Below the pieces are notes generated by a model. That model made no database searches. It saw nothing but the letters and a program-made list of their open reading frames with translations, and had not been told where the DNA came from. Below are positions 1-64,000 of a stretch of DNA of 64,000 nucleotides, piece after piece. The position numbers and the translations under genes are program-made. This DNA comes from Chloranthus sessilifolius (lineage: Eukaryota; Streptophyta; Magnoliopsida; Chloranthales; Chloranthaceae). Each line of letters opens with the position of its first letter. Position 1 is the stretch's first letter. The stretch is taken from assembly GCA_021018995.1 (NCBI GenBank), contig CM037588.1:36205000-36268999 (forward strand). Reading direction: 5' to 3'.

Positions 1-78
1 TGTAAATTTGTTAGATAAATTCTTTGAGTCAAGTGCAATGTGCCTGCAAGGAGTTGTCCCTACTGGTGGTGTGTTTGT

Positions 79-1560
79 ATGCTAGGTAGGAGATCTCTTA
101 GTCCTACTTTAGAGCTTTTCAACCCTGAGCTAGAAAGGGGTAGAAGACTTAGAAGGAACAGGCACACCACAGTAGAGCCCCCAATTGAATCTAAGACAGT
201 AGCCATGGGTGCAGAATAACCCAGAACTCTCAAGGAGTTGAATGCTCCGGATGACTATAACTCTCCATTTAGCATTCAATTCCCTAATATTCAGGGGAAT
301 TATAAAATTAAAACTTCAATCATCCAGATGCTGCCCTCTTTCCATGGGCTTAGCAAGGAGGACCCTTACAAGCATATTGACCAATTTTTGGCCTTGTGCA
401 CCACATTCAATATCGCTGGTTTGGGACCTGAGGCTACTAGGCTCAAGCTCTTTCCCTTCTCTCTGAAGGATAGGGCTAGTACCTGGTTGGCTACTCTTCC
501 CAACAATGGCATCACTTCATGGAAAGACCTACAGACCAAGTTCCTGACAAAGTTCTTCCCTGAGACCAAAACTAGCCAGTTGAGGAAGTAAATTCTTGCT
601 TTTGCCCAAGCCCCAACTGAGGATTTTAACCAAGCCTGGGATAGGTTTAAGGAAATGCTCAAACAATGCCCCCACCACAAGATCCCAGACTGGTTGCTTG
701 TACAAAGCTTCTACAATGGGATTGATGAGAAAAATAGAGATATGGTTGATGCCTCTTGTGGTGGAACCTACATGCACAAGACTGCTGATGAGGCATGGGA
801 ATTGTTTGAAGTAATCAGTGAAAATGCTTTTCAAAAGCTATCCTAGGCAAGAACTAGTCAGGAGTGTGTCAAAAGTGGGGCCTGCTGCATTGTCAAGAGA
901 AAAAGTTTATGAGGTGTCTGGGAATAATGACCTGCAGCTGCAAATGGCAAACCTCTTAGAGAAGTTTGACAAATTATTGACTGTGATGCAACCCAGAAGG
1001 GCTGCTCAAGTGGTGGAGGCATGTCTGATATGCCAGTCCCCACAGCACACAGTAGAGGAATGTCCATCTGCAGGGCAATATCCTGAATTGGTATTGGAAC
1101 ATGCTACTGCTGCGCAATCTTTTGGCCAGCAACAATCTGGTGGCTACAATAGAGAGACCACCCAAATCTGAGGTGGAGGCAAGACAATTAGATGCAGCCC
1201 CAAAGGCCATAGCAGCAGTTCAATCAGGGATATGCCCTTAGGTCTAATTTCAAACACCAGCAGTAGCCCCATCAGCAATAAAATCACTTGGTCTTACCCC
1301 CATCTCAACCCAAAAATACTTCTTTCGAGGACCAGGTCTTGACCTCACTGCAAAACCTGGGGTCCATGGCTTAGACTGTGAATTCTCGTGGTCAGAGCAT
1401 AAAGAAGATGGAAGAGCAAATTGGCCAACTAGCGAATGCCTTAGCTAAAAGAGAGGAGGGGAGGTTGCCCAGTCAGCCAGTGGTTAATCCCAAGGGCCAA
1501 TTTTTGATTGGTGAAGGATCCTCAAACCTTGAGGGGCAGGGGGAACTTTCATTAAATTGA
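79..1560 (+). pseudogene. gag: Athila-like Gag, degenerate (element A1)
   Basis: Structural Gag of a Ty3/gypsy retrotransposon, which would package element RNA into cytoplasmic particles. The ATG at 79 is chosen because the sequence MLGRRSL also begins the A2 gag. One frame runs 79-846 with in-frame stops at 217 (TAA) and 589 (TAA). It carries the Retrotrans_gag core: KEDPYKHIDQFLALC, then LFPFSLKDRA, the TSWKDLQTKFL block, and DMVDASCGGTYMHKTADEAWELF. A +1 shift near 820-840 moves to the frame 818-1171, which holds one CCHC knuckle (CLICQSPQHTVEEC, about 1022-1063). After more stops, 1378-1560 keeps a C-terminal piece with IKKMEEQIGQLANALAKREE. It is homologous to the gags at 10700 and 51870. 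No protease or pol follows, which is unusual. The 5' LTR lies left of the window. Gag identity is firm; the Athila assignment is from memory of the family. Confidence 0.85.
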
Positions 1561-1952
1561 TTCACAGAACTGTGCATTGTGTATGTTATGTATTTTAGTC
1601 TGGTTCATTTTTTTTTTGTTTATAGGAATTTCTAGTGATCTTGTCGGAGTCTGAGTGTATATGACCTAAAAATTCTTCTTCCTGCTTTGCTTCTTGTCTC
1701 CTTTGAATTGATGATTTTGACTGAATGAATGATGATTATACTGTTTTGATAATGAGAATGTTTTTTTTTTTTTGGATATGAGGTTTTGATTAAATGCTTT
1801 TTGAGTAATTGCATGATTAATTGTTGGAAAAGCATGGAGAGTCCTGTTTAGAATGACTAAGGGTGTCCCTGGAAAAGAGAATGTGAGAGAATCCACCCAC
1901 AAAACAAAGGAAAATGACAGACTAATGGGTGTGTGATCCTTGTCTCTGTTTA
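1561..1952 (+). other. non-coding junction, pol missing
   Basis: No gene is visible here. The stretch is T-rich and resembles the segment after the A2 pol (about 25778-25990) in position and composition. It joins the end of gag to the region upstream of the aORF, so about 3.5 kb of protease and pol expected in an Athila element is absent. The deletion point is probably near 1550. Confidence 0.5.
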
Positions 1953-2146
1953 GCTGTCGCGAGGTTCTGAAAAATAGGCATGGTTTCTTCTCGCGCAGTT
2001 CATAAGATGTTATCCTGCTAAGCTGTCACGAGATTTAATACAATTGTGTGGACTCTCTTGCGCGATCCAAATGAAAGTCCATTCTCGTGACCCACTCCTT
2101 CCCATCTAGCGAGCAGACATTTTCAAAGCACGCCAAGCCTCGCGAT
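1953..2146 (+). promoter_or_regulatory. CTCGCGAG-type motif cluster upstream of the A1 aORF
   Basis: About eight degenerate copies of a short CpG-centred motif lie within 200 bp: TGTCGCGAGG, CTCGCGCAG, GTCACGAG, CTTGCGCGAT, CTCGTGAC, CTAGCGAGC, CACGCC and CCTCGCGAT. The last touches a TATA-like box. The same motif class fills the LTRs of elements M and A3 (45700-46330 and 49150-49720), the likely relatives of this copy. A binding-site role is inferred from the clustering, the near-palindromic form and the promoter position. Confidence 0.6.
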
Positions 2147-2154
2147 ATATATAA
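2146..2154 (+). promoter_or_regulatory. TATA-like box of the A1 aORF
   Basis: TATATATAA directly follows the last CGCGAG-type site, about 280 bp before the aORF start. Pyrimidine-rich leader sequence follows (2165-2300), as expected of a plant 5' UTR. This suggests the aORF has its own promoter inside the retrotransposon. Confidence 0.45.
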
Positions 2155-2430
2155 TCCAACCTTGCATTGCTTTCCTTTTCTGTTTTCTCTTTCTTCTCCA
2201 GCAAGCGAAACCCTAGCTCTAACTCCCATTAATCTCTCTCCTCCAGCATCCATTTTACAGTCCATCATTCACCTTCTAATTCTGGGGATTTATTCCTAAA
2301 GCCTCCTCCACCAGTTGCCCCCTGCTAGGAGCTCTCGCGGTCTTTCGTGCATCAGATTAAACAGAACCCTAAGTTTTAGGGTAAGCCTCAGCTCTCAACC
2401 TTTTCTTTTCATTCACAAAGGAGAAGTTCA

Positions 2431-4776
2431 ATGGCCCCTAAGGGCGCACCTGTGAAAAGAGCAAGGGATAAGGCTCCCGTGGAGCCCACTCCCAAGAAGG
2501 CCAAGTCCTCAACGGCACCGCAAAAAGGGAAAGAAGTGGTTCAGGAAGTGGCTGAACTAACACCTGATTACTCTACACCCTCTAAGCTCCTAACTCCCAT
2601 TCCCTTGGAGCCTGAAGCTGTTTTTGACCTGTCTTTCTTTGAAACGGAACCTCTGTTAGCCCCTGCCATTAAGTTCATGCGCAAGGCTGGTTTGATCCCC
2701 CTGCTGCAAGCTATCCCTGCATTAGCCTACCCTAGACTAGTGCAACTCTTTTACCAGCACATTAGGGCTAGACCAAACCAACGTGGGCAGCCAGGCCTCC
2801 TTGTCTTAGTTGACAATTTTGAAATGTTACTCAGCCCTGAGTTGATTGCTGAAGTAATGGGCATCCCTAATATCTTTGACCCTAACTGTGGATATGGCCC
2901 CCCTGTGTGTGCCCCTATTGATACCATTGCACAGGCCCTTACCAGAGGATTGAAGGCCACAGGGGATTCCATCAGGAGAAGAGACCTGGACCCTAAACTT
3001 CTGTTCATTGATCAAGTTTTGCGAAAGAACATTTATTGTGCCGACCATCAGCAGGAGAGGAGGACCCCAATTGCTGCTGCTGTTTATTCCTTTTCTCTGG
3101 GCCACGGTTTTCATGCTGCAAGGTTAATTTTTGAAGCAATGAAGGATGTGATGGTGAAGCTAGGACAGAAAAAGAGGCCCTACACTCTCCCCTATGCAAG
3201 ACTCATTACCAAATTACTTTTGAGGGGAGGGTACACGATACCGGTGGGGGAGTTAACTATTGACCTCCCCCTTACTACTTTTGCAAAGAGGCAATGGGGG
3301 ATCAGCAGGAGTCTAATGGATCCCCAAAAGAAGAAGAAGGCCGAGGCTCAGGTTGCTTCTGAGCAAGGAGAGGGGACTGCTGTTGCAAAGGCCACCCCTG
3401 CTCCCAAAAAGGTGGCTAAAGCTCCTGCTCCCAAGAAGGTGGTGCAAGCTCCTGTCACTACTGATTCTGCAGAAATACCTCCATCCACCACACCTGTCCC
3501 TCCATCAGTTCCTTTGCCTATTCCATCTTTCCCTTTTCCTCTTTTGCCTCCCTTATCCATACCCTCACGTTTCCCTGTGATTAGTTTTGTTGAGGACATT
3601 GACCCCCATGACACCATGACACCTTCACCTACATTACCTCAGTACACACCCTCCATTCCCCCATCGTCTGAACAGAACCCTGACAGCCCTCCCCTGATAT
3701 CCTACCTAGAAAGGAAGACCACAACCTCTACCATTCCCTCACAGACACACCCTACTCTTTGTACAACCATTGCAACCATACACATTGACCCAGCCACCAT
3801 CCCAGCCATCCCTACTTCACCTCCACTCACAGACCTTGACTTTAACCTCACCACTACTTTCGGATATCAGGCCTTCATGACTACATTTCTTGACACCATG
3901 CCAACCCAGGATATCCCTCTCCCAGATTCTCCACTTCCTTCCCCACATCACTCACCAAACCCTCCAACTCCTCCTCCTACAACCTTCCATCATGCCCCTA
4001 CTTCCCCTTTCCAACCTGTTCCCTCTTTTTCTCATACTCCACCCCAACCAAACTCAGACACACTTACCCATATCCTTTCCCTAATACATGACATTCAGAC
4101 CCAACTATCAACCACAACACATACCCAAGACCAAATGCAGATTGACATCACCAACATCAAATCCAACCTTCAAACATTGATGAAAACACCAATCTCTGCA
4201 CAAACACCTCCTACCCCACAAATCCAGTCCCCTTCCACCTATGACTCCACAGTGCAACCAGATTTTCCCCTCATTGACTTAACTACAATCTTCACCCTCC
4301 AAGACACCATACCCCACCACTCCTTCCCCACTCTACCTATCCTTCCCCCACTCATATTACCTCCACCACAATTTACCAACACTTCCACCCAAATAGACCC
4401 CATTCCCTTCCCATCCTCCTTTCCCATTAACCCCCACACATTTTTAACCCCACCATTACCATTCAAACCCTTCACCATTCCATTTTACCCTTACCCAGCA
4501 CCACCCACCTTCAGTGACCCCACTTCATTTTATTTTCCACCCATGCCCTCCATTCCACCTCTCATATTACCCCCTCCTAGATTCTCTAACAACTCGATTC
4601 AAACAGACCCAGAACTTTTTGCCCAGCCCCCACATGTGAATGTCCTCCCTACCACTTTCACCCCACAGGACCAATCACCTTCTACTTCTTCCACTCCCTT
4701 TCTACCTATCCTACCCAGACATTCCTATTACACCCCTCCTTACTTCACCCTCCTCCATGCCATTGGTTTGATTTAG
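2431..4776 (+). CDS. putative plant transposon protein (aORF) of element A1
   Basis: An open frame of 781 codons from ATG 2431, the longest in the window. Residues about 1-40 are basic (KRARDK and PKKAK, nuclear-localisation-like). Residues about 75-305 form the conserved domain shared with the ORFs at 26807 and 61368: YPRLVQLFYQ, GDSIRRRDLDPKLLFIDQVL, HQQERRTPI and PYARLITKLLL. I recognise this as the family annotated 'putative plant transposon protein' (I believe PF20167); its function is unknown. Residues about 330-780 are rich in Pro, Thr and Ser with internal repeats (LILPPPQFTN and LILPPPRFSN). The A2 homologue continues into a coiled coil and a Lys-rich tail, but here homology breaks off near 4760, so the C-terminus is truncated. 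No reverse transcriptase, integrase or transposase motif is present. It could still be translated, though its element lacks pol. Confidence 0.8.
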   Translation: MAPKGAPVKRARDKAPVEPTPKKAKSSTAPQKGKEVVQEVAELTPDYSTPSKLLTPIPLEPEAVFDLSFFETEPLLAPAIKFMRKAGLIPLLQAIPALAYPRLVQLFYQHIRARPNQRGQPGLLVLVDNFEMLLSPELIAEVMGIPNIFDPNCGYGPPVCAPIDTIAQALTRGLKATGDSIRRRDLDPKLLFIDQVLRKNIYCADHQQERRTPIAAAVYSFSLGHGFHAARLIFEAMKDVMVKLGQKKRPYTLPYARLITKLLLRGGYTIPVGELTIDLPLTTFAKRQWGISRSLMDPQKKKKAEAQVASEQGEGTAVAKATPAPKKVAKAPAPKKVVQAPVTTDSAEIPPSTTPVPPSVPLPIPSFPFPLLPPLSIPSRFPVISFVEDIDPHDTMTPSPTLPQYTPSIPPSSEQNPDSPPLISYLERKTTTSTIPSQTHPTLCTTIATIHIDPATIPAIPTSPPLTDLDFNLTTTFGYQAFMTTFLDTMPTQDIPLPDSPLPSPHHSPNPPTPPPTTFHHAPTSPFQPVPSFSHTPPQPNSDTLTHILSLIHDIQTQLSTTTHTQDQMQIDITNIKSNLQTLMKTPISAQTPPTPQIQSPSTYDSTVQPDFPLIDLTTIFTLQDTIPHHSFPTLPILPPLILPPPQFTNTSTQIDPIPFPSSFPINPHTFLTPPLPFKPFTIPFYPYPAPPTFSDPTSFYFPPMPSIPPLILPPPRFSNNSIQTDPELFAQPPHVNVLPTTFTPQDQSPSTSSTPFLPILPRHSYYTPPYFTLLHAIGLI

Positions 4777-5417
4777 ATTATTTATCTTGGATTGGGGCAT
4801 GTTAGGAGCATTTTTTTATTTTGGTTTAGTTTGGGCTTAGTTGGAGTGTATAGACGATGGGGGTATATTTTTTGTTTGTTTAGTTTGGAATTAATTGAAA
4901 TGTGTGAGTGATGTTGGGGGGCATTTTTTTTGTTTTTGATTTGAGGTGTGTATGTCCTAAGTCAGAAGTGTTTTTGGATTGACTCTAATAATGGCGTAGT
5001 TTAGATTGGCTGTCAGTGTCGGAAGTCTCCCAATTCGATCCTGTGAACTTGCTATTCTGGGCACACATTTTCATGTTTCTGGGCAATTGTGCATTTCACT
5101 CAGGGCACATAAATTAATTACACACAAGAATGGGAACCCACATTTCAAAGGGTCAGAAAGTCATTAAGCGCCAGTGTCAGGTCGTTTAATAAAATTCAGT
5201 GCAAGTCATGGGCGCAGGATTAGGGTGGTGGCCGGTCACTGTTGAAGTGACTGTTGGCATTTGCGCGTGCTGGTTCGGGCGCTTGATATGATTACGCGTC
5301 TGGTGGGATATGCATGCAGGGCAGGTATAGATTATTGTATGTATGTTTTGTTTCATTTCATTTTGGTCTTTTTGGATCTGAGGCTTCATTGATGGGTTGG
5401 CTTGTTTATTTGGCTAG
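4777..5417 (+). other. unassigned non-coding sequence
   Basis: This replaces the expected C-terminal part of the aORF, 3' UTR and LTR of A1. It has T- and G-rich runs (4800-4945), then ordinary sequence ending in a probable intron 3' end (TTTATTTGGCTAG, 5405-5417) before the PMD exon. No gene is seen. Confidence 0.4.
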
Positions 5418-7530
5418 GTGATTTGGAAGCCATACGAGGATGAGGAGGATGCCGGCGTTTCAGTGATTTAGCCTGGTCGACCCTTCTTTGATGTTGACAT
5501 ATGGGTGGAGAGGATCCACACATCTCGAGTGGTACGGCAGCTGGGGCTCGCTCAGGGAGTCCCTCCAGAGATTCGCCACAGAGTGGCAAAGAGGATGACT
5601 GGCCCTCCTGGCTGAAACTTTACAGAGCGGATGACACTTCAGGTAGTAGATTTTAGAGCCAGGGGGACCAGGGTTATAGGGGCACGTGATGAGGTGGATG
5701 TTCTGGAGTATGTGAGATGGTTTACCACATTGGGTGGCGGGTGCCTTTTAACACGTTCCTTTAATGGGAGTGGTTCTTTCACAATTGGTGGGCCAGAGTT
5801 GGCATCAGTGTTGAGGGAGAGGTTGGCTGCATTGGAGCAGGGCCATCTCATGGCGAGTGTGCGGGAGGCATTAGACACCCTCCATAGGGCGATGGAGCGG
5901 ATGGGGTGTGCTCCTCGTCCGGATAAGGAGATGTTGCACTCCTTAGCCCTCTCGATTTCTCAGGCTAGGGGAGCGGAGGATGAGTTGGGGGCTCGGCTAG
6001 CGGAGACTCGACGGCTCCTGGAGAGTTAATTTATTAGTTTAATTATTTATGTATTATGTTGACTTGGTCTTCTGGTCGTTCTGATATAGCTGTGGTGTCT
6101 CATTTTATTTTGGATAGTCTGAGAGGGAGGCCGAGGTTGCTAGTCATGTGACGATGATTGAGTTGTTACACGGTCAACAGCAGGTCGACTGAGAGGTGGA
6201 GGCCAATTTGCGATCTAAGATTGATCAATTGGTAAGTGTCTTCCTAGGTTTTGTTAATTGTTAGCATTGTGAGCTTGCCAATTATATGTTTATTATTATT
6301 TATAGAGAGTCGAGATCGCTGCTGGAGGCCCCGTTTCGGCATTTGATCCATCTTCAGTTGCTTAATCAAGTCGGGAGGATCTAGCGATGGCTCATCTTCG
6401 AGCTGAGCAAGATCATTGGGTAAGTTTCCATTCAACCTTTTTTGACTCATTTGTATAATTATAGCAGTTCGTTGGGTGTTACTGTTTCACTTTTCTTAAT
6501 AGTTTACTAACATTGTGGAGGTATTTCAGCCTCAGGTTGCCGAGGATCTTTAGACAAGGGAGGCGATTGCAGCCTCTCTACGTCCTGAGAGCCAGGTAAA
6601 GTTTTTGGTTTGGTATAATTTAGTTTAGGTTATTTTATTTTATTCCATTCTGATATATTTTGTGTTGGCTTGTTTGTTTATTGTGCAGGCTATTCTTGAC
6701 TCTACTCCTGAGGCTCCCCCTCATGGGTCTATTCCTATCCCAACTCAGGTAGGTTTTAGTTATTACGTTTATGGTTTATTTGTCATTATAGTATCATCTG
6801 ATGTATTTGTTTGTTCTCGTTGCAGCGTCTATGTTTGCTATTCCTTCCGTGCCTCTTGCAGATCCAGTGACTACGGAGACAGCTGAGCGACTTCTAGAGG
6901 AGAGGATGGATCTGGTATAATTCTTTTCTTTTCAAAGTTTCCATTTTTAGTTCATCTATATATATATTGGTTTTCCTTGACTTTGTGTGGTTAGGTAGGT
7001 TTGTTAGCTTGAGGAGGCGGGTCTAGAGCCGATGCGAGTGCGTGCCACTCTCGAGGTGAGACAGATCCTTAGGGAGATGCAGAGTCGTGATGACTTGTTC
7101 ATTGAGATGATGGTTGCGTAGAGGACTTAAATTTGAGGTCTTTGGGCGGCTTTGTCGGCAATCGTGAGATGCAAGTGACCCTAGATCAGCTGCGGTATCA
7201 TCGGATGAGGAGTGAGTGGGGGTACGTAGGCTTGCTAGTCATTGGGTGGCTGGGCAGTCTCGTCACATGTCTCATGATCGTGTCAGGGGTGATGGTCGTG
7301 AGGATTCTGTTGTTCGAGAGATTCTTGCGAGGTATCCTCCTCATTCACGATCGAGGCTATCTGTTAGTCAGACGAGTGAGGGGGTTTTGTGGCGGGGCCT
7401 CATCGGTTAGAGGTTCTGAGGACTCTGGGTGCTGGGATTGTGTTTTCGGAGGACAAGTCTACTGACCTCCAAGCTGATGATACTGGGGACAGTGGTGCTC
7501 GTCCATCCCAACGGCATCATAGGGAGTAGG
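5418..7530 (+). pseudogene. plant mobile domain (PMD/MAIN-like) pseudogene with introns retained
   Basis: The exon 5418-6029 is one frame with stops at 5469 (TAG) and 5613 (TGA). It matches the C-terminal half of the aminotransferase-like plant mobile domain: WKPYEDEEDAG, then RVVRQLGLAQGVP, then DEVDVLEYVRWFTTLGGGCLLT. A chain of short exons with GT-AG borders follows: 6118-6231, 6306-6419, 6530-6595, 6689-6748 and 6826-6914, then less clear exons to about 7530. The first four measure 114, 114, 66 and 60 bp, all multiples of three. Stops occur in several of them (for example 6191 and 6551). Introns show this is not a retrocopy. PMD proteins occur as host silencing factors (MAIN) and inside Mutator-like and other transposons. 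The N-terminal half of the domain is not visible upstream. Domain call fairly firm; later exon borders approximate. Confidence 0.6.
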
Positions 7531-8072
7531 AGTGTGTGTGTGTATTTTTTTTACTATGTGTGTGCGTTGTATATATAGGGGGATACCCCCAGTGACAAGT
7601 ATAAAAGAAAAGAAAACTTTGATATATATATATATATATAGAGAGATTTTTTTTGGTTTAGATGTACTTGATTGGCTCCTTTTCTTTTAGTTACCTCTTG
7701 CATCTACTTTTGCTTTTTAGTTTCTTTAGCACCGTCGACCGTCATTGGGACTTGGATGCTCCTTGAGCTGAATCGGTAGTGGTTGAAGGTTGCTTCTTAT
7801 CTATACATGTAAAGGTAATGCTATCAGTAGTTTTTGCTCTCCCTCTTGCTAGTTGTCAAGGGGGTGAGTGTCTCAGACCGGGGCCTGGTAATAAAGGTGG
7901 ACATTTTCTCTTTTTTTCTTTTCTTCTTTTTTTTTCCTCTTCTTTGAAATAAAAATAAAGCAAAAAGGAAAGCAAATAGCCAAGATAGAAAAAATAATAA
8001 CAAAATAAAAAATGCCCAGTGTAGGAGCGTGGTAGGATTGGGAGTATAGTATATTCGGTAGCACTCTCTGAA
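7531..8072 (+). other. non-coding flank of the A2 insertion
   Basis: Holds a (TA)n microsatellite at about 7622-7640, a T-rich run (7905-7940) and a mixed A-rich stretch (7945-8010). No gene or element end is recognised. It immediately precedes the 5' LTR of A2. Confidence 0.4.
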
Positions 8073-8395
8073 TGGTAACTATTAAGTAGTGAAAAGTACC
8101 ATTTTTTTCCTCCTAGCCTGGCCTTTGGTGGACCCTTGAGCTGACTAATAATGTGTTTTTAAGTGTATTTTATAGATAAGTAATGAATTGAAAGCTTAGT
8201 GCAGATATTCACTTAAAAGAGCCAAAGAAGCAATTTGTTGCTCAATAGGTGAGAAGGTCATGAACCCAACTGGAAATGTTTGGGACCAAGTCCAGCTACA
8301 AGGAATAAAGATTGAACCTACTAAGAGGATGCTGAGTGTTGAACAAATGAAGAATATCACACCCAAGATGTGTGCCAGCTGTGGAAGCACGAGGC

Positions 8396-9052
8396 AGAAC
8401 CTATCGAGAGGTTAAGTCTATCTGTCGAGTTGTTCTGATGCTTGAAAGCTAAGTATCGAGGGGTGCCATTAAGCTGTCATGAGGATCCAAAAGTCTTGCT
8501 CAACCTGTCGAGAGGTAATGAGTTGGAATTGTGAACATCTCGTGAGGATCCAGTTACCTATCGAGAGGTTGGAGATGCAGTTGTGGATCCTGTCGAGAGG
8601 ATACCTGGAGATGTAGGGGAAGTCGAGAGGTTCTAAGTTACATCTCGAGAGGTTCAGTTGAACCTATCGAGTAGTCAAAGACAACCTGTTGATAACTCAC
8701 CTGAAGCTAAATGATGCTCATCCTCGTCAAGTTCAGGCAACCTGTTGAAAGCTCAAACAGGAACTTCACAAAGATGTCGATAGGATTTTCTATAACCTAT
8801 TGAGAGGATGAATGTGGAACTGGACAGAGGGTGAGATTACTCTCCAATCTTGTCGACTAGTCAAGCTGAACATATCTAGAGCTAATCTAATCCTATCGAC
8901 GAGTACCACTCATCCTGTCGAGAAGACTTCAAACCTCTCGAGAAGTCTACAAAGCTGTCGACAGCCACTGCAACCTGTCGATGTGAACACAATGCAAATT
9001 CAAAACCTGTCGAGAGGATCCCTGAACCTCTCGACACTCGAACTGGCAACTT
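8396..9052 (+). promoter_or_regulatory. CCTGTCGAGAGG motif cluster in the A2 LTR
   Basis: More than 20 degenerate copies of AACCTGTCGAGAGGTTC-like words lie in about 650 bp, for example CCTATCGAGAGGTT, CCTGTCGAGAGGAT, CATCTCGAGAGGTTC and CCTCTCGAGAAG. The core is TCGA with inverted CC(T)..(A)GG arms, so sites read similarly on both strands. Many variants are TCGA to TTGA or TCAA, as expected from deamination at a methylated CpG. The cluster lies about 260 bp upstream of the LTR TATA box. The same motif recurs upstream of this element's aORF at 26007-26443. Confidence 0.75.
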
Positions 9053-9313
9053 CTCAGTTTTCTTTCTTCAGCAATCACCAATGCCAAAATTTTGTGTACG
9101 AGTTCCAAAGCACGTCAGCAACCACTGAGGGTATTTTTGGCATTCAACTGTGCATGATTGGAAACCCTAACTACCTCACGTGTACTCTCCGATTGTGAAC
9201 CAATGGGAGAAGAGTTTCAAGAAGAGAAATAAGCCACATCAATAGCCCAGAATAATAGAATTATTCTCTTGGACTCTGATTGGCTGAAATGGATCTGAGA
9301 CAGAGGGAGAAGG

Positions 9314-9322
9314 TATAAATAG
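9314..9322 (+). promoter_or_regulatory. TATA box of the A2 LTR
   Basis: TATAAATAG in a suitable sequence context (GGTATAAATAGAAGAG), followed by pyrimidine-rich sequence at 9390-9440. This is the probable genomic-RNA promoter of A2. Confidence 0.6.
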
Positions 9323-10365
9323 AAGAGAGCTTTTATAGAAGAACCATCCAGAAATTGAGAGAGCCAGACCTTAGTTCGAGATCTATTTTCCCCTCCAAAT
9401 TCTCCCTCCTTCTTCCTTCTTCTCCCATTCTCTCTTTAGTCAATCATGAGTGGCTAAAATCTTTTTAGTAGTTAGGGTGAGGTCTTGAGCTGTAAATTGA
9501 GAGATTTAGAAGCTTATAAGAGATTGTATATTACACATATTACAAATCTTGGCACAATAGTATTGTAAGCTTATAATATAATTATAGTTTTTAAAGGTGA
9601 TTCTAATCTAAATTTCACTTCTTCATATTTGATTTCCCTAGATTGGATATTCCTATGGATGCCAGCCAGAAATGGGGAGCTTGGTAGCCTGGCATCTGCA
9701 ACATCTATAAGGGTTTTCCTGTTCCAATAAAGACCAATAGTTTAGAGCAATCTCTGGGATGAACTGTATCCAGTAGAAGGACAAATCATAACCTTAAGTC
9801 GGTATCCAGTAGAAGGTCAGATCTTATCCTCAGGATTGCTTTGATCCATTGGTGGAGATTGGATTCTTATACCTCACCTCTACCGAGGGAACCTAGGTAG
9901 CTTGGAGCTAGAATAGAGGATTATTGCAAATTAGTCATCTACAATGCTTTTGATTTCTTTGATTTTCAGTAAGAGACCAAGACCCCTAGCTATTGTTCTC
10001 CATCTTTGAATTTTCATCTTTACTCTATTTTCCTCATCTCTGTGCTTGATCAGATCTGTATCACTTGCATTTATCATTTATAGTTTGTAGTAAAAGTGAC
10101 AAAACCCTAAAACCTCTCCTCTTTCCTACTTAGTTTAGTTTAAATTAGGATAGAGTGCTAGATCTACCATAGATTTAGAGATTTACTATAGTTGAACCAC
10201 ATCTCCCTGTGGACATACCCTTACTTACCACTTAAAACTTGCTACAATAGCCCTGGTTCGTGCAAGACTGGTTGCTCACCTTGATCCCATACATTTGTAA
10301 TTTGTGCCTTTTAGTTGGCTATTTTAATCATATAATAATTGCAAGGTGGTGCCCAACAAAGTTTT

Positions 10366-10383
10366 TGGTGCCGCTGTCGGGGA
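10366..10383 (+). other. primer-binding site of A2 (tRNA-Asp type)
   Basis: TGGTGCCGCTGTCGGGGA, seven bases after the LTR end. It resembles the TGGCGCCGTTGCCGGGGA site, complementary to tRNA-Asp, that is typical of Athila elements. Confidence 0.75.
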
Positions 10384-10699
10384 GCTGTGTTTTTAACTTG
10401 GTAGATCTAAGTTTTTCTCATTTTTAGAAATAGATTTTTAATTGCCTTATTAGTGTTTAACTAATTGTTGCTGTAGTTTTTTGTAGCTCAATTATTTATT
10501 TCAGATTTGGATCTGTGGTGTTGAAAAGAGCATTGTACCAATTAGAGGACCAAGCTTTGGTTGAGTTTGCATCTCCTAACTCTATTTACATTTCTAGATC
10601 TGTAGCTTTGTAGATCTGCATCATTAGTTGTGTATTTTGCGATTGTTTTACTATATTCTGTGTGTTACTTTCTGTGATTGTTTTGAGTCCTTGGTGTGT
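10384..10699 (+). other. 5' leader of A2
   Basis: Untranslated leader between primer site and gag, T-rich, with repeated AGATCTG words. It is homologous to the leader of element B (16270-16720), for example in GAGTTTGCATC. Confidence 0.5.
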
Positions 10700-12590
10700 A
10701 TGCTTGGGAGGAGATCTCTTAAACCTGAGATTGCTCCCTCAGATCTTGAAGTTCAAAGACTTCTCAGACCTAAGCAAACCATATACACACCTTTAGTTGA
10801 TTCTGAAATTGCTACAATGGGTGAGCAACCTAGGACTTTAAAAGAATTCAATGCACCAAGGGTTTACAATTCTCCCATCTGCATTCAATTCCCTACCGTC
10901 TAAGGGAACTATGAGATCAAGTCTTCTATCATACAGATGTTAACCTCATACCATGACCTGAGTAAAGAAGACCCATACGAGCATATTGATGAATTTCTAG
11001 GACTGTGAACTACCTTCAATATTGTAAGTTTGGGGGAGAAAGCAATCAAGTTAAGACTCTTTCCTTTTTCACTAAAGGATAGAGCCAGAACTTGGTTGTC
11101 AATGCTCCCAACCAATAGTATTCAGTCCTGGAATGACCTTCAATGTCAATTTTTGGCCAAGTTTTTTCCCATATCCAAAACTAGTCAGCAGAGGAAGAGC
11201 ATTATCTCATTTTCTCAAGCCCCAATTGAAGACTTTCACCAAGCCTGGGAGAGATTTAAAGAACTCTTGCAGTAATGTTCCTATCACCAAATTCTTGAAT
11301 GGCAACTTGTCCAAAGTTTCTATCAAGGAATTGATCCCAAAAGCAGGGATATGGTTGATGCCTCTTGTGGTGGTACATACCTCAACAAGACAGCAGATGA
11401 GGCTTGGGAGTTATTTGATATCATCAGTGAAAACCCCACGCAAAGGGAAACCTGGGTAAGAGATTCTAAGACCCCTAGAGTGGTGAGAGAAAATACTACC
11501 AGAGGAAAAATGTATGAGGTGAGTGGACATAATGATTTAGAGAGTAAACTGGACAGCCTGACCCAAAATTTTGATAAGCTCATGGGAGCAATGCAGTCTC
11601 CAATGGCTACCAAAGTGGAGGAGGCATGTGTCATATGCCAGTCCCCCACTCACTCCTTTGAGGAATGTCACTCGGCTGCCCAATTTTTAGATTTTATGGT
11701 GGAACATGTGAATGCTGCTCAGTCCTATGGACAACAGCCTACTGCTGGCTATTATTAAAGAAACCACCCCAACTTGAGGTGGAGATAAGACAACTTTTTA
11801 AACCAGTAGCAGCCACAGCAATCCATGCCTTATAGGAATGCCCAGCCATACCAGCAAAATTATTTTCCAAGGCCCCAATACCAATAGCCTATGACCCAGC
11901 TAATGGTTCAACTTGTGCATCAAAGTGTACCAGCCTCAGCACCCTCTAGGTCCCTCACATTTGAAGAGCAAGTTTTGGCTTTACTGTAGAATTTGGGCCC
12001 TTTATCTCAAACTGTTAACTCTCATAGTCAAAGCATCAAGAAGATAGAGGACCACCTTGGTCAGCTATCTAATTCTTTGGCTAGGAGAGAGGAGGGGAGA
12101 CTGCCCAGTCACCACCTTGAGTAGTGGGAGGCTAGTGGATAACCAAGTTGGTAATGAGCCTGATGAGTCAAGTGCAAAAAATGAAGAAATAACCAATAAA
12201 AATATGCAGCAGGAGCAGCATATAACAAATAAGGGGGGTGATGCGCCCCAACAGAAAATTGAAAATAAAAATAAAGAAAAATCTGATGAACTTGCTAAGA
12301 CTGCAAATGGGAGGACAGTTCCCCATTTTCCATTTCCTAATGCATTGAAAGCACCTTCTCCTTTTGACAAGGGGAATGCTAAGGTTGAGGAGATAATGGA
12401 AACTTTTCAACAAGTAAAGATCAACTTGCCTTTACTTGATGCCATCAAACAAGTTCCAACCTATGCAAAATTTTTGAAAGAATTGTGCACCCACAAAAGA
12501 CAGTCTAGGACAAACTTATCCAAGAAGGTCTTTTGTGCTGAGAAAGTGAATCAAGTGATGTCTATTGCAACTCCAACCAAGCTTTAAGAC
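10700..12590 (+). pseudogene. gag: Athila Gag, degenerate (element A2)
   Basis: Starts at the ATG at 10700 (MLGRRSLKPEI). Stops occur at about 10900 and 11008, and a shift leads to the piece 11030-11275 (LRLFPFSLKDRARTWLSMLP). Another shift leads to 11351-11758, with DMVDASCGGTYLNKTADEAWELFDI and a CCHC knuckle (CVICQSPTHSFEEC, about 11629-11670). A stop-ridden spacer with Gln-rich sequence follows (11760-12056). The ORF at 12057-12587 holds the linker before protease, ending with LPLLDAIKQVPTYAKFLKELC, a block usual in Athila polyproteins. Gag would assemble the capsid. At least five lesions make it non-functional. It is closely related to the gags at 79 and 51870. Confidence 0.85.
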
Positions 12591-13061
12591 CTTGGAGTTT
12601 CCATAATTCCCTGCATCATTAGGGATCATACTATTGAGAAGGCCTTATTAGATCTGGGAGCTAGTGTAAACTTACTTCCATATTCAATTTATGAGAATTT
12701 AGGCTTGAGAGAATTGAAGCCCACATATGTGGTGCTACTACTAGCAGGCAGATCTAAAAGGAAGCCTGTGGGAATGATAGAGGATATTTTAGTTGGAGTT
12801 GATAAATTTTTCTATCCAGGAGATTTTCTAATTCTTGACATGGAGCCAAGCAAGTGCACCACCTTTATTCCTGTGATTTTGGGCAAACATTTCTTGGCCA
12901 CTACCAAAGCTTGTATTCAGTATAGATTAGGAGTAATGGAGGTGTCTTTTGACAACATGAAGGTTAAACTGAATGTACACAATGTAGTAAATCAGCCTCA
13001 CATGAATGGTGAGGATTATTTTTCAATTGATATTTTGGATGAGCTTGTGGAAGAGACTTTT
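12591..13061 (+). pseudogene. pro: Athila aspartic protease region (A2)
   Basis: The retropepsin motif appears as ALLDLGASVNLLPYS (about 12644-12688). The DLGAS form replaces D-S/T-GA and is normal for Athila protease. The frame continues through ILGKHFLATTKACI and ends at 13061 only because element B is inserted there. The frame is open again directly after B at 22662, so the apparent stop at the B junction is an artefact of insertion. The protease would cleave the polyprotein. Confidence 0.8.
13057..13061. repeat. left target-site duplication of element B (CTTTT)
   Basis: CTTTT precedes the TG of the left LTR and is repeated at 22657-22661 after the CA of the right LTR. Five bases is the normal integration footprint for Ty3/gypsy elements. 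Confidence 0.9.
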
Positions 13062-13565
13062 TGTTAAGCACTATTTTATACCATTTTATACCCCTTTAAA
13101 CATGGCTTTTGATAGGACTTAGAGTATTTAATACTTGTTTATAGCGTTGTTTTACAGCAAGGAGTTAATTGTGTCCTTAGTACAATTTTCAATTAAAAAG
13201 CGCCAATAAGGAGAGTTTTAGAGTCATCCAATAGAGATGAATTGAAGCATGCAGTTGGGCACTATAGGAAGCTGCATCAATGCTTCAGTTACAACAGCTA
13301 TACCTTCACCTTTGTGCATAAAATTGCACAATAGATGTTGCCATCAAATTCTGCAATGCTGAGAAAGAGCACCTGCCAAAGAAGCCATGCAATTACAACT
13401 GCACATTCAATACCTCCCTTCTGTATCCATCTTCTTAAGCAGATCAAGCTAGCATGATGTACAATAGCTGCATCTTGCGGATTGGTGCTGAAACATAAGC
13501 ACACTTGACTTGTTTAGAAGCTGGGTTAGCACACCTAGTAAATGGAAGAGCACATGATTTCAGCA

Positions 13566-14660
13566 TCAGAAGCTGCCTGTCAAGTTGCACCAGCAGTCCA
13601 TCGACCTCTTGAGTGGATACTCTTCAGCTCCAGCAATCCCTTCAACTCAGCAGCTCAACCTGTCCGCTACAAAGAGCACCCAACCTCCCATTGAAGTTGT
13701 CGATAGCTTCAAGTTGCTGCTTTACCAAACTGCAAACCAGTCGAAGCCATTCACTCCTCATTACCTTTAGAACCTGTCTAGCTTTTTAATCCAGAAGCTC
13801 ACATACCTGTCGACTTGATAGGAGCAGCCCCAAGCTCAACCTCTCGACATGAAGTGCCTTGCAGCCTTGAACCCATCGAAATAGTTGTTGAAGCCTTGAG
13901 CTGTTGTTGAACCTGTCGAAGGCTTAAAGTGAGTGCAGCCTATACTCCATTCACCAATCCTCTCGAATGCAAACCCCCCAGTCTTTTAGCCAAACCTGTC
14001 GAGCACTCCAAGCCTTGATCTTGTCGACAGCAAGAGATTTCAGCGCTCAATTCAATCCTGTCGATAGCTTGAGGCTGCTGCAAACCAAACCTCTCAATAA
14101 GCTTCCTTTGAACCTGTCGACCATCTAGTGCACAAACCTCTCAAGATCCCAGCTGGCATCTTCAGCCAACCTCAATCCTCAAGACTAGCAGCCAAGCTTC
14201 AAACCTCCCATGCCAACCTGTCGACCATTTGAAGGCTTGAACCTCTCGACATCTTCCCTTAACTGCAATCCAAACCACTCGACTAGCACCTTCCAATCCT
14301 GTCAAGAACTCCAGGTAGCAGCCCTTCTAACCTGTCAACAACCATGTTTACATGCAGCTCCATCCTCTCGAGAAGATGCTTCAGCTAACTGCAGAACTTG
14401 TCGACAACTTGTGGCTGCACACAGTCCATCCTCTCGACATCTTCAGTTGCTCATTTAAGCTCCAATAAAACCTGTCGAACAGATTGAGCTTCAGGCTTCT
14501 TTTCCATCTTGTCGACCACTTAAAGATTTGAATCTGTCGACACATTCTCAGGCATGCATCCTCTCGACATTTGAAGTGTAGCCAACCTCTCGAGAACAAC
14601 AACTTGCACCTGCAAACCTGTCGAGATGTGCCAGGCCACCTTCACCATCCTCACGACACC
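13566..14660 (+). promoter_or_regulatory. CCTGTCGAC/CCTCTCGAC motif cluster in B 5' LTR
   Basis: More than 25 degenerate copies in 1.1 kb, for example AACCTGTCGACC, AACCTCTCGACAT, ATCCTCTCGAGAAG, AACTTGTCGACAA and AATCTGTCGACAC. It is the same core as in the A2 LTR (8396-9052), mostly in the AACCTsTCGA orientation. Spacing is irregular, often 25-45 bp. B has no aORF, so it shares the sites without the candidate protein. Confidence 0.75.
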
Positions 14661-15090
14661 TTACTTGAAAGTGCGGCACATCATTTTCTCCACCTCAGTG
14701 CAAAAGCTACAGAGTTTTAATGAAGCTGCCAATGTGAACCTTCATCAGCCCACATTTCTATAATTAATTTAGCTCAGGTCCCATTTTCGGCTGTTTGGAA
14801 ATAATGGCAACAGAGGTATTTTGGGGCAGCCAATAGAATGTTTGTTTGGGGCATTTTCAGCAGGTTGGGTGCAATTATTTGAGGAGTGCAGCTACAAATA
14901 TTAAGGGACATCAGGGATTGTTTTGGAAACTTCAAAACAAAGGTAGCTGCACATGGGCAAGACTAACTGATTGTATGAAGGTTTCAGCAGAAAATGTTAA
15001 TGGTTGGCAAGGGCAGAGTTGGAAACGCCAAAGCATCAAATTCTCTCCTCTGATTGGCTGCAATCCAAAGCACACAGATCACTGCATTTG

Positions 15091-15099
15091 TATAAAAAG
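15091..15099 (+). promoter_or_regulatory. TATA box of B 5' LTR
   Basis: TATAAAAAG, followed by the pyrimidine-rich stretch 15176-15215. In the 3' LTR the equivalent site reads TACAAATAG (21478-21486), so it is changed there. Confidence 0.6.
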
Positions 15100-15499
15100 T
15101 ACTCCTTGCTGCTATAATTTCTTAGCAGGGAATCCATGAAATAACTGTGTTTCTCCTTAGCTCATTTAGGTTTTAGTTTTATCTTTCTTTTTCTCTTCCC
15201 CCTTTCTCTCCCTAATCCAGCATGTTGAATTAGATCTAAATAAGTAGTCCAAATTTGTTTTGATATTGTAAATTAAGAGTTTTGAAGCTTTGTGAATAGA
15301 TTGATATTACACAAGATTGCAGATCTGGGCACAATAGCTGTAAGATTATAGTGATTGTGGATTTTAAAGGTAATTCTAATCTATATTTCACTTCTTCATA
15401 TTTGATTTCCCTGGATTGGATACTTCTATGGATGTCAGCCAGAAATGTGGAGCTTGGTAGCTTGGCACCCGCATCATCTGCAATAGTTTTCCTGTTCCA

Positions 15500-15830
15500 A
15501 TCAAGATCAATAGATTGGAGTAATCTCGGGGATGAACTGTATCCAGTAGAAGGGTAGATCATAACCTTAGTACTGTATCCAGTAGAAGGGCAGATCCTAA
15601 CCTCAGGATTGCTTTGATCCATTGGTGGAGATTGGATTCTTATACCTCACCTCTGTCGGGGGAACCTAGGTAGATCAATAGGTTGGAGCAATCTCGGGGA
15701 TGAATTGCATCCAGTAGCAAGGCAGATCACAACCATAGGACTGTATCTAGTAGAAGGGCAGATCCTATCCTTAAGATTGCTTTGATCCATTGGTAGATTC
15801 GGGGGAACCTGGGTAGCTTGGAGCTAGAAA
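15500..15830 (+). repeat. tandem duplication within the B LTR
   Basis: The block ATCAATAGATTGGAG..GATCCATTGGTGGA is present twice (about 15507-15640 and 15675-15800), each with internal copies of TGTATCCAGTAGAAGGGCAG. Both B LTRs carry it (second copy about 21905-22200), whereas the A2 LTR has one copy (about 9725-9870). The duplication therefore arose before B inserted. Confidence 0.75.
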
Positions 15831-16250
15831 AGAGGATTGTAGCAAATCAGATCTATACAATGTCTTTGATTCAATTGATTTACAATGAGAACCAGCCCTT
15901 GGCTGCCTATTTCACACCATTTGATCTTTATTTTACCATCCATCTTCCTCCATCTTTTAGACTTAGTTTTATATTTTTGTTTTATAGATTAATTAGATCT
16001 AGTGACTCCCGAAAAGCTCTCTTTCTTCTTAGAATTACCAGAGCTGTATCCAGATCTGGAGGTCTTCTATACACCCTTCTAGGTTTAGATCACTACTCCC
16101 TGTGGGACAAATTCTTACTTATCAAAACTTGCTACAAATGGATCATGTATCTTGCAGGTCTTGAATATTTTAGATGTGCTGAATCCATCCTTTATTTTAC
16201 TTTTATCATTACATAATAATCAGCACACTAGAAATCCCACAACAAGTTTT

Positions 16251-16268
16251 TGGCGCCGCTGCTGGGGA
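16251..16268 (+). other. primer-binding site of B
   Basis: TGGCGCCGCTGCTGGGGA, six bases after the LTR. Same tRNA-Asp type as A2 and A3. Confidence 0.75.
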
Positions 16269-17816
16269 GTTTTGATCTAAATAGTATATCTGAGTTTTTC
16301 ATTTTTTGTAGATCTGATTTTTATTTTGTAGATCTGATTTTTTTATTTTGTAGATCTGATTTTTTTAGTGATTTTTTATTGTTGTTCTATTATAGATTTT
16401 AATATTGCATTCAAACTGTTTGATTTAAGGTTTGTTGCAGTTTTTGTATAGAAAACCAGTTTTAAACTGTAGCAATTCTGATTTTTCTGAGTTTTTATTC
16501 TTGGCTTCTAGTTATTTGAATAAATGTTACTGTCACTTTTTTACCTTTTTGCAAAAATGATGGAGTGGCCTGAGTTTTTCTTTTTATTTTTAATATGCTT
16601 GAATAAGGTATTGCTGCAGTTTTTGAAATTTTGCAGATCTGGAGCAGTGGCCACAAGAGGAGTCAATGGCTTACAGCTGGAGCAGATCTGCCTGAGTTTG
16701 CATCCCCTTCCTCCTTTGCATTTATTTTTCAAGTTTTAAATTCTTTAAAACCAGCAGTTCTGTTGTGTTTAATGTTTTTAATTTCTGTTGTCATTCTGAT
16801 TTTTGTAAATCAACAAAAACCAAATAAAAAAATAAAAGAAAATGTAAACCCAAATAGAAATTTTTCTGATTGGTTCTTTATTATTTTTTCAGCAGTAGTA
16901 AATAAGGGCTCTTGTTGAGCCCCGACTGATCAAAAGCCACATAGAAAGTAAAAAAAAATATAAAAACATAAAAAATTCTTCAGATGGCATATTTTTCTTT
17001 GCTTTCATTCGTGAACCCCCATCTAACCATGCTGAGATCATGGCCTTTCATTTTGAGGAATCATGTAGGATAATGCAAAGTTGATCATATATTGTTTTGC
17101 TAATTTAATGGAGCCATTGATTTTATTTTCCGTCACTATTTTCTACAATTAAATGGATCTCAGCTGTGTATGAATCCCGTTTCTTAACTGTGTACATCCA
17201 TGCCTCAACAATTTAAAATGCATATTGATTCATACACTTCTACACTACTAAGCAGCATAGGGGTTCTTACAACACACATGGGGTTTCTTTTGGCACAGGT
17301 GGCTTGGAGTTTTCTTTTAGGATTTTCTGTTTAGGAATTTTAGTTTAAATTCTATTTTTAGATTACTGATTTTTCTTTCTTAGGTTAATATGTGTCCTAG
17401 TTTTACTGATTTTCTGCACTTTTGTATGATTATATTCAGTTTTTAACTTTGTTTTCCTATTTTTTATCTGCAACTCTATTTTTATATCTGCATTTTTCTA
17501 TTTTATAGCTTTGTATTCAATTCCTTACTATATTTTGCTGTGTTTTTTATGTTATTAGCATTAGTTCCCTTTCATTTGCATAGCAGTTCGTTTCTTTTTC
17601 TGTTCACATATGCAATTTTTAGCTTTTATTTTATAGCAGTTCTAGCTTGGTTTTGCTATTTTTTCTGTTGTCACTGTAATTTTTCTGATCATTTATTCAT
17701 TTTTGCACTTTTATTTTCTACTGCATATAGTTTTTTCTGCTTATTTTTCTTTCTCATTTTTACCCTGCTGCCCTTGGTTACTCATTGTCTAGAACATTGA
17801 GGACAATGTTCATCTT

Positions 17817-17828
17817 AGGTTTGGGGGT
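17817..17828 (+). other. internal polypurine-tract-like motif of B
   Basis: AGGTTTGGGGGT, nearly identical to the true tract at 19441-19452 but 1.6 kb earlier. A2 has AGGTTTAGGGTG at the same place (43697). It could be a second plus-strand primer; this is inferred from similarity only. Confidence 0.4.
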
Positions 17829-19440
17829 ATGGCAGGTGTGCCAATGAAATAATTTAATGCTAGTGTAGCTATGTTGAATTTTTTTTTGAAAATAAAGTGA
17901 TTTCCCACCTAATTTTTTGAAAAAGAGGAAATTAAAAACTTTTTTAAACTGAAATGAGTTGTAGTTTTAACATTTTTCATGAAGCAAATGTCAATTTTTT
18001 AAAAAAAAATTGATGTTTAGTAAATTTGAAATGAGAGAAAACTGTAAGGATACACCCGAGAAATTTGATGGAAGACCGTACCTAGTGAGATTTGGGCCTG
18101 CAAAATTTTCTTGAAGAGTGTCTTGGCAATTTTTCTACTATATGGACTGATTAAACCTACTTTCAATCACAGGAAGTTAGGTAAATCCAAGTTAAAACAG
18201 CTTGACAGCATTCATGACATTGAGGACATGAAGTAAGGCCATCCCTTGGACAGTTTGAGATAAAAATTTTCCACCTTTGAACTGCCCTTGATACACACCA
18301 TTTGAGCCCTGAAAATCCTAATTTCTTTTTTATCAAAACCAAAAAATTTGAACCCAAAACTCCCCTTGACCTGTTTTAGTTCACCCTCAATCTGAGAAAT
18401 CAGGAAATAAGGGGAGAAGTGAGGTTAAAGGAGCAAGGTTTGACAGTGGTTGAAAGAGAAGGAAGCACATTTGGTGGAAGTGGTGGCATTCCAGCCCATA
18501 AAAAGAAAAATAGAAGAAAAGTACAAAAAGCATACAAAAAGGAAAGAAAAACAGAAAAGCAAAATAAAAGAATGAGAAAGAGAAGTCATTTCATTGAAAA
18601 ATTGAATAGAAGATTAGGAACTGATTACTTCAAATATGAAAATTCAAGAAGTAGATGGAACTATGCTGAAATGAAGGTTGTGAAGTTGCAAATCACCTCC
18701 TTACCTTACCGATTTCTCAATTTTGAATCCTAGTCCACCCTCTTATTCTTTGTAAACTTCACCCATAAGCCACATTACAACCCAATGAAAAGTCCTTACT
18801 GATATGAAATTAATTGAGCTGTCATGTGGAGATGAGGATTTGTTTGATCTATGGTGAAAAAAGTTAGAAAATTTCAGAAGTTAGAGCAATGCCTATGCTC
18901 ATGCTTGCAGTCCTATTTGAGGGTTGCAACTGCTCTTGAGCTGTGTGAATTGATGCACCCTTCTACTTTTGTTATGAGTGAACAACCATGGTAAGACTTG
19001 GGTCTAAAATCCAATTTGTTTGGGGCATTATCAAAATAGTATTCTTAAATTAAAGGTGTGCTCTGCATTAATTTTCAGGCACAATGCCTTGACATGGCTG
19101 ATTGATAGTGAAGGAATTATAGCAGAATTTCAGTTTTAGACCGATATTTTTTGGCTGAGAATCCTCAAAAAAATAAATGAACATGGTGTGGAATTTATTT
19201 TATTTGATTTTAACTCTGTTTTAGCATATTGCATTAGTATTAACTAATTTTATTGGAGAAGTTTGTGGGTACGTTCACTAAAAACCCTCAGGAGACTTCA
19301 CTCCTCCACTAGGGATCACCTAGGGGTTTAAAAGGCCTGGTGCATGTGCCAAATGCACCCTTGTTCCCTACGAAAGTGGCATTTAATTTTATAGGTTAGT
19401 TATTTAAAATTTCACTTTGCACGAGGACTAGCAAAGGTTA

Positions 19441-19452
19441 GGTTTGGGGGTG
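19441..19452 (+). other. polypurine tract of B
   Basis: GGTTTGGGGGTG immediately before the 3' LTR. The identical string, on the other strand, abuts the M LTR at 46665-46676. Confidence 0.8.
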
Positions 19453-22400
19453 TGTTAAGCACTATTTTATACCATTTGATATCCCTTTAAAATTTGCTTT
19501 TGATAGGACTTAGAGTATTTAATACTTGTTTATAGTGTTGCTTTGTAGCAAGCAGTTAATTGCGTCCTTAGTGCAGTTTTCAGTTAAAAAGTGCCAATAA
19601 GGAGAGTTTTATAGTCATCCAATAGAGCTGAATTGAAGCATGCAACTGGGTACTATAGGAAGCTACATCAGAGCCTCAGTTATAGCAGCTACACGTTCAG
19701 CTTTGTGCGCAAAACTGCACAATAGATGCTGCCATCAAATGGTGCAATGCTGAGAAAGAGCACCTGTCAAACAAACCATGCAATCACAGCTGCACATTCA
19801 ATGCCTCCCTTCTGCAGCCATCTTCTTGAGTAGATAAAGCTGGCATGATGTACAATAGCTGCACCTTGCAGATTGGTGTGGAAACAGAAGCACACTTGAC
19901 TTGTTTAGAAGCTGGGTCAGCACACCTAGTAAATGGAAGTGCACATGGTTTCAGCATCAGAAGCTACCTGTCAAGTTGCACCAGCAGTCCATCGACCTCT
20001 CGAGAGGATACTCTTCAGCTCCAGTAATCCCTTCAACTCAGTAGTTGAACCTGTCGGCTACTGAGAGCACCCAACCTCCCATTGATGCTGTCGACAGCTT
20101 CAAGTCGCAGCTTCAGCAAACTGCAAACCTGTCAAAGCCATGCACTCCTCATCAGCTTTAGAACCTGTAAAGATTTTTAATCTAGAAGCTCACATACCTA
20201 TCAACTTCATAGGAGCAGCCCCAAGCTCAACCTCTCGACTTGAAGTGCCTTGCAGCCTTGAACCCATCGAAATAGTTGTTGAAGCCTTGAGCTGTTGTTG
20301 AACCTGTCGAAGGCTTAAAGTGAGTGCAGCCTATACTCCATTCACCAATCCTCTCGAATGAAAACCCCTCAGCGTTTTAACCAAACCTATCGAGCACTCC
20401 AAGCCTTGATCTTATCGACAGCAAGAGATTTCAGCACTCTATTCAATCCTGTCGACAGCTTGAGGCTGCAGCTAACCAAACCTCTCGACCAGGTTTCTTT
20501 GAACCTGTCGACCATCTAGTGCACAAACCTCTCAAGATCCCAACTGACATCTTCAGCCAACCTCAATCCTCATGACCAGCAGCCAAGCTTCAAACCTCTC
20601 ATGCCAACCTGTCGGCCATTTGAAGGCTTGAACCTCTCGACATCTTCTCTTAGCTGCAGTCTAAACCTCTCAACCAGCACCTTCCAATCCTGTTGAGAAC
20701 TCCAAGCTGCAGCTCTTCTAACCTATTGACAACCATGTTTTCATGCCCCATCCTCTCGAGAAGAAGCTTTAGCTAACTGCAGAACCTGTAGAGAGCTTGT
20801 GCCTGAACACAGCCCATCCTCTCAACATCTTCAGTTGCTCATTTAAACTCCAATCAAACTTGTCGAACAAATTGAGCTTCAGCCTTCTTCTCCATCTTGT
20901 CGACCACTTAAAGATTTGAATTTGTCGACACATTCTCAGCCATGCATCCTCTCGACATTTGAAGTGCAGCCAACCTCTCGAGAATAGCAACTTGCACCTC
21001 CAAACCTGTCGAGATGTTCCAGCCCACCTTCACCATCCTCATGACACCTTACCTGAAAGTGTGGCACTTCATCTTCTCCACCTCAGTGCCAAAGCTACAA
21101 TGTTTTAATGAAGTTGCCAATGTGAACCTTCATCAGCCCACATTTCTATAATTAATTTAGCTCAGGTCCCATTTTCGGCTATTTGGAAATAATGGCAGCA
21201 GAGGTATTTTGGGGCAGCCAATAGAATGTTTATTTGGGGCATTCTCAGTAGTTGGGTGCAATTATTTGAGTAGTGCAGCTACAAATATTAAGGGACAGCA
21301 GGGATAGTTTTGAAAACATCAAAACAGTGGTAGCTGCACATGAGCAAGACTAACAGATTGTATGAAGGTTTCAGTAGAAAATGTTAATGGTTGGAAAGGG
21401 CATAGTTGGAAACTCCAAAGCATCAAATTCTCTCCTCTGATTGGCTACAATCCAACGCACACAGATCACTACATTTGTACAAATAGAACTCCTTGCTGCT
21501 GTAATTTCTCAGCAAGGAATCCCTGGAATAACTGTGTTTCTCCTTAGCTTATTTAGGTTTTAGTTTTAGTTTTATTTTTCTTTTTTCTCTTCCCCCTTCT
21601 CTCCCTAATTCAGCATGTTGGATTAGATCTAAATAAGCAGTCCAATTATTTTTTGATACTGTAAATCAAGGGTGGGTTTTGAAGCTTTGTGAATAGATTG
21701 ATATTGCACAAGATTACAGATTTGGGCACAATAGCTGTAAGATTATAGTGATTATGGATTTTAATGGTAATTCGAATCTATATTTCACTTCTTCATATTT
21801 TATTTCCCTAGATTGGATATTCCTGTGGATGCCAGCCAGAAATGAGGATCATGATAGCCTAGCACCTGCAGCATCTTCAATAATTTTCCTGTTCCAATTA
21901 AGATCAATAGATTGAAGTAATCTCGGGGATGAACTGTATCCAGTAGAAGGGCAGATCATAACCTTAGGACTGTATCGAGTAGAAGGGTCGATCCTAACCT
22001 CAGGATTGCTTTGATTCATTGGTGGAGATTGGATTCTTATACCTCACATCTGTCGGGGGAACCTGGGTAGATCAATAGGTTGGAGCAATCTCGGGGATGA
22101 ACTGCATCCAGTAGAAGGGCAGATCATAACCTTAGGACTGTATCCAGTAGAAGGGCAGATTCTAACCTCAGGATTGCTTTGATCCATTGGTGGATTCGGG
22201 GGAACCTAGGTAGCTTGGAGCTAGAAAAGAGGACTGTAGCAAATCAGATCTATACAATGCCTTTGATTAAATCGATTTACAATAAGAATCATTCCCTGGC
22301 TGCCTATTTCTCACCATTTGATCTTTATTTTACCATCCATCTTCCTCCATCTTTTAGACTTAGTTTTATATTTTTATTTTGTAGATTAATTAGATCTAGT

Positions 22401-22656
22401 GACACCCGAAAGCTCTCTTTCTTCTTAGAATTACCAGATCTGTAGCCAGATTTGAAGGTCTACTATACACCCTTCTAGATTTAGATCACTACTCCCTGTG
22501 GGACAAACTCTTTCTTATCAAAACTTGCTACAAATGGACCTTGTATCTTGTAGGTCTTGGATATTTTAGATGTGCTGAATCCATCCTTTATTTTACTTTA
22601 ATTTTATTTTACTTTTATCATTATATAATAATCAGCACACTAGAAATCCCACAACA
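19453..22656 (+). repeat. 3' LTR of element B
   Basis: Begins TGTTAAGCACTATTTTATAC and ends ..CCCACAACA, followed by the CTTTT duplication. Differences from the 5' LTR are mainly transitions, many at CpG. Confidence 0.92.
19968..21050 (+). promoter_or_regulatory. CCTGTCGAC/CCTCTCGAC motif cluster in B 3' LTR
   Basis: Counterpart of 13566-14660. Several sites differ between the two LTRs by TCGA to TCAA or TTGA, or the reverse (for example ACCTCTCGACCAG here against CCTCTCAATAAG there), consistent with independent decay of methylated CpGs after insertion. Confidence 0.75.
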
Positions 22657-22661
22657 CTTTT
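22657..22661. repeat. right target-site duplication of element B (CTTTT)
   Basis: Direct copy of 13057-13061; the A2 reading frame resumes immediately after it. Confidence 0.9.
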
Positions 22662-25600
22662 CTCAAGCTACTGCATTGTAATGATCGTTGTGATGACTTT
22701 GGTGATGTTTTTGAGAATGTGTGGAGTGAAATTGTGGAAGAGAAGGTCCCCCACACCCATGGTTCAAGAGGTGAAAGACTTAATTTTCTGATGTGTGGCC
22801 AGCAACAAGGTATCTTCCTTAGAAATCTGCTGTGATGCCTCTTCCACTACCATCAAAGGCACCTTTGTTGCCTTCACTTGTATGTCCACCAGAGGTGGAT
22901 TTGAAACAGCTGCCTGAGACCTTGAAGTATGTTTTTTTGGGGGCAAACCAGAAATTGCCAGTGATTATTTCTTCCTCTCTCACTGACGAGCAAGAGGAAG
23001 AGTTGTGTATTTTACAGAAGCATAAGAGAGCAATTGGCTGGACCATTGCTGACCTTGGGGGATCAACTCTGCTGTGTGTATGCATAAAATTCACTGGGAA
23101 GAGGGTTCCAAACCCTCTAGAGAAATGCAGAGAAAATTCAATCCCCATATGTAAGAAGTGGTGATGAAAGAAGTAGTCAAATTACTAGATGATGGAGTCA
23201 TCTACCCAATTTCAGATTCTGAATGGGTGGCACCTACTCAGGTGGTACCTAAGAAATCTAGAATTACTGTGATTAAAGCTGATGCTGGTGAGCTTGTTCC
23301 AACTAGGGAAACCACAGGTTGGAGGGTGTGTATAGATTATCGGACGCTCAATCTGAAAATCAGAAAAGACCATTTCCCTTTGCCCTTCATTGACCAAATC
23401 TTGGATAAGTTAGCAGGAAAAGTCTTTTTACTGTTTTCTTAATAGGTATTCAGGATATAACCAAATCCCTGTTTATCCTCAAGACCTAGAAAAGAAAACT
23501 TTCACATGCCCATTTAGCACCTTTGCCTATCGAAGGATGACATTTGGATTGGGTAATTCCCCTGCAACTTTCCAAAGGTGCATGTATGCTATATTTTCTG
23601 ACATGATTGAGCAGTTTCTAGAGATTTTCATGGATGAATTCTCTATTTTTGGGGATAGTTTTAGTCAATGTCTACACCATCTCAACCTTGTGCTATAGAG
23701 ATGTGAGGAAATCAACTTGGTTTTAAGTTGGAAAAAGAGCCATTTTATGGTCACTCAAGGCATTGTCCTTAGCCATGTGGTTTGTCATAGAGGCATTGAG
23801 GTAGACAAGGCTAAAATAGATCTGATTGCACATTTACCCCCACCAAAAACTGTGAAATAAGTCAGAACATTCTTGGGATATGCTGGTTTTTATAGGTAAT
23901 TTATCAAAGATTTCAGCAAAATCTCAAAACCTCCTTGCCACCTGTTGTGCCAAGAGGTTCCCTTTGATTTCAATGATGAATGCCTTAAGGCCTTTGAGCT
24001 ATTGAAAAGTTGTCTAACCTCTACACCTATCCTTCAAGCACCTGATTTTTCAATACCTTTTGAGCTGATGTGTGATGCATCAGACTTTGCAATTGGTGCA
24101 GTCTTATGACAAAGGAAGGATAAGGCCCCTTGTGTGATTGCATAAGCCAGCAAAATCATGATTAATGCTTAGTTAAATTACACCACAACTATGAAGGAAC
24201 TGTTGGAATTTTTTTTTACTTTAGATAAGTTCAGGTCTTATGTGCTGGGATCCAAGATAGTGTTTTCACAAACCACTCAGCCCTAAAATACCTTTCATCA
24301 AAAAAGGATGCAAATCCTAAATTGATCAAATGGATCCTCCTATTATAGGAGTTTGATCTTGAGATCAAAGATAAAAAAAGGTTGAAAATGTGGTTGTAGA
24401 CCACTAGTCTAGGATCCGAACAAAGGAATTTGATGGGCTACCTGTTAATGACTCCTTTCTGGATGAACAACTCTTTGTTATCAGCACCTCTACCCTTGGT
24501 TTGCAAATATTGTGAATTACTTGGCAGTAGGGAAGATCCCTCCACATTGGAACAAAGTGGACAAGGATCTATTCTTTTCACAGATCAGACATTATCTGTG
24601 GGAGGATCCATACCTATTCAAGCATTATGTAGACCAAGTGGTGAAGAGATGCGTCCCTGATGAGGAATTCCACAATGTGCTAATTATGTGCCATGAACAG
24701 GCTTGTGGAGGCCACTTCAGTGGGAACAAAACTACTGCAAAGGTGCTCCAAAGTGGATTCTATTGGCTCACACTCTTCAAGGATGCATGGCTTCATTGTA
24801 AAACTTGTGAGATATGCCAAAAGATGGGAAGTATCTCCCAAAGAAACTCTATGCCTTTACAGCCAATACTTGTGATTGAACTCTTTGACATTTAGGGGAT
24901 AGACTTCATGGGTCCTTTCCCTCCTTCCTTTGGATACAATTATATTCTTGTAGCTGTGGACTATGTGTCCAAATGGGTTGAGGCCATAGCTACAGGAATA
25001 AATGATCGCAAGGTTGTCCTCAACTTTTTGAAAGATGACATTTTCTCAAAGTTTGGCACCCCCAGAGATATCATTAGTGATGGGGGGAGCCACTTTTGCA
25101 ATAGACAGTTTGAAAACCTACTTAGAAAGAACTTTGTGACACACAAAATTTCCACCCCATACCACGCACAAACAAGTGGGTAGGTAGAAATTTCTAATAG
25201 AGAAATCAAACACATTTTGGAGACAACAGGGAGAGTGGATAGGAAGGACTGGTTCTTGAAGTTACCTGTTGTTCTGTGGGCTTATAGGACTGCCTATAAG
25301 ACCCCACTAGGCATGTCTCCCTTCAGGCTGGTATATGGCAAGACATGCCATTTAGTAGTAGAGCTTAAGCACAAGGCTTATTAGGTTGTTGAAGCATTGA
25401 ATACTGACTTAAAATCTGTTGGCATGCACAAGAAACTCCAGCTATGAGTTGGAAGAGCTGAGTTGGAGGCATATTCAACTGCTAGGATCTACAAGGAGAA
25501 AACCAAGGCTTTCTATGACAAGTATCTGCTGAGGAAAGAGTTTATAGCTGGCAACAAGGTATGACTGTGCAACTCTAGATTAAAATTTTTATCAGGTAAG

Positions 25601-25777
25601 TTGAGACCCAGATGGGAGGGACCTTACATAGTTGAGCATGTATCCCCATCTGGAGCTGTGGAAATCAAGGATCCAAAAGATGGAAGGACCACGAAAGTGA
25701 ATGGGCAAAGGCTCAAGCTTGTTGTTAAAAATGTGGTGGAGCCTGTACTAACCATTCACTATCATGAACCTCCATAA
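22662..25777 (+). pseudogene. pol: Athila Pol: reverse transcriptase, RNase H, integrase (A2)
   Basis: Continues the A2 frame after element B. RT: KLPVIISSSLTDEQEEEL (about 22950), then RVCIDYRTLN (about 23325) and FTCPFSTFAYRRMTFGLGNS (about 23505). The catalytic box reads FMDE where Y/F-x-DD is expected (about 23630), so the second Asp is lost. RNase H: FELMCDASDFAIGAVL (about 24060). Integrase: zinc-binding region with HEQACGGHFSGNKT and CEICQK (24690-24830), and catalytic core with IDFMGPFPPSFGYNYILVAVD, DGGSHF and HAQTSG (24900-25185). The C-terminal part ends at the stop at 25775. Numerous stops (for example 23440, 23696, 24107, 25182, 25382) and shifts make it non-functional. Pol would copy RNA into DNA and integrate it. 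Confidence 0.88.
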
Positions 25778-26006
25778 CATGTTTGAGTTTCCACAATGTA
25801 TACTATGTATAATAACTCAGGTGTTTGGTTATTTCTGTTTCTTTTGTTTCATTTCTGTTTGGCATTGTACATGATTTTTTTGCCATGTATGTATGTATCT
25901 TAGGTAGAATAATGAGTCAATTGGTGAAGTGACCTGAGTTGGAGTGTCAAATCTATTGGAAAATGAATTGAGAATGATTACAAGCTTGTTTAAACTGAAG
26001 TATAAC
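25778..26006 (+). other. spacer between A2 pol and motif cluster
   Basis: T-rich, no gene. Sits between the pol stop and the upstream regulatory cluster of the aORF, like 1561-1952 in A1 and 60290-60560 in the Tekay element. Confidence 0.4.
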
Positions 26007-26443
26007 CTGTCGATACGTTCTATGAACATCTTGACAGGTTCTGAGAGTTCCCAGTCTGCTTTTCAATATGATCTAGAAGCTGTCAAGAGGTGTGAATTAA
26101 TTTTCGACAGGTTCTAAAGAAGAAAAAATGGTTGTCGATAGGATCCAGGAGCATTTCGACAGGTTCTGAAGATTTTTGGTTGAATTCTCGATAGGTTCAG
26201 GGTACCTATGGAGAGGTTTTATGAGCCTCTCGAAGTAAATTTTCTGAAGCCTAGGACTTGTCGAAAGGATTGCATATTGAGTTCAAAGAACCTATCAAGA
26301 GGTTCTGTGAACCTCTCGGAATGATGGTTGCTGTCTACTTGAACCTGTCGATAGGATTGTGTGAACCTCTCGCTAGGATCAGTACTTTTCTACTCTTCGA
26401 CAGGTTGCATCAACCTATCGACACCTTGCACCAATCCTGTTGA
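26007..26443 (+). promoter_or_regulatory. CCTGTCGATAGG motif cluster upstream of the A2 aORF
   Basis: About 18 degenerate sites in 440 bp: AACCTGTCGATACG, TTTCGACAGGTTC, TGTCGATAGGATC, TCTCGATAGGTTC, AACCTGTCGATAGG, CTTCGACAGGTTG, CCTATCGACACC and others, in both orientations. It is the motif class of this element's own 5' LTR (8396-9052). It ends about 365 bp before the aORF start. I see no strong TATA box between. Confidence 0.72.
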
Positions 26444-26806
26444 AAGTCATTTCCCACTACTTTAAACCTAATGATAACTTCATTTTTGCCATTCGACAAC
26501 TTCTCTTTGCGCTTTAAGTCTTCTCTGCAATTTTTCCATTTTTCTTTTTCTCTCTCTACCTCACTGGCTATTACAACAAGTTCCTGGCTATTTTACCCAT
26601 TGCTTCCATTCATCAAAAGCCACACTTTGCACCTGGTCTGGGCTAGTTTGGTACTGTGCGTTCTAGGATTAGGTTTCTGCTAGTAAGCCTCTCTTCTGCC
26701 CCACTTTGTGCTTTTGGCATTGCATTTGCAAATTGGTGTGGTTAATTTGATTGATAACAAAGGTCTGTGTGGTTATTGCATTTGATTGTGAGAAATTGAT
26801 TGAGTA

Positions 26807-28868
26807 ATGGCTGGTCAAGAGGATACCTTGGCTAATCTTTTCAAAGTACCTTCTAAATCCACCACCGAAGCCACTAGAAAATCCAGTAGGCAACCCACAA
26901 AGCCTAAGGAGACCCCACCTGCAAAGAGAAAGCTGGTCATGGACCAAGCTAAGAAAACTGTGAAATCCAAGAAAGCCAAGAAATCGAAGAGGGCTCAAAC
27001 CATTGAAGAACTTGTTGAGGAGGCCCCTAAGACACAACCTAACTTTGTGCCTGAAATTTTTGAGGTTGAGCCTATCCTTGAATTAGAGCCTGAAGTCCCT
27101 TTGCTAAGATCCACACCCAATGAATTTATGGATGCATTAGGTCTGATCCCAGAGACTATCGTTGATCCCCCCTATTTCTCTAAGGTAGAGGAGTGTCAGG
27201 ATACTTTGAATTATTTGGTGAAGGCATGCCTGACACCCATGTTGAGCCCAGTGAATAAAAAATCTTATCCAAGGCTGGTTAAGTTGTGGTATCAGAATCT
27301 TAGGAAACAAATCAAGCCAGATTCACTTGAGCCCTGCCTTGTAATTTTGATTGATCATGTGGAGATAGTGGTGGACTACAGAGATATAGGGATATCATTG
27401 GGGGTCCCTTCTATTTTTGATGCAGTTTATGGCCTGGCTGCACCTGAGAATGTCTCCTTCAAAATAATGGCCAGGCACCTCACCCAGGGCATTGTGGGGT
27501 CTGGGGACTCAATCATGAGAAGAGATTTGCACCCCAACATGCTCTTCTTTGACTCCATTTTGAAGAAGAATATCTATGTGAGTGGGCACCAACAAGAGAG
27601 GAGGGTTCCAATAGTGGATGCCCTATATTTCTTCTCTAAGGGTCAATTTATGAATGCTGAAAAATTAATTTTTGATGCAATGGTGGATGTAAATGAGAAA
27701 ATCAGGATAGTGCAAGCCCTACCTAGGGTCCCTTATAGCAGGCTCATCACTGTCTTGCTAAAGAGAAAGGATTTTATGTTCAAAGTAGATGAGCCTGTGG
27801 AAAAGGTGACCCCTAAAGTTTTTAGGAAGATGGCTTGGTCTGCCAGTAGGATCCTCATTGGCAAGAGTAAAAATAAGTCCGGTGAAGATACTGAGATAGA
27901 AGCTCCACATGCAGCCCCATTTACTTCTGTGAGCTCAGAGCCTCACCCTATAGATGTCACTACCTCCATACCTCCACCCGAAACCTCTGTAGCAATCCCT
28001 TTTAAGCCCTTGCTTACATCTGCTACTCCATTTGTGCCTCCATTTATCCTAGTTGTATCTTTTGTCAGCTCTGAGAGGGCCAGCCTCACCATCCCCCCTT
28101 CTATCACACCATCTATCTTAGTTTCCCTACCTTCCAACCCTACTTCCATACCTCCCAACACCTCAGCTTATTTTTCCACCATCACCACATCAACACCTCT
28201 ATCCATTCCTTTTACCATTGACCCAATCCCCATCCTTACCTCACTTTCATTACCCAGCCCTTCCATCTCAGCTGTTGAACCTCAACACCCCACCTTTCCC
28301 CTTCAGCTGAACCAGCCATCATTTCCCCACCATCAATGTCCCTTCACATTGACCCACCCTTTTCCATATCATCTCCACACACCCAGGACCAAATAACCAC
28401 TGAGAGATATTCATCCCTAATTGACTCCATTGTGGAGGACATTGGGTATGAATATACCCCCCTACCTGACTCTCTACAGCCTACCCATTTACACACCTCA
28501 CCCACCCCACCTTTTACCCATACTCACACTTCCCCTTTCCAACCAATTCCACCAATCCAACCCTCTGCCCCTGTCACCTTTACCCCATATCCTCAACCTT
28601 TTACTTTCCCTTCAATCCCAAGTGATGGCCAACAACTAAACCCAATCATCAATTAAGGCCACACTCTAAGCAATGAACTCCACACTCCAAAACCAGGCCT
28701 CCATTCCTTCCATTGTGCTCGCCATCAATTCCACTCTACAAATTTTAACCCAACCATCCCAACGGCCTGATATCCCTTTACCCATCCATTTTATCAACCC
28801 CCCCCACTTCTCCACAACCCTTAAAATTGGCTGAACCTATCCCTGAAGTTCCTCTCCCTACCTTTACC
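26807..28868 (+). pseudogene. putative plant transposon protein (aORF) of A2, 5' part
   Basis: The frame 26807-28396 gives 529 residues before a shift. It has a Lys-rich N-terminus (TKPKETPPAKRKLV, then KSKKAKKSKRAQ) that looks nuclear. The conserved domain spans about residues 110-350: YPRLVKLWYQNLR, GDSIMRRDLHPNMLFFDSIL, HQQERRVPI and VPYSRLITVLLK, collinear with the A1 and Tekay copies. A Pro/Thr/Ser-rich linker begins near residue 370; shifts move the frame to 28336-28656 and again before 28868. The CACTA element interrupts at 28869-28871 and the ORF resumes at 42612. Function unknown; position between pol and 3' LTR is that of an Athila 'env-like' gene, but I see no signal peptide or membrane segment. 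Confidence 0.82.
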
Positions 28869-28871
28869 ACT
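28869..28871. repeat. left target-site duplication of CACTA element (ACT)
   Basis: ACT before CACTACATC.. and again at 42609-42611 after ..CACGTAGTG. Three-base duplication is diagnostic for the CACTA (En/Spm, CMC) superfamily. Confidence 0.88.
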
Positions 28872-29010
28872 CACTACATCAAAATGAAAGAAAAACTACT
28901 ATAACATTATAAAATAAACCACTGCTTAAATTAGTGGTGTAATATTTCACTGCCTAAAATAATAGTATTTTAAGTTAAAGCAGTGGTTTTTTAAGTTAAA
29001 ACTTAATTTA
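28872..29010. repeat. left terminal and subterminal repeats of the CACTA element
   Basis: Terminal CACTA followed by AAACCACTGC, TTAGTGGTG, TTCACTGCC and GCAGTGGTTT words in alternating orientation. Confidence 0.75.
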
Positions 29011-29040
29011 ATAAATAATCCCCTCCTCACGTGTTCATAA

Positions 29041-29520
29041 CACGTGCAAATCGATCGGGCCAAACCCCCAACCTCTCATTTATATCTTTTATCTCTCTTT
29101 TATCTCTTCATCTCTAACACAAAATGCCTCAGAGACTCATCCCTTTCTTCTTTTTCTCTCAGAAACCCTAGCCTCTCTCTCGTCTTCCTCTCTCTCTCGA
29201 TGAACCCTGGCTCGAACGAAATCGAGGTTGCTCGAGCTTCTTCTTCTCCTTCTTCAAATCTCCTGACTCAGATCTCTTTGATCACAACGATCAAATCTCT
29301 CTTCTCTATTGATTTTTACATAATGCTCCTAATTAGGTTTTTTTCTCAGCTACGAAGTTTTAAATCCCAGCTAATATGTATAGATCGCAATCTCTCTTTG
29401 TACTCTCCAGATTCATTGGAAGTTTTGAAAGCTTCGTACTATAGTAGCAAGTTTAGATCGGGATCGTCGGTTTCAAAGTTGAAGAGAGAGGAGTTGGAAT
29501 TCACAGAATCCTAGGCAGAA
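29041..29520 (+). other. gene-like leader near the CACTA left end
   Basis: Pyrimidine-rich sequence with TCTCTCT runs and AAACCCTAG (telo-box-like, 29162), then an open frame (29044-29514) with no recognised domain. The composition resembles a plant 5' UTR and first exon, perhaps of the lost transposase gene. Product not identified. 29521-30540 holds nothing recognisable. Confidence 0.3.
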
Positions 29521-30559
29521 AATGGAGGAGACGAGCAGTTTTTTAGTGCTAGAGGTCGAGATCTGAGATCGTGTTCGTCGGTTTTGAAATTGGCGGTGGG
29601 AGATGAGTTGGGGTTTTTGGAGTTGAACGAGGGAAACAGAGGCGAGGAGAGTTTTATCAAAGTCCACATGCAACTGCTATCATTAACCCCTATTTATTTT
29701 CGTAAGAAATTTATACTCATTGGTGATTTTGACTTTGTCTCTTTTAGTTCTTTAAGGATTGTAGTTTGATTCTGTTGAGCATATTTTTTCAGTCATTGAA
29801 GTTGACTAATTGCTGTTTAAGGTGTGTTATTTGTTTTTGATGTTGTGTGTTCTTGTTCTCTCCTGATCAAATGATTAATTGTTGTGAATTTTATGTTGTG
29901 CAGATGGATATTTAATGAGTTTTACTATCTTGAATTATAAATATTTTCTTTTTATTTTCCTTGATTCAGAGTTGAAATGAGGCCTACTTTTATGTGTTTT
30001 GTTGTCACTGCTCCTTAAATATAACGAACATGGTGGTCACATGATTTTATGAATCACCAAATAGAACAATGTAGTTTTTGTTTTTTGGATCGTGATGGTT
30101 TATGTGAATTTTGTGTTTAGTTTTTTGTGGGAATATGTGGTATGAGAGAAACGTCAGAATTTTCGATGGAAAATTGAAGTCTTGGAAGGCTATCATGGAC
30201 AACATTATTAAGGATATCTGCTGGCTGAGGCTCTCCTTTTGTTGTTTTTTCCGAGCCCTTGGGTGATGGCTATGCCGTAGCCTGAAGTCCTTGATATCAT
30301 TTAGAGACACGATACCAGAGTTTGCCTATATATTGAGTGGTACATGTTTCAATCTAATTTAGTTAAAATGTCGGAAAGTAAAAGAATTGTTTGAATATTC
30401 AAATTACTGTTAAGTGTTGGGCCTTTCATTGGAGTTATGATAAAATGAAATTGTGTAACTCCTAAGTTGGTAACCAAGATTGATATTTCAAATTACATTT
30501 TCTATCTCTAAGAACAACATTGTATCCTTGATCTATGTGTTATCCTACCGGCAAAAGAT

Positions 30560-30750
30560 TTTTTTACAAAGTTTGGGAACATGCAAGACAATAGATAGAG
30601 ATACTTTATACCTCCATTCGCCTCTTGCAAGGTGAATGGAGGTATAAAGTTTGGGAACATGCAAGACAATAGATAGAGATACTTTATACCTCCACCAATA
30701 GATAGAGATACTTTATACCTCCATTCGCCTCCATTCACCTCTTGCAAGGT
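30560..30750. repeat. short tandem and inverted repeats
   Basis: A unit containing AAAGTTTGGGAACATGCAAG and AGATACTTTATACCTCCA occurs twice in full (from about 30567 and 30646) and a third time in part (about 30696). CTCTTGCAAGGTG recurs at both ends, and the GAATGGAGGTATAAAG / CTTTATACCTCCATTC pair makes part of it foldable. Confidence 0.75.
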
Positions 30751-30899
30751 GATATTGCCTCTTCAATCTCTAGAGATGTATTATCTCCATGGATTATGTC
30801 GATGTGTTTGTCAGTGACTCTTTATTGGTGGAGTGATCCTACCTTGGGTCATTTGAGTAGAGCAAGCTGATTTAATAAAACATTGATTTTTAGTAGAAT

Positions 30900-32199
30900 A
30901 TGGTTCTTGCATGGCACAGCTTCTTCACTCTTGCCTTCATCGGTGTTGTCTACTTTGATTTTTCTACTATTGCGTAATTTTCTTCCTTACACCAATAGTT
31001 CCTAGAATAGTGACCTCTCTTGCCACAATCATAAAAAATAACCCTTTTGAAATCTTTTATCTCATCACGAGTTTTCATGACTGTTGTTCGCAAGCGATCA
31101 GTATTGTTGACGATTTTGTGATCTACCCTACCCACGAAATCTCCCCTACGGTTGCGCTATCCACGAGCTTTAAAGAATAACTCTCCGTTTGACTACTTTT
31201 ATTTGTTTGGCCTCTTGACTCCGTCTTTCTTCTCTGATGAAGCACTTCTTCTTGAAGCTAGAGGTCGATTCCTTCCTCCATGGGTGGTTTGGGCCTTATT
31301 TGGCACGCTACACGGAGCACCACTTTAATATTCCTGCCAACGTGAAATCTGGAAGCCAGTTTTGGCACTTTCGGATTCCGGCTATTTTTAAGTTAAAACT
31401 GATTCAGCTTATCAAAAAAAAGAAGTTAAGCCTGATTCATGCACACACATGGGGCGAGAATCGGTTTGAGAAGCATGTTTACTGAACGTTAGTTTTTACT
31501 ACGTTCCAGGATTTCAAAGCAAGAAGCTAGAATGTGGCCCTTGCGAGTGTGCCAAACAGAGCCTTAGATTTTTTAATTATATACTCCCATTGCATCAAAC
31601 TCGGTTTTAGGTCTCGTTAAATGATGGCAATTCTAGTATCGTTCTCCATTCTAATTCCTATTCCCTCCATCTGATATCTAAGACCTTTAAATTTGTTGGA
31701 GTATTCTCCAATGGAATCATTTACATGCTTGCACGATCACAACTCCTCCAAGAGCACCTTCCTTGTGCTGCTCGCCTGTTTGTGCAGTGACCAAACGATC
31801 CTAGGCTTTGAGTCTAGCTCCCTCACATAGGAGAGCATATTCGATCCGCCCGAGATTTGGATTGCATCCAGAGCCTTGCTGTTGCTCTTCCCCTACTCGT
31901 TGTGTCCCTGCTGATTACTCTCTAGTTTGGCTCCAGATTTGTCAATGATGTCCCAAAGCCCTTGTCATAGCCTATAGAATATTCTCTCGATCCCCTTCTC
32001 CCACATCAACTTCAAAAACCCAGGAGGAGAAAGGAGCATGCAAGTAGCTTTTGAGCAAAACTTTCCAGTTTCCATTGTTCTTCTCCGTAAGTACTTTAGG
32101 AATAATCATGCTTGATGTTGACATTACTAAAGATGAAGATTGGAGTTGCAGGGTGACGACGTCACAACAAAATTCAAAGCTCAAGTGGCTTTGATACCA
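30900..32199 (-). pseudogene. gag: Ty1/copia gag fragment, antisense
   Basis: Reading leftwards from the primer site at 32199-32182 (TGGTATCAAAGCCACTTG, initiator-tRNA-Met type). 32184-31972 gives a Gag start with IPKVLTEKNNGNWKVLLKSY, typical of copia 'UBN2/gag'. Degenerate sequence follows, and 31135-30950 gives a CCHC-like knuckle (YDCGKRGHYSRNYW, with the first Cys before YDC and the last Cys lost). The presumed LTR lies to the right, starting at 32200 with TGTTGAAAAATAGG on the plus strand. Protease and pol are absent. Confidence 0.65.
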
Positions 32200-32939
32200 T
32201 GTTGAAAAATAGGTCAGACAGTGATAAATAAATACAATATTAAATATATATTATAAGAAGTATAATGTAATAACATAAATATCGTGGGGGTGAAAGATGC
32301 CAAGGGATACAGGGGTGTGTATCAGATATCCAGGCCTAAAAATCAATGCATATCGCCATATTCGGCTATATATATTGGATTGGATGATATTTTAATTATT
32401 CCTCTGCTTCCCTAATTTACCACAATACGTAATAAATTACAAGTATATTATATTTGTTAATTCATTTATTGTCAATCATGTTTGCTGATACTCTCAGAGT
32501 AAAGATCCTCTAATATTATTCTATTCTCACCACCCTTTCTCAAGTATATCTCCTAATTTTTTAATCCAGTTTATTTTCTGATATTTTATTGTTGGAAAGT
32601 GGGGTGATCCGTAGTTAAATCGATTTGTTCCCTAACTAGACTCAACATGTTACATTATGTCTCACTATCACCCATAATTTGAGTTGAGGCCCCATAAGTG
32701 ATAAATTTTATTTCACGTTTAATATGCGGGGAGCTAAAACTTGCACACGAGATTTGTACCGTGGCACATGGTTAAAATGAAAGACTTTGTTAATTTGGGA
32801 TCTGTGCCATGTGGAACCCCATCTAAGGCATTTGATTTGAAGACCATGATAGAAAGATCTTTGAGGCCATAGATTGGCACGGAACACGATCTCTATGATC
32901 ATCGTATCCCCTCCTTATAAATACCTGATAACGCGCACG

Positions 32940-32944
<5 letters not shown>
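32200..32944 (-). repeat. probable LTR of the antisense copia fragment and flank
   Basis: Starts with TG directly beside the primer site, as a copia LTR should. The other end was not located. AT-rich, no gene. Confidence 0.35.

Positions 32945-33000
<56 letters not shown>
32945..33000. repeat. (TA)n microsatellite
   Basis: About 28 uninterrupted TA units. Confidence 0.95.
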
Positions 33001-33002
<2 letters not shown>

Positions 33003-34260
33003 AAGTAACACCCAAATTAAGAAATGACACCAGTTTCCTCTAAGGTTCACCAATTTTTTTTGTTAAATTTTATTTTATGATAAACCTAAAATTCATTAAT
33101 CAACTAGCAGAAAACAGATTCTGAATTGGAATGGGAGGATTCTCCATCCAAGTGACACAGTCACCTACACTGGATACACACAAAGCAAATTTTGAAATCT
33201 TATACTCCACAAGTCCATTAGCTACTCGAGCAGTATAGGAGTACTTTGTAGACCGAAATTGGCTCAACAAGCTTTTTATGTCTTCATATATGCATCCGAA
33301 TTCTGACAAATTTTCCGTTGCTTCATTTACTGTGTTTATAACAATAAGAGAGTTTCATTCAAATATGACTCCTAGGATTAATATGGTTGATTATGTAGGA
33401 AGCATCCCTAGATTTCCAATTGAAAGTAGTCATTTTTTACTCTTTGAACTGCCTAGAGCAGTTTAAGTGAAAGAAAAAAACCACAGTAAGTTTGCTCGAA
33501 TGGATCCACCCCGATGTATTCCACTTATCCCAACAGTCAGTGGGAGAGTTAATTAATTCAAATTAATGTAATACCAAAGATTTTGGATAAATGAAACCAA
33601 ATTTTTCTATTTAGTAGATGGTAAATAAATAAGTGATCTATGGATTTTGGTCAGATTATCATGTAAAAAGAGGGTATCATTGGTGCAATATTTCTTCTTT
33701 CCGGATGGTCTCCTATAATGGTCTGCTTTTAAGTGTTGTCCACACAAAAGCTTTCTCTTTTGGGATCGAAATTCTCATACCAAATAGCCTTCCCAGAAAT
33801 GAATTTGGTACTTATGCTGTTAGCATATCCTATTTAATCTATTTACTGATTGAGGCTGGGATGCCCTTGAATCGGCAGTGTTATGTAAGCATGTGGCACA
33901 AGTGCCACGTATCAAGATGTCACCGGTGTTTTGCATTACAATTTATAAAATTTTATAGTATCCATAAAAAATATAAAGATAATTTTTTATCATTAAGAAT
34001 ATATATAATATAATAAAATTAAAGGGAATCTTAGAGGGTTAATTGAAGAACCTACTTGATGAAAGATGAAAAGTATTCGTCATGTTTGTTATGAAACCAA
34101 GCTTTTTCGTAACAAACATTCATGTTACAAGGACCCAAGCTTTTTCATTTATAATTTTTAAACTTACATAGTTTTTATTACAATGGCAATTCATTTATCG
34201 TGTGTCGAAATGAGATCTCGGATGGTATCAAGTGGAATTTTTTCTACATGTGTAGAAGTG
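33001..34260. other. no recognisable gene
   Basis: AT-rich sequence inside the CACTA element. The open frames present (for example 33633-34013) have no familiar domains and look like chance. Confidence 0.4.
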
Positions 34261-34860
34261 GTGTCATGTTGAGGAGTGTCCCAGTTCCACCAAGTGTCGA
34301 CAAGACAAAATCTCAAAAGTAGAAGTGTCCAGGTAAAACTATCAATTGGTAAATCTAGTAGCCCAAAAAGCTATTTTCCAAACTTTACTAGATTGTACAA
34401 CTTTTCGCGTGTGATCCTTCTTGATTTAGTGTGGATAGTTAACCCTAATTGGAGCCCAGAAAGGAAGAAGGTAACGGGAGATTGACCATTCAGTCACATT
34501 GAGAAATCCTTATTTTTACCTTATTTTGTATGGAAATTAGGATTTAGGCTACCGATTAATTTATTTTAGGGAAGTTATTAAAATTAGAGTTGTTTAGGTA
34601 CTTTAGAAATTGTAGTTCGGTTGAGTATGTGTTTATTTTCCGAAGACTAACTAAAGTTGGACTTGTTCTTTAATTGGAAGAAAGAGTTAGCTTAGGATTT
34701 CTAATTTTTACATCGTAAAAACCTATTTAAAGGTGATTAGTTCTGTAAATTAATCAAAGTTGAATGAAATATTTATTTGGAGCTTCTTCAAAGCCCATTC
34801 TATCTGCAGTTAGTATTAGGTGTCCCTACGGTCACTAGCAGAGGAATTTTCCCAGCAAAT
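34261..34860 (+). repeat. LTR-like remnant
   Basis: Contains ACCTATTTAAAGGTGATTAG and then CTGTAAATTAATCAAAGTTG about 20 bases on, the usual arrangement near the transcribed region of a plant LTR. No partner LTR was identified. Confidence 0.3.
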
Positions 34861-34938
34861 GCATCTTTAAAAAGGAGTTGACAGCATTGCAATCCATTTT
34901 TCAAATGAGGTTGACAACATTGCAACCTTGAGGTCACA

Positions 34939-34968
34939 GGTTCGATTCCAGCTTACCCATAAAAAAAA
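34939..34968 (+). other. Pol III B-box-like motif with A-run (possible SINE tail)
   Basis: GGTTCGATTCC matches the tRNA B-box, followed 12 bases later by an A8 run. No convincing A-box was found upstream, so this is weak. Confidence 0.25.
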
Positions 34969-35240
34969 TGGTGGGATGTTCTGAAACCAAAGCAGGAAGC
35001 AACCCAATGCAAGAGGCAAAAAAGGTTAATTGGTCCCAATCCCCATTGTGATCTTTGCCCATCCAAATTCTCTCCTGTATAAGCTAGGTGACTCCAAGCC
35101 AAAGTTATATCTTTGATAGCCTTCATTATCGTATGAATCGACTTCCTAACCCATCTAAAAATTCTGTGGTTTCTTTCACTCCAAATAACCCACTTTTTCA
35201 AGAGCCATGATATGCCAGTAATCACCCTTCTTACCTTCAA
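34953..35240 (-). pseudogene. LINE ORF2 C-terminal fragment
   Basis: Minus-strand frame with WLLKKWVIWSERNHRIFRWV, resembling the 'WxxWxERNxRxF' segment that ends plant L1-type (RIL) reverse-transcriptase ORFs. Separate from, though similar in kind to, the fragment at 35700-36471. Confidence 0.55.
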
Positions 35241-35699
35241 ACTGGTCCCCTGTCAATCTGTCAGGAGAGCCCCACAATTTCTACCCAACAAACATCAAAC
35301 ATTTTTAGGAGCATGGCCAAAGTGTCTTATGATTTTTGCTATTTTCTGGGTCATATAACTTGTATTATGGGTTAACTGGAGCAACAACTTCAAAGATTTA
35401 TTTCTTGTGTTGGCTGGTACAACTGTTTTTTATTATATTGACAGCAAAGACAAAAGGAGGAGGAAGTAGCACCATCTTCTCCATCACTGTCAGCTCTTTC
35501 CTGCAATCAGTCAAATCACCTGCACTCTGGTCATTGTAGCTGTAAGGAAGGGAGAAAAGTCAATTGATACACCTTGGTTTAGGAGACTCTTCTCTTTTCT
35601 TATTTTTGATCGGTAAAAGAATCCTTTCCATAAAAAACAGCGAGAAGTGGAAGATTACAGAAATGGCTAAAAAACCATAAAAAAAGGCAAACAAAGAAA

Positions 35700-36471
35700 G
35701 AAAAAAAACAAAAAACAAACAAAGCCATAAGGTTCCAGAAGGGCAGCCAGCAGAGGCAGCCAATCTAAGCGAGGATCAGCCCCCAACCTCAATACGCAGG
35801 ACATAAAAAGTGGAGGGTCACAAACGCAGATCTTCAACCCCCTGCCTCTCCCATATTTATCCAACAAGGTCCAATGGCACATCAGATCTTTAATAAGACA
35901 AAGGATGGTGCCAATGGGAGGACGTTTGTGACTAAAAACTCTGTTGTTTCATTCGAGCCAAATGGACCATATCACCACGTAGGCGCCCACCCTCCAAAAA
36001 GCTCCTTGCTGACTGTTCCATCTTAATCCATTCCAAGAGATGAGAAAGGCTAGCAAGTTCTTCGGGACAACCCAGCTGAGATCAAAGGACTTCAAAATAA
36101 TGCCCCATATCTTAGTGGCAACCCAACAATGTATGAACAAGTGGGAGATAGATTCTTCCATGAGAAGACACATTGGGCATCTATTCTGGAGAGGTTTGCC
36201 TCAAGCGATTAGCTGGTCCATCATCAAGATGCGCCCCCTTATTGCCGTCCAAAAGAAAAACTGAACTTCGGGGGGGAATCGGTGCCTTCCAGATGAAGAA
36301 CCATTCCACCCTAACCAGAAGCCTACAACTGAGCCCATCTTTGAAAGACTTGACCGAGAAATTTCCATTTTTGCTGGCCAACGAAAGTCTCGAGTCAGTG
36401 AGATGACGATTCGAAGAAGAGCTATACAACACATTCATCAACGTAGGTGACTCTTTTCTTAAAGAACACAC
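35700..36471 (-). pseudogene. LINE ORF2 C-terminal fragment with zf-RVT region
   Basis: Minus-strand reading from 36471: NGNFSVKSFKDGL, then WFFIWKAPIPPRSSVFLLDG, typical of the region after the reverse transcriptase of plant LINEs. The 36173-35949 frame follows, with CLLMEESISHLFIHCWVATKIWG, the zf-RVT domain (C..C..H..C), and VVIWSIWLE just before an in-frame TGA. The frame then continues as NNRVF to about 35800. The 5' part with endonuclease and RT is missing, as in 5'-truncated LINEs. Confidence 0.7.
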
Positions 36472-36489
36472 TCATGTAGTAGTGTTGTC

Positions 36490-37060
36490 TTAAAAGGAGC
36501 AACTACTCCTAGAGATGCTTTTATGTTGGAGAAAAAGTATCGTGGATGGGAATAGATTAAAAAAAAGGGATGGTGGATGGGCTGCTACTTTTTGAATGGA
36601 TGGTGGAGTCTTAGTTACAGGCTGATTAGGTAACTGTTGGATCATGGTGTGTACCATCTTGCTTGGATCATGGTGTGTACCATGACCAGTTGGATGTAAG
36701 GTATTGCACCAAGTCATTGTTGTTGGTGAGTGCAAGTGTTTGCACCCCATTATTGTTGTTGTTGGCGCTTACGTGCAAGGTGTTGCACCATGTTCTTGTG
36801 TTGTGATCCGATTGAGTCAGGGGGAGATAATGGTATAAACATGTATCCTTTTGTATTTGTGGGCAAGTTGGAGATCCATGTCATCGATGATCCAACTTAA
36901 GGGGGAGTGTTGGGAATAATATATTTAGTGTGAGTTAGTAGGAGAGGTAATATAAACTCCAAAGAAAAGTACAAAGCTTGGAGGTTAGTGTAAGATCAAT
37001 GAAGAAGTAGGGAAAAAATAGCTTGATAACATACCTTATCTAATAAAAAATATACTTTAG
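36490..37060 (+). repeat. Ty1/copia 3' end: polypurine tract and LTR start
   Basis: AAGGGGGAG at 36899-36907 directly before TGTTGGGAATAATATATTTA, the usual copia tract-LTR junction. Upstream, GGATCATGGTGTGTACCAT occurs twice (about 36640-36682). The LTR is cut off near 37060 by a foldback element. No pol is readable. Confidence 0.5.
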
Positions 37061-37483
37061 GTACTGATATTTGCAACTCAAGATTCGGTTTACGTAGCCT
37101 GTGGTTCCACCATTAAAACCATTGATTGCCTTGAATTCGATGATGGAGATCGTTTTTTCTTCCCAATCTTCCATGCAATAGAGCTTGAGATCATGGCCCA
37201 CCTATTAGACGGTCAAGTGTTGATTCCATGTGACACATTCCCAAAAGTGACCATGATAATGAGCCTACCATAGGAAAGGTTCTCGGGTCACTTTTGGGGA
37301 TGTGTTCCATGTGGAATCAACATCTAACCGTTTGATAGGTGGGCCATGATCTAAAGATCGATTATGTGTATGATTGGAACGAAAAAATATCTCCATCGTC
37401 TGATTCAAGCCAGTCAACGGTTTTAACGGTGGAAGCCTCAGGCCGCAAGACTGAATCTTCAGTTGCAAATAACGGTAGCGTAC
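37061..37483. mobile_element. foldback (MITE-like) element
   Basis: Two arms of about 200 bp (37061-37262 and 37276-37483) are imperfect reverse complements with a short loop. Matching words include ATCATGGCCCACCTAT / ATAGGTGGGCCATGAT, GTTGATTCCA / TGGAATCAAC and ATTTGCAACT / AGTTGCAAAT. It ends in GTAC at both sides. No coding capacity. I could not identify a target-site duplication, so the superfamily is undecided. Confidence 0.75.
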
Positions 37484-40379
37484 AGTTTATTACATGCAGT
37501 ACTATAGTGCACTCTATTTATTTGATAATAGGAGTCACATTCAAGTTTCAAGAACTCTGTTTACATGTTGGGAGAGAATCACTTTCTAGTGGTTATGTGT
37601 TGCATTTGATTCTCTCATCTAACATAACACATTTGAATATTATAAGATCTCACAATGTGAGAGGGTGATTTAATTATTTTTACACCAAAGCTCTTATTTT
37701 GTGCAATTTCATGAGCAAAATATATAGTTAACTCTTACAACTGCTAGTTGCTAAATTTACATGTCCTTTACATAGTGTTATTACTGTGGGTGGGTGTGCC
37801 GGTGTGTGTATTTCTAGTATTCTCTAATAATTTTGGATTAATGGAGTGTCAAAGGCAAGGATTAAAATTTCGGTATCGGTCTAGAGGAACCATCGTGTAT
37901 TGAGGCCGTGTCTTTTCTAGTATTATCTAATAATTTAGGAAACAATGAAGTGTCAGAGGAATCATTTCATATGATGTGCCTTTTAGCCCCCCAAATCATA
38001 TCAAGGGGGTAGGCGGTTGTCTCAGACTAATCCCTATGGGGTGTCATCGCCCCCAACATGCCACGAGTATTTCACAATTTACGCATATGTGGCACCCGTT
38101 TATGGCGGAAGAGGAGTCGTTTTAAGTTCATGACCTTGGGGAGCAATACCCAAGTCGTCAATCGATGCAACAAACGCTTCGTGGGTATTGGATTTGGGCC
38201 TGAATGATGTCTGGAGAATCAGCTTCTAGAGGATTCAATAGCTTTATAACTTCAATAACCTTATGATGCCTATGAGGAGTGAAACCAAATAATTTATAAT
38301 CAGCAATACAAAGATGCTTCACTTAATGACCTTAATATTGGTAACTACACATCCCTGCCTATAACAATATGGCTGTTTGACTGCAGAATACAGCTGTATG
38401 AGACTGGTTTCAAAAGTATGACTGAGGAAACACTGTGAATGAATAGGTTTTATTGATTTCTCATGTTAAAAAGAAGCAGTTTGGGTTTGAGAGATTCTGA
38501 TTTATAAAATTTGTTAACCTACAAAGTTATTCCAAATTTGTGTATTCGAAAAGGCGTTAACATCTAATGACATTTCTCTATTTTTTATTTATTTTTATTT
38601 TTATTTCAGCAGGCATTACAGTTGAGAAAAAGAAAACAGCAAACAAAACCTAGAAATTGATGGTGGGGTGCACCAGTGTCTTAGACAACAAAGGATTTGA
38701 CACATGTAATAGCAGGGTCTCAAGCAAACCTAAATATAAGAGTCACGATATGGAGGTCATGGATTCAATTTCAATCAACCCGCCTAAAAAACCAAGCATC
38801 TGACATGCATTTTATACTTGTTCCAATCAATACCACTCAAGGGAAACCACCAAAATTGAACATGGGAAAACAACAAGTCCATAAGATGGTGCAAGGGCAT
38901 TGACAGTCTGGGTCAGCCCTACAAGCAAGTCACAAGAAAGGAGTTTTGAAGTATAGTGATCTTCAGTTCATTTTGGATAATACATGAAAAGTTGAGATTG
39001 TTGGGATTTGATTTAAATGTCCCAATGCAAAGAGTTTTGATGGATTTAAAACCATCAAGAGGTGAAAATTTTGTGGATGCAAGATGGGTGGAATCCTGAA
39101 CTCTTGGGAAAATGACCCTTCTCTGAGTCATAAATAGGGAGCTCTAAACATTTAGTTGTCATCAAACACTAAAAAAGAGAATGACCTTTGAATATTTTGA
39201 TTAAAGGGTTTGGCTCAACTGTCATTTTCCTTTAAGAAAGGGAGAAGTGCTAATCCTACCAATACGAGAAAAAACGATCCTGATTATGTAAATTAACTAG
39301 TTAAACGAAATATGATTTGCCCAGGAAAGCTCTGTACGCAAAAAAATCTACCTCAAGATGAATGCTTGATGAGGACTACCGAACTAAGTAAACTTTTATC
39401 AGACAAGTTGAAATAATGTTTGATTGAAAGAATGTCTTATAGTGCAAATTGATAGATGGGACTATCGTTATCATTAGTATTAATTACTTTTTTCGGAAAA
39501 AGGAAACTTAAATGATTTGTTTTCTGTAATTATTGGATGGTAACTATTCACCATGCCATTAATGTTAATTCCAGCTTCCAAACTTATTTTCTTATGAAGG
39601 ATTTATTTTATTACGTGCGTTGATCCATTGATAAGTTCATTGAGAAGACATCTTGATTCTATCCAATTAAATAGTCTGATTCCTTTTTGCTGCTTTGATT
39701 CAGCTTCAATTACGCACCCAAATGAGTCACCTATTATACATGTGCTCAGCCTAGAACTCCATGGATTTAGGCTCATCCCACATATATCAGCCTCCAACTA
39801 GGTCAGACGTACCTGAGTCAACTAGATCATTATGGTGCAGCAACTCAACTGAGTCAACTCAGTTTCGGTGAAACAATTCGGTTTAGTGGTGGTTGAATCT
39901 TACACGGAAACCAGAGTACCAAACCTTGTTTCCTTCTTATATACACTTTTGAAGCTTCTGAGAACATCCAAAAATTGCATTATGTCATTTTCTTTTCTTA
40001 ATTGTCCGCTTCGCCAGTTTATTACAGTTGTCAAAATAATATCATTAAAAAAAAAAAATCTCCAGCTAATATGACAAGACTTGGCAACCTCTTAAAAAGA
40101 CCATTAAAAATATAACATAGACCAATAGATCAACCTAGATCCTACAATAATGCTTGAGTTACCTTAAGTTATAATTCCCGATATTATCCAATACACCAAG
40201 TTTTCCTAGTAATAAAATTCTATCTGAGTTTCTTTGTGCGAGGGATATTAAGAAAAGGGCTGCCTTCAAGCAATTGATGTAGTTCTCAATGGAATTAACC
40301 TTATTTCATATTCTATCATATCAAAGACAAATCAGTAAGCTAGACATGTATCTTTTTCTATTTTCTCACTTGGTAGGAG
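37484..40379. other. no recognisable gene
   Basis: Interior of the CACTA element. 37800-37990 has a diverged repeat of TCTAGTATTNTCTAATAAT. No domain seen in any frame. Confidence 0.4.
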
Positions 40380-40560
40380 TAGTAGGTGAAGTGTGCTAAG
40401 TTAGTGTTATCAGCATTGTTTTTAGTCCCACCTTGTCCATGTGTAATATGTTAGGGGGTGCTCCTCTATGTAAGGAGTTCTCTTGTAACTCTCATATCAT
40501 ATCTATATAGCAACAATGTAGTCTTTAGTCTCTCTCTCTATCTCTCTCTCCTCATTTCTT
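40380..40560 (+). repeat. LTR-like remnant
   Basis: GTAAGGAGTTCTCTTGTAAC followed about 30 bases later by TATATAGCAACAATG and TCTCTCTC-rich sequence, resembling the R/U5 part of a copia LTR. Boundaries unknown. Confidence 0.3.
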
Positions 40561-41217
40561 TCTTTCTTTAATGAACCATAGTTAGTTTATATCTTAACTG
40601 ATTATAGTTTTCTACAAAATAATGGTATTGTGGTTGTTCTTGGGGGTTCCTTTGGCTCTCTGATGATATATTTTAAATGACATGAAATTATACATTTCTC
40701 GTTTCGTGCTAAAATTCTCATTTGAACCATCGGATTATTTTATTTTAGCTAAATCACTTGAACCATGGGTCTGTCACATAAGATTTTCTAAACAAGGTTT
40801 TTCTGATGTGAATGTGGAGCAGATCCACTTGGTGTCCAAGCAAAGAAGGCTAGCATGGAAGGAGATCTGGAGGTATATCATCCTTTTTTTCTCAACAATT
40901 AACATTTATGCAGCTTTTGTTTGTTTGTGTAAGTAGCTATTACATCAAATCATTCTTTGTACAGGTTTGGGCAGGACCCCTTTCAGGCTATAGTACGAGT
41001 AATGAGCAAAACATGAGAATTTTTTTTGACAAATTGTTGAATGTCTTATTATAAACCGAATCAAGTATATAAATTAGTACCAACTGCAATAAGAAGGGTA
41101 TGCACCTGGTTCTAATACATATCGTGTTCTACCGTTATTTGCTCTATTTTTAGTACCAAAGTGGTATTGAACCATGCTCTATAGTTATTTTTGTCATGTT
41201 CTTTTGAGTTTTACAGT

Positions 41218-41264
<47 letters not shown>

Positions 41265-42224
41265 GATAGAAGTGTGCAAGATGAGGTAGGTTTTTCTCTT
41301 CATGTAAGATGGGTTAGATCTGGCATTCATAAACTTCTTAGGCTCATAGTTGTTTTATTGTTCTTTTCTACATGCCATATTTGAATTTTCTGAATTTCTA
41401 GAATATGTTTTTTTTAAATACTAATAGGGAATTGCAAATATATTCTGAAGGTTTCGAACTTGAGGTAGAACCTTGCCTAGATGATTGTTCTTTTTAAATA
41501 CTAATAGTCAAAAAATGACATCATGACCTGCATAGATGATTGCAGTATTTCTACATTTGCTTCATTTGTGGTACTCATCATATTGAATGAATTATGGCTT
41601 AACAGGAACAAAAATACAGCATTGACAATTCTATCAGACAAGGCATCCATAAACCAAAAGAGGTAATTAGAAATTTTATCTTCTTCATTACAGAAATTTG
41701 TGTTGTCATACATTTAATCCATTTGCCTGTATGTAGGGCATTGACATAATTTCTACATGCACGGATGTTTCTTTTGCCATCTGAATAAATACTATAAAAG
41801 CAAGGGATTTAATCCATTAATGCACCATGGCCTAGACTTTAATAATGTGTTCCTTTTGATTTCAGGCGACCGATTTCAAGCTCACCTCAAATGGATCACT
41901 AGGGATCGGGGACACTTGGCAGGAGAGGCGAAGCAATTTTTTTTTTTTTTTTCTTTTATTTTGAAAATGGGCCATAGGATTCTCATATTGTTAACTCTCT
42001 TTCTTTTCTTCTTCTTTTATTTGAATAAAAGGATTGGACATGTAGAGTTTAAAATATTTGATTGATTTGAAAGGTTGGATCATAGGTTGAGATGAAACCT
42101 TTTGTTTGAATAAAATAATTGGGCTTCTACATTTTTTATTAATGGCATTGAATTATTTGCATTTGAGTTGAATGGATGTGTTGAAATATGAGATTAATGA
42201 CCTTTTTTTATATAATTTTTTTAA
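40561..42224. other. no recognisable gene; (TA)n at 41223-41262
   Basis: A 40-base TA microsatellite lies at 41223-41262 and a T-run at 41938-41951. Open frames are short and unsupported. Confidence 0.5.
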
Positions 42225-42608
42225 AGCATTAAAAAAATTGTATTAAAAAAAAAGCATTAAAAAAATTATATTTAAAAAAACATAAAAAAATTGCATTAAA
42301 AAAAGCATAAAAAATATTATTTTAAAAAAATTGTATAAAAAATCGTTGACGTAATTTTGTTTTTTTAAAAAATAGTATTTAAAAAAAAAAATTTGCATAA
42401 AAAAACCACTGCCAAAAGCAATGGTTTTTTCTATGACTGTAAAGAGCAGTTGTTATTGAAGTTCGTAAACCACTGTTTTGTGTAGTGGTAAAAAAAAACC
42501 ACTCCTTTTTTTACAATTGTTTAGGGCAGTGATTTAAAAAAAAAAAACCACTGTCTTTGAAAAAATCATTGTTTAAGACAGTGGTTTTTTTTGCTTTTTC
42601 ACGTAGTG
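42225..42608. repeat. right terminal and subterminal repeats of the CACTA element
   Basis: A-rich degenerate tandem units containing GCATTAAAAAAATT (42225-42380), then alternating AAACCACTG / CAGTGGTTT / AGTGATTT words, ending ..CACGTAGTG. Confidence 0.75.
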
Positions 42609-42611
42609 ACT
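42609..42611. repeat. right target-site duplication of CACTA element (ACT)
   Basis: Copy of 28869-28871; the aORF resumes at the next base. Confidence 0.88.
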
Positions 42612-43376
42612 GCCTCCATCCAAACTGACCCTGCCCCTGAGATTGCATTTCCCCAGCCAACTCCCTTTACTTCTACCCCATCCATGCCATCATCCATCCC
42701 CCCTCGTCAACTGGATGGCCCTACTTCTCCTGCTGATGAATCCGTCCTACCTGCTTCCCTTAATCCCCCACCTCCCTACCTTACTCTCCTCAGGGCCATG
42801 CAAGCCAATGCCTATATTAAGAGAGATGCACTTCGAGGCATGGCTGACTTGAGAACCACTATGAGGCAGCCTCTGCTTGACCACATCAAATTTCTGTAAG
42901 TGACTTACAAGCTGGAGAAGAAAGAGATAAAGAAGGGTTGGCAGGAAATTATGGTGCAGTACAACTAGGAGAAGAATAGAGCTGAGGGCCAAGAGGATGT
43001 GATAAAGGCCCTACAGGTACAGCTGAGAGTAGCAGAGGACAAAGCTTATGATTATTGGGTGACTATTATAGCCTTGCAGAAGAACTTAACTGAAAAGACT
43101 GACAGGGAGTTAGCTGAGGCTGTTTCTAAAGAATTAAACTCTGATGCTCCTCCCTTGGAAACAACTCCTCAACCAAAGGAGCCTAGCAAAGTCAATCGTG
43201 GCATCAAATTCAAGGAGCCCCCTTCCAAGCCAAAGCCACCCCCTCAAAAGAAAGCTACATCCAGGACTAGAAAACCTTCATCCACCAGGTCTTAGTCCAC
43301 TGCTACTGCTAGGAAGAAAGAAAAGGGTAAAGGACTCAAAGATCAACCTGAGGTTGCAGAGGAGTCAGATGATTAG
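42612..43376 (+). pseudogene. putative plant transposon protein (aORF) of A2, 3' part
   Basis: One frame with stops at 42897, 42966 and 43293, ending at TAG 43374. It begins ASIQTDP, matching an internal repeat of the A1 aORF (SIQTDP), then continues Pro-rich to YLTLLRAMQANAYIKRDAL. A heptad-like region follows (about 42900-43140: KLEKKEIKKGW, QVQLRVAEDKAYD), likely a coiled coil. The tail is Lys/Pro-rich (KFKEPPSKPKPPPQKK, then RKKEKGKGLKD) and ends in acidic EESDD. This gives the full architecture of the A2 protein: basic N-terminus, conserved domain, Pro-rich linker, coiled coil, basic tail. Confidence 0.75.
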
Positions 43377-43961
43377 AGTTGTACAGTTAGGATATTTTTG
43401 CATAATCTCTTGTCGAACACTTTCCTTTACATTGTGCATATTTTGGTGTTAATAAAGAAATTTCTCTTTAGTCTATTTACTGTGGTTTTCTTGCTTTCTT
43501 TCTATTTTATTGTCTGCTTTCTTGTCCTCATTTGTGTGTTTTGTTTACAACTGGTTCTTATTTTGTTTGTGTATCGATATTCTTTGTTCAGCTGTAGTTT
43601 ATTTGTTTATTTTTCTTTCCTTGCTTCTTTGTATATATATTTTTCTCATGCTGCACATTTCATTATCTTTGAATCAGTGAGGACACTACTCCACATAGGT
43701 TTAGGGTGTGGCAGTTTGCCAATAGAGTAGTTAATGGTAGTGCAGCAAGGTTTTAACTGAAATTGAGGAAATAAAATAATTTCCCACCTGATTCTTTTTG
43801 AAATAGAGGAAATTAAAAAACTTTTTAAAACTGAAACATGTTATAGTTCCAACATTTTCATGAAGCAAACGTCAGTAATTTTCAAAAATTAGTGCATAGT
43901 GAACTTGGAAAGAGAGAAAATTGTGAGGATATGCCCCAGAAATCTGATGGAAGACCATACC
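43377..43961 (+). other. 3' non-coding region of A2, interrupted by element M
   Basis: T-rich, then 43670-43961 matches element B 17780-18090 closely (TTTCCCACCTGATT, ATGGAAGACCATACC). Homology stops at 43961 where the M LTR begins, so M is inserted here. Confidence 0.65.
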
Positions 43962-45416
43962 TGTTGTGCGCGGATTCTTTACCAGTGTATGCTATTCTTA
44001 TTGTGTGGTGAGAACAAATTAAAAATTAAAGTAAAATATAAGATGGAAACAACACAACTAAAGTAATCCTAAGCCTGCAAGATACAGGGCTCTTGTAGCA
44101 AGTTTTGATAAGTAAGAGTTTGTCTCAAAGAGAAATTGATCTAGAACCCAAAATGGGCTATAATAGTAGGCCTCCAGATCTGGCTACTGATCTGACAATC
44201 TTAAAGAAAGGGAGTTGGGTGTCATGTCTACACTAAATTACCTACTGAAAAATAGAAAAAAATAAAGTGCAGTCCTATCCTAAGAAAGGGTTATAAAGAA
44301 GGGGGTGATGGTGTGTTAAAATAAAGATAAAAGGGTGAGAAGTAAGCAGTTTAGGTTAAACGTTCATTCATTTATGTAACTCAGATTTAGGGCTCTCTCT
44401 GTAGCAAGTCCTTATTGAAGTGCTATCAATAACCTTAATAAGGTAGAAGAATCCAACTTAACCCATGCCATTTGGGGAGCTCTTAAGGTTATAGTCTATC
44501 CACTTGAATGGTTACAGTCTATCCAATAGAGTATGTCAAATCCCATTGATCAAGCTAGAAATGCTAACCCAATCCAAGGGAGTGGGTTGATTAAACCTAA
44601 TCCAATGAATCAAATCAGGCCGTGAATACCATTGCAAACATATGTCTGTCAATGCTCCGAGCTCCCCAGATCTATGCACATATCTGGCTGACATTCATAG
44701 GAGTTCCAACTCATAAAATCCTGTGTATTGTCAAGGTCAGCGGCACATTGATGCCCACACAAAGGACCAGCAACAAGTTGAATAGGGACTTAAGCACAGC
44801 AAATCATTGCTACAAAAGGCCTGCATGACTCAGCCTCCCAGTCTGCAATCACTATAGAGAAGCCAAATCTAACATCTGATAGCGGTCAAGTAAGACAGAG
44901 GGGAGTTTGTTCCTACACAATCTCTCACTAGGCTACAAGCTCAAGTGCAAAGAGAAAGAATTCATCTCAGATCTGTAACTAAGTTTGTCCTAGGGCTATA
45001 GTTTGTCCACTCTAATGGTCACAGGCAATCCACAGAGGCTCCCTTACCCACGAATGCTGAGATACAACATGAAAACTGCATTCTGCCACCATGTTCCTCA
45101 GGCTATAAAAGCTCAAGCTTCCATGGGCCTTTTAATAAGCTCAAATCCTAAATGTATACTATAGCCTGAATAGAATTACGAACAAATAGGAAAACAACAT
45201 ATTGAGTAAGCATTCAAATATAAATTCTATTGATCTGATCTTACTAACAATAAAATTTCTCCAGGCAGCAACCTTGTGCACAACAGCTCAAAATAAAATT
45301 CCAATATTTAAATGACCTATTACAAAACCAAATGAAACTACACCTAAGTGCTTACCAAAGATTTAGCCAGCAAGTGCTGAGCTAAGAGAGAAGAAAAAAT
45401 GGAAAAAGAGGTGATC

Positions 45417-45443
45417 AAACCCTAACCCTAACCCTAACCCTAG
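45417..45443 (-). repeat. short telomere-like hexamer run in the M LTR
   Basis: Four CCCTAA units (on the minus strand TTAGGG) just downstream of the M TATA box in transcription direction. The A3 LTR has two units at the same place (49959-49973). Confidence 0.85.
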
Positions 45444-45513
45444 CCTGCTTGAGCTCTCAGCCGACAAAGGTTGAAGGAGAAAGTGAATGATGATTTCTAA
45501 GTTACAAGCGTAG

Positions 45514-45522
45514 CTTATATAC
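45514..45522 (-). promoter_or_regulatory. TATA box of the M LTR
   Basis: GTATATAAG on the minus strand, in the same position relative to the motif cluster as TATATAAG in the A3 LTR (49886). Confidence 0.5.
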
Positions 45523-45699
45523 TTAGTCTCAATGTTGTGGCTGAGAGGAGAGTAAACCCTAATTTTTTAAGCAGATGTGGCACTATTACAACCCTTGGAT
45601 GTCTTAGGATGCGTGCATCAGAATCTGTGCCTCGGGGTGTGTGCCCTACACTTAGGGAAATCCCCAAGAGGTCCTTGAGTTAAGATTGAGAAGTGGAGA

Positions 45700-46330
45700 G
45701 CTTGAGCTTCGTGAGGTTGGCTTCTGCATATCACTTCTATCACAAAGCTGCAGAGTGTTCGCGGGGTAGAGTTTGGCATGGAATATTGCTATCTCACGAG
45801 TAGAGTTTTGGGCAATCATGCAGCTACTTTAGCTTTAAATGCACTCATGCAGAATGATTTCCAGTGCTTTGATTGCTCGTACAGAAGAGCTTTAGAAATT
45901 TCATTCGTGAGGCACCTGCACAGATGCTTTTGCATCTCGCTTGTGAGGTTTGTGCGAGAGAGCTGTGTGAGAGAACTTCTGGGCATCTCTCTCTTTCAGA
46001 GCCACGCAAGAACTGCACGGGGTTTTTGCTATTGTCCACGCCAATTAGTCTCGCAAGGTAGTGCGCATGGCTGCATTAAGGTTTGATCCTTGCGAGAACT
46101 TCACGAGCTATATTTCTGAAGGCTTAGTGTGCGAGAGCTCCGTGAGTTTCTTCACTTGATGATTTTCGTTGAAGTGCGCGACTGCTACGCGAGAGCCACT
46201 TTGCGATAACCTCTTCCTTGAGCTGCACGACTTCTTCGCGAGATCTATTATATTGCATGACTTAGCTGCACGAGGGAGCTCTGTCAGTGAATTTCAACAG
46301 CGCGAGGCTGCACCTCAGCTGTGCGAGATA
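45700..46330 (-). promoter_or_regulatory. CGCGAG-type motif cluster in the M LTR
   Basis: More than 20 degenerate copies in 630 bp, such as GTTCGCGGGG, TGTGCGAGAG, TTGCGAGAACTTC, TGTGCGAGAGCTC, TACGCGAGAGC, CTTCGCGAGATC and AGCGCGAGGCT, many followed by AGCTC or AACTTC. Same class as in the A3 LTR and upstream of the A1 aORF. It lies about 200 bp upstream of the TATA box. Confidence 0.7.
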
Positions 46331-46664
46331 GGTCCTTGGCTTCACTGCTGCAATGCACATGCCTCTGTTGCAGCTTACTCCACTCTCACCTATACTTCTT
46401 TCATCTCCTAGCCTTCCTTGGTCCATTATGACATGCCAAATAGTCACCATGGTGTGTACCACCATGGTATTCTATCACTTTCTGATTCAACTGTCATCTT
46501 TTGCTTGCATTCTCTCTTCTTGGCACCAAAAGCACAGACTTTGTGTTAAGCCGTACAATTTATTCCTAACTACAAAACAAGTTAAAAAGGAGTTATTAGT
46601 CAGCTTCAAGGTCCAGCAAAGGCTAGGTTAAGAGTTGAAAAGTGGTACTTTTCAGTGATTAACA

Positions 46665-46676
46665 CACCCCCAAACC
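46665..46676 (-). other. polypurine tract of M
   Basis: Minus strand GGTTTGGGGGTG, identical to the tract of element B. Confidence 0.8.
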
Positions 46677-47349
46677 TAATCTTTGCTAGTCCCTGAGCAA
46701 AGCAAAATTTAAACAGCTACTCTAAAATTGTAAATGCCACTTTCGTAGGGAGCACGGATGCATTTAGCTTATGCATCAAACCTTTTAAACCCCTAAGTGA
46801 TCCCTAGTGGAGGAGTGAAGTCTCATGAGGGTTTTCAGTGAAGGTATCCATAAACTTCTCAATGAAACAATTAACAAAAGTGTAAACAGTGGTCACTCAG
46901 TTTTAAATAAATACAGTTCACTTCACCCTTGCTCTATCAAAATTAGAGGAGTTCTAAAGTGGTATATGCAAACAATTTAATACCTCAGTCATGCATTCAT
47001 GCTCATTACATCCAATCAGCTGACACCAAGAAAACAATATGTGCAAAACAGTATCGAGCTTACCAGTACATCAAAATTCAGGTTCACACAATGCCTCAAT
47101 GATTTCAATCTTAGACCCAATGCTCACCAGGGCTGTCTCTCATATATGAACTTAAGGGTGTATCATTTCACACAAGCTCAAGAGTAGTTGCATACCCCAA
47201 ATGGGTTTGCATGCATGAGCATAGGCAGGGCTTTTCTTGGGTTGTATTGTGGCTTAGGGTATGGGTTGTAAAGAATAAAAAGGGTAAAAAGGGATTCAAA
47301 AAATTTGAGAAATCAACACAGGTAGGAGATAATTCATGACTTCACCTTC
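46677..47349 (-). other. 3' non-coding region of M
   Basis: On the minus strand it matches element B 18690-19440 (for example CACTCCTCCACTAGGGATCA and GCCTATGCTCATGC). No gene. Confidence 0.6.
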
Positions 47350-48815
47350 TTCATTTCAGCACAACTTCATCTTCTTCTTGAAATATCAGAGCTAAAGTGG
47401 CCAACTTCTCTTCTTCTCAACATTTCTAATGAAGTTCTTCTTTTGACAGTTAGTGCAGCAAGGTTCCTTTCAAGGATCGCTGCCTTTGTCTCAGCAAGCT
47501 GAACTCTGGTTTCATAGAGGTCCCTAACGGCCTTTGTGACATCATGTGCGCAAGTTAACCTTTTCTCAAGGCCATCAGCTCTCAGCTTCTCCGTTGTCGC
47601 AATATGCTTTTCAGTTTCATAAAGAACCAGCATCCTAGTCCATCCCTTATATATACCTTTAAGTTGAACATGGTGATTGAGCTCCATCCGACTGATTTTC
47701 TCTTCATAGGATTGTTAGATGGAAGTTCTAATGGTAGCCATGCCATTAATGATATCATTCTTTAGGTATGGGTTGTCTTTCATGGCATGGAGGAGAGTGG
47801 AGTAGGGAGGTATGGAAAAGGAAGAGGCCAAAAGGATGTGTTGCGGATCATTTGAAGAAGGGTCAGCCACCAAGGGAGGGGGTATGGATGAGGTAAATAT
47901 GGAGGGTAAAGGGTGATGGACTACAGGTTCAGGCTCAGGGTCTGTTTAGGAATTGAGATGGTTGGTATTAAGTCTTCCACATCAGTTGTAGCAGCAGATG
48001 CTGCTACAGCAGGTGGGGGATCAGGTATGGAGATAATGGGTAACTTGATAGGGATAGGTTCAAGTTCAGGTTCAGTCTCAGTGGAGGTATCGGTAAATGT
48101 AGGTGGAGGGATAATGGAAAAAGGTTCAGTGGGTGGAATGGAAGGTGTGGTGGCCGCTGTGGTTATAGGTTGGGGAGAAGGAGGTGGGGTAGGTGGGTGT
48201 TGTGATGTTGGGGTGAAGAATGACAAGGAGGTTTGGATGGCTTCTAAGCTGCTTTGGATTGAGGTTTGGTCTGGGAGATTGGAGTGCATGGCATGCAGGT
48301 TGGCAACAATAGATGCTTATGCTTGGGAGTTGGCCAACACTTGTTCTTGAAGGGAGAGTAATAGGTTAAAGATGTGGGGTAGGAAATCCAGTGTCGGGGA
48401 TGGAATTGGTTGAAAAGGGGAAGTGGGTGCATGAGTGAAAGTTGTGGCCTATGGGGACTATGGAAGAGGGATGAAATGGGGAGGGGGTGGTGAGTCTGGG
48501 AGAGGTGTAAACTCATAGTTAATGTCCTCTATGATAGTGGACATCATGGCTGGGTATCCCTCATCGGAAAGAGGGATTTGGTCATGGGTAGGTGGAATTG
48601 GAATGGAATGGTCTAAGGGTTGAAAGAATTCAGGTGGAAAAGGTGTCGAGGTTTCAGTGGGCTAGGTGGGGTGTAATGGGGAGTGATGTGGGATTTCAAG
48701 GGTGGGAGGCTCAGGTTCAAAGTCTTGGGTTGGAGGTAGGTCAATGGTTGGGTCTGGGATAGTGGAGGTTTTAGGAATTGGGATGGTTTGGGGGATATAG
48801 GGAGGTTAGGGTTGT
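47350..48815 (-). pseudogene. putative plant transposon protein (aORF) of M, C-terminal part
   Basis: Minus-strand pieces: 48815-48613 and 48516-48244 (Pro/Ser/Thr-rich, shifted frames), 48289-47921 (PPTPPPSPQPITT, FTDTSTETEPELEPIPIKLP) and 47687-47367 (a likely coiled coil: KHIATTEKLRADGLEKRL, ETRVQLAETKAAILERNL). This is the Pro-rich linker and coiled-coil end seen in the A2 copy. The conserved N-terminal domain should lie right of 48815 but A3 is inserted there. Confidence 0.65.
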
Positions 48816-49149
48816 TGTTATTCACTGAAAAGTACCACTTTTCACCTCTTAACCTAGCCTTTGCTAGACCTTGAAGCTCACTAATAATCATTTGTTAAGT
48901 ATATTTTGTAGTTAGTAATAAACTGTGCAGCTAAATATAAAATCCCTGCTTATTGGTCCAAAGAAGAGAAAAAAAACATGCAAAGATGATAGCTGAGCCA
49001 GAGCCTAATGGAACACCCTGGTATGCTAACCATGGTAACTCATTTACTGGTCATCATTGACCAAAAGTCAAGTAGATAAAAGAAGTTAACTGAGAATGGT
49101 GGAAGCTGCAACAGCAGCAAGTGCATTGCATCAGAGGATCAAAAGAATC

Positions 49150-49720
49150 ATCTCGCAGAGTTGAGGAGCTTCCTCATGGAGCTAAGGATGCAGTGGAAGC
49201 TGCCCTTGCACAGATAGGACACGCAGTCAAGAGGAGAGCTATAAAGAAATCATAAAGATCTCGCGTCTTAAAACCCTCAGAATTTATGCTCGCGAAGCTC
49301 TCACGAGGATTGAGCCTTAAAGAAGTCGCGCGCAGAACATAGCATATCCATATGCATAAAGAACAATTTATCACCTCGCGGAGTTCTTGTGAAGCCCTAG
49401 AAGAGAGAGACGCCCAGAAATTTCCTCATGCAGCTCTCACGCACTCTAAAGCCTAATTAGTTACTACACAAGCATAGGAGCCTACCTGCGCGAGTATCCA
49501 ATGAGAGAACTTCTGAAGCTCTATTGCGCGAGAAATCTAGGCATTCTAAATCACCTCCGCGACAGCATTGCAGTGTAAAGCAGCTGCATGATCAACTAAG
49601 AATCTATCGCGTGAGTGAACAATCCTCCTTAGCTAAATGCTCCTTCATGAAGGCTCTACCATTGCGCGAGTGAATTAATGCAGATGCCAACCCCGCAAAG
49701 CTCAGGCTCTCCACTTCGCA
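49150..49720 (+). promoter_or_regulatory. CGCGAG-type motif cluster in the A3 LTR
   Basis: About 20 degenerate sites: ATCTCGCAGAG, ATCTCGCGTC, GCTCGCGAAGCTC, CTCACGAGG, CCTCGCGGAG, CTGCGCGAG, TTGCGCGAGA, TCCGCGACAG, TATCGCGTGAG and TTGCGCGAGTG. It ends about 165 bp before the LTR TATA box. Confidence 0.7.
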
Positions 49721-49885
49721 GTTTTAACTCAAGGACCTTTTGAGAATTTCCCAAGGTTAGGACACACTTTCTGAGGCATGGATTTCGAGGCTCACATCTC
49801 AGGGCATTCAAGGGTTGTAACAGTGTAATGTCGGCTGGAAAAAATTAGGGTTAATCTCTTTTGAGCTAAGGCCTTATGGACAGAG

Positions 49886-49893
49886 TATATAAG
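49886..49893 (+). promoter_or_regulatory. TATA box of the A3 LTR
   Basis: TATATAAG, followed by pyrimidine-rich sequence (49915-49935) and TTAGGG units. Confidence 0.5.
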
Positions 49894-51521
49894 TTGTACT
49901 TAAGAGTTTAGTTTTATCATCTTTCCTTCATCCTCTGTCGGCTGAGAGCTCCAGCAGGCTAGGGTTAGGGTTTGATCATCTCTTTTTGTTATTTTTCTTC
50001 TCTCTTAGCCCAGCATTAGCTGGCTATTCCTTTTATAAGCAGTTAGGTTTAGTTTTATTTTAATTTTGTAATAGGCTTTATATATATTGGGATCTTTGCG
50101 ATGAGCAGTTGTGTACAGGCTGTAGCCTTGAGACAGTTCATTAGAAGTTTTACTTTTATTAATGGATTGTTGTTTTAATGACTAATAAAATCTACAGATC
50201 TTATGGTTTCCTTAGATGTCTATAGGATTCATGTTTTTGAGACTAGCCCATTCAGTTTCTAGTAGATCTATTATTTACCATCTGATTTCCCTTGATTTAA
50301 TAGACTCATGGATAGCAACCCAGATCTGTAGCCAGATCTAGAGAGCTCATAGCCCTAGGACTCCATGGTGCCAGCACCGGTTTACATGTTCCTTCTCAGA
50401 TCTTCGTGGTATGGACAGAGCTATCGGATATCCTATGACGATTTGAGTGGACAGAGTATAACCCTAAGGTGGTGTCCAGCCACATGTCTGAGAAGGATTC
50501 TTCACCTCTGTACATGAGCTTCTAAAGCCTTGTGAGGAGGTTTGTGCAGGAACTGGCTCCCATCTATTTTATTTGATCGATATCAGATGTTAAATCTGAT
50601 TTCTCTATACTAATTATAGCTTGAGACCGAGTCATTGCAGGCCTTTTGTAGCAATGACCAGCTGAATCTAAATCCTTATTCAACCTGTTGTTGTTCGTTT
50701 GTGTGGGCACATTGAGCAGTTGGCCTTGGCAAAGTATATAGGATTTTATGGGTTGGAATACCTATGGATGTCAGCCAGATCTGTGCGCAGATCTGGGGAG
50801 CTTGTAGTACTGGCATTACATAGTGTCTATAATAATATTCATGGCCTAATCTGGTCCATTGGTTGGGGAAATGATCAGTCCACTCCTTTGGATTAGGTTA
50901 GCATTTCTAGTTTAATCAATGGGATTTGACAGACTCTATTAGATACTCTGTGACCATTTGAGTGGACAAAATATAACCCTAAGAGCACCCCAAATGGCAT
51001 GGGTTAAATTGGATTCTTCTACCTTGTTGAGATTATTGATAGCATCTCAGCAATGACCACTACAGAGATAGTATAAATCTGAGTTACATTACTGCATTAA
51101 CTCTAGCTTAACCTTCTTACTTCCTATCATTTTTATATTTTATTTTGGCACACACTATCACCATCTTCTTCTTAACCATTTCTTTAGGATAGGGTTGCAC
51201 TTTATTTCTCTTTTGTTAGGATTAATTTAGTTTAGTCATGACACCCAACTCTCTTTTTTTAGGATTGTCAGATCTGTAGCCAGATCTAGAGGCCTACTAT
51301 TATAGTCCATTTTGGATTCTAAATCAATTTCTCAGTGGGACAAACTCTTACTTATCAAAAATTGCTACAATAGCCCTTGATCTTGCAGGCTTAAGATGTT
51401 TTAGGATTGTTGTTTTCACCATATCACTTTATCCTCTGTTTTACTTTAATTTTAATTTTCTTCCAACACCACATAATAAATCAGCACATCCTTTGACAGA
51501 CCCGAAATGACAATAAGTATT

Positions 51522-51539
51522 TAGCGCCGTTGTCGGGGA
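51522..51539 (+). other. primer-binding site of A3
   Basis: TAGCGCCGTTGTCGGGGA, one base different from the usual Athila TGGCGCC start. Confidence 0.7.
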
Positions 51540-51869
51540 TATTGATCTTTTTAGTAGACCTGAGTTGTACTATAATTTAGACTTCTAAATTCTTTGTAGT
51601 TGTGCCTAATCTAGAATAAAGTACTACTAATATTTTTTGGAATTTTATAGAAATGGATAGCAGAAGAAGGAAAAAGCTAGAGCTGTAGTTGGTGTGTAGC
51701 TAGCTCTGTTTGCACTTCCTTTCCCCTAAATCTCAGTCTATTTATGTTTAATTCCCTGTTATTTATTTAGTGTAAATCTACGTAGTTATTAATTTTTGCT
51801 TGAAATTTTTTATGTGTGCTGATATGCATTCTCTTTACGTACTGTGGGTGTGAGTATATACTTGGTAGA

Positions 51870-52780
51870 ATGTCCTTTAACCCTGAGTTGGAACCTCCAA
51901 ATTTAGAGGTTGAAAGGATCCTTAGACCTAGACACACCACACAAGGCCCTGCTATTGAAATTGAACCAGCTATCATGGCTAAGAGGCAGAGAACATTAAA
52001 GGAGTACAATACACCTAGGGAGTACACCTCTCCCTTCTGCATTCAATTTCCCTCTGTTGAGGAGAATTATGAAATTAAATCCTCCACCATTAATATACTA
52101 CCTTCGTCTCATGGGCTTAGTAAAGAAGATCCCTACAAGCATATCGACCAATTTTTGGCCCTTTGCACTACTTTCAATATTGCTTGCTTGGGACCTGAGG
52201 CCACCAAACTGAGGCTTTTTCCTTTTTCACTTAAGGACAAAGCCAACACATGGCTATCAAAGCTCCCAACCAATAGCATACAATCATGGAGTGACCTTTA
52301 AACCAAATTCCTGATTAAATTCTTTCCCATGAATAAAACTAGCCAGATGAGGATAAATATTTTGTCATTTACTTAGTCCTCAATTGAGGATTTTTGTGAA
52401 GCTTGGGAAAGATTCCAGGAAATGTTAAAACAATACCCCCACCACCAAATTCTAATGTGGCAACTAGTGCAAGTATTCTACCAAGGAATTAATCCCAAGA
52501 GCAGGGATATGGTGGATGCTTCCTGTGGTGGTAGCTACCTCCACAAGATAACTGAGCAAGCTTGGGAGCTGTTTGACATAATAGGAGAAAATTCCACGCA
52601 GCAGGAGTCTCTGTCATGCAATGACAGCTAGACCTCAGCTAAGATGGTGAAAGAGGCCATCCCTAGAGGTGGAATATATGAAGTTAAGGTGCAAGGTGAT
52701 TTGGAGAGGAAGTTGGATAATTTGTCCTTAAAATTTGATAAATTAATGAATGTGATGCAGCCCTGGATGGTTACACAGGT
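51870..52780 (+). pseudogene. gag: Athila Gag of A3, cut by the Tekay element
   Basis: A single frame from ATG 51870 (MSFNPELEPPNLEVERILR) with stops at 52299, 52374 and 52629 but no frameshift. Core motifs: KEDPYKHIDQFLALCTTFNI, LRLFPFSLKDKA, SCGGSYLHKITEQAWELF. It is the least shifted of the three gags. The frame is broken at 52780 by the Tekay LTR, just before the CCHC knuckle would occur by comparison with 1022. The rest of A3 should lie beyond 64000. Confidence 0.85.
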
Positions 52781-55336
52781 TGTAATATCTCGAAAAATTT
52801 AACGTTTAACTTTTACCTCGAGATTCATGCCCAATTATTCATAAGGTTGACCAAGTGATGGTCAAACAGTGCACTCATGGAGGGATGAACTGAAGTGGTA
52901 CGAATGTGACCTAGGTGTAGAGTATAGTGTTAAGTTACAGTCACATACACCTATCTCTAGTGTGTGCGCTTAACACCGAAACCAAAGAAGGATATAAGGG
53001 TTTAATAACCCTAGAATCCTTTTATTTGGGTTGGTGAAGGAATTAAGAAGAGAGAGAGGGAGAAAGCAAGAGGAGTTATTGAGGTAAGAGTGAATGCAAA
53101 TCAAAGGGCTGATTAGAGCATTTATTGTCGGATTCAAAGCAATTTGGGATCGTTGAAGCAAAGGCTAGAACCCTAGCCATCAAACCCAACAAAGCAATCC
53201 TTTAAAGGGATTTATTGAGGTGAGTTTTAATTAAAGTTAATGCATAGATTGTAAATGATTAAATTCGGTCAAGTAGGGTTAAAAGGATAGATTAAAGGCT
53301 TAGAAAAGAAGGGGAAAAGATTTGGAAGAACAGCGTGAAAGGGGGCTGAATCTGGCCAAATCGATTAATCAAAATTGGGATTCGATTAATCGATTTTGGC
53401 CCAGAAGTTGAAAAGTCATAGATGCCCGATTTCGATTAATCGAATTGGATTTTGATTGATCGATTTGGAAGGTCGATTAATCGATTTGGAAATCGACTAA
53501 TCGACTGGGTACCTCCAGTGGCTGGAGAAACAAGACTTGGGGAAATCGACTAATCGAGTTGGGAAATCAATTAATCAACTTTGGATTTCGATTAATCGAT
53601 TTGGGATCGACTAATCGATTTCAGACTTTCAACCACTTGATTTGAGAATCGACCCTACTATGTTGGAGATTTCGATTAATCGATTTGGGATCGATTAATC
53701 GAATTTGAATATCGATTAATCAATTTTGGGAATCAATTAATCAATTTGGACTTTGATTAATCAATTTTGGGAATCGATTAATCGAATTGTGTTTCGATTA
53801 ATCTATTTTGGGAATTGATTAATCGACTTTGGCAGTTTTACTTGACTTTATAATTTTACTTTGAGATTCATGGAGGGTCTAGGACCTTCTTCATTACATC
53901 TTTAGTGATGTATTTCATGTGTTATGATGTATCATAGGTGGTACGTGTGAAAGCGAGCACAAGGAGCAGCGTGGGACCTTGATGCTGGACCTTCAGAGAA
54001 TTGAGGTAGGGAACACCTTGAACATGTACTTTAATTGCAAGAGCATGTATGTAGCGATATATTTATCAAAATTGAAATTGTTTCAACTATTAAAAGCTTT
54101 GTGAAAATAGGTGTGTGTGACACCAAGAATGTGATAAAGGCATCTGTGTGATGTGAGTAACCAAGATCAAGTAATCTAATGAGAATGAGACATCCCCAGG
54201 GGATGAGAAAGTAATGAAGGCATCAGTGGATGCGAGTAAGTTATGCATCCCAGGGATGTATATGTGATTGAATAATTACTGTTGAGGCCTAACTGATATA
54301 AGATAGCACTTTACACGGTGAACAACTACATGTAAAGCACATGTTATTTTTGTTATTTAAGGTTTGTTTAGGATACCCCACCAACGTGGCGGGATACTCA
54401 CGACTGACGCAGCAGGATATCCATGACCGATACGGAGCGCCAATCCGTATACCAGGGCGGAGGTCTATCCGTACATAGTAAGCACATCCCAGAGATGTTG
54501 AGATGAGTTTTAACCACGCCGCCTATTGAGAAAGGGGCTTGGGTCGTATTCCCAGGAAATACATATTAACAACTGTCTATTTAGACAACGATAAAAGGTA
54601 TCTCATCGGGGCTCGATGCTATATTGCTCGGGGATTAATTAAGTTGAAGATATAAGTTTTGCTTTAGGCCTGTTCAGTGTCATTCATGATAAATCCACAA
54701 TAAAGTAAGACATACAAAATTTCAGTAAATCTTGAATGAAATTACTATCTTTTGAACTATTTTCTAGCTAATGCATAGACACATCATGCTTAGAATATCA
54801 TGGAATATATGTGAGTTTTAATTCATATGTTCATTGTGTTGTTCCCTATTGAGCTAGGATGTAGCTCACCCCTTTAGACTATACGTCGCAAGTCCTTTGT
54901 TAGCAGCAGCTGAGGCTTCGGGAGGCATAGATCCAGGTGATTCAGATTACGTGCCTAGAGATGAGTTGGAGCCTCCTCCCGAGGACTTCCTCTAGGAGAC
55001 TCCGTTGAGTACTTTGAGAGAGAGTTTTTGTGAGCGGATTGTACGGCTTGGTATGTCAAACCTTTATTTTGTCAAACAATGTAATTAGATGGATAATTCT
55101 TTTGGGCGAACCATCTGGGGTGATCAGTTTATCACCGATGGTTCAGATCGGTTCTTTGTTCATGCAGTGGCATGAAAGTAAAACTATCTTTTGTTGGTGC
55201 CAGATGGGCATGTTACTTTTTCTGTCTTATGCAATTATTTACTTTATTTATTTATCATTGCTTGTTATACTAATGTTCCGTGCATAGTTTTGGGGCACGG
55301 TCTGGAGGATCGTGCTGATGGCACGTGAGTAAATCA
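52781..55336 (+). repeat. 5' LTR of the Tekay element
   Basis: Starts TGTAATATCTCGAAAAATTT; the start is confirmed by the 3' LTR at 63170. The right end is uncertain (about 55323-55344). Contains the TCGATTAATCGA cluster 53354-53832. 53833-55336 is non-coding LTR sequence with no further feature recognised. Confidence 0.8.
53354..53832 (+). promoter_or_regulatory. TCGATTAATCGA palindrome cluster in the Tekay 5' LTR
   Basis: About 18 copies of the perfect 12-base palindrome TCGATTAATCGA or close variants (TCGACTAATCGA, TTGATTAATCGA, TCAATTAATCAA). Adjacent sites are usually separated by 7-9 bases, often TTTGGAA, TTTTGGGAA or ATTGGATT. In the run 53429-53503 the centre-to-centre distances are 20, 21 and 20 bp. 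Confidence 0.9.
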
Positions 55337-55344
55337 GCTGCGCT

Positions 55345-55357
55345 TGGTATCAAAGCC
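55345..55357 (+). other. primer-binding site of the Tekay element
   Basis: TGGTATCAAAGCC, complementary to the 3' end region of initiator tRNA-Met, as usual in chromoviruses. Confidence 0.75.
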
Positions 55358-55439
55358 TTTCGAAATTCTACAATCATTCTCTTGCCAGAGTATAGGACTT
55401 TAATGAAAAACAGCAATACGTAACTGGGTGCAGACCGTG

Positions 55440-56817
55440 ATGTCTTCTAGAGGAAGGGGCCGACCCAGGGGCTGCCATAGTAGAAGCTTGCGTAGTCGAG
55501 ATGATTTTATCTCGGACATGAATAAGGAGCCTATAGGACATGGAGGGGCTTCTGGAAGTGGTGGCCAAGGAAGCCAAGATCAGGGAGAGAACCGAGATCG
55601 AGATCAAGATCAGAGAGAGCAGGAAAGAGTTAGAGAAAGGAATGAGGATAGAGAGGAGCGTCAAAGGATGATGCACACCATGGAGACCATGGCGGCTGCT
55701 ATGGCTCAACAGGCAGCATCTTTGGCTGCTCATACTGCCCACGACCAGCATCAGCCACCGACACCTCCAGTGGCTCCGACACCGCCAGTGTCTTCTGCTT
55801 TTATCGAGTTCAGGAGGATGAGACCTCCTAGCTTTTCAGGACAGGCAGACACTATGGTAGCTAAAAACTGGTTAAGTAAGATGGAGAAGGTGTTCAGTGT
55901 GCTCACTTGTACAGAGGACGAGAGCGTCCGTTAGGTAGCCTACATGTTAGACGGGGAGGCTGGGCCTTGGTGGAAGTCTGTTTCTAGGACTAGGGCTCTG
56001 GAGACCCCAGACATGCCTTGGGCATGGGACGAGTTCGTTGAGGAATTTAACAAGCAGTATTTCCTGGAGGTGGTGAGAAACCAGATGGAAGTCCAATTTT
56101 TGCAGTTAGTACAAGGGAAGATGACTGTGAGAGAATACGGAGTGGAGTTCATGCGACTCGCTCGCTTTGCGCCCGACTATGTCATCACAAAGATGATGAA
56201 AGCAGCAAGGTTTGAAGCCGGACGTGAGGGGAAGAGTAGCACCATTCCAACTGAGGACCTATGGTGAGGTCATGAGCAAAGCGCTCGTAGTGGAGGAAGA
56301 AAATAATAATAAATACCGCTAGAGAGAGCAATAAGGAAGGTGGAATACGGACCAGAGCAAAACGGGGAATTATGAACCAGTGAAAAAAAGTCAAGATTCA
56401 TACCAAACAACCAAAAACCACCGTTTCAAGGAGGTTATGGGAGATCAGCGTAGCAGAGCAGCCAGCAAAGATTTCCATTGCTCACGTCGGGGAGACCAAT
56501 ACGCTACAAGAGCCCTGCTATTACTATCGGAGCGACAGTTACTCAGAGGTTCTCGCGAGCAGCTTCTTCCACACCACGTGAGACTTGTGCCAAGTGTGGC
56601 AAGTCTCATAGAATAGCTGACTGTAGGCAAGGAACTCGGGGTTGCTTTCGATGTGGCAAGGTGGGCCACTTGATCAAGGAGCGCCCTGAGATGAACAAAG
56701 GGAAGACGGCTTCAGCACCTATTCCACGACCTATACAAGCTAGGAAGCCGATCGTCCAAGGAAGATCCTACGCAGCCACAGCTCAAGAGGCTCAGAATAC
56801 AAACGATGTCATTCAAG
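55440..56817 (+). pseudogene. gag: Tekay Gag
   Basis: From ATG 55440 (MSSRGRGRPRGC). An Arg/Glu-rich stretch is followed by PPSFSGQADTMVAKNWLSKM and then, past a stop at 55932, AYMLDGEAGPWWKSV and YGVEFMRLARFAPDYV, the chromovirus Retrotrans_gag region. A frameshift near 56230 is followed by poorly readable sequence. From 56478 two zinc knuckles appear: CAKCGKSHRIADC and CFRCGKVGHLIKER, the second with Arg in place of the final Cys. The frame reaches a possible intron donor at 56818; read straight through it stops at 56835. Confidence 0.85.
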
Positions 56818-56964
56818 GTGAGCTTCCTTTTAAATAAAGAATTTCAATTCTTAAAATTTTTAGATAGAGAAGGTGCATCCATATAGAAAATATAAGAAAA
56901 ACATGCATGTCATAAATTCTGGTATAATAATAAACAATATATATATATGTGTATGTATGGTTAG
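56818..56964 (+). other. possible spliceosomal intron between gag and protease
   Basis: Donor CAAG|GTGAGC and acceptor TGGTTAG|G. The 147 bases (a multiple of three) are much richer in A+T than the flanks. Removing it puts the gag frame into the protease frame (the split Gly codon is G+GT). Reading through gives a stop after six codons. It could also be a small insertion; there is no homologue here to compare. Confidence 0.5.
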
Positions 56965-57362
56965 GTGCATTGCAAATTTATAAGAAGGGAAGCGACGTGA
57001 CATACGAAGCTTGAGTGTTGATAGACCCGGGGTCTACCCACTCATTTGTTACCCCTCGCTTCACAAAGAGGATGAAAGTCGACCTAGTGGAGTTAGACTT
57101 CGTTTTAACCATGACTGTTCCTACTGGGAAAGCGGTTGATACCGAAAAGGGTTGCTACTCCGTGATCGTGAGGGTCAGGGATGGAGATGTCTTTGAGCTA
57201 CCGGCAAACCTAATTCTGTTAGACATGCAAGGATTCAACGTGATCCTTAGCATGGATTGGTTATCGACCCACTGTGCGATGGTAGATTGTAAGAATAAGG
57301 TCGTGATCTTCAGACCCAATACAAGGAGATCAATTAGGTTTTGAGGAGAGAGGTCGACACAC
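56965..57362 (+). pseudogene. pro: Tekay aspartic protease
   Basis: LQIYKKGSDVTYEA, stop at 57012, then the active site VLIDPGSTHSFVTPRF (D-P-G-S, accepted in this lineage), then DMQGFNVILSMDWLSTHCA, typical of Ty3/gypsy protease ends. A second stop lies at 57342. In frame with the upstream RT region. Confidence 0.82.
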
Positions 57363-58476
57363 ATGCCACTGATCTCAGCAGTCAGGGTCGAACACTTGAT
57401 CAGAAAAGGGTGTAATGGATACTTGGCGTTCTTGAAGGAAGATAAAGAGGAGAAGAATGTTATATTCGAGATAGCAGTTGTGCGAGACTTCGCCGATGTA
57501 TTTCCGGAGGAGTTACCTGGATTACCTCTAGAGAGAGAAGTAGAATTCGCCATCGACTTAGCACCAGGAACGGAGCCTGTTTCTAAAGCACCATATAGAA
57601 TTGCTCCTGCTGAGTTGAAGGAATTGAAAGAGTAGTTATAAGAACTAATGGACAAGGGGTTTGTTAGACCGAGCGTATCTCCATGGGGAGCACCGGTCTT
57701 ATTTGTAAAGAAGAAAGATGGGTCAATGCGTCTGTGCATTGACTATCGACAATTGAACAAACTTACCATCAAGAATCAATACCCTTTACCTAGGATAGAT
57801 GACTTGTTTGATCAACTGCAAGGAGCAAGGTACTTCTCTAAGATCGATCTGAGATCTGGATACCATCAGTTGAGAGTCAAGGCAGAGGATATTCAGAAGA
57901 CTACATTCAGGACTCGATACGGACACTATGAGTTCCTAGTGATTCTGTTTGACAAATGCCCCGGCGTCATTCATAGATCCGATGAATAGGGTGTTTAAAC
58001 CATACCTAGACTCTTGTGTCATAGTGTTTGTTGACGACATCCTAATTTATTCAAAGTCAAAGAAAGAGCATGAGAAGCACTTGAGAATAGCCCTACAGAC
58101 TCTACGTGAACACCAACTATATGCCAAGCTCAGCAAATGTGAGTTTTGGTTAGAAGAAGTTAGCTTTTTGGGACATGTTGTCTCAAAGCTTGGTGTCACT
58201 GTAGATCCAGCAAAAATCGAAGCAGTGGTGAATTGGGAGCAACCAAAGACCATGACTGACATCCGTAGTTTCCTTGGATTAGCGGGTTACTATCGGCGTT
58301 TCGTTGAGGGTTTTTCAAAAATATCAGGATCACTCACGAGACTTACACGGAAAGATGCAAGGTTTGAATGGAGTGAGGCATGCGAGAAGAGTTTTCAAGT
58401 ACTCAATAAGAGACTCACTTCAGCTCCAGTGTTAGCTATTCCTTCAGGCAGTGGAGGGTTTGCAGTGTATAGCTAA
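57363..58476 (+). pseudogene. pol: Tekay reverse transcriptase
   Basis: 57363-57635 gives VRDFADVFPEELPGLPLERE, stops at 57633 and 57639, then 57648-57945 with [20 protein letters not shown] and [18 protein letters not shown] frameshift near 57945 damages the FGLTNAPA block. In the next frame 57949-58476 the catalytic box is intact ([10 protein letters not shown]), followed by [16 protein letters not shown] and [15 protein letters not shown]. It would copy element RNA. Confidence 0.88.
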
Positions 58477-58505
58477 GTATGCTTCGTATACTTAGCTATT
58501 CCTTC
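58468..58505. other. foldback repair scar replacing part of RNase H
   Basis: AGCTAAGTAT-7 bases-ATACTTAGCT forms a hairpin (58471-58497), and TTAGCTATTCCTTCAG occurs on both sides (58433-58448 and 58492-58507). The expected segment after FAVYS with the first catalytic Asp of RNase H is absent. Confidence 0.65.
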
Positions 58506-58929
58506 AGTTGAAAGAGCATGAGAAGAATTATCTGACACATGACCTGGAATTAGTAGCGATCATTTTCGCGCTCAAGATTTGGAGACATTACTTGTACGGT
58601 GAGACGTTTGAGATTTTCACCGACCATAAGAGCCTCAGATATCTGTTTACACAGAAGGAACTGAATATGAGGTAGCGCAAATGGATGGAGTTTCTCAAGG
58701 ACTATGACTGTTCCATACAGTACCATCCAGGCAAGGCTAATCTAGTGGCCGACGCCTTGAGTCGGAAGAGTTCAACTCAATTGGCTAGTTATGATGCAAA
58801 CATTGAGTCACAAGCTGCAGGAGCCTTCTTGGCTAATATCTCAGTGAGACCGATGATATTTGAGCATATCCATGAACTACAGATGAAAGACCCGACGCTA
58901 ACTAAGATTCGTCAAGATGTAACTTAAGG
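58506..58929 (+). pseudogene. pol: Tekay RNase H
   Basis: Resumes with [20 protein letters not shown] and the [10 protein letters not shown] block, a stop at 58674 (TAG, from likely CAG), then [20 protein letters not shown] and VADALSRK, the usual C-terminal end. The N-terminal part with the first catalytic Asp is lost in the adjacent scar. Confidence 0.82.
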
Positions 58930-60094
58930 CATTGGATCTGAGTTTTTGATCAAGGAGGATGGTTCCTTATTGTTCAAGGGTTGTCTTTGCATTCCGGACA
59001 ATGCCGATCTGCGGTGAACAACTTTGGATGAATCACACAAATCAAGCTATGCTATCCACCCGGGAAGCACAAAGATGTATCAAGATTTGAAAAAGAATTA
59101 CTTGTAGAGAGGCTTGAAACAAGATGTGGCAGAGTACGTGTCACGGTGTTTGACGTGTCAGCAAGTCAAGATCGATCATAGACACCCCGCAGACTTATTG
59201 CAGCCTCTACCAATACCGAAATGGAAATGGGAATCGATCTCTATGGACTTCATCGTCGGACTACCGCGTACTATAAAGAAGTATAATGCCATTTGGATAG
59301 TGGTCGATCAATTGACCAAGTCAGCGCACTTCTTGCCTTACAACATGATGTACACGGCGGGAAGACTGACAGAGCTGCATATGAAGGAGATTGTCCGTTT
59401 GCATGGGATTCTGAGTAACATTGTTTCAGACCGTGACCCATTGTATATATCAAAGTTTTGGAAGAAATTTCAAGAAGGAATGGGAACGTGACTAGATTTC
59501 AGTATGGCATTCCATCCATAAACCGACAGACAGACTGAGAGGGTCAATCAAATCATTGAGGACATGCTTAGGGCATATATGTTAGAATTGCAAGGATCGT
59601 GGGATTAGCACCTACCTTTGATTGAGTTTGCATATAACAACAATTTTCAGACGAGCATTGGGATGGCACCATATGAAGCTCTTTACGGACGGCGATATAG
59701 ATCGCCCATCAATTGGGAAGAAATCAGGGAAAATTTTATTTTAGGACCCGAGGTACTTGAAGATAATGCAACCTATGTTCGTATGATAAGGGTCAAACTC
59801 AAAGTGACTCAGAGCAGACAGAAAAGCTACGCTGATATCAAGCGGACGAGTGTAGACTTCAAGGTGGGTGAACACGTGTTTGTGAAGGTGTCACCTATGA
59901 AGGGAGTAATGAGGTTTGGAAAGAGAGGGAAGCTAAGTCCCCGCTATCTTGGACCATTTGAAGTTTTGGGTCGAGTAGGGGAAGTTGCTTACCGCATTGG
60001 ATTGCCACCGTTATTTGATCAAGTACATAATGTGTTCTATGTATCTATGCTCAGGAAGTACCTTAACGACCCTGATCACGTATTGAGTGGTTAA
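58930..60094 (+). pseudogene. pol: Tekay integrase
   Basis: Zinc-binding HHCC region: DESHKSSYAIHPGSTKMY and CLTCQQVK (59028-59170), with stops at 59016 and 59106. DDE core: SMDFIVGLPRT (first Asp), SDRDPLYISKFW (second), then after stops at 59489 and 59519 TDRQTERVNQIIEDML with the Glu expected in VNQIIE. C-terminal IEFAYNNNFQTSIGMAPYEA and LSPRYLGPFEVLGRVGEVAY. It would insert the DNA copy. Confidence 0.88.
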
Positions 60095-60289
60095 TCATTT
60101 GAGATGCATGAGGATATGACTATGATCGAAGAGCCGGTGGAGATTTTGAATCGAAACGAACAAGTGTTGCGAACAAAAGTGATTCCATTAGTACTTGTTC
60201 GATGGAAGCATCATCCGGCCGAGGAAGCTACATGGGAACGAGAGGCCGACGTTAAAGAACAATATCCGGACTTGTTTGCGACAACTTGA
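60095..60289 (+). pseudogene. Tekay chromodomain
   Basis: In frame with integrase after a stop at 60092: EEPVEILNRNEQVLRTKVIP, then VLVRWKHHPAEEATWERE and YPDLF. The order V..W..H....ATWE is the chromodomain core of chromoviral integrases, thought to direct integration to modified histones. Ends at TGA 60287. Confidence 0.85.
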
Positions 60290-60558
60290 GAGTCAAAGTG
60301 TAACACCGCAAGCATGTTTGTGGATTTAAACCATACGTTGTAATCCAATGTCGATCTCTTAATCAACATATGCAATAGAAACAATTTTTAATATGCATAA
60401 TGTTCCTAAATACAAAGTCGAATGCGTACTTAGGATTCAATGTAGCCATGACATGGCCATGATGATGTGTTTCGTAGAACCAATGACCAACTGGTCATAG
60501 TTTACCAAGAAAAAAAATCAAGGAGACATGAAAAGTTTTAAATCTGAAGAGTCTGATC
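60290..60558 (+). other. spacer between Tekay pol and motif cluster
   Basis: No gene; ordinary AT-rich sequence. Confidence 0.5.
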
Positions 60559-61126
60559 AAAACCGATTAATCGATTTTGGTCGATTAGTAGACTGGCATG
60601 CGCTAGTCAATGTAAATTTGATAAGGATTCAGAAAAATGACAAAGTGAAAATTCGATTAATCGAATTGGGTTTCGATTAATTGATTTATGATTTCGATTA
60701 ATCAATCTGGGGATTCGATTAATCGAGTAACTTAAGAATTTTTGAAAATTTTGAAGAATTTTATACGATTTCGATTAATCGAAGAAGAATTTGATTAATC
60801 GATTTGGGATTTTGACTAATCGATATGGAAGATCGATTAATCGAGTCACTTGAGGAATTGGGAAAATTTGAAGAAGCCTCACGATTTCGACTAATCAAAG
60901 TAAACTTCAATTAATCTATTTTAGAATTTCGATTAATCGAAGTGAATTTCGATTAATTGACTGGCTCACACCAGTGAGCTCGAAAACTTAAAAATTAAAA
61001 TGACTACGATTTCGATTAATCAAAATGATTTCAATTAATCGATTTTGAGTTTCGATTAATCGATTTTGGAAATCGATTAATCGATTTCGTGTGGCTGAAC
61101 CTAATTTTGAAACTCGATTAATCGAA
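60559..61126 (+). promoter_or_regulatory. TCGATTAATCGA palindrome cluster upstream of the Tekay aORF
   Basis: About 19 sites, including many exact TCGATTAATCGA and one-base variants (TTGATTAATCGA, TCGATTAATTGA, TCGATTAATCAA). In 60654-60728 four consecutive sites lie 20-21 bp apart. It is the same motif as in this element's LTRs. The last site ends 8 bases before a TATA box. Confidence 0.9.
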
Positions 61127-61134
61127 CTGGAGTC

Positions 61135-61144
61135 TATATATATA
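61135..61144 (+). promoter_or_regulatory. TATA box of the Tekay aORF
   Basis: TATATATATA directly after the motif cluster, 230 bp before the aORF start, followed by a leader with a possible donor (TAAG|GTAAAA, 61294) and CCCTAG words. Suggests separate transcription of the aORF. Confidence 0.5.
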
Positions 61145-61367
61145 GTGAGGAGGATTTCACCTCATTCGAAATCATTTGAAGTTTTTCCTTGCGCGCCTTC
61201 TTCTTCTTCTCAACCGACCAAGCAGCCAGGGTTTTGGGCATTTTTGAGATGGAATTTTAATAGAAATACCGTGACATTGAATTGAATACCTAAGGTAAAA
61301 CCCTAGTTTTCGCTTCTTTTCCATTTCAAACCACATAAACCCTAGTTTTTGTGAATTTTCACCTAAA

Positions 61368-62801
61368 ATGCCACCTAAAATGCATTTGTCTTCCAAGAAG
61401 GCAACGTCTAAGCTTCTGGTCCGGCATAAGAACGCCGCACCGCCACCACCTACCCCATCACCGGTGAGGACTCCGTCACCGTCGGCATCGGATACCACAT
61501 CCGGTTCGACGAGGGCGTCTTCGCGCGAGTCTTCGCCAATGCCACCACCACCCACCAATGTACTCCAACCCAACGAATGGTGGGCGGCTAAAACTTTTGA
61601 AATCGAGTACATTATCGATGAAACCCTGTTTACAAACCTTGATGTATCGGGCGAGACCCAATGGGCTAGAAATTACCTTGTAAAGGCCGGTCTCGGCAAC
61701 ATTTTGAAACCAATCCGCGGGTCCTACTACCCTAGATTGGTCCGATTATTTTACCAAGGACTGACGGAGGGACCTACCGATGACATAGTCACGACCAAGA
61801 TAGAGGGTCGTGACTACACCTTCACTCGTCGCCACATCCACGAGGTCCTAGAGTGCCATTTGGACTTCGTACCCGAGACCACCCTCTTCCCACCCTTCGA
61901 GGAAGAGGTGAGATTTGAAGAGGTAATGACTAGAATGGCCAACGGGAAAAAGGGATCGGGAGCGTCCATTAGGAGGGTCAATCTCCCCCATTACATGTGG
62001 ATGCTTGATTCCATAATCAAGTGCAACCTATACCCGTTGCGTCACGACACCGAGCGGGTGGAAAAAGTACAGCAGGCACTCTACGCGGCCTTCTGTGGCC
62101 GTTGGTTTGATGCCACTATGGTCATCCTCGAGGGGATGAGATACATCAAGGGCAAGTTGATGAAGGGCAACTTGAGGCCCAAAGAAAAGATGCCCTATGC
62201 TCGCCTCATTTCGAGCATGCTGGAGTGTTACTCAAACGCTCTAGAATACGCCATATTTCCCTATGAGGAGAGGGCTACGGACCGCGTGAAGACCTTCTAA
62301 AATTCTTCATGGAGCCATAGCTACAATTTACTTAAGCGGACCCTACCGGCTCCGGCTCCAGCACCAGCACCAGAACCACCAGTAGCAGCAAGACCAGTAG
62401 CACCACCACCACCCCCACCACCACATCAGGACCCACTCGTGGGGGGGGCACACCCAGTTGATCCACCAGCGGAGGGGGCACCCTCCCATACCACCGCCTC
62501 GCCTACACCGCCAGCACAATCTGTGGCAGCTACACCGACTTCTTCATATCGCCGGCGAGCGACTCGTCAGGCGCCTACGATAGAGGACGTGTTGGCCAGG
62601 ATGGAGGCCAACAACGAGATGATGAACCGGTGAATGGAATTTTTGATGTACCACACTATGCGGTACATCTACCCATTGGATTACCAGCAGCGCCTCGCAC
62701 AGGAGGAGGTGTGGACTGCGGGTCCGACAGCTTTCCACTCGGGTGCCGTCTTCCATGCGGGTACCTCTATAGCCAATGCATCTGGCTCGGCACCCCAATG
62801 A
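61368..62801 (+). pseudogene. putative plant transposon protein (aORF) of the Tekay element
   Basis: ATG 61368; a single frame to TGA 62799 with only two internal stops (62298 TAA, 62631 TGA). Residues 1-30 are basic (SSKKATSKLLVRHKN), then Pro/Ser/Thr-rich. Residues about 95-300 hold the conserved domain: YPRLVRLFYQGL, GASIRRVNLPHYMWMLDSII, RHDTERVEKV and MPYARLISSMLE, collinear with the Athila copies but clearly diverged. After the first stop come Pro/Ala-rich sequence, a basic patch (SYRRRATRQAP) and IEDVLARMEANNEMMNR, probably coiled coil. It lies between chromodomain and polypurine tract. Its presence in a chromovirus as well as in Athila elements is notable. Function unknown. Confidence 0.82.
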
Positions 62802-63157
62802 CTGACCGGTGAGACGAGTCACCCACGACCCTCTGAGGGGCTGACCACCCGCTTGAGCCACCGGTCCATTAGAGCAGAACGATGGTTTCATTTTGTGATC
62901 ACTTTTTGGACCATTTTATACTGTTGTATTTAAATCCTCACGTGTAATTATCGAGAAATGAAAAAGAAACTTGTAATTGTTCAAAATTTTGACAATGAAA
63001 TACAGAACAACTTTTTGTGGATGTACTTGAATTATTTTTGTTTACTTGCACTGCGTAATGTATCCATCATCTTTTGCGTGTGTGGGTACGTGCCACCCCA
63101 GTGTGTGGGGTACCCAAGTGAGCACCTTTGAGTTATTTTCGAGGATGAAAATTCCCA
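62802..63157 (+). other. 3' non-coding region of the Tekay element
   Basis: No gene. AT-rich, leading to the polypurine tract. Confidence 0.5.
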
Positions 63158-63169
63158 AGGTGGGGAGAA
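63158..63169 (+). other. polypurine tract of the Tekay element
   Basis: AGGTGGGGAGAA immediately before the TG of the 3' LTR. Confidence 0.8.
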
Positions 63170-64000
63170 TGTAATATCCTAAAAAATTTAACGTTTAACT
63201 TTGACCTCGAGATCCATGCCCGATTAGCCATAGGGTTGAGCAAGTGATGGTCAAACAGTGCACTCATGGAGTGATGAAATGAAGTGGTGCGAATGTGACC
63301 TAAGTGTAGACTATAGTGTTAAGTTATAGTCACATACACCTATCTCTTGTGTGTGCGCTTAACACCGAAACCAAAGAAGGATATAAGGGTTTAATAACCC
63401 TAGAATCCTTTTATTTTGTTTGGTGAAGGAATTAAGAAGAGAGAGAGAGGGAGAAAGCAAGAGGAGTTATTGAGGTAGGAGTGAATGCAAATCAAAGGGT
63501 TGATTAGAGCATTTATTGTCAGATTCAAAGCGATTTGGGATCGTTGAAGCAAAGGCTGGAACCCTAGCCATCAAACCCAACAAAGCAATCCTTTAAAGGG
63601 ATTTATTGAGGTGAGTTTTAATTGAAGTTAATGCATAGATTGTAAATGATTAAATTCGGTCAAGTAGGGTTTAAAGGATAGATTAAAGGCTTAGAAAAGA
63701 AGGGGAAAAGATTTAGAAGAACAGCCCGAAAGGGAGCTGAATCTAGCCAAATCGATTAATCGAAATTGGGATTCGATTAATCGATTTTGGCCCAGAAGTT
63801 GAAAAGTCATGGATGCCCGATTTTGATTAATCAAATTAGATTTTGATTGATCGATTTGGAAGGTCGATTAATCGATTTGGAAACCGACTATTCGACTGGG
63901 TACCTCCAGTGGCTGGAGAAACAAGACTTGGGGAAATCGACTAATCGAGTTGGGAAATCGATTAATTGACTTTGGATTTTGATTAATCGATTTGGGATCG
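63170..64000 (+). repeat. 3' LTR of the Tekay element (first part)
   Basis: TGTAATATCCTAAAAAATTT onward, collinear with 52781-53607. Runs off the window inside the motif cluster. Confidence 0.92.
63750..64000 (+). promoter_or_regulatory. TCGATTAATCGA palindrome cluster in the Tekay 3' LTR (start)
   Basis: Counterpart of 53354 onward. Differences from the 5' LTR sites fall largely at CpG, for example TTGATTAATCAA where the 5' LTR has TCGATTAATCGA. Confidence 0.88.

Follow-up and report, generated by a model that had tools for sequence, protein, structure and literature searches.

In large plant genomes, LTR retrotransposons account for much of the DNA. In the available part of the account of Sireviruses, dyad-symmetric, mostly CpG-bearing motifs occur in many copies in the LTR before the TATA box and again before the ENV-like gene, with 77 of 79 linker motif copies preceding ENV and none lying in the linker of four ENV-less Sireviruses that have the motif (PMC2829016). 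The motif differs between elements, with a conserved core half-site and variable spacing; the core is CGG-CCG, which Tnd-1, one of 13, lacks, and Bousios et al. (2010) favored stress factors for these motifs (PMC2829016). The elements described here (Tekay, A2, and A1) likewise carry palindromes within the LTR and before a third gene, but they are of the Ty3/gypsy type and that gene is PF20167-like, where Sireviruses are Ty1/copia and have an ENV-like one; the core here is of the TCG/CGA type. The original prediction that such an arrangement was undescribed for LTR elements was thus mistaken and the layout is not wholly new; what is new is the phasing, the sharing of the motif alone in A2, the constraint on motif versus spacer letters, and the selection on the aORF core. 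Neither phasing, a test of motif against spacer constraint, nor an element-encoded binder is reported in the available Sirevirus text (PMC2829016).

VANC of the VANDAL DNA transposons, proposed earlier as the nearest parallel, agrees with our elements in that an extra protein is encoded and short motifs, varying among related families, are repeated in the element's own noncoding DNA (PMC5735166); the parallel fails for protein domain and element class. According to the available part of that work, VANC has DUF1985 and DUF287, its motif YAGTATTAY is nonpalindromic, unlike those here, and experiments demonstrated both its binding and a loss of methylation (PMC5735166), which for the present system are proposals from sequence. 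In contrast to VANDALs, the elements here have LTRs and remnants of gag, RT, or integrase, on which grounds carriage by a Mu-like DNA transposon was rejected.

As for aORFs, what they do is stated to be unknown, and matching palindromes go unmentioned, in the available parts of two accounts that cover Athila and Tekay (PMC7264820, PMC11728184). The sunflower Athila 3′ aORF has PF20167, which the aORFs here resemble, together with a predicted nuclear signal (PMC11728184, in part), while the sunflower Tekay aORF is described, in the text available, as lying 5′ of gag-pol with no known domain, unlike the PF20167-like aORF found here between pol and the 3′ LTR. A further likeness is offered by gene23 of maize Grande, an accessory nuclear protein of an LTR retrotransposon with its own internal promoter, which differs in being antisense and for which the available text mentions no shared LTR/internal motif (PMC7264820).

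Palindrome clusters and their families

We analyzed a 64-kb stretch of the Chloranthus sessilifolius genome (GCA_021018995.1, 2.17 Gb), here called the window, and took further copies from the same assembly. An unbiased scan for palindromic 10-mers across the window (cluster threshold z ≥ 6.5) found 13 clusters, compared with none in three simulated windows (order-1 Markov model, same scan). Five are A/T-rich repeats of the TATATATATA, TTTTTAAAAA, and GTATATATAC types. Among the other eight, seven are CpG-bearing and lie within LTRs or directly 5′ of PF20167-like aORFs, so that every CpG-motif cluster (7/7) occupies one of these two places, and the remaining one is GCAGATCTGC (16301-16801). 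Three element families, as read from their sequences, each carry a short palindrome of their own, repeated before the predicted LTR promoter and before the aORF (Table 1). We take the lineages to be Tekay and Athila, names checked here by domain content and order alone.

Table 1. Coordinates of elements, palindrome clusters, and aORFs in the window
Feature	Position	Strand	Remarks
A1 internal cluster	1953..2147	.	7 degenerate CTCGCG-type sites, unphased
TATA-like TATATATAA	2146..2154	+	End of A1 internal cluster, touched by last site
A1 aORF	2380..4776	+	798 aa stop to stop, PF20167-like core
A2 (Athila-like) LTR	8082..10349	+	Aligned to LTRs 3′ of aORF in A2 copies L046, L047
A2 LTR cluster	8400..9038	.	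17 CCTNTCGANAGG sites (≤2 mismatches)
TATA-like TATAAATA	9314..9321	+	~276 bp past A2 LTR cluster
B 5′ LTR cluster	13605..14628	.	15 A2-type motif sites, unphased
B internal part	17795..19477	+	Homologous to aORF-to-3′ LTR region of A2 copies
B 3′ LTR cluster	19996..21016	.	14 A2-type motif sites, unphased
A2 internal cluster	26006..26447	.	16 CCTNTCGANAGG sites (≤2 mismatches), 5′ of A2 aORF
A2 aORF	26804..28396	+	530 aa stop to stop, PF20167-like core
M LTR	43998..46673	-	Weak CTCGCG-type sites
A3 LTR	48806..51479	+	Weak CTCGCG-type sites
Tekay-like 5′ LTR	52781..55325	+	Start matches 3′ LTR start at 63170
Tekay LTR cluster	53361..53826	.	18 TCGATTAATCGA sites (≤2 mismatches), steps mostly 19-21 bp
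Tekay gag-pol remnants	55407..60091	+	Zinc knuckle, RT, integrase zinc-binding, SH3_Tf2-1; frames broken
Tekay internal cluster	60563..61125	.	19 TCGATTAATCGA sites (≤2 mismatches), 5′ of aORF
TATA-like TATATATATA	61135..61144	+	Directly after Tekay internal cluster
Tekay aORF	61299..62300	+	333 aa stop to stop, PF20167-like core
Tekay 3′ LTR	63170..64000	+	Runs off window; 8 motif sites at 63752-63990

The dense CpG-centered clusters, one motif per family, were confirmed where they had been predicted, with corrections to the motif letters, the cores being TCGATTAATCGA in Tekay and TCGA and TCGCGA in the other two families. Across 29 chosen regions, the table of families against motifs is nearly block-diagonal, with A1-type words also scoring within A2 clusters (at most 10 per kb, in the internal cluster of L047) because the A1 and A2 motifs are alike. 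LTR and internal motifs agree within a family and differ between families, as the original prediction held, both in the window and in the further genomic copies of Tekay, A2, and A1 that it had proposed to check; since just three families could be paired, this matching across families has n = 3.

In the Tekay-like element, all 18 exact TCGATTAATCGA words of the window lie in the 5′ LTR, the 3′ LTR, or the aORF-upstream cluster, bearing out the predicted sharing of one motif, and at up to 2 mismatches 45 of 47 window matches fall in the three Tekay clusters, of which the 3′ LTR one spans 63752-64000. The motif is present at the LTR and before the aORF in each of the eight Tekay copies fetched, all chosen for open aORF frames, and pairs of TCGATTAATCGA at 21-bp spacing occur 127,837 times in the genome, versus 0 for the reversed control. 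The LTR pair is 94.7% identical over 831 bp, the LTR of copy L030 aligns with 52781-55325 at 89.5%, and the aORF has 121 scored genome matches, the window copy included. RT (57943-58473) precedes integrase (59108-60091), with SH3_Tf2-1 present, and assignment to Ty1/copia, in which integrase precedes RT, was rejected. The order of RT and integrase was read in Tekay alone, the A1 and A2 pol regions being too broken in the window.

For A2, the predicted word CCTGTCGACAGG has no exact occurrence in the window, while the predicted places (A2 LTR, A2 aORF-upstream region, and B LTRs) hold for the true motif, the longer dyad AACCTNTCGANAGGTT, with 47 of 51 window matches at up to 3 mismatches falling in four clusters (A2 LTR, 8398-9019; the two B LTRs, 13694-14630 and 19994-21018; and upstream of the A2 aORF, 26004-26427). 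De novo, the internal cluster was found at 7/8 search loci, the window copy being one of the seven, and the LTR cluster at 2/2 long A2 loci; the internal clusters of L046 and L047 are below z 7. B, whose internal part matches L046 at 80% and L047 at 78%, looks like a short nonautonomous relative of A2.

The A1 motif is weaker. A CTCGCGAG-like cluster had been proposed before the A1 aORF and in the M and A3 LTRs: CTCGCG-type sites are present at these places, weakly so in M and A3 (best z, 5.9 and 6.1), but the exact word is absent from the A1 internal cluster and has its sole window copy at 56552. The A1 internal cluster is also below the threshold of the unbiased 10-mer scan (z ≥ 6.5). Among 12 other A1 copies, 11 have a CTCGCG-type word among the top palindromes at the internal place (z of about 3.5 to 7.1), with L028 as the exception, and CTCGCG-type sites occur in the LTRs of 7/8 copies that keep their own 3′ LTR, the eighth (L027) having no LTR cluster at threshold. 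Parts of the M LTR match A1-copy LTRs at 68 to 75%.

The expectation that most clusters lie 0 to 430 bp before a TATA-like box holds for the Tekay internal, A1 internal, and A2 LTR clusters (by eye) and fails for the A2 internal cluster, after which no TATA-like word was seen by eye. In 5/5 copies checked, a TATA word stands at −157 to −170 relative to the Tekay aORF match, and in 3/5 copies checked a TATA-like word follows the Tekay LTR cluster by 430 to 447 bp. Where a TATA box is seen, the arrays are upstream of it and not over it, with the last A1 site touching it.

Helical phasing, constraint, and the aORF protein

In Tekay and A2 the sites keep helical phase, their steps being mostly whole multiples of ~10.5 bp (P = 0.0002, the floor of the test, in 4/4 window clusters) and with each motif repeated some 13 to 20 times in phase. 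We observe phasing in 9/10 A2 internal arrays, the window's included, the array of L043 not being significant, as well as in both extra A2 LTRs; it persists at up to 2 mismatches in 7/7 arrays given (best period, 10.25 to 11.0 bp). The order of steps in LTR arrays is unlike that in internal arrays. No phasing was found in A1 internal clusters (0/12 copies significant) or in B clusters (0/2).

When sites located in the window copy are followed in pairs of other copies, with CpG omitted, Tekay motif letters change 3 to 12 times more slowly than spacers (0.007 to 0.056 versus 0.086 to 0.205; 10/10 comparisons, P = 6.8e-7 to 0.0013) and A2 motif letters 1.1 to 1.6 times more slowly, with the A2 LTR showing 0.22 versus 0.36 (P = 6e-4) and one A2 internal comparison showing no motif constraint (0.105 versus 0.111, P = 0.48). 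The CpG letters left out of this test also changed in Tekay motifs (3/54 to 10/44). Summed over related copies at up to 3 mismatches, 121 of 149 CpGs lost from Tekay sites are now TG or CA, and Tekay sites thus look methylated in silent copies.

LTR and internal sequences had been predicted to share a motif while being otherwise unrelated, which holds for A2 and in part for Tekay. With the motif masked, no similarity is left between the A2 LTR and internal clusters (score 16 versus a shuffle mean of 16.6, in a test whose power is limited because masking hides 57 to 59% of the letters); the two clusters have only the motif in common, and the arrays combine steps of 21, 32, and 53 bp, the spacers being unlike one another. 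In Tekay, spacer wording is common to both clusters, without collinear order, and its similarity was reached by only 2/300 letter shuffles. The Tekay spacers show a recurring TTTGGGA-like wording, and for this reason part of the 21-bp regularity may be repeat expansion.

The three aORF proteins match PF20167 (Transposase_32) over most of the model (E = 7e-9, 8e-4, and 1e-8), with bit scores (36.2, 19.8, and 35.7) all under the curated cutoff of 45, and match each other (tblastn, E = 4.5e-52 to 1.9e-14). By hmmscan (E ≤ 10), 21/21 aORF cores from copies of the three families match PF20167 and 0/21 match the VANC domain DUF1985, and identification as VANC by domain was rejected. The core is under purifying selection (dN/dS of 0.06 to 0.30 in 11 within-family pairs).

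Candidate binders of the palindromes

Within-family matching, sharing at the level of the motif, phasing, and motif constraint together are the expected look of the sites of one factor at both promoters. We lean, on balance, toward a reading of these sequences in which the aORF protein, acting as a dimer, binds the family-specific palindrome at both promoters of its element and would control its own gene and the whole element. The PF20167-like aORF would encode a nuclear protein, and the arrays would act from two places, one within the LTR ahead of the full-length RNA promoter and one ahead of the aORF's own promoter. Since the Tekay and A2 dyads are mostly set whole helical turns apart, dimers bound there would come to lie on the same side of the DNA, and their binding could be cooperative. 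The effect would most likely be activation or the removal of silencing marks, as with VANC, repression being less likely, and B and other short nonautonomous relatives, having kept the same palindromes in their LTRs, would draw on the factor in trans.

Host transcription factors might bind the palindromes instead, each family having recruited a different one, with the same sites placed before the aORF for coexpression. Sirevirus motifs did match mainly stress-factor sites, but the authors found no one common factor, in the part of the account available (PMC2829016). We consider a host factor unlikely, given that two Athila-like families in one genome have different motifs, that the Tekay and A2 motifs recur so many times in helical phase, and that such a factor would meet a very large sink in the genomic TCGATTAATCGA pairs. 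It is improbable that the aORF protein binds its two promoters as a repressor, limiting copy number or timing expression: the architecture would fit an autorepressor with phased operators equally well, but the families look very abundant (50,145 to 73,176 first-look aORF candidates in the genome, unconfirmed as copies), and the position of the arrays relative to the TATA box speaks against it. We give little credence to arrays that are tandem repeats, produced by slippage or by copying between LTR and internal region in either direction and kept by concerted evolution with no factor involved. The near-tandem 21-bp pattern and common spacer wording of Tekay fit such an origin, and VANDAL target motifs are likewise tandem repeats; against it stand the mixed steps, dissimilar spacers, and zero residual LTR-internal similarity of A2, and slippage or block copying is disfavored because motif letters are conserved more than the spacers between them. 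Very improbable, finally, is a role of the palindromes as DNA or RNA (hairpins, nucleosome or methylation patterning) or a gag or integrase binder, which would suit the CpG in every motif and the mostly TG/CA losses in Tekay but needs neither aORF-upstream placement, family-specific words, nor phasing.

Binding by the aORF protein may, by analogy, extend further: tentatively, and with less confidence than for the families at hand, the third gene of Athila, Tekay, and Sireviruses could, although the lineages are separate, be a sequence-specific self-recognition factor that binds often phased arrays of each family's own CpG palindromes, in the LTR and at its own promoter, counters silencing, and coevolves with its motif. 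If this is true, a common function would fall to the "putative plant transposon protein" and possibly to ENV-like genes as well. The constrained arrays, phased in two families, give each aORF protein a predicted DNA target. They also suggest that the Sirevirus motifs, so far unexplained, could be accounted for by a factor that the element itself encodes. Were the proposal correct, it would explain parasitism by short nonautonomous relatives and would extend sequence-specific self-activation or anti-silencing from VANDAL DNA transposons to the retrotransposons of large plant genomes.

Elements and palindrome clusters in the window

The window spans positions 36205000-36268999 of contig C5 in a 2.17-Gb plant genome. 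It is made up of LTR retrotransposons nested in one another, and fragments of gag, RT, protease or integrase surround its three long open frames (see table). Element names (Tekay, A1, A2, A3, B and M) follow the original prediction. All three of these additional ORFs (aORFs) match one another as well as PF20167 ("Putative plant transposon protein"), each under its curated cut-off. RT precedes integrase in the Tekay element, which is the Ty3/gypsy order, and in the A1 element of the window a gag frame is followed by the aORF, with no intervening pol frame of at least 120 aa (220-2380); this copy may carry an internal deletion. A protein homology search with query P0003 gave 1626 candidates, 0 of them at E ≤ 0.001, and relatives of the aORFs were confirmed neither in viral contigs (queries P0001 and alignment A2) nor in genome contigs (query alignment A2). 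The single solved-structure match at E ≤ 10 (E 0.018, a short lectin stretch) is not credible.

Additional open reading frames of the window and their PF20167 matches
Feature	Position	Reading	PF20167 match (E)
A1 aORF	2380-4776	long open frame	7e-9
A2 aORF	26804-28396	long open frame	8e-4
Tekay aORF	61299-62300	long open frame	1e-8

An unbiased scan for palindromic 10-mers over the entire window (z ≥ 6.5) returned 13 clusters, five of which are A/T-rich repeats, compared with 0 clusters in three order-1 Markov simulated windows, confirming that the predicted palindrome clusters are real. Of the other eight, seven bear CpG and sit in an LTR or upstream of an aORF. The Tekay palindrome, TCGATTAATCGA (≤2 mismatches), has 45 of its 47 window matches inside Tekay clusters, and the longer A2 dyad, AACCTNTCGANAGGTT (≤3 mismatches), has 47 of 51 inside A2 and B clusters. 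The placement of family motifs in the original prediction stands for Tekay and A2/B; the A1 cluster is degenerate and below the scan threshold, and the assignment of A1-type sites to the M and A3 LTRs is weak. Genome-wide, 127,837 places carry the pair TCGATTAATCGA-N9-TCGATTAATCGA (≤2 mismatches) and 0 carry the backwards-read pattern, a count that measures abundance and is not independent evidence, since the copies are related; this control and the simulated windows reject chance as the source of the clusters. The sole viral contig with a TCGATTAATCGA pair (L001) looks, by eye, prokaryotic and unrelated. Other palindromes in the window include very dense A/T ones at 41801-42801 (TTTTTAAAAA, 30 in 500 bp) and a CAGATCTG/GCAGATCTGC cluster at 16301-16801 and in the A3 LTR (~50100-50900), CAGATCTG having 12 exact matches across the window; the GCAGATCTGC cluster at 16301-16801 is the sole scan cluster that is neither A/T-rich nor CpG-bearing.

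Motif matching and constraint across genome copies

Clusters in both the LTR and the region upstream of the aORF (internal clusters) were present in 8/8 Tekay copies, with 17-22 internal and 14-18 LTR sites (8 of 121 copies listed, 6 kb each, all chosen for open frames). For A2, a de novo search recovered words of the CTNTCGANAG type ahead of the aORF in seven of eight loci (the window copy, L038, counted; L043 the miss). It also recovered them in the LTRs of the two 9-kb loci, whose internal clusters fell under the de novo threshold, although motif counting gave 13 and 11 sites there. For A1, 12 copies were fetched of 65 matches listed, and in 11 of them CTCGCG-type words ranked with the top palindromes in the region before the aORF (L028 the miss). 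A CCTCGCGAGG- or CTTCGCGAAG-type word was the top palindrome of the 3' LTR in seven of the eight copies whose linker and LTR start are still their own (L018, L019, L021, L022, L023, L024 and L029; not L027). This count leaves aside L020, L025 and L026, whose own 3' LTR is absent from the stretch fetched, and L028 has such a word in an adjoining inverted LTR. The predicted within-family match between LTR and internal motifs is borne out in other copies of all three families (misses L043 and L028 for the internal words, L027 for the LTR).

Motif densities over 29 chosen regions give a table that is nearly block-diagonal by family (n = 3 families for the matching), with Tekay and A2 motifs confined to the family they belong to (stray sites elsewhere number 0 to 1), except that both B LTRs carry the A2 motif; words of the A1 type score in A2 clusters too, reaching 10 per kb in one of them. 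B shares 78-80% identity in its internal part (17795-19477) with the aORF-to-3' LTR stretch of the A2 copies L046 and L047. No match to any of the three aORFs lies in B (tblastn, E ≤ 10), and B looks like a short relative keeping target sites without the gene. In M, this same linker end adjoins an A1-type LTR. We also observe further clusters elsewhere in the genome. Among the matches listed, G000:C1:9242274-9259505 has TCGATTAATCGA pairs whose spacers are quite different (CCAAAAGTG, CATACACTG, CGCACTTAC), in clusters separated by ~8.2 kb; a separate element family may be using the same motif there. Beside the A1 copy L022 (reversed, 9001-9800), CTACTAGTAG-type words are densely clustered, with up to 9 in 600 bp, and this may be the LTR of yet another family that has a palindrome to itself. 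A Tekay-type cluster near the A1 copy L029 (reversed, 8401-9600) matches the Tekay LTR of the window at 66-72%.

That the internal array is a plain duplicate of the LTR array is rejected for A2, where masking the motif (57-59% of letters hidden) leaves an LTR versus internal local score of 16 against a shuffled mean of 16.6 (201/300 shuffles as high), so that only the word is common to both clusters. Tekay is less clear-cut, because similar wording recurs in the spacers of both arrays (equalled by 2/300 letter shuffles), though not in a common order (equalled by 164/300 order shuffles).

With sites set in the window copy, divergence taken between two other copies and CpG positions excluded, Tekay motif letters changed less than spacers in 10/10 comparisons (five copy pairs, internal and LTR; 0.007-0.056 versus 0.086-0.205; P = 6.8e-7 to 0.0013). 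The same holds for the A2 LTR (0.22 versus 0.36, P = 6e-4) and for two A2 internal comparisons (0.34 versus 0.47, P = 0.005; 0.35 versus 0.45, P = 0.03), and the less diverged A2 internal pair showed no motif constraint (0.105 versus 0.111, P = 0.48); these P values are not independent, since pairs share copies and history. Lost CpGs in Tekay sites are TG or CA in 121/149 cases, the pattern that methylation of these sites in silent copies would leave. The aORF cores are conserved, with dN/dS of 0.06-0.30 in 11 within-family pairs; the three between-family pairs are saturated.

Helical phasing of Tekay and A2 arrays

Neighboring dyads in Tekay and A2 are mostly 18-23, 30-34, 41-44, 50-56 or 63-65 bp apart, with steps of 27, 71-73, 78 and 96-106 bp also seen. 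For a period of 10.5 bp, the four Tekay/A2 clusters of the window give mean resultants of 0.74-0.83, each with P = 0.0002, the lowest value that 5000 random placements allow. Phasing was found in nine of ten A2 internal arrays, the window's own included (P = 0.0002, jitter control), L043 with its 10 sites being the exception; the arrangement is largely common by descent, so that these copies do not count as independent trials. The two extra A2 LTRs are phased as well (P = 0.0002, jitter control), with a resultant of 0.93 in L046, whose aORF is 63% identical to that of the window's A2. Neither B LTR cluster is phased (P = 0.76 and 0.45), and significant phasing was found in 0/12 A1 internal arrays. 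An artefact of loose site calling is rejected, since phasing was kept in 7/7 arrays at ≤2 mismatches (best period 10.25-11.0 bp) and in 5/7 at ≤1 mismatch (5-15 sites). The order of steps differs between LTR and internal arrays; for A2 this favours selection on helix face over a fixed tandem unit. Repeat expansion could contribute in Tekay, where most steps are 19-21 bp.

Known parallels and a candidate factor

The original prediction knew of no description for LTR elements with a "putative plant transposon protein" ORF; among LTR elements more widely a parallel exists. Sireviruses, Ty1/copia elements with an ENV-like gene, have palindromes in their LTRs and upstream of ENV, the same layout of LTRs plus additional gene as here (PMC2829016). 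The authors of that study considered stress factors and did not find a common binder. A shared theme, no more than suggestive, is that the cores here (TCGATTAATCGA, TCGCGA, TCGA) resemble TCG/CGA half-sites set at three spacings; most Sirevirus motifs are CGG/CCG half-sites at several spacings (PMC2829016). An Athila aORF with PF20167 and a predicted nuclear signal is already known, with no function assigned to it (PMC11728184), and a 2026 paper cites VANC, the anti-silencing protein of VANDAL DNA transposons, and leaves to future work whether such ORF-encoded proteins shape the epigenetic state of their elements (PMC12844716). In the accessible text of open-licence literature (including PMC5735166, PMC10398659, PMC11728184, PMC7264820, PMC2829016 and PMC12844716), neither phasing nor matching arrays of Athila or Tekay elements turned up; within that literature, the layout is known from Sireviruses, and the matching arrays in these two lineages and the phasing appear new. 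The genome also holds at least 150 DUF1985 matches above the Pfam cut-off, which are candidates for VANC-like or other genes.

Because the dyads are matched, conserved and, in two families, phased, one factor per family probably acts at both promoters. The simplest candidate is the conserved PF20167-like aORF product, whose own upstream region carries one of the arrays, and which would explain why the motif differs with family. The dyads suggest that it would bind as a dimer, and the phasing that binding would be cooperative on one DNA face. We infer both this binder and the direction of its effect, which is most likely activation or anti-silencing, ranked above repression because VANC, the functional model for the aORF product and the nearest case with experiments, works in this way.
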